DNA from: Straminergon stramineum
Taxonomy: Eukaryota > Streptophyta > Bryopsida > Hypnales > Calliergonaceae
Length of the DNA: 64,000 nt
Direction of reading: 5' to 3'
Assembly (NCBI GenBank): GCA_963920665.1
Contig: OY987273.1
Coordinates: forward strand, 14,510,501-14,574,500
The notes beneath the pieces are model-generated. The model made no database searches and had not been told where the DNA came from. It saw only the letters and a list, made by a program, of their open reading frames with translations. The position numbers were made by a program, and so were the translations under genes. Below, one piece after another: positions 1-64,000 of the stretch. The first letter of the stretch is position 1; each line of letters opens with the position of its first letter.

Positions 1-1211
1 TTCCATTTTATGCACAACTTTCAAAAATTGTTCACGAATGGACTCAATTGAGGTCATGGTCACCTAACCAATTCACCAAAATTCATTTTAACATCGAGGG
101 AACCATAGTTCTTTAGAGGCTAATTTCAATTCAACTATTCAAGTGATAAAGTTACAAAAGTTTAAGGTCTCCATTTACATTGTCCTCTTCAATATCTTCA
201 ACCATACATGATCAATTGATAGACCATACAATTTAAAACAAAAACTTGCCAATCCAACAACCATCAACTAAAAGAATTGCACTTCTCATAATATCATGAT
301 TTAGTGCTTTTCATGCAAGCCAACACTACCAAATATTATGGAGGATTCTAACAATTCCAAAATCATTACCAATTACAACATGTTCATCAATTACAAGCGC
401 ATGTCCAACTCAAAATACATTGGCATTCATTCATGATGAAAGTGGTGCATACATGCTCTGTAACTACGTAATCAACATACGTAGTACTTTGCCTCTACAA
501 AAATGAAAAAACATGAGTTATATATGACATGGACATATAGTTGAAGTTCAATATGAACTATGGAAGTGTTCATCCAGTATAGACATCCATTCACTATTGA
601 TCTTCTGAACTAGTTCACCAATAGAAAACTCCTTGGATTTCTTGGAAAGGCTTAGTATGTTCTCCACATTTGCATATCTTCTGTGTACATATGTAATGTT
701 GGAATTCACCCATCACCTCCTCTGCAAAGCTTTATCCTGCTTGTTTGTTGAAGTGCATGTATACCATGACTTCTTAGGGTCAATTACAACTATCATACAC
801 GTAGTGGAGCATAAGTACCATTACAACACCAAAACATTGTAAAATGACTCGAAATATTGTCCCAGGGGATTCTAGATTGTTGCTACAAGCCGAGATTATC
901 CATATTACCAACTTAAGCTCTCTCTTCACCTCTTTTCTCTCTTTTCCAGATCACTACCTTACCAGAATCCAATTTAGATCTACTCCTTTCTAGAATCTGG
1001 ATCTGTCACTTCTCACACACATTGGTTTTTGGTGCCTTTGTTTTACCCTTAGAGGGTCCGCCTTTGATCTTGTAGAGGGGTAGGGACTTACCACTCCTAT
1101 TCTTCACACTCTCTTCTCTCTCTAAACTACACAAAACAACCCTAAACCAAATGTTGCACTAGATTAGACCAAGAAACACTCTCACAACTTCCCGGAGGGC
1201 CAATTTGGAAG
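1..1211. other. Left flank of element A, no gene recognised
   Basis: AT-rich sequence with no convincing gene. The short ORF at 633-842 has no recognisable motif. From about 900 to 1200 the composition changes to a pyrimidine-rich stretch with many TCTC and CTTT runs, which resembles a plant 5' leader or an LTR-type region. The last four bases (1208-1211) are the GAAG that flanks element A. This flank should be contiguous with position 38434 onward in a chromosome lacking A. Confidence 0.5.
1208..1211. repeat. GAAG direct repeat, left of element A (likely TSD)
   Basis: GAAG precedes the left terminus and recurs directly after the right terminus at 38430-38433. Because it is direct while the terminus is inverted, it behaves as a 4-bp target-site duplication. 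Confidence 0.65.
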
Positions 1212-1226
1212 AACACAATATTCATT
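1212..1226 (+). repeat. Element A outer terminal inverted repeat
   Basis: AACACAATATTCATT, continuing inward as ATTTTGGGAGG. The same extended sequence in reverse complement ends element B at 61437, so this is the transposase-side end of the family. Confidence 0.85.
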
Positions 1227-2005
1227 ATTTTGGGAGGTTTAGACTCTCTCAAAATAATGTTATCCATTTAGATGCTAAAAATTGAGATTTCGTTTTAGCC
1301 AATTTAGGTAGACAAATGTTAAGTTTCTCAATTCAAAAGTATAATTTCCATTAAAATGAGAGTTTTTAGGGTTAGTAAGCCCCACATTACATTTTGTTCA
1401 TTGTGAGAGGAGTGCTCCGATTCATATAAGTGAAGTTCATGTCCTATACTAAACACCAAGTCATGACCTCTGCGGTTGATTGTAAGGAGTTGTAAATGTC
1501 ATTCAAGCGGTTCGGATTCCATTCCTGTTGAATTCATTTGAGTGCACGATCTGTACACATGACTTGGTGATGCTAAGTGAGATTCGCAGGCAGGAAAGTT
1601 GTAACAACCAACCAAACCCCTATCCAAAATGTGACAAGTGCTTCATACATTAACAAAATAAAAGGTGGGTATACCCACTATCCTTTTGGGCGAAATGGAT
1701 GTACAATTTCAAATGACATATACACAGCAATAATTATCTAAAAAACTTCATTGAATAATATAGAATATCAAACACTATAAGAAAATACATATAATAATAC
1801 TATATGTACTTGCAATTGTTCTATACACACATAATATATTCTTACTAACATATATGCAATACCAAATAATAATATAAAATCAATCAAGTGAACCCTATTT
1901 CATGTACTATAAAATTTAAATTCCAATTACGACACAAATAATGACGATGTGCTACTACATTGTTACAAAATGTGTAGTACATATACACATCCCTATCTTT
2001 GGATA
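1227..2005. other. Subterminal non-coding region of element A
   Basis: No gene. It matches the subterminal region of element B (60644-61422) in reverse complement along nearly its whole length. Shared landmarks include the run from the leader near 1400 (matching B near 61210) and the stretch around 1600-1700 that mentions a repeated GTGACAAGTGC-type sequence. It probably holds the transposase gene's 3' UTR and the transposase binding region, by analogy with other TIR elements. Confidence 0.6.
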
Positions 2006-4477
2006 TCAAGTGTACGATGTGAGACTCTGATTGATGACTTCAATTTGAACAACCGGAATCTTGATCAAGCAATGGATGGTGTCCTTCCTTATAGTAGAAC
2101 TCCATGCTGTCATTAGAGCGTTTGTGTGCTCCCAAACCGGCGGCTCAGTTTCATCGACCTTCTAATGCAAACCTCTATCGTTGTCCCATCCAATGCAGTT
2201 GTCTTGAACTTCCCTGCTTCTTGATGTTGGACGGAAATACTGAATGAGGATGCAATTCGGTTTCTTTGGATTATTGTTTGGATCTAACAATGCCCTTGCA
2301 ATCCAAACAGGTTGACTATCACCATCCACGGGGTGAACTACAACAAAATACCCATTGTACAAATCACGCTCCACCCTAAACGATGGTTCTGGACGACTAG
2401 ATCGAGGCCCAACGTACGCTTCATCCTCCGCAAACCCTTCACGGTCCTCGCCATCATCCCCTAATTAATCCACTCATGTTCGTTGAACACGTGATTTGGG
2501 CCAAAAACCGTCCTGCAAAACTCTAGAGCTTGGTAACGGTTCTTGCATTGCTACCCTCACATCACGCCAATAGTCAACCAAATGCTCATAACGCCTTTGG
2601 TATTCTCCATTAATGTTTGCATTACATAAGTTCTCCCAATACTTCTCAAATCTAGATATACTTTTCACAATGTCATTGGCGCCTTTCATATCCATAGGTT
2701 GTACTGGCATTGGTACTCCAAGGGGCCACTGACTTTGCCCTTCATCATCTTCTTTCCACAACTTAATGGGCCTACCATTTTTCCCTTTCCAATCTACATC
2801 AGTGCACTTCAACTTGTACTTCATGACCAGAATTCCATCTAAATCTAGGTAGGACTTCACTTGTTGTGGCTTTGTGTGCCCAATTAGAATATCGTCACCA
2901 TCAATAAATGAACCAGCAAATGAACCCCTTGAAATTGGGCACCTCTTCAATTAGATGTGGGATAGTAGGAATGGATTCTACATCCATCAATGACTTCATG
3001 AGCGCAGGGACAGTCGGAAAACTCTCCTTCTTCAAAAGCATACTCCATCTCCCAAACAAGGCATCTATATCGTCATGATTCATGAGTATGACCAACAATC
3101 ATGAAACTCACATACACTTCACAAAAGATCTTGTTCGTGAGTAGTAGAGACCAGAAACAATATACATATCTATTTTTGTTGTCCCCAATGGCATTGTCCA
3201 TTTGTACGTTCAGAATAGGTGGTAATGGCGTTGTTGGAAGTAAAGGTTCTGGTGGCGGGGGTAGTGATGCTAGGCACATTTCCTTGTCCTTGAGCACTTC
3301 TCTAAACAAAGATGTCGCCCCTGCATTTTCAAACAACTTCCTTGAAGATGACTTCGATGCTTCTTCAAGGTCTCGCAACAACTTTGCCATTGACCCAATG
3401 GTGTAATTTGAATCATGCTTAAAGAGATCCTAACCATAATGTGCGTAGCAGACATCAGCATGACCATGCGCAATCATGCCAATGATGAACACAGGCAACT
3501 TTGTTGACATGGCAAAATTTTTGACCAACACATGGCAAAAATTTTGACATGACTTTTTCTCCTGATTTGAGCATGTAGGATTTATGTGGCATGTGATCCG
3601 CTTCCTTTTCCAAGATGCACTTCAAAGTTATAGACACCTGTTCCGTATGTTGCCTTGGCTTCAACATTCCCGAATTACCATGGTCCCTCGCTTCCCGACC
3701 ATCCTTCATGGCATATTTTTTGTAGTGGTAGAATGTAGACTCTAGAACCCCAGCAATATGAATCCAAGCTCGCATGCACATGTCTATCTCATCTTTGGTG
3801 ACCACCCTTCTCCCTCGTGAATCATGATGCATCTGCCTATGTACTTCAGTCTTGAGATACACTCTATACTTGAACGTTGAATTTTGGTACATGGGAAGCC
3901 GGAAAGCTCGAATCTTTTCTCTAGGAAATGGTTGGACGCAGTTTTTACTACAACAAACTTTGCTCGACACCATATTGATGGACTCTTGACTGAGGACGTC
4001 TTTCATTTTGATGCATGTCTCGCGCGGCGGATTTCGAATAGTACTTGTATATGGTCGGCTAGTCTTTGATGACGATGGATTTGCATGAATCGCTTGGAGA
4101 CGGTTGTAATTATCCCTGATTGCATGGTCATGCAGACTTGCCCCATGATAGTGGACAAGCTTAATATCCCAGGCTACTAAAGCACGTACCCGCTCTTGGG
4201 GGATGTCTACTTCAGAATGAGTCTTTGAGATGTGTATTGCCACATGAGTTTCCCCAAGGAAACCATCGACACCAAGGACTAGATCCGAATTCACACTTTG
4301 GCAAATGCCTTCACCAACAAGAGTTCCCGCATTGTTGTATAGAGTAACAACACTTGTATTCCATCATCGTCTTGGAAATTCTTCGCACTCTGGAATGTCA
4401 ACCTCCATTTCATCTTGTCCTTGTACTTCATCATCAGACCAAACAATACTATCGAAGGGTACGTCTTCAGAACTCAT
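2006..4477 (-). pseudogene. Transposase-like gene of element A (DUF7869-type), decayed
   Basis: The start at 4477 begins M-S-S-E-D-V-P, matching the B copy. The protein has an N-terminal domain with a Cys cluster (SSKVCCSKNCVQPFPRE), a helical middle, an RNase H-like C-terminal half and a small C-terminal domain rich in aromatic residues (WIARAL ... IQYFRP). In the RNase H-like part the signature DNA-x-GDNKNRY is followed by MIVGHTH, then DDIDALFGRW after a one-base frameshift near 3080. These are the features I associate with DUF7869 and suggest a transposase or nuclease role. A TGA interrupts the N-terminal domain and two stops lie between about 2460 and 2475. About 400 bp present in copy B (roughly 58770-59190, including a C-x2-C motif) is missing here near 3455-3540. 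This copy cannot make a full protein. Confidence 0.75.
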
Positions 4478-6123
4478 TTTACCTATACCTATCCATAAGA
4501 ATAATGTGGTATCGAGTTATACATGAATGCTCTCAAATGAAATGTACAGTCTAAGGTATTCAACTTGACTATAATAGGTCAAGTCAACCTAAATAGGAAA
4601 CATTGAAAAGTACATAAAAAGGTCTAGAAACGAAAGTCTCCAAGTTATATTCAGATCTCTTAAGCCAGACAAATCGATAAATCTGGTTAGATCGACTCGA
4701 CCTAATATGTACAATGTCAAAATTGAGACCCAGATAATAAAAGCAGTAGATCATCTGAAATTTTAAAAAGTATTTAAAAACCATATTCATTAATAACATG
4801 ATTGACGAATTTGTGATTGATCTGGAATGTGTCAATTTAAAAATGTTTTTGTTCATTGGTTGCAAGCGACGGGAAATTTAGGTTGGCTCAACCTAAAAGC
4901 GCACACTTAGTTTCGCAGGACTCCATCTTCTATGGACATTAAGATTCTCGTTCTTTGCAATTACCAAAAATTCAATGACATCAATTAAATCGATAAAGCA
5001 GGTTAGGTTGACTCGACCTAATCTGTACAATGTCAGAATCAATACCCAGAGAATAAAAACAGTAGATCATTGCAAATTTTTAAAATAATTTGAACACAAT
5101 ATTCATGAATAACATGATTGACACATTTGTGATTTATTCGGAATGTTTCCATTTAAAAATAGTTTTGTTCTTCGGTTGCAAGCGATGGAATATTTAGGTC
5201 AGCTCAACCTAAAAGTGCACACTCAATTTCTGAGGACTCCGTCTTCGATGGACATTAAGATTCTCGTTCTTCGCAATTACCAAAACTTTAATGACATCAA
5301 TTAAATTGATAAAGAAGGTTAGGTCGACTCGACCTAATCTGCACAACGTTCAAATGGAGATCTGAATAATAAATTGAAAATACCATATTTGTCAACTCCA
5401 AGTGATTTTATAGTTAAAGTAGCAATTTTTGTCTTCGTCCATTTCAGGTTGACTTGACCTAAACTGTATACATGAATTGAACTATTCTAATGTGGTCATT
5501 TAGATCGACTCAACCTAAAGATCTCAAAATATCTGGAATACTTAGTATTACTTCATTCTATCCAAGTGTCCGCATTTTTCAGCGGTTTAATCGGGGCTAT
5601 GGAAAACGAAGCTACTCACTCAAGTTTCAAATCCAAAAATTGCAACAATGATACAGAAATTCCAGCAGTTGTCGATTCAATGCAAAACAACATCGACATA
5701 CAATACAATGAAACAACAAACAAACAATTCATTGTGACAGATTACTCACTTCAAGAAATGAGAACTTGGAATCAATTGACTAAAAATCCCAATACAGACT
5801 ACAAAAGTGTCCACAAAACCTTACTCAAAACGTTGAGCTCTACCTTCCCACAGCTGTTTACACCTATTATCCACGGGGAATGTTGCAAGCAACCTTTAGA
5901 AAATGGAACCAAATTGAATTGAAAGGAACAAACAGTACGCAAAGGAGCAAACAGAAATAAAAAATGAGTGAAAGAATGCCCTAACCCAGACATCCATGGA
6001 GGTGGACGACTTCTTGGCGGGAAAAAAGAAGCAACAAGTGAAGAAATGAAGTTCAAATTCTTCAACGACTAGCTGTCAATATCGCTTGTTTACTAAAAAA
6101 ATCCACTGGATCGTTCACTTTTT
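4478..6123 (-). promoter_or_regulatory. 5' leader and first intron of the element A transposase-like gene
   Basis: Non-coding stretch upstream of the start codon, holding a cluster of family-2 palindromes (see 4565-5525). In element B the matching coding exon begins just after a good 3' splice site (TGTGCAG at about 57807), so this stretch is probably intron plus a non-coding first exon near 5560-6095. A 118-codon plus-strand ORF at 5566-5922 overlaps it but shows no recognisable domain. Confidence 0.45.
4565..5525. repeat. Cluster of family-2 palindromes (TTAGGTCGACTCGACCTAA)
   Basis: About ten degenerate to near-perfect copies, near 4580, 4690, 4890, 5010, 5200, 5325, 5450 and 5510, all in the 5' intron/leader of the transposase-like gene. 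The segment also contains two diverged copies of a roughly 300-bp unit (around 4620-4930 and 4980-5290), each with palindromes at the same relative positions, so the palindromes were amplified partly by local duplication. Confidence 0.8.
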
Positions 6124-6131
6124 TATTTATA
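6124..6131 (-). promoter_or_regulatory. TATA box, element A transposase-like gene
   Basis: TATAAATA on the minus strand. It lies at a plausible distance upstream of the putative non-coding first exon, giving an expected start of transcription near 6095. No expression evidence. Confidence 0.4.
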
Positions 6132-6139
6132 AAAAGGCA

Positions 6140-9100
6140 TGGATAGCTATTTTCTATTTAAAAATGTATCACCTTCTTCCCGGTCAACAGTGTTCTAGAG
6201 ATTTATTTTCTATTTCGGAGAAAGTCCTGTTCGTTTTATGAGTTCCACGAAGTCCCTCTCATTAATATGATGAGTGGGACCTTCTCATTACTTTAGGCAA
6301 CAATATTTTATGATATACTCAATGCTAATTTTAAGGCAGCATGGACTGCACATGGTACTTAAAGTAGAGGAGTCTATTATGAATTTTTGTCATTACCCAA
6401 GGAAAAAAACATTTTTGTCTCATGTACATATTCCATTCTTCTCTTTATTACAATAGGAACTCCAAATCTTTTTTAAACTAGAAATATGTTGGGACCACAA
6501 CTCCATGGAATCCAACGCTACTTTTTCACTATTATGTACCTTTTACAGTTTGAGTTTGAGTTTTTTTAGTAAGAATTATAGATATAGTTCAAGGGTTTAG
6601 GGGACCCGGGAGGGTGGGAGGGACATCTTCACAACGAGGCTTTTCCTAACAATTCCATACAAACATTATCTGACAAGTAAAGAGCGATCCAAAGTAGTTA
6701 AGGTAAGAGCTTAGTGTACTACCAATATTTACTCAAATCATTGCTTATAAAGTATATACCTATGTCAAAGAATTTTGCCATAAAAACTAGATAGGCAAGA
6801 TTTAAGAAGCCCAAATATGAAACTAATTCTACTCAATTTCTAATGACTAATCCTCACAATTGGTGAACTCCAATATCATGTATAATCAAGAACATGATTA
6901 ATAGTAACCCCAAATAATTGGTCTCCAGAGTCTTGGAAAAAGCCTTAGTGGTAGAATATTGAAGGAAGCTGTGGACCTCACCTGTCCCCATAAAAAACAC
7001 CACACAAACATGTAGTATTAGTCGTAGACAAGGTGTCTTAAGTCACACAGCAGCTTGTTATCACTGTTCACCATCAATATAAAACCAATCATGGCTTCAA
7101 AACAAATACACAAGACCATCTAACAAAGTCAATTTAGAGTATGGAAAACAGAAAAGAAAAAGAAAAGGAACCTGTGTAGTAGTGATAATTCCTAGAATAT
7201 CCGTCAAAAAAAGCACTTGAAAGGCCTGTGAGCAATTGTTAGCACTCTGCACAGATGCAGGATATTTGACAATACAAGTTTATATAAGCCTGCCTTAAGT
7301 TGCTGAGTTGGCTATAATTATGTGGTCAAGCTCAGAAAGGGAATGAGTTGGTAGTACTAAATCAATATGGTAATTGCATGCCAAGTACTAGTTTACAGTA
7401 GCTACATTAAATTTCAGCAGTTATATGGTACCCCATTACCTGAGTATTATATCCATGGTAATGGGCTACCTATGCTTCACTAAGGTGTACTAAATTAATC
7501 CAAATTATTCCTACTAATCCAAATTAAGGTAAGTATTGGCCATGGTATTTTTACAAATGTAAAGCTTAACTGACATATCCTCAAGCTTGTTTTAACAGTT
7601 GGGCTTAATGGGAGGCCAGGTGGGAAAAAATACACATTAACTAGAGTATTCATATCCCATTTCTTAATATTATTAAGTACTCAAGAAATAAAAAGTACTT
7701 GAATAATATTTTATTAATAAATATCATTAGTATCCAATAATTCAGTAAAAGGTACTAAAATAATACATAAAGCAAAATTCCTTCATGGATCAAAATGCCT
7801 TTACTAAAAATGGAAAAAATAATAGTTTCCCAATCTTTTTTCCACAATCCATTTTATATCTATATCCTCCATTATTTACTAAAGTTACATAAACTTTAAG
7901 TAAACATGATTCATTACAAAAAGGAGGATTTAGGATTTAGGGTTTAGGTTTCGTGGATTTTTAGGTCATGAATGGATTTTTTTTGAGAACGATTGAGGGT
8001 GTGCTTAGAGGTTACTTCATACCTATATTAAATTTGTATAGGGTTTGCAAAAAGTTTATATCTCTAGCCTCATTCTTTTTATTCAAAAGATTCATGTTTT
8101 AATTCTTAGGACTAATGATTTGAACGCTACTTTTGGAAAGGTATACTACAAATAAATAAATTCATGAGTCATTAATTTTGGAAATAGTCTAAACATGTAC
8201 TTTTTTGTCTTATAACTCTTGAGTCGAATTCTATGACTTGGACAATGAGATTTTGTTTTAGTGTAGTGAAGGCCTCTTGATGAAAATTTGAAAACTAAAT
8301 ACGCAAATTCAAAATGATCCTCATTCCTAACATTGAAAAAATTTAGAACCTGAAAAAAAATAGTAGTGCCTTCTCTTTGGAATTTGTTTTGTTTGTAATA
8401 TGAAGTATTCGAATTTGTATCTTAAGGTGATCATAGAATAGTAACACGTACAAGTTTGTGAAACATAAAGAGTACTTTACAGAGTTTTAGAACAAGTTAA
8501 GAGCTATATTCATGTTTCCAAAATATATTATGAAGATTCCTAAGAACTGAAAGATGACCACACATACACTCTTATCATAGAGACTATACTTATAGGAACC
8601 ATATAGTTTTTGCAAACAGATATTAGATAAGAATTTTTTTATGAATTACTAATAATTAAATCACAAATGAAGTGAATATTTTAAAGCTATTTGAAAATCT
8701 GGTACATATTCAAAAGTTATTTCATGAAAGGCAAATGAACATGAAATTCATGTGCTCAACAATTGTAGGTAGTTGTATTCTCTTATGCCAATTAAAAAAA
8801 GAGTTGGAAGCAATTAAGCAAAAACTGTTTACATATTGGGACATCCATATTCTAGATTTTTTAATTTATGTCCATTGGTGTAAACTTTTCACTCTTCGTA
8901 TTGTTTAACTATGCACAATGCAAAATGGTGGAAAAAATAGAATGTAAGTACTATTTATAATTAACACAAACAACTTATAGAAATGTATAATTTCAAGTAG
9001 AAAGTGTGAAAGAAAATGACCCAAGAGGTTAAAAATATTGATAGTATCTAAAGGTCCTTCAAAGTTGAAGATTGTAGATGCTACTCTTTCTTTAAATTAT

Positions 9101-9963
9101 ATTGTGAGACAAATGACTTAGGCATCTTCTTTACTAAAAGAAAAAATGTTTTAAAGGACAAGACATAGAATTCTTAGGAAAATCTATAGAAAATATGAAA
9201 TCTACATTTTCAAAATATAGGAATTTCTACAAAGTCATAGGAACATTGATGTTGTAGTATATATGTTTAAAAATTACAATAGAATCATAAATAAAGATGA
9301 AGTACAAGCATAGGCACTTAAAAAAATGTAGCCTGTATATTGAAAAGTTTTTTAGGGACTAGACATTCATACACACATTCAAATAATGAAGTTCAATTGT
9401 AAGTTCAAAATACTAGAATGAGTAAACAATGCTGTAATATTTGCAGTGTAGGTACAATAATTTGAAATGGAGCAAAGTAAATAACAAAAAAATTGTGTGA
9501 ACGAATTCTGCTGAACATTAAGTTATTTCACATTTTTATAATGCTAAATAATTAAATAATATCATGAATTGAGATGCACATACAAGATTAGGCTTCAAAA
9601 CATTCCAAAATTAGTACAATTTGGAAATGCTTGCTTACATACAACAAAACTAGAATTTGTATAATTCACTAACACCTTCTTCTTCATACATTCAAACATA
9701 TAAGTGGTTGCATGAGTAACATGTGAATCATGTTTTTAGAAGCACTATGGCTTTATATTATTGTTTGTTATTGCAAATATGTTAGCAAGACTAGATTCTA
9801 TATTTACAAAACAATTGTATGTACATATAGAAGGTTACATATGTCTAAGATAACATGAAATGAATCATTGCAATACACTATTGCATTCATTCCATTAAAA
9901 TCCAATCATTCATGGCTTTAGGTGCCACATATGTAGTTATAATGATTTATTGGAAGGACCCTT
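6140..9963. other. Gene-free AT-rich spacer of element A, left part
   Basis: No gene or convincing exon in about 3.8 kb. Short ORFs (6274-6456, 8672-8908) show no motif. Family-2 palindromes are absent. A telomere-like tract occurs at 7927-7951. The spacer is interrupted by element C at 9964 and resumes at 31049. It lies between the divergent transposase and ParB-like promoters, as does the spacer of B (51430-55900). Confidence 0.55.
7927..7951 (+). repeat. Interstitial telomere-like repeat
   Basis: GGATTTAGGATTTAGGGTT-type tract, two to three units of the plant TTTAGGG repeat, in the element A spacer. Similar tracts occur in the equivalent spacers of C (17448-17512, 20010-20028) and B (55611-55665). 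Confidence 0.6.
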
Positions 9964-9990
9964 TATGCCATATTTAACTACTTTTGGACT
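9964..9990 (+). repeat. Element C left terminal inverted repeat
   Basis: Starts TATGCCATAT and ends CTACTTTTGGACT. It matches the right end at 26 of 27 positions in reverse complement. Immediately inside, GGACT-type short repeats occur at both ends. Confidence 0.8.
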
Positions 9991-11133
9991 ATTGAAAGTC
10001 CAAAATTAAGAAAATGCATAAATCTCTTGATGCATGGTGTGAGGCATTACAATGGGAGATTTCCAAATACTGTGAAGTTAATTTTTGTAAGCGTGTTGCA
10101 TGGCTCTTGATAGGTCAATTGAAGCACATGAATGTGCATCTCAGGATATTCATTAATTGTGAATGATGAAGTGAATAGGGCTCACATGGATTCATGTTAG
10201 GCAATACATCGGGAGATATCCAGATACACAAAAGTTTAGGTTTCCTTGAGGATGGTGCTAGGCCCCATAAGCACACGAACATACATGTCAGGGAAGATTG
10301 AAACTCTGAATGATGAAGTAATTGCTACCACTTGGAATGGAGGTGGGGAGTAAGTTACTTGGAAATCTCCTGATGGAGTGCAAGCCTTGTAAGGCTAGCA
10401 TGATCATTTTGTATACCAGAACATTTTGGTCTTATGCATCTTATGCCCTCCTAAAGTATTCTGGGCATGAACAATGAATGTAAAAACTTGACCTTATTTG
10501 ATATTAACAAAGTGTTTGAAACGTAAACATTTGAAAGCAGAGAGGTAGAAGATTCCAAAGAATGACAAGACCAAGTCATTTGAAATGGAATAGAAGGAAT
10601 GAAAATGAATATTGGAAATAGTAACTTATAGTGCAAGAAAGAAGGAAATTGTCTTGCAACATTTTAATAATCGCTTAAGAGATTGAGTACAAGGAAATAT
10701 TGAAAAGCAAAGCCAATGGAGCGCTAGCACCTACTATGACTAAGAAATGGGATTTGGAGGTTGCCCTGAAGGAATAAAAACAAGAACACATTCCGATCTT
10801 CATGAATAAAGTGAAGGCATCCCATACGCCACAAAAGATTTCACAAGAACCAGTGGTCCCTAAACCTTGAAAGACAAGAAACCATATGTGGACACGTAGG
10901 CTCCCACTTTCGCACTAGTCAGAAGGAAATATCGGGAGATCTCCCGATGGCCCTGCTAGTACCATGTCGAGCAAAACGAAGCATCGGGAGATCAACTGAT
11001 AGCTGTGCCACTATTTGGTTAAAAAAAACAAAGCATCGGGAGATCTCCCAAAAGCCCTGCCACAGTTAGGATAGATAAAGAAGTGAATTGGGAGGTCTCC
11101 TAATAGCCATAAAGATCAAGACACAATAGTCGA
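9991..11133. other. Subterminal non-coding region of element C
   Basis: No gene recognised; the ORF at 10451-10636 has no motif. Family-1 palindromes, some degenerate, occur near 10210, 10370, 10944, 10990, 11043 and 11093, becoming denser towards the 3' end of the transposase-like gene. Confidence 0.6.
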
Positions 11134-13071
11134 TCAAGGGTCCACCTCGTTTGCCCTATTCAAATTCGCAAGGGCAGCTTCTCTACTTTTCCTAGGAATA
11201 GTCCGTGATTTTGGGTTAACTTTCTTGGACCAAGTCACGTATACTACAAAAGATGCATCCACCCAAGTGGGAGGTATATTCTCAACAACCCACTTCCCGT
11301 ACCAACAATTTTGGTACCTCAATTTCATCGTACTTTTAGAATTATCCGGTCTCCAATATTGGAGCAGGAACTTCTTGTTGTTGACATGGCCTTCCTCTCT
11401 GCAAACCTCGCACAGTGCTCTTCCTTGCCAGATAGTACAAATTGAAGGGTCTTTGGGTCGGAGCAGAACCCATGAACCTAGACAAATATCAACCCAAGGA
11501 TTGAAGCTTTCCCTTGGCGCCTCATTTGCAGGTCCGCAATAAGGTTCCAATTCCTCTTCCTCTAGAATGATGTCGACAAGATTAACTATCGGCTCCTAGG
11601 ATGATGATTTTTGCACCCTCCAATCGTACTTTGGCTAGAAGCCTTCAACCAATACCATAGGACAGTCCGGAAGTGGCTCCTTCACCTCTCGCAACACACG
11701 CTTCCAATACTTGACGTATGGAGAAAAGGTGGTTGCAAATCCCTTGCATTTGGACATTCCATCTTCCCAGAAGTCAATGTACTTCTCAAGTCCTAACATA
11801 ATCAAACCCTTGTTCAAGGTTGCTTTCCGTGCCGCTACCACCGCCTTTTCTTGATTTCTGGATGTTGAGGGAACTTCACTACCCCACATGGCTTGAATAG
11901 AATAGGTTTAAGGCAACTCGGAGGTAGCTTAGACTGACCACTTCAATCTTTCTTCCATAGGCATCGCGAAGGTCCATCAGATGGTAGCCATTGTGAATCA
12001 ATTGCTAACTTCTTATACTTCATCACAAGGACTCCATGACAATCCACATAGAACCGGAAGAGGTGCATCTCCCCTAAACCAATCAGTTTAGCAGTGCCGC
12101 TGCATAGGTAACCCTTGACAAACGACTTGAAATCCGCCACCTCTTGGATGAATTCCGGCATAAATGATAGTTCTTGGGACTTCATGAAGGCTTTCATAAG
12201 GTCCGCAACAACAAATGTATTCTTGCTCTTCAAAGCCTTGGATAGATGGCTAAAATATGCATCAATGTCCTTATGAGTATGTCCTACTAGTAGAAAACCC
12301 ACTTGAATTTCCTGGAATACTCCTCTTGCAATAAGCAAGGACAAGAACGCCATGAGATACTGGTTCTTGTTATCTTTAGCGGAGTTGTCAAGCTGAAGAT
12401 AGAGCTTCTTAGGAAGAGGGCAAGCTCCACATCAAGCATCCTCTGGAATCAATTTCAAGGCGTCCATACACCTAGATTTCCCTCTAAGTAATGCCTCGAA
12501 CAATGTATTCGCAAGCGGATAGGGGAAGAGGTTGCTAGTCTTCCAAATCGGTGGAACTTCAAGTCGATGAAACAACTTAGCCAACGATGAGACAGTGTAG
12601 TTCGAGTCGCCTGGCCAGCACGTTGGTCCATAATGGGCATATGCATCGTCAACATGACCATGAGCAACCATACCAGTTATACTCATAGGAAGCTGACCCA
12701 AACCTTGTGTGGCCTTTGCTGTCACCCACATTCTTGGAAGAGCCATCTTCCTTGTATCCATTTTGTTGTAAATGATGCACAGTATCTCCTCAGGGTTCTT
12801 CTTAGATTCTTCATGCCATGTGGCATACAATCAATGGCAGGATGCTTGATGATTCAGATGTTCACTTCGCTGCTTCATGAACTCCACAAAGTCCAAGCTT
12901 CTTTTCGGTGATTTTAGAATGAATTGCTGTAGTTCATTGCACTTCATACACTTGGCAAAAGAGATGCCTACAAGCTTAATGGAAACGTTATTGAAGTGCT
13001 CCTTCTTTATTCTACTAGTTGTGGACTGGCTGACTATACGAAGGCCAGACTCCACATTCAACTGCAAGTAG

Positions 13072-13914
13072 AAAACCAGAACTACACATTAGATGCAGTA
13101 AGGGTATGGAATTCGAAAAGACCATAAACAACAATCACAATAGCAATAGTGTCAACAAATGATTTCGCAAAACAACAATCTAGAGAACTTTGGATGGGAT
13201 AGAAATAAAATCAAGTCCATTGGGAGACATGTATCAGGAGATCTCCCGATGAGGTAAAAATGAAAGAAGTCCATTGGGAGACATGTATTGGGAGATCTCC
13301 CGATGAGGTAGGAATGAAAAGAAGTCCATTGGGAGACATGTATTGGGAGATCTCCCGATGAGGTAGGAATGAAAAGAAATCCATTGGGAGACACGTATTG
13401 GGAGATCTCCCGATGAGGTAGGAATGAAAAGAAATCCATTGGGAGACACGTATTGGGAGATCTCCCGATGAGGTAGGAATGAAAAGAAATCCATTGGGAG
13501 ACACGTATTGGGAGATCTCCCGATGAGGTAAAAATGAAAAGAAACCCATCGGGAAACATGTCTCGGGAGATCTCCCGATGAGGTAGCAAGAAAAAGAAAA
13601 GTCCATGGGGGAGACATGTATCGGGAGATCTCCCAATGAGGTAGGAATGAAAAGAAGTGCATGGGGAGACATGTATTGGGAGATCTCCTGATGAGGTAGC
13701 AATGAAAAGAAGTGTATGGGGAGACATGTATTAGGAGATCTCCCAATGAGGTAGCAATGAAAAGAAGTGCATGGGGAGACATATATCGGGAGATCTCCCA
13801 ATAAGGGCGGACTAAGCTGAAGTCTGTAAAGAGAAATGTATGGGAAGATGTCCTGATGCACTACACTCCGAAAGAAACACATAATAATTCTATCCAATCA
13901 TATTAAAGGTTCAC
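13072..13914 (-). other. Intron of the element C transposase-like gene
   Basis: On the minus strand the upstream exon ends ...AATGAG|GTATTTTGG at 13914, and the downstream exon begins after CTACTTGCAG at 13072. Codon phase is preserved across the junction (phase 0). Almost the whole intron is filled by the palindromic minisatellite. Confidence 0.65.
13211..13870. repeat. 55-bp minisatellite built on the family-1 palindrome
   Basis: Eleven clear units and one degenerate unit, each containing GGGAGATCTCCC. The AGATCT centres fall at 13239, 13293, 13348, 13403, 13458, 13513, 13568, 13626, 13681, 13736 and 13791, so the period is 54-58 bp, usually 55. The linker reads roughly GAGGTAGGAATGAAAAGAAG followed by TCCATTGGGAGACA and CGTATT. 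Units in the middle are nearly identical, which indicates recent tandem amplification. Long minus-strand ORFs across it are repeat artefacts. Confidence 0.9.
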
Positions 13915-15349
13915 CAAAATACCTCATTAGCGTCAGCATGAACGCGCTTCCAACTGTTTCTTGCAGGGAGGAACTTCAATGTGTCCACTCTCCCATTCCC
14001 TATGGACCGCATTTGGTGCAGCATTTGGTCAGCAGTGCTGTTGATGATGGCTTTCATTGTACTAGTGACCTGCATTGTTCGAAGTTGAGGATGCTTGATC
14101 CCTTTGTTCCCGTGGGTCGAGGAAACCACACCTTGCTTGTACAAATCCATGTAATTGTGGTAGGTGGACTTCAGTACTCTGTGAATAATGTACCATGTAG
14201 TGGCACAAACTTCTGATCCTTTTAAAGTAATATATTTCCACTTTCACGTCCAATCCATACTATGCAATTGCTTGCCAACAACGATTCCATACTCTTGACG
14301 CTCTTCAAAAGACTTCGAAAAATATCTCTATCTGACCATCAACGATTTCACCTAGGGAAAAAATTGGCAGCAATGATTGTCATAGCATTTCTTTGAACTG
14401 ACCTTCCGAATTTCATCGTTGCTAGTTTTACGTGTGAACTGTGTCTCCATATGACAAAGGGAGGGTCGACGAACCATAAATCAATACAACACCTTCTCTC
14501 TTCCATCCAAATAGGCAAGGGGATCCAATACATCAGGAAAGGCACGGAAGTGCTCCACCATGTCCTTCAAATTTCGACCATTAGGGAACCAACACTCTGA
14601 AATTGGCCAACGAGTGTGGGTCATGATTACATCATGATCACCTACAAAAATGTCAAGGACGGTTACACCTAAGTGCCCCTCACCAAAGATAGTACTTTGG
14701 AAACTATCGTTTGGCCTCCAACAGTTTATTCGTCCGGATGACAGTAACACACCCACCATATCATTTTGATGGACCTCCAGCCCAGTCCATTCCTCCTGTC
14801 GAATAAATGGACTCGAATCAAAATAGGGATCTTCAATACATTTAACAATGTCCGCGGCACTCCACAGTACCGTCCGGTTCAGGACATCTAAGAGCGTTGT
14901 AAAACCCCTTTGGCAAGGTGCGACCCTAAAATATTGAGCTTCAATGACAAAGGATGACAGGCGTATGAGAACAAATACCCACGGCTCAAATGGAATAGGA
15001 ACTCCAAGCCACTCGCCCTGAGGTCTTGCCTCCACTATAGACACTACTCCGACTTCACCAAATCCTCAATAATAAAGCTTAACCACGTCCCCTACATTCA
15101 TTGGCGAAGTTCAGGTACAAGACTCCTGTGACTCGCCCTCGTCGGCACCATCGCCAATATATGGCATAATTGCATAATCCATCAACTCTGAGACAGAATC
15201 CATCGATTCTGCCCCACTATTGATACAAACCATATCTCGTGTAGGTTCTGAATCTCTATATCTGCAAAATAAAGGACCCAACGTTGAAGTTAGCAAAAGT
15301 CAATTCCAAATGACACTGTCTACAAAATGTTAGGATCAGTCACTACAAA

Positions 15350-16205
15350 TTCATCGGGAGATCTCGTGATCGAAGGAGTGTGCAATAGAAAATACTTGCA
15401 TTTGAAGAAAGAAGTAATATGATGAATTACAAATATTCAATCCGCCCCCCTACAATAACATAATCCGAACATTTAACAATCTTACAATAAGAATGCCCAA
15501 GAAGACCCCACAGTGGTAGATGTCTGGACAGACCTCTCTCGTCTCCGAAGAACACATAACCATTTGGAGATCTCCCGATGGACCCAACAACCACACAGCA
15601 TAACATTTCATCAGGAGATTTCCTGATAGACACAACCCGAAAGTAGGATACAATTCAATAGAAGATCTCAACATACAAACCAAAAATGAGGTCCCCATAC
15701 CCAACCGGAATAATTCTTGAAAGAAGTCATCGGGAGATCTCCCGATCATAGCCATTCGGACTACTTCCACACTCAACTCATCAAGCAATCTCTTGATGAT
15801 CTTCTCGGATATGGATGGACTAAAGTCATCGGGATATCTCCCGATGATATTGGAAAATTTTTGTACATTGATTTCATCGGGATATCTCCCGTTGAGAATG
15901 CAGAATTAACGTTTCCAAAGATCACCGAGAGATCTCCCGATGATAATGCAGAAATTTAGTTCACTGAAATCAATAGAAGATCTTTCGTTGATCTTGCAAA
16001 ATCTTTGTGTTTAGAAGTCATCGGGAGATCTCCCGATGTTCTCCTTATGGATTGTCTAAAGATGTCATCCGATTGACCTAGAAGAACTCCACTAGTCATC
16101 CTCGAAATAAAGTTCCAGAATTATGGCTCTATAGAGACATCGGGAGATCTCCCGATAATAAAGAAATTAACTAAAAGTCCACCAAAGAATCAACGAGAGA
16201 TCTTC
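15350..16205. repeat. Cluster of family-1 palindromes in the first intron of the element C transposase-like gene
   Basis: About twelve copies near 15360, 15567, 15615, 15738, 15793, 15836, 15884, 15933, 15983, 16029, 16146 and 16198, many perfect over CATCGGGAGATCTCCCGATG and others degenerate. Spacing here is irregular (about 45-200 bp), unlike the minisatellite at 13211. The cluster ends near 16205, where a probable non-coding first exon or leader begins. Confidence 0.85.
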
Positions 16206-17200
16206 CGATGGCACAAATCCAAGACATCTATACAATACCGAATGTGATTCGTAGGGTCGTCTATACGTGTAATATACGACTATACGAAACATCTACTGGG
16301 CAAAGACTACACTACTTCCTCCTTGCTCTCGACGTCGGGTTTGTACTCTATGCTAGAGACATTTGTATGAAAGTTTTACTTTGGAAAAAAAATCATTTTG
16401 CTTTAGTGATATGGAGTTCCAAATCTATGATCTCACCATCTTGCATAGGCCATGAACTAGCAATATGGAATCGGTTTACTTCATAATTGTTCACAAAAGC
16501 GCGCATTGACTCTCATCTGTGAAGACTGACTTATAGGTGAATTGATCAGAAATCCATCGGCATCCCCTAGACATGCATAGGTTCCATATTCCGATGAAGA
16601 TGACATTGACACTCATTACATCCTATTCACTCAGTTTGCAATTTCATTGCATTGTCGTCATTCTGGAATTCTCCAACTTACTGAACCACTATGAAAAAAA
16701 GAGAATGATACCTGCAATGAGGGGCTGCGAAAATCAATCGACTTGAACCTCCTACGCCAACGTCACTTGAAGTTACAATTTCCTACTCTTCTCACCTTCA
16801 TTCCACTACTTCGTTCATGTCTGTGAAAGATAGAAAGACTGCGATCGTTGGGGGTGATCACAAACCTCAAATTTGAAATTCATACTTCCCGCCTAAATTT
16901 GATAAGGGCGCTATGTTCCTACATTTCAGATTCTCTGAGCACTCTTAATGGTCGTGCGCGACTGTATGCAGACCGAATTTGAAGAAGTGGTCTTCTCTGA
17001 GATTGTTGACTATAGTCTTGGAGGGCGTGCCAGCCAGCTAGCTTAAATGCTACGGATGAGTTCGTCAAACTTCGATAACAACTCAAATATCTAAAGGCAG
17101 AGAGTGTCCGTGTGGGTCTTGAAGTCGAATCTTCCTCTGATTCTTCAAAGGGCCTGCTTTCAATGTGCTGCTTTTGGTCCATTAAGTCTCCCTCTACAAC
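16206..17200 (-). other. Putative 5' leader region of the element C transposase-like gene
   Basis: Palindrome-free stretch upstream of the palindrome-rich intron, with a locally higher GC content around 16740-17180. By position it should hold the promoter and non-coding first exon. ORFs at 16208-16486 (plus) and 16919-17182 (minus) show no known domain and are not claimed as genes. Confidence 0.3.
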
Positions 17201-17447
17201 TTAATACTCTTGGATTTTGCATCTACCTATTGTACATTATCAACTTCGTTCGACTAATACTGCGTGCCATTTAGCAGAAGAGTTCAAGCTATTTAAAACA
17301 CATCCACACATGTGTATTGTATTGTTATGAAAAAGTCATACTTATAATCATTAAGTTGTTCGAAATACTGGTCCCTTCATGCACGTTTCCAATTACTTCA
17401 CCCTAGTTACTTAAAGGTCCATGACTTATTTCAAGGTTTCAGGGTTA

Positions 17448-17512
17448 CTTCAGGGTTTAGGGTTTAGGGTTAGGTTTAGGGTGTAGGATTTAGGGTTCAG
17501 GGAAAAAGAAAA
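17448..17512 (+). repeat. Interstitial telomere-like repeat tract
   Basis: Degenerate TTTAGGG array (AGGGTTTAGGGTTTAGGG core with variants), with further units near 17565-17582. Too short and degenerate to be a chromosome end. Confidence 0.75.
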
Positions 17513-18984
17513 ATAAGGAAACAAAAATTAGAATAGAGTCCAAGGTTTCTAGGTGTATGAGTTCAAGGTTTAGGGTTTAGGCATACATTGATGTTGGAAT
17601 ATCTTCCAAAATTCTATGGTTCTAAATTTTGGGTTGTGATTTAATTCCTCGGGGGACATTTTCTTGTATCTATATTGTTGAAGATCTTTCTTTGCTTGAG
17701 ACCCTTCTGGAAGATATATTCTTTTTTTTAAGAGTACATTTGGAACGTTCTAGTGTTGTTTTATAGATTAGAAGGATGGATTTCAGTTTTTGAAATCTTT
17801 CTTAGACGATAGAATAAGTTGAATGTTTAGAAGTGCATTTTATATTATAATTTGATGTTGTCATTTTTCACATTCTCTTGTTTTTTATTGATTGCATATT
17901 TATAGAGTAAATAATTGTTTGTTGAGACCAAATATATCATACCCTATCTACAAGTGTGCGATCTTTCTATAGAATTGAGGGAGGGATGTTTGCTTGTTTT
18001 TTTTAATCTACAATGGGAGAACTTTGGGAAACTTGTAGGGTTTTCCTTCTAATGCTTATCACAATGTGTTTTTTTTAAAATTTGTAGACCCGAAAGTTGA
18101 ATGTAAGTAAATGACCAATCATATAATTAGTATTTCATATGATATATGCTTAGGTTTAGGATAAAAAAATGATGACTTCTCCAATTTTGCTTAATTAGAA
18201 ACATGGGCATTCAATGTCTAATATAATCATTGAAGCCTAATATACTTCAAAAATTTGTCCATGTGATATTTAAAATCAAAGCATATGAATTGTATATTCC
18301 AACAAGAAATTAGTGTTTATGAATGGGATAAGTATTTAGGATGAATTAGGCATATGACATAAGAGAAAACTATATTGAAACTTCTCTAATGTAAACTAAG
18401 TAATATAGCCTAGTTCAAGATGTGCCCCCCAAAATATTATAAGTACCAATACAATGTTGTTAATCACCACCGGTCCTCTTTCCTTGATTTTGAAGAAATA
18501 CATAAGTAACATGTCCTTCAATGAGTTCTACAAGTTCAACAATCTCCTTTCAAATAGTTTATTCTTGCAAGTGTATGCAAAATACAAAAGTGAGTCACTC
18601 TTCAACAAAGTTTGTGTTCTAATTTTATCCTACTACCAATGATGCTAGCATGCGAGGTTAGAGCCGTGCACCTGTAAGCTTTGAGTGTGGAACTTATGAG
18701 CCTAAAGCCCCCAAACTTTTGGAGGGAATTTTTTGCACACCAATTTTCTTTGTTAACTTCTTTTTCTAATAGTAGAGAAATGGTTTCTAATTATAGTGAC
18801 TATTGTGAACTATGACCAAATCACCTATAACCATGAATTGTTCTAGTCCTTTTAATTGTCTTGAGATTTTTTCATTGCTACAGGAAAAGAATTTCAAACT
18901 GTGTTGACAAGTTCGAGTACTTAGTTCAATAAGTAGAACAAGAAAAAAAGCCAAACGTTGTAAGTATGCTAGACAAATGTCATT

Positions 18985-19175
18985 AAAATGGACGAAGGAA
19001 AAAAAATGGAGAATCAAAGGAAAAAAATAGGGAAAAAAAATGGGGTCCAAAAGAAAAAAAATGGGGAAAGAAAAAGAAAGGAAATGGAAGAATTGGGGAA
19101 ATAAAATAAAATGGGGAAACTGTGAAAAAAAATGGGTACTGAAAAAAAATGGGAAAGATAAGAAATGATTGGGGA
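18985..19175 (+). repeat. Purine-rich tract of AAAAAAATGGGG-like units
   Basis: Repeated blocks of seven or eight A followed by TGGGG or TAGGG. It gives spurious Phe-rich ORFs on the minus strand. A complementary pyrimidine-rich stretch (TTTTTT/CCCC blocks) lies at 19480-19640, so the two could pair as an imperfect inverted repeat. Confidence 0.6.
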
Positions 19176-20009
19176 TTGAAACCCAAAAAACGATAAAGGA
19201 AAACCATAATGAAAGTACCATTAAAAGAAATCCTAAACACATACGAAAATGAAGGAGCACATAATGGAATTATTTTAAATTAAAGAGTAACTAATTTGCA
19301 AAAGTTTTAAAAATGGAAAAACATAGGGGTAGAAAATGAGTGGAAAAATAATAACATATTCATAATTATATGCCTTACTCAAATAAAGATTAGGGTGGTA
19401 GATTTGAACAAGGTACAATTCATGTAAGTAACTAAGTTCTAATTTATTCCCACATTTCATATTTTTTTATTCCACCATCTACATTTTTTCCCGATGTTTC
19501 TTTTTTTTGCCACCCACTACATAATTTTCCACCTACTTCTTTATGTTGAACTGTCAGTCTATATTTGTTTCCCCCACTATTGTTTTTCCCCTGACCCATA
19601 TTAGTTTTACCCCCCTCTTCCACCATTTTTTTCAACTATAACTTTATGTAGTTTTAGGGCTTCTTCATTACTTCTCTTCAATTCTAGAATGATTTTGGGT
19701 AGTACTTCTTTTGTTATTTTGTTTCTTTAGAGTCTAGGGTCATGTGAAGTTGGTACATCTCGTAAAAGTACATTTTCGCTATTCATATGGCTTCCCTATA
19801 GAAGAAGTGATTTGGAAATTGATGAAACAATCATATTAGTTATTTAGTGATGTTATTTTTGTATAAGCAATTGTAATATGTCATTTACAATTAGAGTGAA
19901 TAGTATTATCTAGGTATGACAATACTTAATTCATCGTAACAATTTTAATTTTCTTATGTTATCAAATTTTTAGTAATCAATACAATATATTTGGTGATGA
20001 TGAATTCCA

Positions 20010-20028
20010 AGGGTTTAGGGTTTAGGGT
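20010..20028 (+). repeat. Interstitial telomere-like repeat (short)
   Basis: AGGGTTTAGGGTTTAGGG, two and a half TTTAGGG units, near the right side of the element C spacer. Confidence 0.6.
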
Positions 20029-20720
20029 CATCATTTTGGGCCTTCATCATACAATATAATGTCGAAATCGCATCACAAAATAATTAATTTCAAATATGTA
20101 CTATGCATATCATTTTGATTTAGGATAATTCATATTTGATTATGGACCTCATGTACTTTGGTAATGGTGTTTTGTATCATTCTTTGAGGTCTGAAAATGT
20201 AATAGCATTTCATCTAGAAGTTTAGGATACATACATGGGTTTATTTTTATAGGTTATTATTTGTCCAAGAACTCAATCACCTTAAACAAAGTATATGTAG
20301 ATCACTCTAGTGGTCTTATTTTGAAATTCATGAGAGTCAATTGATTATTTAATGACTTGTATATAAAGTCTTTGCGAGGGTTAATTACTAGGAGATGAGC
20401 TTTGAAAATGGAAAAAAATGATGTACACAAAAATTATGGGAAAATGAGAGCAAGACTTTTGTGCATAGAAATGTAATGCTTGTGTACATTTTTGAAGTTC
20501 ACTACAAACAATCATCATAATTTGGGCCACAATGGGATAACCTTGCTCCCACTTGTTGCACAAGTGAGTACTTCATCTTATGAGTACTTCAATTTTTGTG
20601 ATCATTTTATGTGGTAGTGTCTAGTAATTTCAAACCTTTGACCAATTATTCCTCCATAACTAAAGAAATGATGAATGAGTTTGAAATTCTAAGCAAATTA
20701 ATCCCCCCTCCTAGTTGTAA

Positions 20721-22005
20721 GCAAGGGATAACTCACTAATGCCCCCTTTACTAATTGCAAGGGAGGGGTAACAAATTAATTCCCCCCCCCACTCATTCTT
20801 ACCATGGGTGAAGTCATCATGACTCGTCCACTGGGGGTCTAGTCGTTTTGACAGACTGTGAGTTTGCCGTCCCAGTTGGCAGTGCCATGAGTGGAGGGCT
20901 CCACGTCGATTTCGCACTCCAGTGCGATTTGTTTTTCTCCCACTGGAGTTGGCAACGTGGGTCTCCTCTCCTCTGTTGGAGCTAGTTTGTTTTGGCCTCC
21001 GTCTTCCTCCTATTCCTCTCTTCTCGGTACTCCCATGCATGTGTTTCAATTTTGCATTTCAACATTGGGAGTGATTTTCATTGTGCATTTGAGTGTCTTT
21101 GGTAGCTCTTGACATATGTCCGCGTAGTGTACAGGAGAGTTGATAGTCGCGCCGCCTTGTATAGTTGCAATTGTCCGCGCCTTCATCTTGGGAGTTGGAT
21201 TTGCTGCGCGCCTTGGATCTAGGATACTTGGAGGCACCTTCATCGGGAGGAAGTTGAAGTGGAGATGTGCAGTCACTATAAGTTTGGATTTCCTCTCTTC
21301 ATTTCTAGCTTATTTTGTAGCATTGATTACATTTTCTGGTTGCATTCAAGGATTTGAAAGTTGGGCGAGGTCCTCCGCGGTAATAACCGTATATGCAAGG
21401 AGTTTAGGGATAGTCTTGAAATGCATTGAATCCATAGTAGGGAAAGCATGATAAGCTAGATGTGTTTGGTCTATTGGACCTGTTTCATTGTTGTTAAGGA
21501 AACCTGAATACCAGGTTGCATTGTCTTCAATTGCACTACTCTTGCTTCAACAGCAACAGCGCCATGACAATGCTATCTTGTTCATTGTAGGAGGCGAAGT
21601 TATTTCTATTGAGTGATTGTATTTTGCACCAGCATTGGAGATTGAAAGAAAACATCAATTTTGCGCTATTAGACGATGCACGGCCAATATGCGAGAGATG
21701 TCCTTGTAGTTTAAATATATGAGGTGCGAATTCATCTCCCTCCAATTTCATTCCATTCAAGTGTAAGTTGCTATCACGTAGTATATACGAATTTTGAATA
21801 GAAGAGTACACTTGTCTTCGTTGAAGTCAGTATGCACATTATGGTGGTTAACAATAATTCCATAGATTCTTTGTCACTTTCTGCATAATGAAATGGATTT
21901 GCACTCTCTAGGACTCCTTGTTTCATTGTGAAATTTGATTTTGGGAGAAGAAGGTGTCGGCCATCCATACGAAATTTGGAGCAGCAACAAGAAGAGTACA
22001 TAGTG
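20721..22005 (+). promoter_or_regulatory. Putative promoter and 5' leader of the element C ParB-like gene
   Basis: Composition changes from AT-rich spacer to a CT/GC-richer stretch, as in the 5' leaders of the equivalent genes in A (32820-33370) and B (50523-51000). No clear TATA box was pinned. ORFs at 20891-21112, 21140-21451 and on the minus strand at 21536-22231 have no recognisable domain. Confidence 0.35.
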
Positions 22006-24547
22006 ATGTCAACATCCTCACCACCACCCAAAAACTCAAATGATTTGACCAACCTGTAAGTTCTTGCCTCCGTCGCGGTATTTGTATTTGTAATATGTAT
22101 TGGCAAGGAAATGGCTCCAAGATTTCCTTCATAGTATGATCCATTAGTTGGACATATGCATTAAAATAAAGATCATGTATTAGGTTGGAGTTGGTTTGTT
22201 GCGGATTAGGTAGAAAAGTGCACACCCGCATGCCATTTGCGATGCCCTAGAATACCGAACCATGAGGTCTCTAGTAATGCAGTGTAATTTGAAATAGTCA
22301 AATTTCCCCTATAACTGTTCATTAGGAGAACTCCCAATGAAAGTTGACTAAGAAAATGCAATACATTGTCACTACGAGATCACTTCGTCGAGAAATAACC
22401 CTAAACCATCATTATGAAACTGGTATTTGAACTGCTGCCAACAACTATTTGGCAAGTAGACCATTGGGAGATCTCCCGATAAAAACAAAAGCAAGATTAA
22501 GTGATGAAACTCCCTGAACATGAATATTATCAAGAGATCTCCCGATAGATTGCAAGCGGTTTTGACTCACGAGATAAAAAATCTACAGAGAAACAAGTGA
22601 ATAAAGTTTTTAAAGAAGAACAATTAAAGAAACCATCGGAAGATCTCCTGATGGAAAACACTACAGTTAGAGTGACTCCTTCCTCAACACATAAGCAACC
22701 TAAAACTGCGAAACGAATTTAGGGTCATGATTACCCATCAGGTCTAGACGAATACATCAGGAGATCTCCCGATGCTAGCTGTAATTTATCAAGAAGGCCG
22801 CTACAATGGGAGATCTCCCAATGCCAGTTTTGAATTATGAGGGATGTCAATGCCATGGGAGATCTCCCGATGCCAGCTTTGAATTATGAAGGATGTGAAT
22901 GCAATGGGAGATCTCCCGATGCCACCTTTGATTTATGAAGGATGTGAATGCAACAGGAGATTTTCCGATGCTAGCTTCAATTTATCAAGGATGGGAATGC
23001 AAAGGCAGATCTTCCGGTATCTTCTTTTAATTTGATAGCTCGATGCAATTTCCTGTAGAATAAATTCCTGAATAGAGTTACCACTAGTCGAGTACCGGGA
23101 AAATACAAAGGATCATCAGGAGATCTCCTGATGTAGAAGGTCTTCAATTTACACTCAATTCCTCGTGATCCAATCAATCTAATATATTTTTATCTTCTTG
23201 CGCATAATGAATATAAAAAAAGAACTCCTACGAGCCTTTCACCTATAGAACTATTAAAGTTTTGCGATAGCTGGGTGCATTCGTATCAATATCATGGCAA
23301 GAACTTTCCAGGAGCAGTGTTCCAATGCGATCGGAAAGTCTCAGCTTGGGGCCTTGAGTGGATTGAGGAGGAAGATGGAACAGTCATCATATCCCTGAAG
23401 CTTACCTTCAACGATAAAGGTCACATGACAAACGGGTTAGCTATCTCAGAGCTACAAGGTTTGGATAACACCACAATCCTCGTTATTGTCGAAGAAATGG
23501 TTCCCAAGACTAATGAGCAAAAGAAATATGGTTTGATCCTAGACTATGCCACTATGGATCTTGACATGTGTGAGTACTATACGGAAGGGGATTTTAGAGA
23601 AACCAGACAGAACCCACTTTTGGACTCCTCAGGAGATGAAGAATGAATGGGACATTCTAGACGAGACCAGGCAACAACCGAAGCCGACTGCTGCACCCAC
23701 ACCTCCAAAGCCATCTCCCACCAAGAAGGGAAAGAAGCGGAAAGCCATTGCCGGTGGATCGGGAGATGAAGTGGTAGAGGAGCCAATGGGCAAGGGCAAG
23801 GGAAAAAAGAAGCTGAAGGCTATAAAGTTGACATTGCATCGGGCCGTGAACATGACGGATGTTGAGGTCGGGAAGCTCGATCCCGATTAGATTGAAGAAA
23901 TAAACAAGCTGTACAACCAGGTATTCAAGCCAATGTACAAATGGGAGAAGAAGCCACTTGTGAATGCAAAAGGTGAACTCCTATGAGTGCACTACAAGAA
24001 CCTTCACAAGGCTCCTCTTGGTGTACTGGTGTATAGAGGCATTGAGCCCCAACGCCTCAAGGGAATCAAGAATCAGATTCTCGTTGATGCTGACTATCAT
24101 TTTGAGAACCGATACATTACTGTCCTACCTCTAAAGAGAGGACCATATGGGATGGACAATGTTGTGGAATTTTGGGATTCATGTTCGAAGGCGGAAAGTC
24201 TAACTACCAAATCCCATTACTACATTATTGATGGTCATCACATAGTGCAAGTGCACCAGGAGTTGGTTGAGTCAAGACATATCTTTGAAGCTGATAAGTA
24301 GTTGGCCTCGACGTTCAACATAATTCCGATCTGGGAATCGTACTCTACCAAGAAGAATGATATAATGCATCTCTCCAAGGTGCTGAACTAGAATATTGTT
24401 GGAGAATAGAAGGAGCAGAGTTTCTCTAAGCAAATTGCGTATGCTCAAATAAAGTGGAAGGATATGGGCAGCCCGATGCCAGCATGTGGAGGTCGAACGC
24501 ACTCCGTTGAGTACAATATAAGTGTCCCTCACAGAATGTCGAATCAT
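22006..24547 (+). pseudogene. ParB-like N-terminal module of the element C multi-domain gene
   Basis: Exon 1 starts at 22006 (MSTSSPPPKNSNDL) and ends with AACCT|GTAAGT at 22055. The next exon starts after GCGATAG at 23271, and the reading frame joins cleanly (Asn-Leu-Trp-Val-His). It then encodes an N-terminal domain of about 125 residues, a Lys-rich linker and a ParB/sulfiredoxin-like domain with HYYIIDGHHIVQVH, which resembles the (D/N)GxHR motif of ParB-like proteins. The Arg after the second His is replaced. The intron between 22056 and 23270 carries about a dozen family-1 palindromes. A frameshift near 23640 and TAG codons at 23888, 24301 and twice more near 24390-24410 break the frame. 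ParB family members bind DNA palindromes or act as nucleases; the role here is inference. Confidence 0.6.
22325..23135. repeat. Cluster of family-1 palindromes in intron 1 of the ParB-like gene
   Basis: Copies near 22330, 22470, 22535, 22643, 22762, 22811, 22862, 22912, 22961, 23012 and 23124. Those at 22811-22961 form a short tandem run with a period of about 50 bp and linkers of the GCCAGCTTTGAATTATGAAG type. Confidence 0.85.
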
Positions 24548-24853
24548 TGTACCTTCTTTTTTTGTTGCCTATGCTTAGCCATCAAGGGATCTCCCGATGT
24601 CTAGCCAGCGAAAGATCTTTAGATGCCTCCGGATTTCCAATCGTCTTTGATGAAGTTGGGATTCCTCTGATTTGTCGCACTACGGGCTTGTATTGGAGAA
24701 TCAACGGGAGATCTCCCGGTAGATTTGGGACAATGCTTTACGTGATACTATTGAGATATAGAGCGCTGGTTACTCCTTGAATCCAAGAAGTGAACCAACG
24801 GGAGATCTCCTGATGCTATTTAGATTTACGTACTCTACAGGTTTTCAAAGACG
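24548..24853 (+). other. Palindrome-bearing intron of the element C multi-domain gene
   Basis: Non-coding gap between two coding blocks, with family-1 palindromes near 24590, 24616, 24712 and 24806. Exact splice sites are uncertain; a 3' site near 24887 (GTGCAAG) is possible. Confidence 0.5.
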
Positions 24854-26640
24854 TTGATTGTTAATAGTTACATTTTTCATGTGCAAGAGTTCTATTCGGT
24901 GATGTCTACAATATTCACGGGATTCAAGAACCTTGACCTGGACTTGAGAATTCCTCTTCTCTTCATGGAGAATGATGAAGATGTGCAACAGTGGATCCAA
25001 ATTGATAGGGATTTCCTCATGGGAAAGCTTCCTGATGGGAATGGTCCAAAATTGAAAAGTAGAAGGAAACTGCTCAACTATAGCGACTACAAGCCCTTGT
25101 ATGGACTCCGCAATGAGAACATAAACTATTTGGCGGAGCAGGTTGAGAATGTAATGGTATGTATGAAGAAGACAGTGCTCAATGTGGACGATTTTGGGCA
25201 GCCATTGATGCCTCTCATTGTTGCAACAAATGGAGAGAAGAAGGTTAGGGCCATGAAGAACAAGCTCATATGCCATTATAGGCAGCATCCTCTTCCGAGC
25301 AAGAAGCCGGACTACATTCCATACATTGCCAAAGAATGGGATCAGTTTGCGGCAAAGAAGAAAATAACTCGGGAGTAGGTTGAGTGGTGGGTGGATAAGA
25401 GCATGGCAATGGAACTTGGAAAGGTATGGTTGGAAGAGCGAACCAAGGCATTGAACAAAACATGTGACCTCGATGAGTGCCCAGATTCAGTGAAAAAGAT
25501 GTGGGAGTCCTTCATGAATGACCATGCAGAAGAAACAAATGAGGCTGCTGTGTCTCAGGATTTCACAAATGAGTACCTTTGCAAAGTCATGGATGAGAAG
25601 AACTGGGACATTACAAAGATTCTTATAGACGCCTTCGTGAAAGCATGGCGTGGTGAAGGGAAAACCCACATGTATTTCAGGTTTTTCTTTGAGGTCACAT
25701 TTGCTGGAGTGTGTGCAAAATACCTCAAGCACCACAAGTTGAAGTGCTTGTTTGATGCCCTCGAATACAAGGACGCCAGTCGACAAATTGTGAGAGCACG
25801 ATCGCCAGCGGTTCTTATTACGAATGCCGCTGGATTTCACGACGTCCTTACACATTTAAAGAAGCATCGGGACAAGTGTAAGGCTCGAATCTGGAACTAG
25901 CATGTGATAAATTACATTCCGGATGTGGGGGATGGCTTCCCTCGTCCTATTGTCGGTGCGAATTATAATGTGTTCCTTGTCTTCCTCTTCGCTTACGACC
26001 AAAGCCACGGCTCAACAAGTAGCTTCAACAGCTTCTTCTCAGGCACACAAGAAATTCCAGCCGTGTATTTGTCTTGGGACATGGAAGAAGTCAGTACTTT
26101 GTATAGGCACCCTATTATGCCATGGTTCTCTATCTCTACAGCGCATGAAATTTTTTCTGGCCATATCTCTGAGAATATGGTTATCGTGAATGTGAATGGT
26201 GGTCTAGAGTTCACATTTCTTGGACTGGGAAGTCGTTGTTCGTATTCTTCTTGCGTGATAGAGTATTCTTTAGAGTCTTGGTAGCACACTAACTTGTGCT
26301 TGTTCAAATCTGACAGGCTTTGGCGAATAAGGTACTCGAAGTCGATGATAACTCCGAGACACAGTCGAAAGCACAATTGGTCACAAGGCAAATTTGGGAC
26401 GAGTTGCACATGGAAGGTGATGAGGAAATGGAACAAGATGAAGAGGATCCTGCAGCGGAGCAATCTGTAAGTTATGGAGATGCAACAGATGAAGGTCCTC
26501 AAGAACCTCCACTAGTATAGAAAGACAACGAGGTTGTGGATGTTTCTGATGAAGATGACAAAAGCAACTCTCACAATTTAGAGGAGATAGAGTTTGAATG
26601 CTCACCCTCGACTGCGCCTGTCGTTTGAAAGGTCAATTGC
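24854..26640 (+). pseudogene. Helical and methyltransferase-like module of the element C multi-domain gene
   Basis: A long reading frame (24854-25900) is broken only by TAG at 25376 and 25898 and is rich in charged helices. It corresponds to 47857-46962 of copy B, for example SPAVLITNAAGFHDVLTHL against the B segment HYITSATMNVLLEQ. Downstream, in another frame, 26065-26280 contains ENMVIVNVNGGLEFTFLGLG, which I read as the remains of methyltransferase motif I (FxGG-x-x-FT in copy B). The catalytic motif region upstream of it looks deleted or scrambled. An intron with GTAGCA near 26282 and CTGACAG near 26315 leads to an acidic exon (EEMEQDEEDPAAEQ) that ends in TAG. The methyltransferase call depends largely on the better copy in B. 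Confidence 0.5.
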
Positions 26641-26774
26641 CGAAGGGAACCATCGAGAGATCTCCTAATGCTAGTTCATCTTTTTCCATTTTTGAGCGCC
26701 CTTACTTAAGAAGATCTAATGAATTTTTGTCCTTCCAAGAGAAGTCCGCAAAACCATTGTGACCGAGTTGAGAC

Positions 26775-28150
26775 TTGCAACCGTTGTCTATGCTAAGTGC
26801 CTCACAGAAGAGGTCTGCAAAGCAGGCTGCTGAAGAGAAGTCGGGTACACTGAAGGTGAAAAAGATGTCGGACACCAAACCGCTTGAGAGGAAGTCAAGT
26901 CACCAGGTGGAGTTCAGGACCAAGCGATGGCTGGATATCCAGCTAAGTGATTCTGATTGTGCCGACCGTGTACCCTCTGCTCGAGTGCCGCATTGAAAGA
27001 AGCCCAACCCGGATGTCTCCTCCCCTCCGTTGATTGGGGATAAGGATGCCGTTGCACTGACTCCAGAAACCAACAAAGCAACGGCTATTCTTCTTACTTG
27101 TGTAGGAAAATGTGCTACTGTTGCAATTCCAAAGCCTATGAGTGAGCGAGTGGTGCAGGTGCTTACCACACCAACGAGCACCGACGCGCACTATGGACGT
27201 GATGAACTCTTGCAAGAGGAGACGCGCGACAATGCAATGGGAGATCTCCCGATACATACTGACCAAGACGTTACTTCCGGTCATGAAGAGGCGGAGAAAA
27301 TTCTGATGCGAGGGGATGCATTGGGAGATCTCTTGATGGACCCTCATCGAGAGGTTACTCTTCATCAACAAGAGAGAGAAGAGGAACAGATGGGGGTGGG
27401 AGCATCGGGAGATCTCCGAATGGCTAATGACCTAGACAACATTGGCGGTCTTGAGATGATAGAGAAGGCACAGGCGGTGGGAGTTGGAGCTAGAGATTTC
27501 CCAATGGATTCTATCCAAGATGTTAGTTGTGGTCGAGAAGAAAGGGTGGAGGCGCAGGTGCGGGTTGATGCATCGGGAGATCTCTGGATGGGTAATGACC
27601 CATACAACATTCGCAATCTAGAGGGGACAGAGAAGGCGCAGGCGAGGGGTGTGTATGCAGCAGGAGATCTCCTGATGCGTACAGTTCAAGATTTGAGTCT
27701 TCGTCCCTTAGTGATGTCGACAATTCAGTTGGATGGAGGTGCATCGGGAGATCTCTTGGTGTCTCAAGTTGAAGGTGGAACATATGACGCCAAAATTGCT
27801 ACCAACATTTTGGAGGATACTCTAGTAGACCTGAGGCAAATGAGTCTAGAGGCTGGCACAGTGAAGGTGAATCCATTCATAGCTATTCTGCAGGCTGGAC
27901 CAACTTACGTAGAGAGACTCTCTATAAGGAATACGTTTTAGGATCTTGTTGATTTGCCAAGTCACCATGCACGTGTTATCCACGATTCGACGAGTAAATC
28001 TTCTCGTGACATTTAGGCTGCGTGTGAGGCCACCAGTTTTATGTATCAAAGCATTGTTGATATCGCCTTTGACCGTATACCGCAGGCAGCAGAGGAGGAG
28101 ATCTTTGAATTTGGGGCTACTTCGCCTTCCAAGGTTTATGAAGCAGAAGT
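26775..28150 (+). pseudogene. Disordered linker with in-frame palindrome repeats, element C
   Basis: Open from 27030 to 27938, with TAG codons at 27939, 28015 and 28155; a frame change from the 26775-26996 block is likely. From 27238 to 27760 seven copies of the family-1 palindrome lie in the coding sequence at 81-87 bp spacing, always in one frame. Each gives a short peptide of the form (A/S)-G-D-L-x-M: MGDLPIH, LGDLLMD, SGDLRMA, ARDFPMD, SGDLWMG, AGDLLMR and SGDLLVS. Between them are acidic, Glu/Gln-rich segments. There is no enzymatic motif. It occupies the place of the disordered linker of copy B (45050-46087), which lacks such repeats. Confidence 0.6.
27235..27765 (+). repeat. Coding array of family-1 palindromes
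   Basis: Seven palindrome-derived units with AGATCT-like centres at about 27244, 27325, 27409, 27495, 27579, 27666 and 27749. Spacing stays close to 84 bp and is compatible with one reading frame. The outer bases are degenerate but the GGAGATCTC core is largely kept. Confidence 0.85.
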
Positions 28151-28245
28151 GAATTAGACTGGAGAGGACGACACCAAAGGTGCTTGAGGTGACATCCTGC
28201 ATATCTTCACGAATTTGATTTCAATTGAATACCAATTTCAGTGGA

Positions 28246-29025
28246 CTTATGTCTAACTACGCTATGGTATTCTGTATTGCAAATTGTTGTTGTCTTTTGA
28301 CAACGGTTCTGGGGACATCCCAAAAGGTACCTCACCGAAACTATACAATGATTCTAGGGACACCCACAAAGGTACCTCACCGAAACTATACAATGATTCT
28401 AGGGACACCTACAAAGGTACCTCACCGAAACTATACAATGATTCTGGACTTGAATGGAGTTATCCTTCACAGGTCGTATTTCCATAATAAACTTCATGTT
28501 GAGTGTCGATCGAGTGTCACGACCTTCCTTAATTGGTTGCGTGGAAAAACTCAAGTTGTATTCTAGAGTAGTGTAACTCCATGAAACATTAACGACTTGT
28601 TAGACATTGTCCTTGCAGATGCTTCCTTCGGTCGTGGAGATGTAATTTGTCTAGATCAAGAGGCGTGCACGAAGACCAAGTACAAGGCCCCAACTACATA
28701 GCATAAGCCAATCTTTCTAAAGGATCTTATGATTTTTGGGCGGGCTGCTGGTTTGTTGACACTAGAGAACATTCTGCTAATTGACGACAATCCAATAAAA
28801 AACTTCATGAATGATCTACACAATGCTGTTTTTCCTCAGTCCTTCTGTGGTGATTCCAATGACAACTACCTTCATATGCAGTTGATCCCTTGGCTTCATG
28901 GTCTTTTTAAGTCAAATGAGAAGGTGCTAGTGTATGTGAAGAATAACCCACTTTTTGGCAAACAACAGGGTGTCGACCTGTTATCCAATGAGGGCTTTGC
29001 AATCATTACTGGGATAGTGCGTTGA
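28246..29025 (+). pseudogene. FCP1/NIF-like HAD module of the element C multi-domain gene
   Basis: Carries the HAD motif I variant MILDLNGVIL at about 28440 and the motif III/IV region ENILLIDDNPIKNFMNDLHN near 28765. These are the two hallmarks of FCP1/SCP-type (NLI-interacting factor) phosphatase domains. The second Asp of the usual DxDG is Asn here, as in A and B, which may abolish or alter catalysis. TAG and TGA at 28564-28587 and TAG near 28700 break the frame. Immediately upstream of motif I lies a 45-bp tandem repeat (28315-28450). A family-1 palindrome follows the stop (about 29056). Confidence 0.65.
28315..28450 (+). repeat. 45-bp tandem repeat abutting the DLNG motif
   Basis: Three units of GGTACCTCACCGAAACTATA-type sequence ending in CAATGATTCT, each followed by GGGACAC-type sequence. 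In the phosphatase frame each unit reads like VPHRNYTMIL, and the last unit runs directly into DLNGVIL. The repeat was therefore generated by tandem duplication of the segment just before the catalytic loop. Confidence 0.85.
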
Positions 29026-29765
29026 TCTAAGGCTTTTTCTGAGGCTTCATCAGGAGATCCCCCGTTACTATAAATTTTGATGTAAAACATTGACACTGTA
29101 CATAGGCCTCAATACATATTGATAATGAGATTGTAAATAATTGCACTTTTACTCTGACTGTAACAAAGAGATGACTATTAATGAGATTGTAAATAATTGC
29201 ATTTTCCATCTAGTGTGAATTGCATATTACTTGTTAAGAAATGTAAAGTAATTGCACTTTTATTCTCATTGTGAATTGCATTTGTTTTTTTCTACTCAGT
29301 TTTATGTTTTATTTGTATTCCATCTAGAGATTTTTTCCCATGCACGTCACTCCTTAGCTATTCATCACATTTCTTGTACAAAGATACTTAAATGATGGTT
29401 AGTTTCCAGAATTTACTTGTAATTTGTAGTTTACCTCTACTACATTCCATTTGAGAAATGGTGAGTTTTCCCTATTTTCAGCCAGTATTGGAAATGGTTC
29501 TCTGAAGTTCTGTCTATTCTTACTTAATCGGGAGATCTCCCATTTCTTACAAGGGCTGAAAAATGTGATTGACTGCTCTTACTTCATCCGGAGATCTCCT
29601 GTTGTTAGAAGGTGCTGAGCAATGCAATTGTCCACTGTCATTTCATAGGGAGATCTCCTAGTGCTAACAGGTTCTTTGTGAACTGAGTATCCTCATGAGC
29701 TTCATCGGGAGATCTCCTTTTGTTTGGAGGTTTTCCTTATCTGCTGAGTTTGATTGACGTAGAAG
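29026..29765. other. Non-coding gap of element C with palindromes
   Basis: Likely 3' UTR of the multi-domain gene and 5' region of the next one. Family-1 palindromes lie near 29056, 29528, 29596, 29655 and 29712. A repeated ATGAGATTGTAAATAATTGCA-like segment occurs twice (29122-29145 and 29180-29203). No ORF of note. Confidence 0.5.
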
Positions 29766-30230
29766 ATGGTTCTTGTTGTTCTTATAGGTGCTTTATGCGT
29801 GGAAGGCAGCATCTTGGATCTTCCTCAGAGAATCATCATACCTGTTGGTTTTTGTGGCTTTCTTAAACAGTTGGTTGAAGATACTCACTATAGGTTGTAT
29901 TCCTCCATGAATGTTCTTGCCGTGGCAGCACTTTTGTAGCGTCTTCTCCCATGGAGTACTTTGAAGAGTTTCCTCTATATTGTTGGTGCGGACAACCCTA
30001 AGAAGAATGACCCCTATCCAAATTGTGGTGAATTACTGAAGCTTATCCTAGGTAGCCCTAGAGAGCGTAGCATTCTTAGGAATCAAACTATAGTTCTACT
30101 TGAGTTAGATCCTCTTAAGTGGCCACATGCTCGTGTAGTAGGACCCTCCATACTTGCGAGGGATGATCTTCTTCCTTTGAGATGGGAGCGTCCGTGCTAT
30201 GGAGTACAAGAGCTAATTGCTCAGACTTAA
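29766..30230 (+). pseudogene. Small terminal gene of element C, unknown function
   Basis: One reading frame of about 154 codons with a single TAG at 29937 (probably a former Gln codon). The product would start MVLVVLIGALCVEG and end GVQELIAQT, with a Leu-rich first half and a basic/Pro second half (LLELDPLKWPHARVVG). I do not recognise the family. In position it matches the small gene at the FCP1 end of A (37453-38087) and B (42555-43193), but no sequence similarity is evident. It may instead be a 3' exon of the multi-domain gene. Confidence 0.4.
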
Positions 30231-31021
30231 AACAGAGTACAGGTAGAACGTCCTTTAGACATGGTGATTATGCAGTGAGTGTGGTTTATACATTTAGAGA
30301 AGCCATAGGGCTACTTGTCATTTCATTTTCAATCATGCACCCATTGTCTTTTCATCTTGAATCATGGGCATGGGCCATGGATTGTCTACAAACTCTCTGA
30401 ATGTATATTATGTTCTAAGGGAAGTTGAACTGAGAGAGGTTCTACCTACACTATGGACTAGTTTGGATTCTATAGGTCATGCCTTCAATTCTTTTTAAAG
30501 GCAACTTTTGTTATTTTCTATATCAATATGAATAAATTGTGGTGAATCCAACTTACCTTTCAGTTACTTTCTAGTTTCATTCATCCACACTAGAAGTTTG
30601 TATTTGCATTTGCCTTGTCATTTTCTATGTTCTCTTTTACTGTAAGAGGTTGAGTGCAGGGATCATATCGGGACATTTCTAGTTCCTAATTATGCGTGGA
30701 AATACTAACACGGGAAATGAGACCTAATAGTTCTAGTTGAATAATAACCATTTTTATTGGTTTCATGCCACACTTATAGTCCTTGTATCTTGGATTTGCA
30801 CTACATCAAGAAATCTCTTGATGATTCATCTTAATTACTATGTACAATTCAAAATTCTAGGGTTGAATAATTGAATTGTCCTAGTTATAATGTTTCTTGT
30901 CCCCTTTTTGTGTGTGAACATGGTCTACTTGACTCTTTTCTTCCCCCTTTCATATGCATTGGGGTCTCCTAATCCATAACAACGGGAGGTCTCCCATGAC
31001 ATAGTCCAAAAGTCCTCCTAA
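30231..31021. other. Right subterminal region of element C
   Basis: No gene recognised. Sparse, degenerate family-1 palindromes near 30672 and 30812, and one at 30990 just inside the right terminus. Confidence 0.5.
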
Positions 31022-31048
31022 AGTCCAAAAGTAGTTACATATGGCATA
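31022..31048 (-). repeat. Element C right terminal inverted repeat
   Basis: Reverse-complement partner of 9964-9990, with one mismatch (TAACTA preceded by G rather than T). It lies 30-50 bp outside the last family-1 palindrome (about 30990). Confidence 0.8.
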
Positions 31049-32299
31049 TTTTGTATTGAGTGCAATATTAGAAAGAAGTAAACGACCAATTGAAATACTT
31101 CGAATTTTTTTTGTCTATGGTTTAGATTTTCTTTAGTTTTCCCTTCGAAAATGTGCCACTCTATATCTTTCTTCTTACTTCATTACTATAATATCTACAA
31201 AATTCCTATTTCTAAATTTGTGCTTATTGTAAAAATTTACCTTACATTTATCATTCTAGCGAGAGTGACACTTTGATAGAAAAAGAAGTAATCTCGTAAT
31301 TCCTCTATTCATTTGAATGAAATGAAAATTATTTATTCCAAGGAAGTCATTATGTTGTAACTAGTAAGCTCTCATACTACCTTCAATATGGTCTACAATG
31401 AACTTCGTATACTTTATGGTGGTTTAGGGTAAAGGCTATTGTAAATCTATGTTGATTATCTACTACCATTCCCTACTTTTCCCCTCTATAATTCCATGAT
31501 GAATTCCATTATGAAAGAAAATAACTAGTAACTATGAGATAGTTTGAAAAGTTTTGCACATTGTGTGGAGCAATATGTTCCCCTATTATTTACAACCGCT
31601 CTACATTTATGACTTCATCAATCTCATTATGCAATTTCAATGTGCTCTCATTCATACATACAATAAAGCTATAATTGCAAAGCAATGAAGAGTTCCAATT
31701 ACAAAATTTAGAAAGCAACTTCCTCAAGGGTTAGTACTATCAAAATGAAAGAAAGTGAAATGTACTTATTTTGTAATTCCTATAAAGAACTTACATGCAT
31801 GACTTGAATAGTAACACTACAAATGCCCTACATCAAAGTGCATGCAACCTTCATTGGTAAGCATTTTCCAAGATTATGTAGTATGGTGCAAGTGTGACGT
31901 AAGGGTTTATTTTAGTCACAAAATTGACGTAATTGCCTATTTTTGAAATATATTTCCTATAATTCTTATTTCAATATGTTCCCATGTCTACTGAAAAATA
32001 TCAAGAATTATAATGCATTTGAAGATTGCTTATTATTTAAAGTAAATTTCATATCCACACCCTTTCAATTACACAAACAATATAGAAGATTGAAATTAGG
32101 TGACGTCACCCTCATATCTTACACATTTGAACCATATACAATTTTTTACTATTACCACTGTATAGAATGTTACTAATTTAGTACTTGGTATTGTTGTCAC
32201 TGTCTACTCCTAAAACTTCATGTTTACAAATGCACCAATATGTACATTGGAAGTTCCTCTTCACTTTAGTGCATGTAAAGTAACTTTCTAGGGGACAAT
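31049..32299. other. Gene-free spacer of element A, right part
   Basis: Continuation of the element A spacer beyond nested element C. AT-rich, with no palindromes of either family and no ORF with a recognisable motif (31943-32176 is not claimed). Confidence 0.5.
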
Positions 32300-32329
32300 G
32301 CCCTGTACTTGTATACCCGAAAACGAATT

Positions 32330-32520
32330 TCAATGTGTACTGGTTGCTAAATGACAAAGAATTTGTCTATATAGTACAAAACTACAACTATTCATCCTTG
32401 GAATTTTGTACAGAAAGGAGAGACATTTCAATATGTTTAAACCTCTATATTAAAGCTTTAATTTTTTTGAATGAGATGATGTCACATGGTTCCAAAAAGG
32501 TTGATTTCTATGATCCACAC
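32330..32520 (+). repeat. Dispersed repeat shared with element B
   Basis: About 190 bp similar to 51230-51430, sharing CTATTCATCC, GATGATGTCACATGGTTCC and GGTTGATTTC in the same order and at similar spacing. Both copies are on the plus strand although A and B are inverted relative to each other. The segment has therefore moved or flipped independently. Confidence 0.65.
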
Positions 32521-32569
32521 TTTTTTTTTAAATGTTAAGGCAATCGAATTTTAGTATTGAATGTAGGTA

Positions 32570-32790
32570 TGTCTTATTGAGTCTGGGTGGGTATGTTTGT
32601 GTGGGTATGTTTTAATAGGTACATAAACACGAGTACATTATTTGTGGATAAAGGGGTGGTAGGTATGTGGGCCGGGTATGTGTGGGGCGAATACGCCTGG
32701 GTATTTGGGGGGCAAGTATGTGGGGGGTAGGTAAGTGGGGGGCGGGTATATAGGCGGCGGGTAAGGGGGGGGCAAGTACGAGGAGTATCC
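32570..32790 (+). repeat. G-rich GGGTAT repeat region upstream of the element A ParB-like gene
   Basis: Irregular repeats of GGGTAT, GGCGGGTA and GGGGGGCAAG. Element B has the same kind of repeat (GGCGGGTATC on the minus strand, about 51000-51160) at the same place upstream of its ParB-like gene. A TATATAGG lies inside it near 32744 and could be a TATA box. The minus-strand Pro-rich ORF here is an artefact. Confidence 0.6.
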
Positions 32791-33370
32791 CTCATAGGAT
32801 TCTCGTACTCCACTTAGGTTTTTTTGTTCTTGCTGTTGTCGTTGCTCCGCTCCTCGTCGTGGCGGATTCTATCATTGTTGGGTTTGGGGTTCGCTCCAGT
32901 GCTCTGGTGCTCCTCTCCACTACTTCGGTGCTCCACTACTCCGCTCCGCTCTACTACATTCCAAAGAGTTTGAATCGTGCGGAACTCCTTTGTGCACTAA
33001 CATGTTCACAATGGCTAATGAATCATAGTTTCTTGCATTGTGATTGAGGTGGGCATTCGTTTTTTTTGGATTCTCTTCAAAGTTCCATAATCTTTTGGTG
33101 GTTGAGTGTTGTTTGTATAGGATAAAAAAGCCAGAGCCTAAACACAACCCAGAGCAAGACCCGGAGTCGTTGTTACTAGTGCTCTCCTCGTTCCTGTTGC
33201 TCGTCGTCTTCCACCCTAAACCGTCGATAGGGTTTAGGTGAAGCTCTTACTGTCTCTTTGTTGCCGCTGCTCCTCCTGTCCTCATCGCCGCTGGTGCTCG
33301 TCGTCCTCTTCCTTGCACATAGAGCTGCTAGTGGTTTCCTTCCTTTGCCACAAATTTCACAGGTTTTGTT
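32791..33370 (+). promoter_or_regulatory. 5' leader of the element A ParB-like gene
   Basis: GC- and CT-rich stretch downstream of the GGGTAT region, ending in a possible 5' splice site (TTTCACAG|GTTTTG at about 33362). It corresponds in place to 50523-51000 of B. ORFs within it are short and without motifs. It contains a short TAGGGTTTAGG at 33228-33240, similar to plant telo-box promoter elements. Confidence 0.4.
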
Positions 33371-34564
33371 TTTCACTTCTTTTGCTTTGAATTTCATTGA
33401 AATTTTCAGTGACGCATTGGGTCTCAATGTCTGTGAATGTCTGCTTGAACGCAATAACAAAATGCTTGAATGCAATTACATATGTTGCATACTAGTGCAT
33501 TTGGTGTAGGATTTTGGCAGTTCATTGTATCAGTGTAGATTCAAGAATGCATAGTAGTCCTATAGTATTGCATTGTGCTGTATGCTATTCATTTGACTTC
33601 AGTGTAAAATGAGATTGCAATGCATGAAGTGAGAGAGTGTGTTTTTTAAACATAGCAATCTAATTTCCCCTTCAATTCTCCACAATTTGACATCCACTAT
33701 GAAAAACCTGTAGGACTATTTCGCTTAGAAGCAGATTATTCAACAACAGATTTATTTTCTACAGATTTACTAGCAAATCAATTCAAATTTTGCTTGGACT
33801 GAAGTAGATTCACCTTCACCAACCAAGGTATCCTTCACCGATGTGTTTTAGGTCGATGTCACTTTAGGTCGACTATCATGATAGAGGCTTTGGAAATTCA
33901 TAGTTGTAGAATTTAATCACACAAATGCGAAAATAGAGTGTCATTTTAGGTCAAGTCGACCTAAAATGACACACATCTCCCCAGTCATTGAACATCCACT
34001 ATTCATCCATCATACATACAACAAGACTAAGAACCAGAAAACCTTCATTCATATTGAAAGGGGAACAATTCAGGTTGATCCGACCTAAAATGACACAAAT
34101 GTACTTGCTTGGTAGCGGTACTAATTTAATATATGAAATAGTACCGAAACACCTAAATATCAATTATCCCTAATAAAATATAAACAATTACCAACTCATG
34201 TCGAATCGACCTAAAATGTCCTTAGAAAGCAACTAATAAAGTAAATATAAGTAAGTACCCTCGATGCATATTACCAAGTAGGATGTTCAAATATGTTAAG
34301 ATTTGTAACCTATTTTAAACAGAAAAGTAACTTCTGAGTAGAAGTATAAGATGAAATACAAATTTACAGATATGAAACTAATTAGGTCAAGTCGACCTAA
34401 CTAGTACGAAACAGAAATGCACGGAACTAAAATCCTACAGAGAACTAGAGACAACATCAACACTGTCCACAAATTCTATGATACCCTAACTAAGTCAATG
34501 CTATTTAGGTCGGGTCGATCTAAACTAGCGTAAAGCTAATATGATATTTACCATTGAAAGTAGA
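33371..34564 (+). other. Intron 1 of the element A ParB-like gene, with family-2 palindromes
   Basis: Non-coding. Family-2 palindromes occur near 33850, 33875, 33955, 34075, 34205, 34390 and 34510. The coding exon begins just downstream at 34565. The matching intron of B is 49294-50522. Confidence 0.6.
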
Positions 34565-35755
34565 ATGGAAAAGCAGATTCAAAAGCTTGAAGCCTTCTAC
34601 AAGCGACTTGATATAACACAGGACGAGGAAGATGGAGACGATTTTGGAAACGATGGGGAATATTGGGAATTCCAATGCCCGAAGAAGATGGAGAAATAGA
34701 GCTTCAAGATGATTCCTTTCAAAAATCTCATTTGCTTCTTTGCAAAGTACAAGGATAGTGAACCATATTATCCAATCTTCTATGACAAAAAGATAAAAGA
34801 CATTGCCCAAGACGTCGGATCAATAATCAAGATCCATTGTGTAACTCCACAAATAGGGATAAAAGACAAAGAGTAGTACCACTTCACTATTGTACTTGAC
34901 TCAACGAAGATTGATTTCAATATAACCCCTTTTCCAGAGTCTCTCCAGCCAACAGAGTATACAACCGAAATTCTAGAATTGGAAAGAAAGGTCGATTCAA
35001 ACTTTTTCAAGAATGTTGCTGAGAAGCCGTTCAATGGAAAACAATTGTGCAATTGTTTGCGGACACTTTTCGTCGACTTTGTAGTATTGACACCCAAGCT
35101 TGAACTCAAAAGAAAAGAAATGGTCTCCTACTCAGTATCACACGATGTGCCAAGCCAAGGAGAGGGCCAGGGATCTATGGGAACTCTAGGGATGCAGCAG
35201 AGTCATGGTACACAGAGAAGTAAACAAGCCGCAACCACTCCCATGGGAACAAGGAAAAGCAACCTAGCTTTGTCCTCAAGGAGACGAGGGGGAGAAGGTG
35301 CTCCTTCAATTTTAGTTGCTGGAGAGCAAAGTTTCGCGTCTACTATTACAGATGTGCCAGAGGCACATGACCCAAAGTGTAAACATGACTATAAACAATC
35401 AACAGAGGCCTACAAGAATTATTGGACCTCTTGCACAAACGCTTATATTCTTGAGATAAACGAAAAGAAGTCGATCTCCATAGACCAACTTATTCCCGCA
35501 CCACCAGAAATGAACATCTGTAGTCACGAACCAAGGCTAGCAGTGGATGTGTTGCACTATTTAGTGCACATGCCAAATAAATCGACAAAGCAAACACTAT
35601 GTGTAATGCCCATAGACTAGATTGTGAAGCCCAGACCTACATCCTGGGACACCATCAAGAAGGGAGAGTTTTATCTTATCAATGGTCAACACAGTGCAAC
35701 TGCTAGCAAGATCCATTTTGACACAAGACTTACAGTTGAAAGAATTATGGTCATG
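34565..35755 (+). pseudogene. ParB-like N-terminal module of the element A multi-domain gene
   Basis: Starts at 34565 with MEKQIQKLEAFYKRLD, matching copy B (M-E-E-stop-I-P-R-L-E-A-F-F-K-R). An N-terminal domain of about 190 residues is followed by a Ser/Gln-rich linker and a ParB/sulfiredoxin-like domain with FYLINGQHS. TAG codons occur near 34707, 34874 and 35619. The last reads PID-stop-I where B reads PVDQI, so it was CAG. Similarity to B stops within a few residues of the INGQHS motif, and the helical and methyltransferase-like regions of B (47700-46303) are absent, so this copy has a large internal deletion. Confidence 0.65.
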
Positions 35756-35869
35756 AATTCTTCATTTTGAACATCAATTTTGTATTTTAAATTCCAATGC
35801 GAATGACAGGAAGTATGTTCTCGAAATCTTACAAATTGCCTCTCTTTATATTCCTCTCTTGCAGGCCTT

Positions 35870-36320
35870 GTCAATGTGTTGATAATGCCTTCATCCTTTG
35901 TTGCCCCAACCCTCCACTTGCCTCTCCCACCGTCACCTGTTTTCATTTCTGTGGAGAGGAATTTATCCCTAATGCCAGGTGCAGTGACATCGCAAATGGG
36001 GGGGGAGACCACAACAAGATCCTATCCAGGAGATGATGACACCTCCATTCCCGACAATGTCCTCATGGAGGTTAAGATTCCTGATCGAGTCACTATGGTG
36101 CTAGGAGATCTGTTAGAGCTGGGAACGTCCTCTCGACACCAAGTACATTGTGCTACTTTTGATGTTCTTGTATACAGATTTCATTCAACATTAGGGGTGT
36201 TCCTTTCTTCTATCATTGGTTTTTTATCCTTGATTATGGGTTGCCATTTTGTTTCGCGTGAAGTCCAAAACTCCTCCCATAGGGTAGTAATTGGCTACGA
36301 ATGTGGCCGTTTGTTAGCAG
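35870..36320 (+). pseudogene. Linker remnant of the element A multi-domain gene
   Basis: Pro-rich segment (LPLPPSPV) matching the end of the B linker (VPLPPSPSE), followed by an exon with IPDNVLMEVK that matches LPGDILMEVR of B (44527-44804). A 5' splice site near 36139 and a 3' site at 36320 (TTAGCAG|GG) bound an intron leading into the FCP1-like exon. The first part of the linker was lost with the methyltransferase-like region. Confidence 0.5.
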
Positions 36321-37118
36321 GGATTGGATCCTCCATGTTGTCATGGAGAATTATCGGATGAAGTCAACGTTCCATTGAGGTCCAGGGTGACTGAGAAATG
36401 GCTCAACGTTCTCTTGGACCTGAATGGACTATTATGTGTCTACGAGGATGCTAAAGTGAAGGGTTGGACGAGGCACATCGGTGGCGCGTCACAGCCCTAG
36501 TCCACCACGATTCCTGCGGTTGTCGGGCCGAAGGCTGTGTACGTTTGGCTGGGGTGCGCACAATTCTTGCGTGAGTTAGGCCAAGTAGCTTTCGTTTCGG
36601 TGTGGAGCTCAATGAAGAAGTCCACCACCGAAGAGATGTGTGCATATCTCTTCCAGGATCTGGGAATACCCTTCCTCGTACGAGGACAGGATTCCTACAC
36701 GAAGCTCAAGTGCAAGGATGGTTCCGGTCAAGTCACCACATTCAAGGAGCTAGGAACGAGCAAGGAACTTTTCCTAAAAAACCTTGATACGTTGTTCAAT
36801 GGCTCACATGGGAATTTCACACCCGAGAACACCATTGTAGTGGACAACAGTCCCATTAAGCATGTCATGAACAAGGCAAAGAATGTCGTACTCCCAGATA
36901 GTTGGAGTCACAAGGGGAATGGTCTGAAGGACTCATTCCAATTGGACGTTCTACTTCCTTGGTTTAGGCGTGTGCATGACGCTCGAGACCAAGGGCTAAA
37001 ATCATTCAAGGGGAATAGTAAAGGGAAAATGGGGCAGAAAATGCTCTGCGACAAACGAAGTCGTCGAGAATATAATAGGCTTATAAAAGTGGTCCGAGTG
37101 TCTTCAACTTTGAAATAG
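36321..37118 (+). pseudogene. FCP1/NIF-like HAD module of element A
   Basis: The exon begins after TTAGCAG at 36320. It carries NVLLDLNGLLCVYED (HAD motif I, DLNG instead of DxDG), FVSVWSSMKKST (motif II position, Ser after the hydrophobic strand) and ENTIVVDNSPIKHV (motif III/IV), then a basic C-terminus. Only one stop, TAG at about 36499, breaks it, so this is the best-preserved FCP1-like copy. FCP1/SCP enzymes dephosphorylate the RNA polymerase II CTD or other phosphoproteins. Plants also have nuclear DLNG-type relatives annotated as HAD-superfamily proteins, so a host origin is plausible. Whether the Asn variant is active is not known. Confidence 0.7.
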
Positions 37119-37452
37119 GACACTTTTGTTTCCATAGATCAGGTCCATTTAAGCTACTAGGAGGGTAGATCAGGACATTTCATTCTTTGCACAATTTAGC
37201 TTGGATCAACCTTATTTGTATATAGTCATTAAGCGCGTTTGTTTCAAATTTGTCCAATCCAATTTCTGTAATAAATGTTGATTTCATGCTTGACAATGGA
37301 AAACTCAATGTTGTTGTTTAGGTTGCTTCAACCTAATGTGTTCAACACTGTTTATCGGATACGTTCATTGGATGCTGCTTATTTGTATTACTAGTTGTGA
37401 ATCCCTATGGACTTCTCATGTGGAAAATCTCTAAGCGCCGCTTCATAGCAGA
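37119..37452. other. Gap between FCP1-like module and terminal gene of element A
   Basis: Non-coding 3' UTR or intron. One degenerate family-2 palindrome (TTAGGTTGCTTCAACCTAA) at about 37318. Confidence 0.5.
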
Positions 37453-38087
37453 GTTTCGACAATGCACCACCTCCATTCCCAAATGCCAATCTTCCATGTG
37501 CAGCATCAATGGACTCCATCTTGGACTACAGCCAGAATGCTATTCTCAGCACAGGGAACTTCCTATGCTCGGCGGCAATTGCCAATTCGACAATGGACTT
37601 CTCAATCAGGCCCATAGAAGATGGGGTCATGGACAGTCCGCCTAATGGAGCTCCCCATCTGTTGAAATCGTGCTCACCTTCTCCATTGAAATCCAGAGAT
37701 CCTATGGCTTCCAGAATGTTGCCATCTACCTCAGAGAGAATGCCACAAAGAAAATTGTATGAAGATGTGGGAATTCCAAATTCGTCAATGGAGACAATGA
37801 ATCCCCTACCAATGGAAGCATGCAAACAAGTTCTCCTTGTCCGATCTCATGGGCCTCCTATTCCTCATCTGCAAGTCTAATGTCTAGGTGTACGAAAGAC
37901 CAAGACTCATGATGGAGTGCTACCCAATAGATATGCTCCACTGGCTTTCGATGCTTGGGATCGAAAGATCTTACAACTCCAATGGCTTCAAGGGCTATGG
38001 GAATATAAGAAGAATGATAATGGATATAGTCGTGGACCCAAAATTATGAAGGCCATGGAAGTGCCGAAGAGAAAATCAGACATATAG
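37453..38087 (+). pseudogene. Small terminal gene of element A, unknown function
   Basis: The exon begins after a possible 3' splice site near 37452. The best frame (37509-37880, then to 38087 after one TAA or TAG near 37878) shares with B the segments NAILSTGNFLCS, IANSTMDF, DSPPNGA and CSPSPL, and at the end KTKTHDGV and FDAWDRK. The middle is Ser/Pro/Met-rich and probably disordered. Conservation between A and B suggests a real protein-coding exon. I do not recognise the family. It could be a separate gene or a 3' exon of the multi-domain gene. Confidence 0.5.
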
Positions 38088-38414
38088 GTGTTGTTCATAT
38101 TTTAGATACAGAGTCTTTACATACATATAAGCATTGTGCATATATGCAGTTACTTACAACTCAATGATGGGGTGAATCATACTCATGGCAGTTATAGGCA
38201 TTGTCACGATCCTTTTGTAAAGAGGAACTCAAAATCCGTGTAGGAGTTCTATATGACAATCAAATGTGATTATACATACAATAGTTTCTAAAAATAGTGT
38301 CACCTTCTGCCACATTTTTCAGTGGTCTTTTATGAAATTAGAGGGGTCTTGCTTGAATCTGTATGTAAAAACTAGGGCTCTATACGTCTCATTTCATTAG
38401 AAATCTCTCATTTT

Positions 38415-38429
38415 AATGAATATTGTGTT
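38415..38429 (-). repeat. Element A inner terminal inverted repeat
   Basis: Reverse complement of AACACAATATTCATT, extending inward as AAAATGAGAG. The FCP1-side end of element B (42092) extends the same way (AAAATGGGAG), so the two ends of the family differ just inside the 15-bp core. Confidence 0.85.
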
Positions 38430-38433
38430 GAAG
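38430..38433. repeat. GAAG direct repeat, right of element A (likely TSD)
   Basis: Second copy of the 4-bp direct repeat flanking element A. The inverted terminus ends at 38429 with GTGTT and GAAG follows immediately. Confidence 0.65.
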
Positions 38434-39110
38434 GTAGGTCATTTAGAGCCGTAACCAACCTTCTCCACTACAACAATAGATCTACAGAAACCAGAACCAA
38501 TGGGGGATTGTTAGTCGTTCACTAGACGTATCCAAGGGTTTGGTAGACCTTCCAGAGAGTAGGATGGGGATTTTTCCGTTGGTGGTTGCTTATCTCCGCA
38601 CAGAACTCTCCCTAGTATTTCGGACTCGCATCCAAGCCACTCCTTGCCAGATTTCCGTTCTAATGTTTTAAAGGCACCACGCACAAGATTGTATTCACAA
38701 GCCTAAACTACGTCACAAACGTTCCCTCCTAAATCAGATCTAGTCACCTTAGATCCGGATTCCTCCTTTCCTCCTCCTTTCTCTCTTACACTTCAATGCT
38801 CTCACAAACAAACACAGGAAAGATGGATATATGACAGATCAATTCCTGAATGTCCACTTGGTGGCTCAAATTAAAGAAAGGATGACAAAATAACAACTAT
38901 ACGCACTAGGACGAAATGAGAGGACAACAAGCCTGCCCTTCCTTTAAAACTCAAAACTTCAAAGCCAAAAAGCCACCCAGAAATCCAAGTGACCAATCAC
39001 AAACTTCCCAAGAAACTCGGAAAGTCAAGTTCTAAAAATCTAGAACCCAGGCCACACCTAGAAACCTGGATCAGATTCAAAATTCAAATCCTAATTAACT
39101 AAAACCCTAA
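38434..39110. other. Flank between element A and the gag-like gene
   Basis: No gene. Pyrimidine-rich in part and resembles an LTR or 3' UTR. It lies downstream of the gag-like gene, which is on the minus strand. It should be contiguous with position 1207 leftward if element A is removed. Confidence 0.4.
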
Positions 39111-41097
39111 CTACTTCGCCTTTTGCGCCTTCTTCTGACTACCCCTGCCTTCACTTGATGGTGCCCGGATGGATGCCCTCAGAGTTGCTTTCGGAGTCGC
39201 CTTCACCAAAGTCGTCCTTAATGCTACCTGGGTCTGGATCTTCCGGATTTCTGGAGGTGAGTCTTCATCTTCCATGTCCTCGTCTTTTTCCTCCTCTGAT
39301 TCGGTTTGGTACTCCTCATCTTCAGATTTCTCAATCTGAGTGACCTCCCTCTTGTCTTCTTCTCTAGGAGAGGTCTCATCCAAAACGATGGTAGTCCTCT
39401 CTTGCCTTGGTTGAGGCTGCTACATGTGCTCGAAGCTTTCTGGATGAGTTCAGGTCAAATTCTTCAATCCTCCAATCCGGTCCACCAGGTCACTCTGGAT
39501 AAGCAACCTAGGCATCTAAAGGTTTTCCTTCTCAAGAAGATGAATCGTCAAAATCAATGGCGAGACGGTAACTTTCGGTGGCGCCCATTCTTGTGCTGCA
39601 TCCGGTTGCTTAATTGGCTCCTGAACTATCTTCACACTTCCCTAGATGGTCTTCTCTAGCTAAGTTGAGAAGGGTTCGGTTGAATGCTGGAGAGTCTCCC
39701 TAGGAACTTTCGGTCTTGACGGAAGTGGTAGTAATGTCTTTAACTTCACTAGAGTTTCCGTGTCAAAGTGGATTTCTGGAAAGTGGAAAAAATCCATGAC
39801 ATGGTCCGGATCAATCCACCCTAAGAGATGGCGCATCTCTATTAGCTCAAAATCCATCCTTGATGAGAAGTCGACAGGATCCGGACTACCTTGGATCCGA
39901 TCGGATGTCCTTCCTCTATTAGCCGGTTTTGGACGAGGAATGCCTTGACGATGAGCTCAAAGGGTCTATCCGTTAGACCAGATAGGTTCTTAACAAGTTG
40001 TAGAGCTTCCTTCTCCTTCTACTTCGCTGTGGCTAACTCTCCTTTTGCCCAACTTAACCTGGCTTGAAGGTCAATTTTCTCCTTCTCCAGATTCTCAATC
40101 TGCTTCTCCTTCCGTCCCAATTCTTCCAGATTTGGAAGTTTCTTGACTGCGTCGAGTATATCCTCTAGCTCGACCTTCAACTCCTTGTTGATCCTTCTGA
40201 GAAGGTTTGCCAAGATTTCATGGTACTCTTGTGCTTGGAGCACCAAATCGAATTCGATTTTGAAGAACCCAGAAATGTCTTCCTCTGGCTTCTCTAGAAC
40301 CTTCTGTAGAATAGGAAGTTTCCCTCGTGATGCTAGATCGGTAGATTTTCTTTGTCTTCGATCTATGAGCTCCTCCTCATCTTCTAGCTCTTCCTCTTCT
40401 TCAAATGTCGGCTCCTCTACCTCCACTTCATCCGTGAGGCCATAATGTAGGATTGTGGATCTAGTGTTGTACTCCACCATTCCTGCATCACTCAAAAGTT
40501 TTACATAGTAGTAGAGGTGGAATAGGTAAGGACCGATTGAGCTAGTCTTAGCCTTTCCTACATTGGCGCCAAGCTTGGAAACTACTACTCCAATGACTTT
40601 GCCCCAATTGACGGGTCTACCCTCCATTGCACCTGAAATAGTGTTGGCTACTGTAACTGTAATCCGGGTAGGTTTTTCCAGATACAAGATCGGGATAAGG
40701 AACTCTAAGACCTGCTTTTGCCTCCCATCTAAACAATCACTAATGGCGTACCCTTCCTTAGAATGGGATGCATTCCTGAACTTCCCTAATACGAACTTAT
40801 CCGTTCGGGAGGCTAATCCGGATCCCTTCCTGGGGAATCCATATACCTTTGCCCAAACCTCCTCTATCCAAGTTCCGAGTCGCCCCCTCACTATCAGCTC
40901 ATATTGATTCAAAGCTCCTATGACAAGCTCCTAGATCATCCGATCATTCTTTACAGTCCATAGCCTAAAGAATAGACCAACCTACCCTATCATACTTAGG
41001 TTGTCTTTAACTGCAACCGGTCCCTCAGTCTTTCCAGAATGGTCAAACAGACCATCTGTGCCGTAACTAATGGTTTATGGATATCTCCCTCTGCCAT
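39111..41097 (-). pseudogene. Gag-like gene of a retroelement, decayed
   Basis: An ATG at 41097 (MAEGDIHKPLVTAQ) is followed, after a frameshift, by a continuous frame with TAG codons near 40980 and 40935 and an open block 40912-40019. This has an N-terminal globular part (RPVNWGKVIGVVVSKL, GPYLFHLYYYVKLL), an acidic stretch (EEEEELEDEEEL) and a coiled coil ending at 40019. It continues through another TAG and a frameshift into 39857-39660 (MDFELIEMRHLLGWID) and a charged tail (39383-39111). No CCHC zinc knuckle, protease, RT or integrase was seen. The layout resembles plant gag-only retroelements or uncharacterised gag-like host genes. Transcription would start near 41270, where a weak TATA-like AAATAAATA lies. 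Confidence 0.5.
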
Positions 41098-41465
41098 CGT
41101 AAACCGGAACTAACTGAATTGTTGAAACGATCGCTAACTCACCACTCTTTCACTCAACTATACAAGCGCAAAATCACTATGGAAGAAAGAAGAAGAAAAA
41201 ATGGGAGTGGCACGGGTTAAGTACCCGTCATCCTACCGACCGTTCGAGAAGCGGACTATTTATTTGTAATGGTTACCTAGATTTCTAGACCGGAACTCTA
41301 GACCGTAGGCTGTCACTATTTGGGTTTCTGGAATTCGGATCCATCTTGGATCCTTTTACGGAACACCTAGATCATCCTCTCAACCTTAATGCAATGTTTA
41401 AGCTAAGAGGATTCTAATTCCGTTGGTCTATTAGAAATTTTGAAAAATTATATACTATTATAGAC
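41098..41465. other. 5' leader of the gag-like gene and intergenic sequence
   Basis: Pyrimidine-rich on the minus strand, with a possible TATA-like element (about 41266-41274). No other feature. Confidence 0.35.
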
Positions 41466-42087
41466 CTATTTTATATTAACTAGATGGATTCTGAGATTAC
41501 GTCTCATGACAACAATCATAGTCATCCCCCAATCACAAACTCCAATATAAACTCGTGACTCATCTTCTGGAAAATGAAACATAATGTTGTCTGGAGAAAT
41601 GTCATTGTATAGATGTCCAACAACATACACTGCATTCATGATATTCAAAAGTGCTAAAGTAAGCTCCATGCATTTGTGTCTCTATCACTTAAGAGGTTTA
41701 GTAGCAAGGATTTCTTCTTCTATTATATGGGGATTATATAACACTTGAATAGATATGTTGTTTGGATAATTGTTATCCATTCTCAACATTTCAGGCAATA
41801 TACCGTTGTTCCACCAAAATGAGTATTTTTCATTATTTCTTGCATGAACTGCAAAGAAGCGTATCACTCCATTGTGTGGAATCCTCACAGCCATGGACTC
41901 AGTATTGTGTTCGAACTTGGCAAGTTCTAGATTCGACCTTCTTAGAGAGACATTTTTGCTACAAACTCTCATGATGAATGAATTAGAGCGCATCTTTGAA
42001 TTCGGACCCTTCGAATTGTTGCATAGCCACCACGTATGACTCTGTTATCTTGGGCAATCACCATGGCTACTTCTAGAAGCGCTACTA
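41466..42087 (-). pseudogene. Kinase-like gene, 3' part, interrupted by element B
   Basis: Contains a glycine-loop-like segment (VIRGGYATIRRV, near 42020), an N-lobe segment (AVRIPHNGVIRFFAVHA), a WWNNGIL segment typical of a plant kinase-like family, the catalytic loop HLYNDISPDNIMFH and a DFG-equivalent ICDWG-like motif (IGVCDWGM). The frame changes once near 42000, has TGA and TAG at 41682-41687, and ends soon after DWG at 41466, so the C-lobe is missing. The 5' part lies at 61442-62005, on the other side of element B, in the same frame once one GAAG is removed. Confidence 0.7.
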
Positions 42088-42091
42088 GAAG
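42088..42091. repeat. GAAG direct repeat, left of element B (TSD)
   Basis: Matches GAAG at 61438-61441. Removing element B and one copy restores an open kinase-like frame across the junction (HRL|LVALLE on the minus strand), which is strong support for a true 4-bp TSD. Confidence 0.85.
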
Positions 42092-42106
42092 AACACAATA
42101 TTCATT
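42092..42106 (+). repeat. Element B inner terminal inverted repeat
   Basis: AACACAATATTCATT, extended inward as AAAATGGGAG, then partial repeats of the ATTGAAATGGGAGT type near 42130 and 42165. Matches the FCP1-side end of A. Confidence 0.9.
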
Positions 42107-42554
42107 AAAATGGGAGTTTTCCATTGAAATGGGAGTGTATTTGTAGCGCAATGGAAATATGTCCACATTGAAATGGGAGTATATACAGGCACATAAACCA
42201 TAACCGATGATTATTGCGGCCCCATAAATACCAAAATGCGGTAAATTTGAGTCTTACATATTTAACGATCCAACAACTAAAAGTAGAAGATGTACAATAC
42301 ATCACCCACAAAATGTGTTATAATTATAAAGAAGTTCAATTGTTACAATAAGTTTTCCATTTTTTGGCTATTCTGGCTGTCACGCTAGTTCTAGTAGCTC
42401 TTTCACTTTCTTTTCTATTGTGCACCATAACAAGTGATATTAAAATTGTAACGTATTCCTCCAAAATGTGAATGACCCAAGTATTGAGTTTTATATACAC
42501 TTTCCAAAATCATTTTTGTATGTAAGGGCTCAACACCTATACTACGAAAGCATA
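42107..42554. other. FCP1-side subterminal region of element B
   Basis: Non-coding, with three copies of an AAATGGGAGT motif near the end (42106-42182). No gene recognised. Confidence 0.55.
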
Positions 42555-43193
42555 CTATATGTGTGATTTACTCTTCAGAATTTCCACTGCCCGAAGAATC
42601 TCTGGCCCATGACTGTATCCATTGTCCTTTTTCTTGTATTCTCGTAGACTTTGTCACCTTTGAAGCTTAATGAGCTTCCGATCCCACGCATCGAAAAATG
42701 GAAGAGTGCGTCGACTTGGCGAAACTCCATCGTGAGTCTTTGTCTTCTACACACCTAGGGACTTGACACAATCCAACAGAATTGGAGGTTGCTGAGAACA
42801 ACCACCTATAGAACCTTCAATTATTCTGTTTTTCAACAACAATGCTTCCGTGATGGGGAAGGACATAGGGACATGTGTGTTGTCATACAACTTCCTCTGC
42901 GGCACTCTGACTACGGTAGACGACGACCTTTGTGACATTGTAGCAGTCGTGGGCCGTAAAGGAGAAGGTGAGCATGACTTTGGCAAATGAAGAGCTCCAT
43001 TTGGCGGACTGTCCACCACACCGTTGTCCATGGGCTTAAGGAAGAAGTCCATTGTGGAATTTGCTGTAGCCGTAGAGCACAGGAAGTTCCCTGTGTTGAG
43101 GATTGCATTCTGGCCATACTCCATGAACGAATCAGCCGATGCTGTGCAAGTTACACTTGCATTCTGAATTGGAGACGATAGTGTATGGAGGGC
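42555..43193 (-). pseudogene. Small terminal gene of element B, unknown function
   Basis: The exon starts after a good 3' splice site (CATTTCAG|GCCC at 43193) and ends at TAG 42555. TAG codons at about 42749 and 42640 interrupt it. Conserved with A: NAILNTGNFLCS, NSTMDF, DSPPNGA, CSPSPL, KTKTHDGV, FDAWDRK and REYKKKDNGYS. The protein is Ser/Thr/Pro-rich without a known domain. An upstream exon may lie around 43200-43330 but is not certain. Confidence 0.5.
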
Positions 43194-43565
43194 CTGAAAT
43201 GAAAATCGATACCCAAGATTTGCATCAATGAAGAGCAATGAGAGAAGAGAAGACACACAAACCAATTGTCCCAACCTATGGCAAATCTTTGATAAAAGCA
43301 CCCATCGAACTAGATAAGGCCAGATCACCCTAAAACACTCCTAGAAGCATTCAACAACACTTTAAAAATAAAGGCACTCCAAGGTATTAAAGCTTTCTCG
43401 TTTTATTCATACCGAAAATATTTTTTGCAATATACAATATTACAAATCTAAAAACTATGTACAATTAAGATCGATGCGACCTAAAACACAATGTCGAAGA
43501 CAAATTTTGATGACATCGCACAACATCTGCAGCTAATTTAAATACTAATCATCATAAGCCGAAGT
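43194..43565. other. Non-coding gap in element B
   Basis: 3' UTR of the multi-domain gene and/or intron of the terminal gene. One degenerate family-2 palindrome near 43475. Confidence 0.45.
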
Positions 43566-44363
43566 CTATCTGAAACTCGCAGATGTTTGAACTACTTCCA
43601 TTAGCCTATTGTACTCTCGACGATTTTGTTCCTCGCAGAGCATCCACCGCCCCATTTTCCCCGAATTCTTCTCTCTAAACGACTTCAACCCTTGCTCACG
43701 CGCCGCATGAAGGTGCTTGAACTAGGGCAGAAGGATGTCTACGAGAAACGTATCCTTTGGTCCATTCCCCTTGTTCGACCATGTGTCCGGGAGAACTACA
43801 TTCTCTGGCTTGTTCAATATGTGCTTCATCGAGCTATCATCCACCATAATAGTATTTTCGGACGTAAAATTCCCTCATGAGCCATTGAACAACGTGCTGA
43901 GGTTTTTCAGAAATAGCCACTTGCTCGTACCGGGTTCCTTGAAAGTAGTGATCTTTCCAAAACCATCCCTACACTTCAACGTTATACACAAGTGTTGTCC
44001 AAGTACGAGGAAGGGCATTTCCAAACCAGCGAATAGATGTTTATAAACACCTTTGGTATTCAACATCGTCATTGAGCTCCAGATCGAAACGATAGCTATT
44101 GTTCCTAACTCTCTTAGGAATTCTGAGCAATTTGGCCGGACATAGACTTCTTTCTTCCCCACCACTATGGGAACTGTGGCAGAGTGCCCTTGCGAGGATC
44201 CCCCTACGTGACTGTACCAGCCTTTGGACTTAATATCATCACAGACACATAATATTCCATTGAGGTCTAGGACAACGTTTAGCCACTTATCTGCCCCCCT
44301 GGACCTTAGCGAACGTTTGACCTCCTTTGACATCCCTCCACGAAGACAATGAGAACCCGATCC
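43566..44363 (-). pseudogene. FCP1/NIF-like HAD module of the element B multi-domain gene
   Basis: The exon starts after a 3' splice site (ATAGCAG|GG at 44363). It carries NVVLDLNGILCVCDD (motif I with Asn), AIVSIWSSMTM (motif II position) and, after TGA at 43875, NTIMVDDSSMKHILN (motif III/IV). A second stop (TAG, LLP-stop-F where A has LLPWF) lies near 43705, and the frame closes with TAG at 43566. It aligns with copy A throughout. Joined by clear splice sites to the linker exon at 44527-44804, so it is probably the C-terminal domain of the ParB-like/methyltransferase-like protein rather than a separate gene. Confidence 0.7.
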
Positions 44364-44526
44364 CTGCTATCAAACGGATGAATGCACAGTCAATTACTAG
44401 ATTGTACTAGCACATTTTGAAGAGACAAAATGAAAGACAAACGATAACTATACAAACACATGCATGACTATCGACAATAGAAAGAAGGAGAATACGAGGC
44501 AATTGCAAGCAAATTATGGAAATTAC
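44364..44526 (-). other. Intron in the element B multi-domain gene
   Basis: Bounded on the minus strand by GATAAG|GTAATTTCC (44526) and GATAGCAG|GG (44364). Equivalent to the intron ending at 36320 in A. Confidence 0.55.
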
Positions 44527-44804
44527 CTTGTCAAGAGTTGCTCCAGGCGAAGCATTATCCTCCTCCCCAACCTTCAGGTCTACACCTTGATCTCTGACCT
44601 CCATGAGAATGTCACCTGGTAGGGATAAGTCATCTTCTAGAAGAATAGGTTCCTTCGATGGCTGAGCATTTTGCTCTGGAGCCCTGACATCCGATTGCGA
44701 GGGCTGAGTCTCTTCTTTAGAAATGTCATCGACCAGGAGAGCAAGTTGTTTTGTTGGAGATTTAGAAATGGATGTGGAAGGCACAACATCAACATCAATT
44801 GAGC
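44527..44804 (-). CDS. Linker exon before the FCP1-like module, element B
   Basis: Open exon between a 3' site (TCGTAG|GCTC) and a 5' site (GATAAG|GTAATT). The product is acidic and Ser/Pro-rich (SISKSPTKQLALLVDD, LPGDILMEVRDQG) and presumably disordered. It has no stop. Matches IPDNVLMEVK of A. Confidence 0.5.
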
Positions 44805-45059
44805 CTACGATTGAGGAATTCATACAAAAATAATTTGTAAGAATTCCATATATTAATTCTTGAAGTTTTAGTAAATAAGATACAAAAAATCATCGTCAAA
44901 ATTTAGAACTCCATCATTCAATCCACCGTACGTTCATTTTCAAAAAATTGTTAGTGTACTACAAAATCTACAACTACATCAAGGCTATGTTACATATCAG
45001 CTCGAGTCGCCCTAAACTATACAAATGACATCGAGTGATATACATTCTCTCAACCTGCT
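44805..45059 (-). other. Intron in the element B multi-domain gene
   Basis: Between CCAGCAG|GTTGAG (about 45060) and the 3' site at 44805. A degenerate family-2 palindrome lies at about 45010 (CTCGAGTCGCCCTAAA). Confidence 0.45.
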
Positions 45060-46087
45060 GGTGTAGTCCTTTGTGATGGAGTGACTATCCTGAACTCGAT
45101 GGAATCGGCTTCAACAAGTTGGACATTAGTGGCAACATAGATATGTTGGTCCACAGCAACCACAACGTCAGCCTCCGCAGAAGGGGGATTGGCAAGACAC
45201 GACTCACTTGGGGAAGGCGGAAGAGGCACAGCAAAATTAGGAGGAGGAGGGGGAGGCACAACAGAGGCAGGAGTAGGCTAAGGCATAATAGACAAAGGCC
45301 GCATGATTTACCCAGGCTCTGCTAAACTGGAACCTCCATTATTCAAGGACCTTGACACTTGACCATCCAGCATCAAATGAGGACCAGAAGCACTAGGAGG
45401 AAGTGCTGCTCGTGGTTGTGCACCCCGAAGCTGATTAAGGATGGCAACAAAATTATTATCATTTTTCTCTGCCTACAACAAGATGAACTCCTATATCTTG
45501 TCCATCCGCTGGTTCGTCTGTTGGTACATTGCCATTGTCACTGCTCGATCCAACACCTGTTCGTTCCTCAATTCTGCGATTTGAGTGGCATAGTCTTCTT
45601 GGTTGTCAGACTACCTCTTCCGTTTCCCACTTTTGTCTTGGCGTGCCGACGGTAGTGGAGTACTAGAAGGCTGCACTTCCATGGTGCGCATCTCCACCGT
45701 TGACCCTAATGACGCAGAAGACCCCTGAATACTCTAAGAGAGGTTGATGGGCATGACATCATCGCCTCCAATGCCATAGTCAGCCCCCTCTTCCTCATCT
45801 GTGGACAAGTCCACACTCTCCGACGACGGCCTTGCTTGCAATGAGGGAAATCCATGTGAAGATGGCATATACGGCAAATCCCAAGCTGATTTCCGCCTCT
45901 TCTTGTTAGATACAGGCATCATAGGCGTTGCACCATCGCTGGGCTTCCTGCTAAATCTATCTTCGTCCACGAAATAGCCCTTCGGAAGGAATTCGTTTTT
46001 GTCCAACGATTTTCCCAACTCCGCTATGGTCATCTAGCTATCAAACTCGTCTGATGTTCCGACTACGAAAACGTTATACCCCATCAT
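45060..46087 (-). pseudogene. Methyltransferase C-terminal end and disordered linker, element B
   Basis: The exon starts after CGCCGTAG at 46087 with MMGYNVFVVGTSDEFD. This continues directly from the previous exon (GGTKFTCATM) and resembles the strand after motif I in beta-class DNA methyltransferases. It then reads through a long low-complexity linker with Lys-rich (NKKRRK), acidic (STDEEEGADYG), Gln-rich and Pro-rich (VVPPPPPNFAVPLPPSPSE) parts. In-frame stops are TAG at about 46036, 45734, 45612, 45492 and 45474, TAA near 45310 and TAG near 45282. Most fit former CAG or CAA (Gln) codons, for example MDKI-stop-EFILL-stop-AEK. No indel is needed. Confidence 0.6.
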
Positions 46088-46312
46088 CTACGGCGAATCT
46101 AAATTAACAAGTCCGTTATATGAAGCGTACCTAATGTGATTAGGTCGAACCCACCTAAAAACACTATTTCAATCGAGCTTACGTGTATTCAAGTTATCAC
46201 CCTACCTACTTAGGTCGACTCGACCTAACTGAGCAAACTCAGATAAATGAATACTGAACGACTAAACATTGTGTCGCAGTTGCTACTTCAGGTCGATTCG
46301 ACCTAGAAGGGA
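46088..46312 (-). other. Palindrome-bearing intron of the element B multi-domain gene
   Basis: Splice sites ACGATG|GTGAGT (46312) and CGCCGTAG| (46088) are good, and codon phase is kept. Three family-2 palindromes lie at about 46150, 46215 and 46295. Confidence 0.7.
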
Positions 46313-47661
46313 CTCACCATCGTTGCACAAGTGAACTTTGTGCCACCAAACAGTGACATCACACTTCTCCCTCCCATAGCAAACCTATCCAGGATATGAA
46401 GATAGAATTCCATTCTTAGCTCTATGTTGTGAATTCTATATTGCAGCTCATTGTACGCCTTGGGCTTCTTGAATACGTCGGTATCTGGAGCGCGATATGC
46501 TGGCTTTGGGATGCGGATGATAGCATTGTCCGGACTCTGCAAGAACGTGAGATAAACTTTCTCCATGGCCTTGCTGTTGCTCGCGGAGTAGTCACCCATC
46601 CACTCATGCTTTGCGGGCCAATAATCTGCGTACGCCATCTTGTAATCCTTTAGATCCTCGTTGGTCTGCACAAAATGCAGAGCCTGCGTCTACTCGACAA
46701 GATCTGAGCAAATGAAGAGCCAAGTCATGACCTCTTCCAATAATGGTTTCTTCATCTCTTGGAAGGACTTCATTGCTGCATAGAAGTAAGGCATCACCGG
46801 CATGCACTTGTCCTTGTTCAAGACTACAGGAGCATATTGGAAATCAATAATTCCGAATTTGATATCAGCCGCACTGTTTTCCTTCCACACTCCTGCTGGC
46901 CAATCAGAGTGTATGTCAGAACTGATGTTGTATGGCCTATAGTGTGCAGCGACGAGAGGCTTCACAAAGTTCGTTCGAGGAAGACCCTGAAGAATTCGGC
47001 AGCATATGGAGATATATCCTCTGCTTTTTTGTTCTTGGCCTTGGTTTGCTTAGCCTCCTTCCAGTAATCATCTCCAGGCTGCTCAAGGAGAACATTCATG
47101 GTAGCACTCGTGATGTAATGACTTTTCTTGAAGTCCCTCCACTTCTCGATGTTAAATTCGTTGAACACATTGAGCAGACCCAAATTTGGGGCCAGGTTGT
47201 GAAGCTCTTTCTTCACGAGATATTTTCATTTTTGCTGCTCCACCCACTCTTTGCAAGTACAGAAACTCTCAAGCACTGATGACACCTGCTTTATCGTCAC
47301 CTTTGGATACTTCTGCGTCCTCTTCCCTGTGTCCTGATGTAGAATGTGCTTTGCGAGCTTTGCCATGTTGTCGTAAGAAAGGTTTCCTAACTACTTGAAG
47401 AATTCGTATATTAGGTTCCCAGATTCCGACTTCCACCTAGCCTTCTTATTGAAGGCCATTAGAGTGTCTGGGTCAATGAGCTCCCCATGTGCATTACTTG
47501 ATATAACCTCACTCCAAAGTGAAAAGATTGAATCGGGAGCGGTGATGATCTTCAATTTGTTGGTGATCTTCAACTTCTCTTCAGCATCCATCCCCCTTGA
47601 AGCCTTTTGGGACTTCACAACATCAAGCATTGCAAACTTGGCATTCATTGCTTTCACAAAC
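46313..47661 (-). pseudogene. Helical and methyltransferase-like module, element B
   Basis: From 47661 the frame runs through helical, Lys-rich sequence (EEKLKITNKLKI, NYITSA-like segment HYITSATMNVLLEQ), breaks at TAG 47391 and TGA near 47220, shifts by one base near 46965 (ERT|VKPLVAAHYRPYN), passes one TAG at 46690 and ends at the splice site 46312. Two segments suggest a beta-class amino-methyltransferase: DIKFGIIDFQYAP, in the place of the catalytic (D/N)PP(Y/W) motif, and SVMSLFGGTKFTCA, in the place of motif I (FxGxGTT-like), in the order catalytic motif then motif I. The PP of the catalytic motif is missing, so activity is doubtful. ParB-like domains fused to methyltransferases are known in phages and bacteria. 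Confidence 0.5.
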
Positions 47662-47866
47662 TCTTGAGACACACAATTAGATGCTCAGTTTGTATCAGCT
47701 CTTGCTTAGGAAGATTCAACCTAACAAAGCCCAAAGAAAAACTATAGAGTATGATTATTTCATCCTTCTACCTTTAGGTCGACTCGACCTAACAAAGCCC
47801 AAAGAAAAACTACAAAGTACCACCATTTCATTCTTTCACCTTTAGGTCGACTCGACCTAATTTGTT
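47662..47866 (-). other. Palindrome-bearing intron of the element B multi-domain gene
   Basis: 5' site TTCAAG|GTAACA (about 47866). Two near-perfect family-2 palindromes (47774, 47841) lie in a 67-bp duplication with the shared segment ACAAAGCCCAAAGAAAAAC. A third, degenerate palindrome lies near 47700. Confidence 0.7.
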
Positions 47867-49293
47867 ACCTTGAATTTCAAAACATTGGCCTTGTTCTCTG
47901 CGTTGCATCGAGCATTTGATAGGGTACCGGCTGGTGAGGGTTCTTTCAAGTTCCGCGGTCTCCCCATCGTTACCCAGACTGATCTCGTGCCTAAAATATT
48001 GGTAGACCATGAGGGCTTCATGGCGACAAAGTGCTTTACCCTGTTGTAGTACGCAGAGATGGAGCGCAATTTGCCATTGTCTTTTGACCATACCACGTAG
48101 TAGTCCCATTCCCTAAAATGTTTCACAATGGACTCATCCAGCTTCTGTTCTACCATCATCTTACTGGCCAATACACTATGTTGTCCATTTATAAGATAAA
48201 ACTTCCCTCCTTTAATTTTATCCCATGACTCGGGTGTGGGCTTCTCTATTTGATCAACAGGCATGACACAGAGTGTTTGTTTAGTAGACTTGTCTGGCAT
48301 ATGCACATAATAATGCATGAGGTCGGCCGCAAGTCTATTTTCGTGACTCCTGATGTTCATGTCCGATGGAGTTGGAATCATCTGATCAATGGAGATTGAC
48401 TTTTTTTGGTCAATTTCGAACACATACGCATCTGTACATGTTGCCCAGTAGTTCTTATAAGCCTCAGCTGATAGTTTGTAGTCGTGAATTCGCTGTGGGT
48501 CGTGCGCTTCAGGAATGTCAATGACTACTAACACGAAACTAGCCTCCTCATAGTTCTTTTCTCTTGGATTCTGAACAAAAGAAGAAGCTAGTTTACTTCT
48601 TACTGGTGCAGGCGGAGAAGATCTCGTATTTATATTTCTCCGAGTTCCCTGACTACTTTGGGTTCCAGGTGTACCCATTGAAGCTTGACCCTCACCTTCA
48701 GTCGCGGGAATTTCTTGAGAAACAGATCGCGCAGACATATCCCTCTTCTTCGATTCCAACTTTGCTTTCAGAACCTCGAAGGTCACAAAGAGTGTTCGCA
48801 GCTGATTGCATAAGGTTTTCCCTATGAATAGCTTTCCGGCAGCATTGTGGAAGAAGTTATTGTCAATCTTCCTCTCCATCTCCGAAATCTATGATCAATA
48901 CTCCATAGGTTCAAGAGTCACAATAAATGGTGTTATATTCAATGGAATCTTGGCAGAGTCCAGAACAATTGTGAAGTGAAATTGTTGTTCTTTTGGAATC
49001 CTCATTTGCGCTGTCACACAATGAATTTTGAACATAGACCCCTTGTCATGGGCAATATCCTTGATCTTCTCATCAAATGAGACAGAGTAGAAGGTTTCAC
49101 TGTCTATGTATTTATAGGAGAAGTAGATGAGATTCTTGAATGGAATCATCCGCTAACTCCACTCTCCAACTTTCTCTGGGTTCTGGAATTCCCAGTATTC
49201 TCCATCATTATCGATGTCATCTCCGTCCTCTTCTTCGCGAGCGATCTCACATCTTTTGAAGAACGCCTCAAGTCTTGGAATCTATTCTTCCAT
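47867..49293 (-). pseudogene. ParB-like N-terminal module of the element B multi-domain gene
   Basis: Starts at 49293, just after CATATTTCAG. The N-terminal domain (49293-48895) has TAG at codon 4 (Gln in A), TAG near 49156 and TGA and TAG near 48885-48895. The following 340 codons (48879-47867) are open. They contain a Ser/Gln/Arg linker, then the segments EAHDPQRIHDYKLSAEAY and NRLAADLMHYYVHMPDKS, and the ParB/sulfiredoxin-like motif KFYLINGQHSVLASKMM (near 48190), followed by WDYYVVWSKDNGKLRSISAY, which fits the strand-helix after the motif. ParB-like proteins bind palindromic parS-type DNA or act as nucleases. The palindromes in this gene's introns make a self-recognition role attractive, but that is inference. 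Confidence 0.65.
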
Positions 49294-50522
49294 TCTGAAA
49301 TATGCTAAACACTGTCACTGCCAATTCAAGGATTAGGTCGACTCAATCTAAATCGAGTTTAGACTTTTTCTTTTTGCAAGGTATTTTTATTAGAGTTATT
49401 ATGAACTTCTTGGTCTCTTCTCTCATGACATGTGTCCTATTCTTTCAATAGGATTTAGGTCAAGTCGACCTATTCTGTCTTTTTAAACTTTTTGGTTTTC
49501 ATTGTGACACTTATAGCAGACCATTTCTGTGGATGTCAATTTCTCATTGAACGTGGATTTAGGTTTAGGTGACTTTATTCGAGTGATGCTCGAAGCTCGA
49601 GAATGTGTTGGGAGACCTCTTTTGCTGTTTAGGTCGACTTGACCTGAACTAAAAGGTAGCATATTTGATTTATGGGTATTTTAGATTCATTGATCATGGG
49701 GTTCTTCATTTGTATGAAGAAATTTAAGCTTATAGCTCGACTCGACCTAAATGGGCATGGTTGAGAACTATTTATCTGTTGTTCTATGATGTGCTGAGTA
49801 GGACTGACCTCGAGCGAGGCCGATATCGACCTAAACCGACATTGACCTAAATTGCTTCCTCTCCCAATTAGTGGTTTAAATCTATGTTTGTTAGGACAGG
49901 AATCACAGAAATCCAAAAATCTTTAAGGAAAATGTAGCATTTGGTTATGGAACTCACCTTCACAAATAGATGCAAGATTTCTTCTGTCGATTCACCTTTG
50001 AATTCTGTCACAATTTCAGTGGAAGGTTAGCAAATTCTAACATTGGGAATGTAGCAGAACTGCAATTCCAAAATTACTCTTTTGATGATAGAGCACACAA
50101 TGAAAAATCAGAATTCCACTATCTTGTGAAAACAAAATAGCAATGCACCCAATCTCGAAATCACACAATTACACAATTCACCCTATGCACAGAATCATGC
50201 AATGCACACAATGACCAAACAAATCAAAAAATCAAAAAATCACACAATGACAAATTGAAATAATGCACGCTATGCAAAGAAATGAAAGAGTAGAGCAAAA
50301 TAATATCCAAAAATCCAACAATGGACAGAAAGAGAAGCACAATCAGACCTGAAACCCTAAAATGAAGAGCACTACCAATTCCATTTCATAATCCAACAAA
50401 GACGACAAAATTATACAAGACATCTGCACTTCAGCTAAAAGATAGATTCAAACAAGTATGCGATGCACTCATACAACACATACCAACCCAAAAGCACGAT
50501 AGAAAACCAAAAATACATACCT
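49294..50522 (-). other. Intron 1 of the element B multi-domain gene, palindrome-rich
   Basis: From the 5' site CTGAAGAACAG|GTATGT (about 50522) to TTTCAG near 49295. Family-2 palindromes at about 49335, 49460, 49635, 49745 and 49830. The half towards 50522 is palindrome-free and rich in CACACAATG-type short repeats (50090-50260). The ORF at 49629-49916 is not a gene. Confidence 0.6.
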
Positions 50523-51000
50523 GTTCTTCAGCGACTGTTTGGGCACCGACAGCAAGCACTGAAAACCCAAAGCGCAGGCACCCAAAACCGAAAGCCAAAA
50601 ACCACTAATCGGCGGAGGAATACCGACCTCCTCGTCCAACATCGAGCTTCTCCTACAGCAGTGGCTGCAACTCCAAGAAAACAGCGACCTCCTCCATAAA
50701 GACACGGCGATCAACTCCACTGATCAGGAACCCTCAACACGTCAAATGATTCCAAAATCTGGAAATTCCTTAGTTTCTCGCAACACCTCCTCCAACTCTC
50801 AAACAGCACGCACCCAAAACCCAAAGCGCAGGTAACCAACACAGACTTCAAGGACCCTACAGCAGCTAACCAGAAGCGAAAGAATAGGGGGGTCTGCAAG
50901 CAAGATAGACAACAATCGGAGGAGTGACGACGCATCAAGCTATAAACCCTAAACGCCCAAAAGTAACTCAAACTAAACTCCCGCAGTACTTGCCGTAGCA
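50523..51000 (-). promoter_or_regulatory. 5' leader exon of the element B multi-domain gene
   Basis: GC-rich stretch ending at a strong 5' splice site (ACAG|GTATGT). It contains CGCTTTGGGTTTT-type segments twice (about 50560 and 50820) and AAACCCTAAACG near 50943 (telo-box-like). Short ORFs here have no motif. It is counterpart to 32791-33370 in A by position. Confidence 0.45.
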
Positions 51001-51165
51001 TTTCCGATACCCGCCCAATACCCAGCCAATACCCGCCAAAGGATACCCTACGGTATCCAGGAAGTGATACCCGCCTGGTACCTACGAACTGATACCCGTC
51101 CAATAACCGCCAAATGATACCCGCCGAGTAACTGCGAAGTGATACCTGCCCATTATCCGCTAGGG
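51001..51165 (-). repeat. GGCGGGTATC repeats upstream of the element B multi-domain gene
   Basis: About ten irregular copies of GATACCCGCC or variants on the plus strand (GGCGGGTATC on the gene strand), 15-25 bp apart. The same type of repeat occurs at the same place in element A (32570-32790), on the same strand relative to the gene, so it is a conserved promoter-proximal feature. Confidence 0.7.
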
Positions 51166-51229
51166 CTTTGGGGGGGGTTAGGGGTGCTTGATAGCATGAG
51201 AAAAAATAATTTGTTTAACCCCTAAACCA

Positions 51230-51430
51230 CTGAATGGATGTTTATTGTCTGATGAATGACAAGGAATTTTCCTCTATAGGACAAAATTGCCACTATTCAT
51301 CCTCAGAATTAGGGTAGGAAGGGAATATCTTGTAGAGTAGTTGGACTCTCACTGAGTATTTTTGATTTTTTTTCAAGTGGATGATGTCACATGGTTCCAA
51401 AATGGTTGATTTCCATAATTACTAAGTCGG
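51230..51430 (+). repeat. Dispersed repeat shared with element A
   Basis: Counterpart of 32330-32520 (CTATTCATCC, GATGATGTCACATGGTTCC, GGTTGATTTC). Orientation relative to the downstream ParB-like gene is opposite to that in A. Confidence 0.65.
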
Positions 51431-54400
51431 CGTTCAAAGGGTAAAGAATGCCCACTAAAATGTCCCTAAATTTGGATAAAATCGCCAAAAAACATTAAAC
51501 TACAAAAAATCGTAAATGACATTGCATTTATGTATGAAAACCATATTATACAACCAATTTGTTAATGAATGTTATGATTGGGAGCACAATTATAACATTT
51601 CATATGGCCACTCGGTAAAAATTGGAAAAAAACAACTAATACCCGTTTGGGACCTGCCGGTTTCCTTTCTTCATTATACCCTATTGACATTACAAGCCAA
51701 AACATGATTGTTAGTCATACCGTAAATTGTACTCTGTCCATCATACCCACTCGATACCTAGTAAAATTTGCCTATTTACAAATATAGATGATAATATGAT
51801 GCACTTGACAAGTATGCATATGTAAAAGCTAGTAGGATTGATTGAATAATGTAGAAATCATTTATTTCTATATCAATTGAATAATTTTTTAAATTAGTAA
51901 ATCCCCCCCAAAATTTATTCACAAGACTTCTAAAGAGGTCCTCCCCTTTTTGATAAAGATTTGCAAACCCTAATACATTGAATTGTTTCTACTGACAACG
52001 ACGAATGTCTTCTGGTTTTAAAGAAGATGACAAATTCAAAGCGCAAAACGTATAATCCTCACATTCAATTCTTAATCTATCATGAATAGAACCTCAGCAA
52101 AGATGGGCGCATTAGGTATAATAAGGGACATTTTACAACCATAAAGTTTTATTTCCAATATTAATGGTGAGTAGAAATGAGGAAAGTGCTTCAGATTATA
52201 TAAATATACACCATTTCATAGGGTTATTAAAGGTTTATTGGGGTTCATCAGCAAAGGAAGCTGGTTCAAGCGGTTTAGAATTTTTTGTATAGACCCAAAT
52301 AATAGCAACAAACTGTGTTTCATAATGAAGTTGGAGTCATTTAGGAAAATAGTGTAAAGAAAATCAATATCGTAGGTTTTATTTATAAAAGTAAAATTTA
52401 TGATTTATAATTTTTGCTAAATTCATTTGCATTTATGTATGTATTCAATTTATTTATGCTTATGTTAAACCACATAGAATTTGTCAAACTATGTCTTGGA
52501 TTGGTTTCTTCTTTTTTAGAAAGGCAAGCTTTTAAATCAAGTGTTGTGTTCCATCTACTCTAAATAACTACAATCATAATTGTTGGGCAATACACATTAA
52601 AATGAGACCCGAAAAAGAAGATATAAGTTCAAAATGCCACCCAAATTTGGAAGTTATGATTTTGAGTATTATGAACTCATGAGCACATATAAAAACATTA
52701 AATTTTCTAGTATTATAATGAGGTCTAATAATTAATCCATGATGTTATTGAATACATGAAATCAATATATTTTCTTCATTCCAGACGATGTGTACAAAAA
52801 TTTAGGGTGCATGAAATTGTAGTGCGGGTCCTACAAGATTGGGATATCCAATCACAATTTGGCGTACATGTGAAATACTTAATCCTGATTGTATTTAAAG
52901 TGACAAGTTCTATCAACCCTAAACACATAATTTTAGGGAAGTGTATGCAAATAAATGAACGAAGAAGTTGTGGGTTCATTTTATTCCCCAAACTTTACGT
53001 GAGAACAATGATCTATTTTGACTTAGACTGCATTTTTTGGAACTTCATACAACAGCCCTGCCGTTGGTTGAAATACAGCTATGAAATTAATATGCAGACC
53101 TTCATTTCATCCCAAGTTTTGAATTCGTGTATTTCCACCAATTGTTAACTACATCTGTGATTTTTTTATATTTAAAATCATAGAATACAGTAACTACATT
53201 AAATATTTTCTTGAGCTTGATTCATTAGATTTTTTAAACTCATTATATGAAATGTAATGTGATTTATTTTTCTTTAGTTCTACACAATACATGGATTGCA
53301 CTATTTTATTTTTTAGAAGCATTACCCTAAACTCTAAAGTATCTCTTTCACAACAGAAATGTAGCCATGAATTTCATATCCGAAGTTGTTGGGTAATTTT
53401 ATTACAGCATTGGAATTAAACATGTATGGTTTATTTATTTGCATTCAGTTCTATAAAATCCATTCATATTATTATCTTACTTTTGAAAGGGTGATTTAGT
53501 AGTTGCAGCGAAGCTCTTATATGGTTGTTGTAAATGCAATCATGAATTTCATATGATTCCTAAAGATTATTCGAAGTTGTTGAATCATTTAATTCCACAT
53601 AAATAATTATGCAACATCAATGATTTGTATAACTTGAAAAACTGCGTTTTTGTCCAAGTAGATTTCTTGTCTTTAAGGTACAGGACAAGAAAATGTGTGT
53701 CCTAGATTCTATTGAAGGAAACAATGTCTTCTACTAGTGTGTGCACCCCTATTCTATGACTTTACATGAATTGGATTCTTTATTAATGTACAACAAACAC
53801 TATATTTTACTTTTCATAAATGCTTAAAATTAGGTGGAACCTTGAGTAAGGTTCCATATGGCACGAATTTGAAGTATTAAAATTATATAGAACCTATTGG
53901 CTGATTTCTCTCATTTATTTTAATACCAATTCTATTACTTACCCTATTTGGGGGTTAGTCCCTATTTTGGGTTCATTAAAGTACATCCACTATCGGTTTG
54001 GATTTTTGATCTCTGATTCAAATTAATGAAATGCTTCCATGGATTTCATGTTGACATGAATTACAATTTATAAAAATAAAACAACTTCTTCGTGTTCACG
54101 TTCATTTTTTTAGATACCAATTCATTGACTCCACATGAAATGGGTTAATCATTACATTTCTCAAAACACTACAGACTATTAGAGATTATATAGTTACCAC
54201 AATAGAACACATGAATATCATTTATAGATTGAAAAATTATAATGTTTGGAAACCCTACATATTAGAATATTACAAGTGCTTTGAAGACTCTTAACATCTC
54301 TCTACACATGTCATAACTACGAACAACTTCATGTTGCTCGTGTTTAATGAATGTTGACCATTAAATACAACAATACATTTTCTAAAGTGGTTCAAGGTAT

Positions 54401-55900
54401 AAGAAGGTAGATTTTGAAGCCTTAATTATGTGTCTCCATAGAATCCCTACATGCAAAGCTTCTACAATTTTTTCTAGAATTACTTACATCTAAAAAAAAG
54501 GAAAAATATTGTATTTTAGAGACCCAAACTTTCTAAACGTATACAATAGCTTTCTAGAAGCATGAGACAAAATAGCCATGAAGTTGCTAATTGCAAATTT
54601 CATCCATTTCTTCTAATTTTAGCTTGTCCAAACAAGGTAGTTTATATTTCAAAATGCTTTCAATGTCTCATCAAATCTTAATGTAAAACTTAATGCCACA
54701 TATAATACCAATGAATGCATGCTTTGAATCATAACTACCCTTCAAAGTATTTCTATCATTGCCCCATTACTTCCACACATGCTTCCAAATGCTTGAATGA
54801 TTGACTTAGAGGACTCCATATATGAAAACATGAGTAATATCATTTTATTGTTATAGCACAATAATGATACATAAGTAGTCACGAATTACAAGTACAAACT
54901 CTCGAGAATGATAGAATTGAAAAGATACATGTACATATAAAAAGAAAAAAAGGGACTTCACTTTAAGAAACATTGACAATGAATTCTCAAATTAATAAAG
55001 TGCATGAAGACAAAAAAAGGATCCAAAATATGTATAATTTCGAAATACTTTCCACACCTACAATTCAAAATAGTTTCAAATTAATCTTGCTCTTCTTTAG
55101 TTAAAATGATGAAAAAAATAATAAAAAGACTAAGAATTCAATTTATCCATCTAGTAAAACTAATTCCCCATTGACATTGTAAAAATGAAAGTGGATATGG
55201 GAATAATGTGTGTACAAAGTAGAAATAGTTACCATAATGCCAAATTTGAAATAGACATGTTCCACATCAAAAACGAAACCGAAAGAAATGAATATCATTT
55301 GTCAATAAAAAGACTATAATGCTTTATCATGTGGTTGTTAAAACTCGAGATGTGACTTCATGTCTTCTAGTCCACTTTTGGCATGCAATATTCAAAATCT
55401 TGGTCACAAAAGATATGAGGTTGTATGGTCTAACAAATATGACCCCAATGAATTTATGACTCGGTAAAACTTAGTCTACAATTTTCTAAAATAAATTTCC
55501 AATGTGTATTTTCTAAGACATCTAGTCTATTTGAAGCTCCTTTGAAAGAGACTTGAACACGTTGGAAGTAAACATTGCAATGGGTATCCTAAATCCTCAA
55601 TTTGTAAATTGAAAACCCTAAACCCTAAACCCTTGAAACCCTAAACTCTGAAACCTGAAACCCTATTTAATTCAACGGTATATCAAAATGGCAGGCTACA
55701 TTGTAATGAAAGTGTTGACTTTAAAATACCACAAAATCATTGATATGAAATTGGTAAAGCTATCACCTTTTTTTGGACAATAAATGGGAATGGGAATAAA
55801 AATAACATGCGGATGCCGCAAAATGGAACCCAAGGAAAACTCTCCCAATACAAACCTCTCTCCAAAAGAATTTACTATAGACCTCTAATAACATGCACAA
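51431..55900. other. Gene-free AT-rich spacer of element B
   Basis: No gene recognised in about 4.5 kb. The ORFs at 51516-51707 and 52756-53148 have no motif. No palindromes of either family. A telomere-like tract lies at 55611-55665 near its right edge. Equivalent in position to the spacers of A and C. Confidence 0.55.
55611..55665 (-). repeat. Interstitial telomere-like tract
   Basis: AAACCCTAAACCCTAAACCC followed by degenerate units; a short array of the plant repeat on the minus strand. Confidence 0.75.
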
Positions 55901-57812
55901 CCTAAACAAGGCGGTGGAGAGCAACATTTATTTCTTCCTCTGGGTAGGAACCATGACCTTTCCCCAGATCACTGTACTTTGTATGCACCACTGACCATTT
56001 CCCCTTTACAAAAAAAGGTTGTGTCCAAAATGTGAGTGGCGTAATTCCAGAAGCCACCTACCTATCTTGTTGCCTTCCTAATGAACAGCGACGCATCACA
56101 TGCAAATCCAACTCTGAATCCGGGCTGCCAGGCTGCCATATTCGAATTCAAACGGCAGTAACATAGTTGCTACCATCTCCATTCCCGCCAACAATTAAAC
56201 GACTTCTGCCATCAATTGGTTGCATAGATTCTTTTTTCATGTTCTGTGAAGTGTGTGGAGAACTCTCAGATGTGCTGCTCCATTCGGTTTCCTTGCGTTA
56301 TGTATTCCCTACGAAATTGTTGCTTTTTGTTTGTCGGAAATTGAAGATAGTTCAGAGCATCAACGACGTTTGGGTTATAGCTCACAGAGGCGCTTTGAGT
56401 ATCGGGTATGTGATGCAGAAATCCTTAGCCATACGGAAGATTTTCATGCGGTTTTAGTTTAGGGTTCAAGCGTTAGCATGTGCAAGTCCTATTCCGATCA
56501 TTTTTTTTTACAAATTCTCGAGTGATAGACAGTGATCATGGCTTTTTCTATAAGAGAAGGACAGATACATAGTGCGCTCCATCGTTTAGATCTTCATATC
56601 ATTTTTGAATTGTATAGGGTGAACATTAGAGAGACCGATTATGTCACCATAAAATCCGCAACAATGCATGTGATGTTCACTTAACTTTGAATTCCTGAAA
56701 TTACGGAGATATTCAACTTGAGTTGACCTTATTTGATTAGCTAGAGAGTGTAATAGTATATACATTAGTTTAGGTTGAGTCGACCTAAACCTCAAAGACA
56801 ATATCTCTCCTAGTAAGTATTGTAAGATGTTGAAGTTGTCTAAATGTTAAGAAGGCAGTTATAGTATTATATAATGAATGTATACATTTCTCAGAAAGAG
56901 ACTAACAATCTGGCAAATACTATAGTTCGACTCGATGTAAATTAGAAGCCTTTAAATGTTTCAGGAACAAGTTTACTATTTTCATATCAACAGTAAAATA
57001 AACGGTTCAAATTATGATATAATTGGAGAAATTTGAATGTCACTACGAAGACATTGGGGATGTGAATATCATTTAGGTCAAGTCGACCTAATGCGAAGGG
57101 ATTACATAGAGTTCAAAGTTCTTCATAGTCCTAAGTTCAATTTAGGTCGACTCGATCTAAATCATGAGATGATCTTGTATTCCAAGACCTCTGTAGATGT
57201 AAAGATGGATCACATCTTCTCAACCTAATATGTAAGATTCCGTGGGGTTGCTGGTCTTCAAAGATATAAATACACGTGAGGTCAACTAGACCTAACACGT
57301 ATGAGTACATATAGTTATGGCATTTAATGAAATCAATATAATTTCTTGCACTTGATTCAGAGATGTTATTTTTATCATAAGCACTGCACCTCCCCTTTTT
57401 ATTCATATTTGGTATCTTTGAATATTTACGATTTCCTATTAATGTATTGTGAAATACTCTCATAGTTGGTCTGGAGTAGATTATATACAACTCTTTGTGT
57501 TTAGGTCGAGTCGACTTAAACAAGTCAATTGAAGATTGATCTATTTGTTAAGCTGAGTCACTGCTCTCTTTCTTCATGGTACACAACTCTATGTCATTTG
57601 AAGAATATTTCAGATCTGTACGATTGCTCTAAAAATCATTATTCTATTTTCTTGAACCACCTTACAGTAATTAGTGCATGTGCAGTTTGTATTGTTCTAC
57701 TCTTTAGGTCGACTCGATCTAATTTGGTCATGTTCAAGTATATTATACTAAACATGCACCTTGAAATCGTTCACGGATAACACAGCACCACATTTTTTCA
57801 TGTGCAGGTACA
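55901..57812 (+). promoter_or_regulatory. 5' leader and first intron of the element B transposase-like gene
   Basis: A GC-richer block (55900-56460) probably holds the promoter and non-coding first exon. The ORF at 56167-56457 has no known domain. From 56700 to 57730 it is intron-like with family-2 palindromes at about 56715, 56775, 56935, 57080, 57150, 57285, 57510 and 57715. It ends in CATGTGCAG just before the start codon exon. Confidence 0.5.
56705..57730. repeat. Cluster of family-2 palindromes, element B transposase intron
   Basis: About eight copies of TTAGGTCGACTCGACCTAA and variants (for example TTTAGGTCAAGTCGACCTAA at 57073), irregularly spaced at 60-220 bp. Counterpart of 4565-5525 in A. 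Confidence 0.85.
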
Positions 57813-60643
57813 ATGAGTTCCGAAGTTGTCCCCTTCGAGAGTATTATTTGGTCTGATGATGAAGTGCAAGGGCAAGACGAAATGGAGGTTGACATTCCAG
57901 AGTGCGAAGGATTTTTAAGATGGTGCTGGAATACAAGTGTTGTTACTCTATACAACAATGCAAGAATTCTTGTTGGTGAGGGCATTTGCCACAGTGTGAA
58001 CTTGGATCTAGTCCTCGATGCTGATGGTTCCTTTGGGGACACTCATGTAGTAGTACATATCTCAAAGACTCATTCTGAAGCAGACATCCCCTAGGAGCAG
58101 GTACATGCTCTAGTAGCCTGGGATATTAAGCTTGTCCATTGTCGTGGGGCAAGTCTACATGACCGTGCAATCAGGGATAATTACAACCGTCTCCAAGCAA
58201 TTCGTGCAAATCCACCGTCATCGAAGAGTAGCCGACCATATACAAGTATTGTTCAAAAGCCGCCGCGCGAGACCTACATCAAAATGAAAGACGTCCTCAG
58301 TCAAGAGTCCATCAATATGGTGTCGAGCAAAGTTTGTTGTAGTAAAAACTACGTCCAACCGTTTCCAAGAGAGAAGATTCGAGCTTTCCGGCTTCGCATG
58401 TACCAAAATTCAACATTCAAGCATAGAGCGTATCTCAAGACTGAAGTACATAGGTAGATGCATCATGATTCATGAGGGAGAAGGGTGGTCACGATAGATG
58501 AGATAGACGTGTGCATGAGAGCTTGGATGCATATTGTTGGGGTTCCAGAGTCTACATTCTACCGCTACAAAAAATACGCCATGAAGGATGGTCGGGAAGC
58601 CAGGGACCATGGTAATTTGGGAATGTTGAAGCCAAGGCAACATACGGAACAGGCATCTATAACTTTGAAGTGCATCTTGGAAAAGGAAGCGGATCACATG
58701 CCACATAAATCCCACACTCAAATTAGGAGAAAAAATCGTGTCAAAAATTCTGCCGGCTACATTTCAGTGGAAGGGTCAGATGGCAAAAATCAACAAAGTG
58801 AATGTGGCTTTCGGACTGAAGGAGGTTTCAACATCGAACTTGAGCAAGATCAAGTCTACTAAGTTCCCTGAGTATGATGTGAAGCAATCCACAAACAACT
58901 TTGCTCGATGCGCTGTTTGTGACAAATTACGTGAAGGGTGCTCTTTCTGGGTCTGAAAGTGCTCTGTTGTGGTCGAGGAGGCTGGACAAACACCTTGCCA
59001 TTGCTCGTGCACATAGGGAGCTCTATTATACAAATCGATATTGGTCTCAAACATCTCCACATGAGTGTCTTACAATCATGCATGACAACATGGATCATGC
59101 AAAAACAGCTTCTCTAGTCTTTTCCCATAAAAGTAAGGATCTTGATGGTTTAACAAAGTTGCTTGTGTCCGTCACTAGCATGATTGCACTTGGTCATGCT
59201 GATGTCTACTGCGCACATTATGGTTTGGATATCTTTAAGCATGATTCAAATTACACCATTGGATCAATGGCAAAGTTGTTGCGAGACCTTGAAGAAGCAC
59301 CGAAGTCATCTTCAAGGAAGTTGTTTGAAAATGCAGGGGCGACATCTTTGTTTAGAGCAATGCTCAAGGACAAGGAAATGTGTCTAGCATCACTACCCCC
59401 GCCACCAGAACCTTTACTTCCAACAACGCCATTACCGCCTATTCTGAATGTGCAAATGGACAATGCCACCGGGGACAACAAAAATAGATATGGATATTGT
59501 TTCTGGTCTCTACTAGTCATGAACAAGATCTTTCGTGAAGTGTATGTGAGCTTCATGATTGTTGGTCATACTCATGACGACATAGATGCCTTGTTTGGGA
59601 GATGGAGTATGCTTTTGAAGAAGGAGAGTTTTCCGATTGTCCCTGTGCTCATGAAGTTGTTCATGGATGTAGAATCCATTCCTACTATCCCACATCTAAT
59701 TGAAGAGGTGCCCAATTTCAAGGGGTTCATTGTTGGTTCATTTATTGATGGTGACGATATTCTAATTGGGCACATAAAGCTACAACAAGTGAAGTCCTAC
59801 CTAGATTCAGATGGAATTCCGGTCATGAAGTACAAGTTGAAGTGCATTGATGTAGATTGGAAAGGGAAAAATGGTAGGCCCATTAAGTTGTGGAAAGAAG
59901 ATGATGAAGGGCAAAGTCAGTGGCCTCGTGGAGTACCGATGCCAGTACAACCTATGGAAATGAAAGGCGCCAATGACATTGTGAAAGGTATATCTGGATT
60001 TGAGAAGTATTGGGAGAACTTGTGTAATGCAGACGTTACTGGGGAATACTGAAGGCGGTATGAGCATTTGGTTCACTATTGGCGTGATGTGAGGCTAGCA
60101 ATGCAAGAACCGTTACCAAGCTCTACAGTTTTGCGGGACGGTTTTTGGCCCAAAACACGTGTTCAACGAACACGAGTGGATCAATTAGGGGATGATGGCG
60201 AGGACCGTGAAGAGTTTGCAGAGGATGAAGTGTACGTTGGGCCTCGATCTGGTCGTCCAGAACCATCATTTAGGGTGGGGCGTGATTTGTACAATGGGTA
60301 CTTTGTTGTAGTTTGCCCCGCAGATGGTGACAGTTGACCTATTTGGATTGCAAGGGCATTGTCAGATCCAAACAGTAATCCAGAGAAACCAAATTGCATC
60401 CTCATTCAATATTTCCGTCCAACATCAAGAAGCTAGGAAGTTCAAGACAACTACATTGGATGGGACAATCATAGAGGTTTGCGTTGGAAGGTTGATGAAA
60501 TTGAGCAGCTGGTTTGGGAGCACACAAATGCTCTAATGACAGCATGGAGTTCTACTATAAGGAAGGACACCATCCATTGCTTGATCAAGATTCCGGCTGT
60601 TCAAATTGAAGTCATCAACCAGAGTTTGGCATCATATACTTGA
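57813..60643 (+). pseudogene. Transposase-like gene of element B (DUF7869-type), decayed
   Basis: Starts at 57813 (MSSEVVPFESIIWSDDE) directly after a 3' splice site and ends near 60641 (SLASYT then TGA), in one uninterrupted stretch about 2.8 kb long. The RNase H-like core (58901-60052, open for 383 codons) contains the C-x2-C remnant upstream (ARCAVCDKL), QMDNATGDNKNRYGY and, about 30 residues on, FMIVGHTHDDIDALFGRW. The C-terminal domain has PSFRVGRDLYNGYFVV and IQYFRPTSRS. Stops are TAG 58094, TAG 58458, TGA about 58473, TGA 60050, TGA about 60335 and TAG about 60434, with frameshifts near 58730 and 58955. Copy A has Gln or Arg at several of these. A catalytic D/H/D set is suggested by the motifs but untested. 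Confidence 0.8.
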
Positions 60644-61422
60644 TAACCAAAGATATGGTTGTGTATATGTACTACACATTTTGTAATAATGTAGTAGCAC
60701 ATCATCATTATTTGTGTAGTAATTGGAATTTAAATTTTATAATATATGAAATAGGGTTCACTTGATTGATTTTATATTATTGTTTGGTATTGCATATATG
60801 TTAGCAAGAATATATTATGTGTGTATAGAACAATTGCAAGTACATATAATATTATTCTATGTATTTTCTTATAGTGTTTGATATTCTATATTATTCAATG
60901 AAGTTGTTTAGATAATTATTGTTGTATATATGTCATTTGAAATTGTAAATCCATTTTGACCAAAAGGATAGTAGGTATACCCACCTTTTATTTTGTTAAC
61001 GTGTAAAGCACTTGTCACATTTTGGGTAGGGGTTGGGTTGGTTGTTACAACTTTCCTGCTTGCGAATCTCACTTAGCAACACGAAGTCATGTGTACAGAT
61101 CGTGCGCTTAGACGAATTCAATAGGAATCGAACCCGGACCGCTTGAATGACATATACAACTCCTTACAACCAACCGCAGAGGTCATGACTTGGTGTTTAG
61201 TGTTGGACATGAACTTCACTTATATGAATTGGAGCACTCCTCTCACGATGAACAAAATGTAATGCGGGGCTTACTAACCCTAAAAACTCTCATTTTAATG
61301 GAAATTCTACTTTCGAATTAATAAACTTAACATTTGTCAACCTAAATTGGCTAAAACGAAATCTTAGTTTTTAGCGTCTAAATGGATAACATTATTTTGT
61401 GAGAGTCTAAACCTCCCAAAAT
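60644..61422. other. Transposase-side subterminal region of element B
   Basis: Non-coding; near-complete match in reverse complement to 1227-2005 of element A, including the block around 61010-61090. Likely contains the 3' UTR and transposase binding sites. Confidence 0.65.
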
Positions 61423-61437
61423 AATGAATATTGTGTT
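61423..61437 (-). repeat. Element B outer terminal inverted repeat
   Basis: Complement of AACACAATATTCATT, preceded inward by CCTCCCAAAAT. Matches the transposase-side end of A at 1212. Confidence 0.9.
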
Positions 61438-61441
61438 GAAG
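61438..61441. repeat. GAAG direct repeat, right of element B (TSD)
   Basis: Second copy of the 4-bp duplication flanking element B. Confidence 0.85.
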
Positions 61442-62005
61442 GCGATGTGTATTTTGTACTTGTGTAATTCCATCTGTGCTATTTCACCAATTCGCCAGCC
61501 CTACTCTATTCCATCTTCTACCAAATGGTTTGCACCTATGTGTAAACATGCCCACTTTTATAATGACATGCTCAAAGGCTTCATCATTTGCATGGTGCTC
61601 CTTCCCAAACTTCTCTATCACAACTTTGGCATTCCATAATGCATCATGTGCCCTTTTCTCCAAGAATTCGAGAAAATTCTTCTTTTTTGTTTTCTGATGC
61701 CACTCCAATACGTTCAAGGCATCCAACATCTTTTGCTTCATGTCCGCCTTGAATTTATCAATGCAGTCCTCTTGATATCACACATATTTAGTGTTAAGGG
61801 ACATTGTAGTCTTTCTTTCATAGAACACCACAATGCATTTGATCAAGAATGCTTTGCAACTCTTCAAGGGATTGTCCCTTGTTGATTGAATAGAAGGCAC
61901 CACTTGTTTCCCTTTGTAGCCTTTTTGACCCTCGACATCGTAATGAATTGATAATGTGATTAATGTAGCAATTTTTAGAAAAAAATGGCAATAGTTACCC
62001 CCCAA
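61442..62005 (-). pseudogene. Kinase-like gene, 5' part, interrupted by element B
   Basis: Reading frame on the minus strand from at least 62005 to 61442, broken by TGA at about 61778 and at 61484. It contains helical, charged segments (YKGKQVVPSIQST, FLIKCIVVFYERK, LNVLEWHQKTKKKNFLEFLE). It joins in frame to the kinase N-lobe at 42087 after removal of element B plus one GAAG. The domain upstream of the kinase fold is not recognised. The true start lies beyond 62005 and was not found. Confidence 0.6.
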
Positions 62006-62300
62006 ATTAGACTTTCATCCTCCTAAAGATAGGAATCAACGCAGGTCAAGCCACTAAGCTCTCTACTCTCACATGCAAGCTAGAGGGAAGGCAAAAGTGA
62101 AAGGTGAATGGCCCATCTACCTTTTTATATGAGGCAGATGACCTCCTTTTGTCCACATCATTGAACAAACGGTCAAGCCATCCACCAGATTGGATGGCGG
62201 ATGAGGGATCATTCACAAGATCCTAGTCGTTCGATTGGGCAGACAGCTAGGCCGATCTCCCACATCAGACAGACTTAGGACAAGGCGGACGGCCACTAAG
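62006..62300. other. Flank right of the kinase-like fragment
   Basis: No gene. GC content is slightly raised around 62100-62290. Nothing further recognised. Confidence 0.35.
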
Positions 62301-62774
62301 GTAAAACAACCCATTGTGGTCAGAATTTGGAGTTTGGCCTCACACTATGGTTGAAATTTTTCAAATTTTTTCCCACTTAAAGACAAGTGTGAGAAATAGC
62401 AAATTCAATCATATTTTTGAAATCATATTTTTTTGACAAAGCATGAATTTGCTAGGAATTTTTGAAGTGTTTAGTGCATCATGGCCTAAAAGAGTTTGTA
62501 GACTATCCATAACCAACAAAATCTGAATCCATAATGCTCATCTTACTACCTAATGGAGTCACAATTTTGTCGAACGTGGAAGGTCTTAAAAGTCAATTCT
62601 TACAATGAATTTCACATTGAAAAGTAGCAGGTTCCTAATGCAATCACTATTCACTCCATTATTGTCATGTAAAACATTGATTGTGGTCCAAATCTCACAT
62701 ATTGGAAAAAACCACAATGGGGTGACTTCCTAGGTGACCACTATGGGTCATTTGACCACAATGGTCTGTTTTAC
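62301..62774. mobile_element. Putative MITE with GTAAAAC termini
   Basis: Begins GTAAAACAACCCATTGTGG and ends CCACAATGGTCTGTTTTAC, an imperfect inverted pair about 20 bp long. A second internal inverted match involves GGTCACCTAGG and CATAGTGG sequences near 62730. No coding capacity. No convincing target duplication was found. Confidence 0.5.
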
Positions 62775-63480
62775 TTTATAGGAACGGTAGTTCATCCATA
62801 CAATCAGACGGTTAGCAACATCGGTCCGTTGACCCATGGATGACATGGTATTGTACACATTTGTGGATTCACCTCAACACATTGGGATCATTTTATTGGG
62901 AATTTTGTAGACAATGTAGGAAACATTTTCTTTTCTGTACTTAAAGCCTTATCATTTAGAAAATAAATTGGATACTTCCATAGTATTGCCTCTACAATTA
63001 TATTATACAAAATTTCAATGTCTTTATCACATCATCCAATTACTTCATAAATTGATGAAGTTCTAGTTCTTCATGGACTTCTAGTGATGTAGTTAAGTGA
63101 AAAAGCTTAAAAGTTCATCTAATTACTTGCATTTATCATGAATTTCTAAGATCCATTTGTGCATTTACCTTTGAATGATAAAACTACACATTTCAAAATC
63201 TAACATGCATTCAACATTTGTATTTGCAGAGAACAACTACCAAAGTGCCAATGTGCCACAAAACAAGATATAATTCTTTCTTGTAATACGAAATAGAGTG
63301 TGCGGTTGTTGTATTTTTTCATAGAAAGTGTTTTCTATACATGTTGCTACTTTCATTACACATGCAAGTATTAGATAGTGACATCATTGTCCTATGATTG
63401 TCACTTTTTATACTTCAACAATATTAGAAAATTTGTAACCTACCTCCAAATCAAAAAATATCTTATACCGTTCTATAAAA
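62775..63480. other. Intergenic, no feature recognised
   Basis: AT-rich; no ORF, repeat or RNA gene could be supported. Confidence 0.4.
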
Positions 63481-63492
63481 CTACACTATATT

Positions 63493-64000
63493 TTATTTTG
63501 AATCAAAACTACTATCATCATTCTGATCGTGAGGCGTAGAACCAGAGCCACTATATGGCCCATATCTGCTTGACCCTCCTCCTTGTCCATAATTTGCAAA
63601 GTATGGACCTCCAAATGGTGGAGGAAGAGGAGGTGCATTCTCCTCTAACCCTTCAATCCCTCGTTGACGTGAACCACTATACACTACAAGAAAACTATGT
63701 CCAAATCAACCCCTCCTAATCTACTAACAATGTCCGAATTGACATTGTTCCCTTGTAGTGGTAGTATGAGCTTCTAGGAGGCCCATATGAGTCTTGCCTA
63801 GCCGTCCCCAGATAATACTATAAGTTGCCATATTCAGAACCACCATAGTCCATGTACCTTGTGCTTCCATGGCCACCTCCTACATTTTGAAAGTCATCGT
63901 GGGGGTCATTACTAAACCGTGAATTTCCTCCTCTATATTGCGGGGGACATACATCACGATCATGACAGAGTGGTGACAATTGTTGATGTAGTCAACCTTG
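63493..64000 (-). pseudogene. Gly/Tyr-rich protein, C-terminal fragment
   Basis: The minus-strand frame enters the window at its right edge (GNSRFSNDPHDD, GSTRYMDYGGSEYG), passes one TAG near 63817 (before YYLGTARQ) and continues past an inserted MITE at 63682-63760 to SGSRQRGIEGLEENAPPLPP, ending at 63493. Composition is rich in Gly, Tyr, Ser and Pro, as in disordered tails of plant transposase-like or RNA-binding proteins. The family is not recognised. The gene extends beyond the window. Confidence 0.45.
63682..63760. mobile_element. 79-bp CACTA-type MITE
   Basis: Ends are CACTACAAG and CTTGTAGTG, the CACTA (En/Spm-type) terminus, around a 61-bp AT-rich interior. It is inserted in the Gly/Tyr-rich reading frame. 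The flanking bases on the minus strand are TAC and TAT, nearly matching the 3-bp duplication usual for this class. Confidence 0.75.

Follow-up and report, generated by a model that had tools for sequence, protein, structure and literature searches.

Clan-private palindromic words and their putative readers in giant DUF7869 transposons of the moss Straminergon stramineum

Giant DNA transposons of the moss Straminergon stramineum carry palindromic words that are private to each clan of elements. Each clan has its own word, which is specific to that clan genome-wide and is placed before the DUF7869 transposase gene (gene 1) and before and inside a second gene (gene 2). We give an even chance to the reading that this word is the putative docking site for a dimer of the gene-2 protein encoded by the clan itself, and that this docking would keep the copies of the clan expressed against silencing. 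Co-evolving DNA words and readers are known so far in one plant transposon group; if this reading is true, the moss elements would be a second case, in another transposon type and likely in an early land-plant lineage, and they would bear on how selfish elements recognise self and non-self while escaping silencing. Because the words of some clades differ by a single letter, the stepwise origin of a new binding specificity becomes directly testable.

Elements and words in the window

The window is the whole stretch of 64,000 nucleotides analysed here, and it contains three elements with the following genes:

1212..38429: element A, transposase side left, terminal inverted repeat AACACAATATTCAT at both ends
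42092..61437: element B, 19.3 kb, inverted with respect to A, terminal inverted repeat AACACAATATTCAT
about 9964..31048: element C, nested in A, gene order as in A and B, different word
2100..4480, minus strand: A gene 1, DUF7869 transposase by DNA identity to B
57813..60643, plus strand: B gene 1, DUF7869 transposase (PF25273, E 1.1e-32)
11137..15065, minus strand: C gene 1, DUF7869 transposase (PF25273, E 5.2e-39 at 11946-12431)
34555..37115, plus strand: A gene 2, truncated ParB-like exon and FCP1/NIF part at 36501-37115 (PF03031, 30.9 bits)
45770..49293, minus strand: B gene 2, main part, with the INGQHS exon at 47860-48888 (likeness to ParB by motif only)
43565..44366, minus strand: B gene 2, C-terminal FCP1/NIF part (PF03031, 26.5 bits)
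23137..29022, plus strand: C gene 2, IIDGHH stretch near 24224, FCP1/NIF end at 28702-29022 (PF03031, 27.8 bits)

A/B and C appear to be related families, judging from their common DUF7869 and FCP1/NIF domains and gene order. Element A is a decayed copy in which gene 2 is cut after the INGQHS stretch, and gene 1 of B contains stops and two frame shifts according to our own reading of the sequence. On the gene-1 side, the DNA identity between A and B is 93% over 1212-3505 and 88% over 3534-4596. GAAG is found on both outer sides of A and of B, and since the same four letters flank both elements, a target preference is conceivable beside a 4-bp target site duplication; duplications of 4 bp have been stated for Sola2 (PMC3627910). 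Both ends of C, whose limits are approximate, show the outward repeat AGTCCAAAAGTAGTTAmATATGGCAT (read by eye), and no clean target duplication was seen by eye around this element.

The initial annotation had reported about 40 occurrences of a palindrome in A and B, all of them outside C, a different palindrome in C, and a placement of both in introns next to the same genes. The window scan located the AB word, TTAGGTCGAnTCGACCTAA, at 32 places with at most 3 mismatches: 14 in A (4574-5518, 33946-34523 and 37318-37336) and 18 in B (43466-57722). Cumulative places at 0-5 mismatches are 4, 13, 22, 32, 33 and 36, against means of 0, 0, 0, 0, 0.07 and 1.8 in 30 dinucleotide shuffles; the presence in A/B is thus far above shuffles, but the count of 40 was a little high, 32-33 places being above chance. 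The restriction to A and B holds, as C contains no place at 3 mismatches or fewer and its single place with 5 mismatches (21465) is at chance level. The two palindromes are indeed distinct: the C word, ATCGGGAGATCTCCCGAT, has no places in common with TTAGGTCGAnTCGACCTAA and occurs at 52 places in C at up to 4 mismatches, a limit at which shuffles give 0. Their distribution is as follows:

4574..5518: A, 8 AB words 5' of gene 1, some of them inside a 316-bp tandem repeat
33946..34523: A, 5 AB words 5' of gene 2
37318..37336: A, 1 AB word 3' of the FCP1/NIF part (3 mismatches)
43466..45015: B, 2 AB words at 3 mismatches each (43466, 44997), one lying 3' of gene 2, the other within the 3' part of this gene
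46140..46306: B, 3 AB words in a predicted gene-2 intron
47706..47860: B, 3 AB words in the predicted intron following the ParB-like exon
49333..49750: B, 4 AB words upstream of gene 2
56770..57722: B, 6 AB words, and 1 more at 4 mismatches, 5' of gene 1
10208..16209: C, C words on and around gene 1, among them a 55-bp tandem array of about 10 words (13213-13806)
22321..29721: C, C words 5' and 3' of gene 2 and within its noncoding stretches

The intron placement is borne out at 47706-47860, since the coding stretches on either side of it run on without a break in Physcomitrium relatives (intron limits are drawn from sequence rather than from transcripts), whereas other sites lie upstream or 3' of both genes.

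Words and gene-2 clades across the genome

The survey covered the window's own genome (326 Mb). Gene-2 relatives form clades with different words, which fall into two groups. The half-sites of the first group are TTAGGTCGA (AB), TCAGGTCG (X1), TTAGCTCGA (X2) and TCAGCTCGA (a lone locus), and those of the second are ATCGGGAGA (C) and ATCTGGAGA (Y); inside each group the words are one or two letters apart. Exact words occur 172 times for AB, 507 for C, 63 for X2, 219 for Y and 79 for X1, and 0 times for the reversed controls.

Word places were listed for 100 of the 172 AB, 50 of the 79 X1, 50 of the 63 X2, 50 of the 507 C and 50 of the 219 Y words. Among the listed words that have a gene-2 match within 15 kb, the nearest such match belongs to the word's own band in 75 of 77 cases for AB, 33 of 34 for X1, 36 of 36 for X2, 39 of 39 for C and 39 of 39 for Y, and among the words listed 23, 16, 14, 11 and 11, respectively, have no gene 2 of their own list at that distance. 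The C list used here held 83 of the 101 matches of C gene-2 exon 25379-25897 in this genome, short weak rows being left out. After a shift of 1 Mb, the listed words within 15 kb of a B-list gene were 5/100 for AB, 0/50 for X1 and 1/50 for X2, and those within 15 kb of a C-list gene 0/50 for C, 0/50 for Y and 7/50 for X2. Listed exact words lie within 15 kb of 49 genes, and two of these genes are mixed cases: X1 and X2 words occur together at one, and a single X1-form word occurs at the other, which is of AB type.

The initial annotation had taken the pairing of families and palindromes as a sign of coevolution between a word and a reader. Followed genome-wide, the match between clade and palindrome supports this reading, as the words appear to go with gene-2 clades and their states track the gene-2 exon tree over 29 rows; the window's genome showed no close relatives whose words are unrelated. 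Half-site position 5 requires 2 changes and position 9 requires 1 change over 29 rows, and none of 5000 label shuffles gave as few in either case; position 2 requires 3 changes over 28 rows (1/5000 shuffles as few). Locus L057, with one site, was left out of the word states and L048 (3:3) out of position 2. L065 has T at position 2 inside the X1 clade, and L064 and L069 (the latter with 3 sites) are single-locus lineages. A de novo finder applied to 30 loci returned no repeated exact palindrome in L046, L048, L052, L057, L060, L061, L065, L067 and L069 and an unrelated palindrome at L070, and the words of these ten loci were called with a degenerate pattern. The Y word was found in the 3 loci fetched out of 3.

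The own word is also present before the transposase gene, about 10 kb off, in X2 elements (8 and 10 sites), in the lone-locus element (5 sites) and in two X1 elements (2 sites each); words upstream of this gene were likewise found in AB locus L042. For gene 1 of B, 94 relatives were found. In another large DUF7869 clade (30 loci, L009-L038, of about 3.6 kb each, three of them extended 5-6 kb upstream as L039-L041), AB and C words are absent at up to 3 mismatches, and repeated palindromes of note are lacking too. The AB word is absent from IMG/VR contigs.

The candidate reader and its alternatives

Gene 2, rather than the transposase, is likely the reader, because X1, X2 and the lone locus, despite their different words, keep 83-89% identity in the transposase core, against only 45-48% in the gene-2 exon of X1 and X2. 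Both genes are co-inherited, so the correlation with words cannot by itself name the reader. The NIF domain is above the Pfam cut-off (21.8 bits) in A, B and C, and also in the moss relatives P0003 (50.2 bits) and P0008 (43.4 bits); the FCP1/NIF part is fused to gene 2 in P0002, P0003, P0004 and P0008, and INGQHS is present in B and in the moss relatives whose sequence spans that region. Neither ParB nor methyltransferase profiles of Pfam, NCBIfam and PHROGs matched gene 2 over their cut-offs, the best weak line being DndB (E 0.26, below its cut-off). Methyltransferase-like motifs were seen by eye at 46306-47049 of B, a likeness by motif only: DPPY is absent at the motif-IV-like place in B, Physcomitrium, Ceratodon, X1 and X2, and the place reads IIDFQY, IIDLRE, IIDFWF or VIDFRT. 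A homologue profile search toward algal ParB-methyltransferases gave 13 proteins (8 of Physcomitrium) with 7997 scored, and 0 of the 13 have such Pfam domains. When the profile of AB-group gene 2 was compared with two C gene-2 pieces, one piece matched weakly where INGQHS meets IIDGHH (P 0.0012, probability 19) and the second gave nothing (P 0.13). The AlphaFold model of gene 2 (alignment A3, 8 moss proteins) has a mean pLDDT of 33.

According to the proposed mechanism, the gene-2 protein (ParB/methyltransferase-like by motif only, with its C-terminal FCP1/NIF part) would sit on the word of its own clan, the two half-sites being read by two subunits. The effect would be anti-silencing or activation, by analogy to VANC of the Arabidopsis VANDAL elements. 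New words would spread through tandem duplication, and word and reader would change together, with no cross-activation between clans. More tentatively, and with considerable doubt, a second word-reader system independent of VANDAL/VANC may be envisaged, whose fast-changing reader, composed of ParB-like, catalytically dead methyltransferase-like and FCP1-like parts, would drive its clan's transcription through silent chromatin; the six words of this genome, with a matching version of the reader next to each, would then form a ready-made specificity code.

It is rather unlikely that the word is read by the DUF7869 transposase, either at internal sites for assembly of the transposition complex or to repress its own promoter. 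Words do lie upstream of its gene in A, B, C, X1, X2, the lone locus and L042, and other transposase families, as in En/Spm, bind subterminal repeats. However, the words are away from the element ends (the nearest in B are 1.4 kb, at 43466, and 3.7 kb, at 57722, inside), which disfavours subterminal transposase sites, and the core is highly conserved between clans with different words, although few residues can shift specificity and the conserved core leaves room for this alternative. Residues 1-350 are less conserved (74-81% among X1, X2 and the lone locus), and residues 385-620 in a structure model of the relative P0010 may form a DDE-type fold. Little more improbable is a shared autoregulatory circuit, in which gene 2 would repress or tune both divergent promoters and transposition, with no anti-silencing: words precede each of the two divergent genes and also lie in introns of gene 2, and palindromic sites are common for dimeric repressors, but the intron and 3' copies and the array of about 10 words in C exceed what a repressor needs. 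The decay of the words also speaks against it by suggesting a methylation conflict. Changes are richest at CpG, with C>T or G>A at the two CpG positions in 22/61 cases for AB and 54/108 for C, a pattern that past cytosine methylation would be expected to leave; the C count takes in copies from the tandem array and thus non-independent sites.

Very improbable, finally, is the notion that nothing reads the words and that they merely result from tandem duplication and shared ancestry. Some words do lie inside tandem repeats, the 316-bp one of A and the 55-bp one of C, and related elements have common words by descent. Nevertheless, the pattern is palindromic, has narrow limits (conservation drops one or two bases away from the word edges) and is the same before two genes about 10 kb apart. 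Identical columns in the A/B alignments amount to 82% of 57 word columns on the gene-2 side and 79% of 38 on the transposase side, against 47% (511) and 48% (849) of other noncoding columns and 65% (1116) of the neighbouring exon, a comparison biased because words were picked for their match to the consensus; in addition, non-word DNA stands opposite many words in these alignments (197 and 38 columns). Individual sites showed no symmetric compensation, mirrored changes being no commoner than expected (5 vs 4.5 and 10 vs 11.6).

Known systems compared

Bacterial ParB-parS has a palindromic site beside the gene of its protein. The moss elements resemble it in that a palindromic site adjoins the gene for a protein with a ParB-like motif, but gene 2 is ParB-like by motif only, with no ParB match over cut-off in Pfam, NCBIfam or PHROGs. 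CACTA/En-Spm elements have subterminal repeats bound by TnpA; the likeness is that words particular to the element are repeated and are read by one of its own proteins (as proposed for the moss elements), and the difference is that the moss words are internal, beside genes.

Sola1-1_Ec32 of Ectocarpus, of 21.5 kb and with a ParB and N4/N6 methyltransferase gene, is likewise a giant DNA transposon whose accessory gene and transposase gene lie on opposite strands, and it has been suggested that such accessory proteins may bind and modify their own element (PMC12477816). Moss gene 2 differs from it by lacking Pfam ParB and methyltransferase domains and DPPY at the motif-IV-like place, and by its fused FCP1/NIF part. 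The main text of PMC12477816 does not mention palindromes.

The closest parallels concern VANDAL21 and VANDAL6, whose VANC21 and VANC6 act via different motifs in introns and upstream regions; VANC motifs have spread by tandem repeats, and VANA is more conserved than VANC (PMC5735166). Both systems show family-private motifs in the introns and upstream regions of their own genes, changing between related families, and a conserved transposase beside a faster-changing accessory gene (PMC5735166, PMC10398659). In contrast, the VANC motifs (PMC5735166) are short and non-palindromic (YAGTATTAY; AGTTGTCC) and the moss words are palindromes of 18-21 bp. VANC has DUF1985 and the VANDAL transposase VANA is Mutator-like, whereas the moss elements have a DUF7869 transposase and an INGQHS/FCP1 protein; a Pfam scan of window stretches and relatives detected DUF7869 and NIF but neither a MULE nor a DUF1985 domain. 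Motif binding and removal of cytosine methylation characterise VANC, and comparable activities of moss gene 2 would be putative. As in the VANDAL/VANC system, a family-private motif is repeated in the noncoding regions of the moss elements.

Architecture of the three elements

The window lies at 14510501-14574500 of its contig (C11) in the 326-Mb genome and holds three giant transposons, whose proteins have the mosses Physcomitrium patens and Ceratodon purpureus as nearest named relatives, which makes a moss the likely host.

Transposons of the window
1212-38429: element A, opposite orientation to B; terminal inverted repeat AACACAATATTCAT, common to A and B
42092-61437: element B, opposite orientation to A; terminal inverted repeat AACACAATATTCAT
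about 9964-31048: element C, nested in A; ends read by eye

One plan is found in A, B and C: an outward-pointing DUF7869 transposase gene at one side, a long middle stretch and an oppositely pointing accessory gene (gene 2) that ends in FCP1/NIF; in the moss relatives gene 2 is a single protein of up to 1551 residues. The window copies carry stops and frame shifts and are decayed. GAAG stands at each outer side of A and B (1208-1211, 38430-38433, 42088-42091 and 61438-61441), which may be a target duplication of 4 bp, observed in both elements, or may reflect a target preference. Over the transposase end (1212-4596, 57700-61437) the identity of A and B is 93% and 88%, and on the gene-2 side it is 66-68%. 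The similarity of the transposase end breaks off at a word (4574/57704), that is, at a short palindrome private to one clan of elements, and this drop in identity may reflect recombination between elements. Between A and B, the minus strand at 38950-41100 resembles a retrotransposon gag gene by eye, and short telomere-like tandem runs (AAACCCT) occur in the middle regions of C (17426-17502) and B (55613-55665).

Private words in the window and in the genome

A scan of the window for the word of A and B, TTAGGTCGAnTCGACCTAA, gives 32 sites when 3 mismatches are allowed, 33 when 4 are allowed and 36 when 5 are allowed, and the shuffle expectations are 0, 0.07 and 1.8, respectively. The initial annotation had reported about 40 copies; the excess over shuffles stands, and the number falls to that of the first two thresholds. 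Its view that this palindrome is confined outside C agrees with the scan, in which none of the 33 places (up to 4 mismatches) lies inside C. For the C word, ATCGGGAGATCTCCCGAT, the scan gives 52 sites at a limit of 4 mismatches, every one in C (shuffles, 0).

Both words have sharp edges, conservation being gone within a base or two, and their sites are found on the upstream side of both the DUF7869 gene and gene 2, within predicted introns of gene 2 and 3' of it. When A and B are aligned, identity on the gene-2 side is 82% in words (57 columns), 47% in other noncoding DNA (511) and 65% in the neighbouring exon (1116), and on the transposase side 79% in words (38 columns) and 48% in other noncoding DNA (849), a comparison that favours the words, picked as they were by consensus match. 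Word columns opposite non-word DNA number 38 and 197, so it is the set of words, more than each single site, that is preserved. Word changes are commonest as C>T or G>A at CpG (22 of 61 in AB; 54 of 108 in C, a figure that takes in tandem copies), a pattern like that of once-methylated DNA. Seven word-like sites of C (26997-27938; one with 5 mismatches) are spaced by 84-87 bp inside one long open frame, where the word may be translated.

Exact genome counts are 172 for the AB word (TTAGGTCGACTCGACCTAA), 507 for C, 219 for Y, 79 for X1 and 63 for X2, clans named by word or gene-2 clade, and the reversed control of each word gave no exact match in the genome. Between half-sites there are 1-2 letter differences within the group of AB, X1, X2 and the lone locus L064, 1 within that of C and Y, and 4-7 from one group to the other. 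Proximity was scored as the nearest gene for listed exact words having a gene-2 match within 15 kb. Among the places listed, the nearest gene was of the AB type for 75 of 77 AB words, of the C type for 39 of 39 C words, of the Y type for 39 of 39 Y words, and of the X type (the band of up to 50% identity) for 33 of 34 X1 words and 36 of 36 X2 words; two X2 words additionally have a C-type gene no farther than 15 kb away. X1 and X2 words tag different genes: listed words of AB, X1 or X2 stand no farther than 15 kb from 49 genes (26 AB only, 12 X2 only, 9 X1 only, 1 AB and X1, 1 X1 and X2).

Gene-2 clades and their half-sites

The INGQHS exon of B has at least 120 matching stretches in the genome (118 of 485 candidates scored), and among those listed 14 show at least 69% identity, 51 show 57-68% and 55 show 50% or less. 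Twenty-eight matches (8 + 20), picked to span these bands, were fetched with upstream DNA, and sites were called by the degenerate pattern TYAGSTCGNNNCGASCTRA, whose background rate is 0.05 sites per letter-shuffled locus. The exon tree, built from the 28 loci, A, B, one Physcomitrium and one Ceratodon row, contains the clades AB (12 rows, support 100/100), X1 (9 rows, 100/100) and X2 (7 rows, 97/93), with L064 and L069 as single loci.

Half-site letters by clan
AB: position 2 = T, position 5 = G
X1: position 2 = C, position 5 = G, position 9 free
X2: position 2 = T (some C), position 5 = C
L064: position 2 = C, position 5 = C

The match between clade and palindrome for which the initial annotation had proposed a genome-wide search is borne out, the half-site letters tracking the exon tree. 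Position 5 needs a minimum of 2 changes in 29 rows, against 7.9 on average after shuffling (0 of 5000 shuffles as few), position 9 a minimum of 1 in 29 rows (0 of 5000) and position 2 a minimum of 3 in 28 rows (1 of 5000); L065 breaks the position-2 pattern, and L069 shows 3 sites only. The gene-2 exon of C has 101 matches in the genome, in a C-type band (66-100%) and a Y band (35-49%), plus short weak pieces. The Y word, ATCTGGAGATCTCCAGAT, recovered de novo in 3 of the 3 Y loci fetched, is the C word with one letter altered per half-site.

As for the distribution of the family, C11 makes up 5.4% of the genome and holds 66 of the 120 listed gene-2 exon matches, and the Ceratodon relatives P0008, P0063 and P0066 are on a contig of 110 Mb and carry locus names of the form KC19_VG; C11 is possibly a sex chromosome. 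A second large DUF7869 clade (L009-L038), at about 25-35% to B, includes several copies with long open frames, and the AB and C words were not found in it within the stretches examined.

The candidate reader of the word

Ahead of the transposase gene, at a distance of about 10 kb from gene 2, an element has the same word as at gene 2, with 8 and 10 sites in two X2 elements, 5 in the L064 element and 2 in each of two X1 elements. The AB locus L042 has 8 sites before this gene; L076, a second AB stretch, stops before the DNA upstream of its own DUF7869 gene and has 3 sites elsewhere. Despite different words, X1 and X2 are 87-88% identical in the DUF7869 core, X1 and L064 89%, and X2 and L064 83-85% (74-81% among the three over residues 1-350), and gene-2 exons of X1 and X2 share 45-48%. 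A slow-changing transposase (VANA) and a fast-changing accessory gene (VANC) that co-varies with the word are the pattern of the Arabidopsis VANDAL transposons, which the moss elements resemble in their conserved transposase and in an accessory gene that changes fast together with the word (PMC5735166). This combination makes gene 2 the favoured reader, although we can only infer it, because gene 2 and the transposase are inherited together. A dimer of the gene-2 protein would sit on the word in the noncoding DNA of copies from its own clan and would protect their activity from silencing; a changed word would be spread by tandem duplication, and a matching reader would be maintained by selection. 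This kind of system, private words whose reader changes with them, is already known from VANDAL/VANC; as far as the literature searched goes, what is new is the transposon type, the probable host lineage, the palindromic form of the words and the occurrence of a series of six within a single genome (one of the six comes from a single locus).

The FCP1/NIF end, found in A, B, C and the moss relatives, is the sole confirmed domain of gene 2. The conserved INGQHS stretch resembles a ParB box, and the IIDF and FGG.K.T stretches are taken here to resemble degenerate methyltransferase motifs; neither ParB nor methyltransferase is confirmed in gene 2 by any domain library (Pfam, NCBIfam, PHROGs). Gene 2 of C has IIDGHH in place of INGQHS and matches the AB-group profile weakly. 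If gene 2 were related to ParB-methyltransferases, the moss proteins would have lost DPPY and would read and not write. The FCP1/NIF part (36380-37115, 43565-44366 and 28438-29022) has LDLNG in all three elements and in the moss relatives. The usual FCP1 phosphatase motif is DxDG; since DLNG stands in its place, activity is doubtful and this part is possibly a dead phosphatase.
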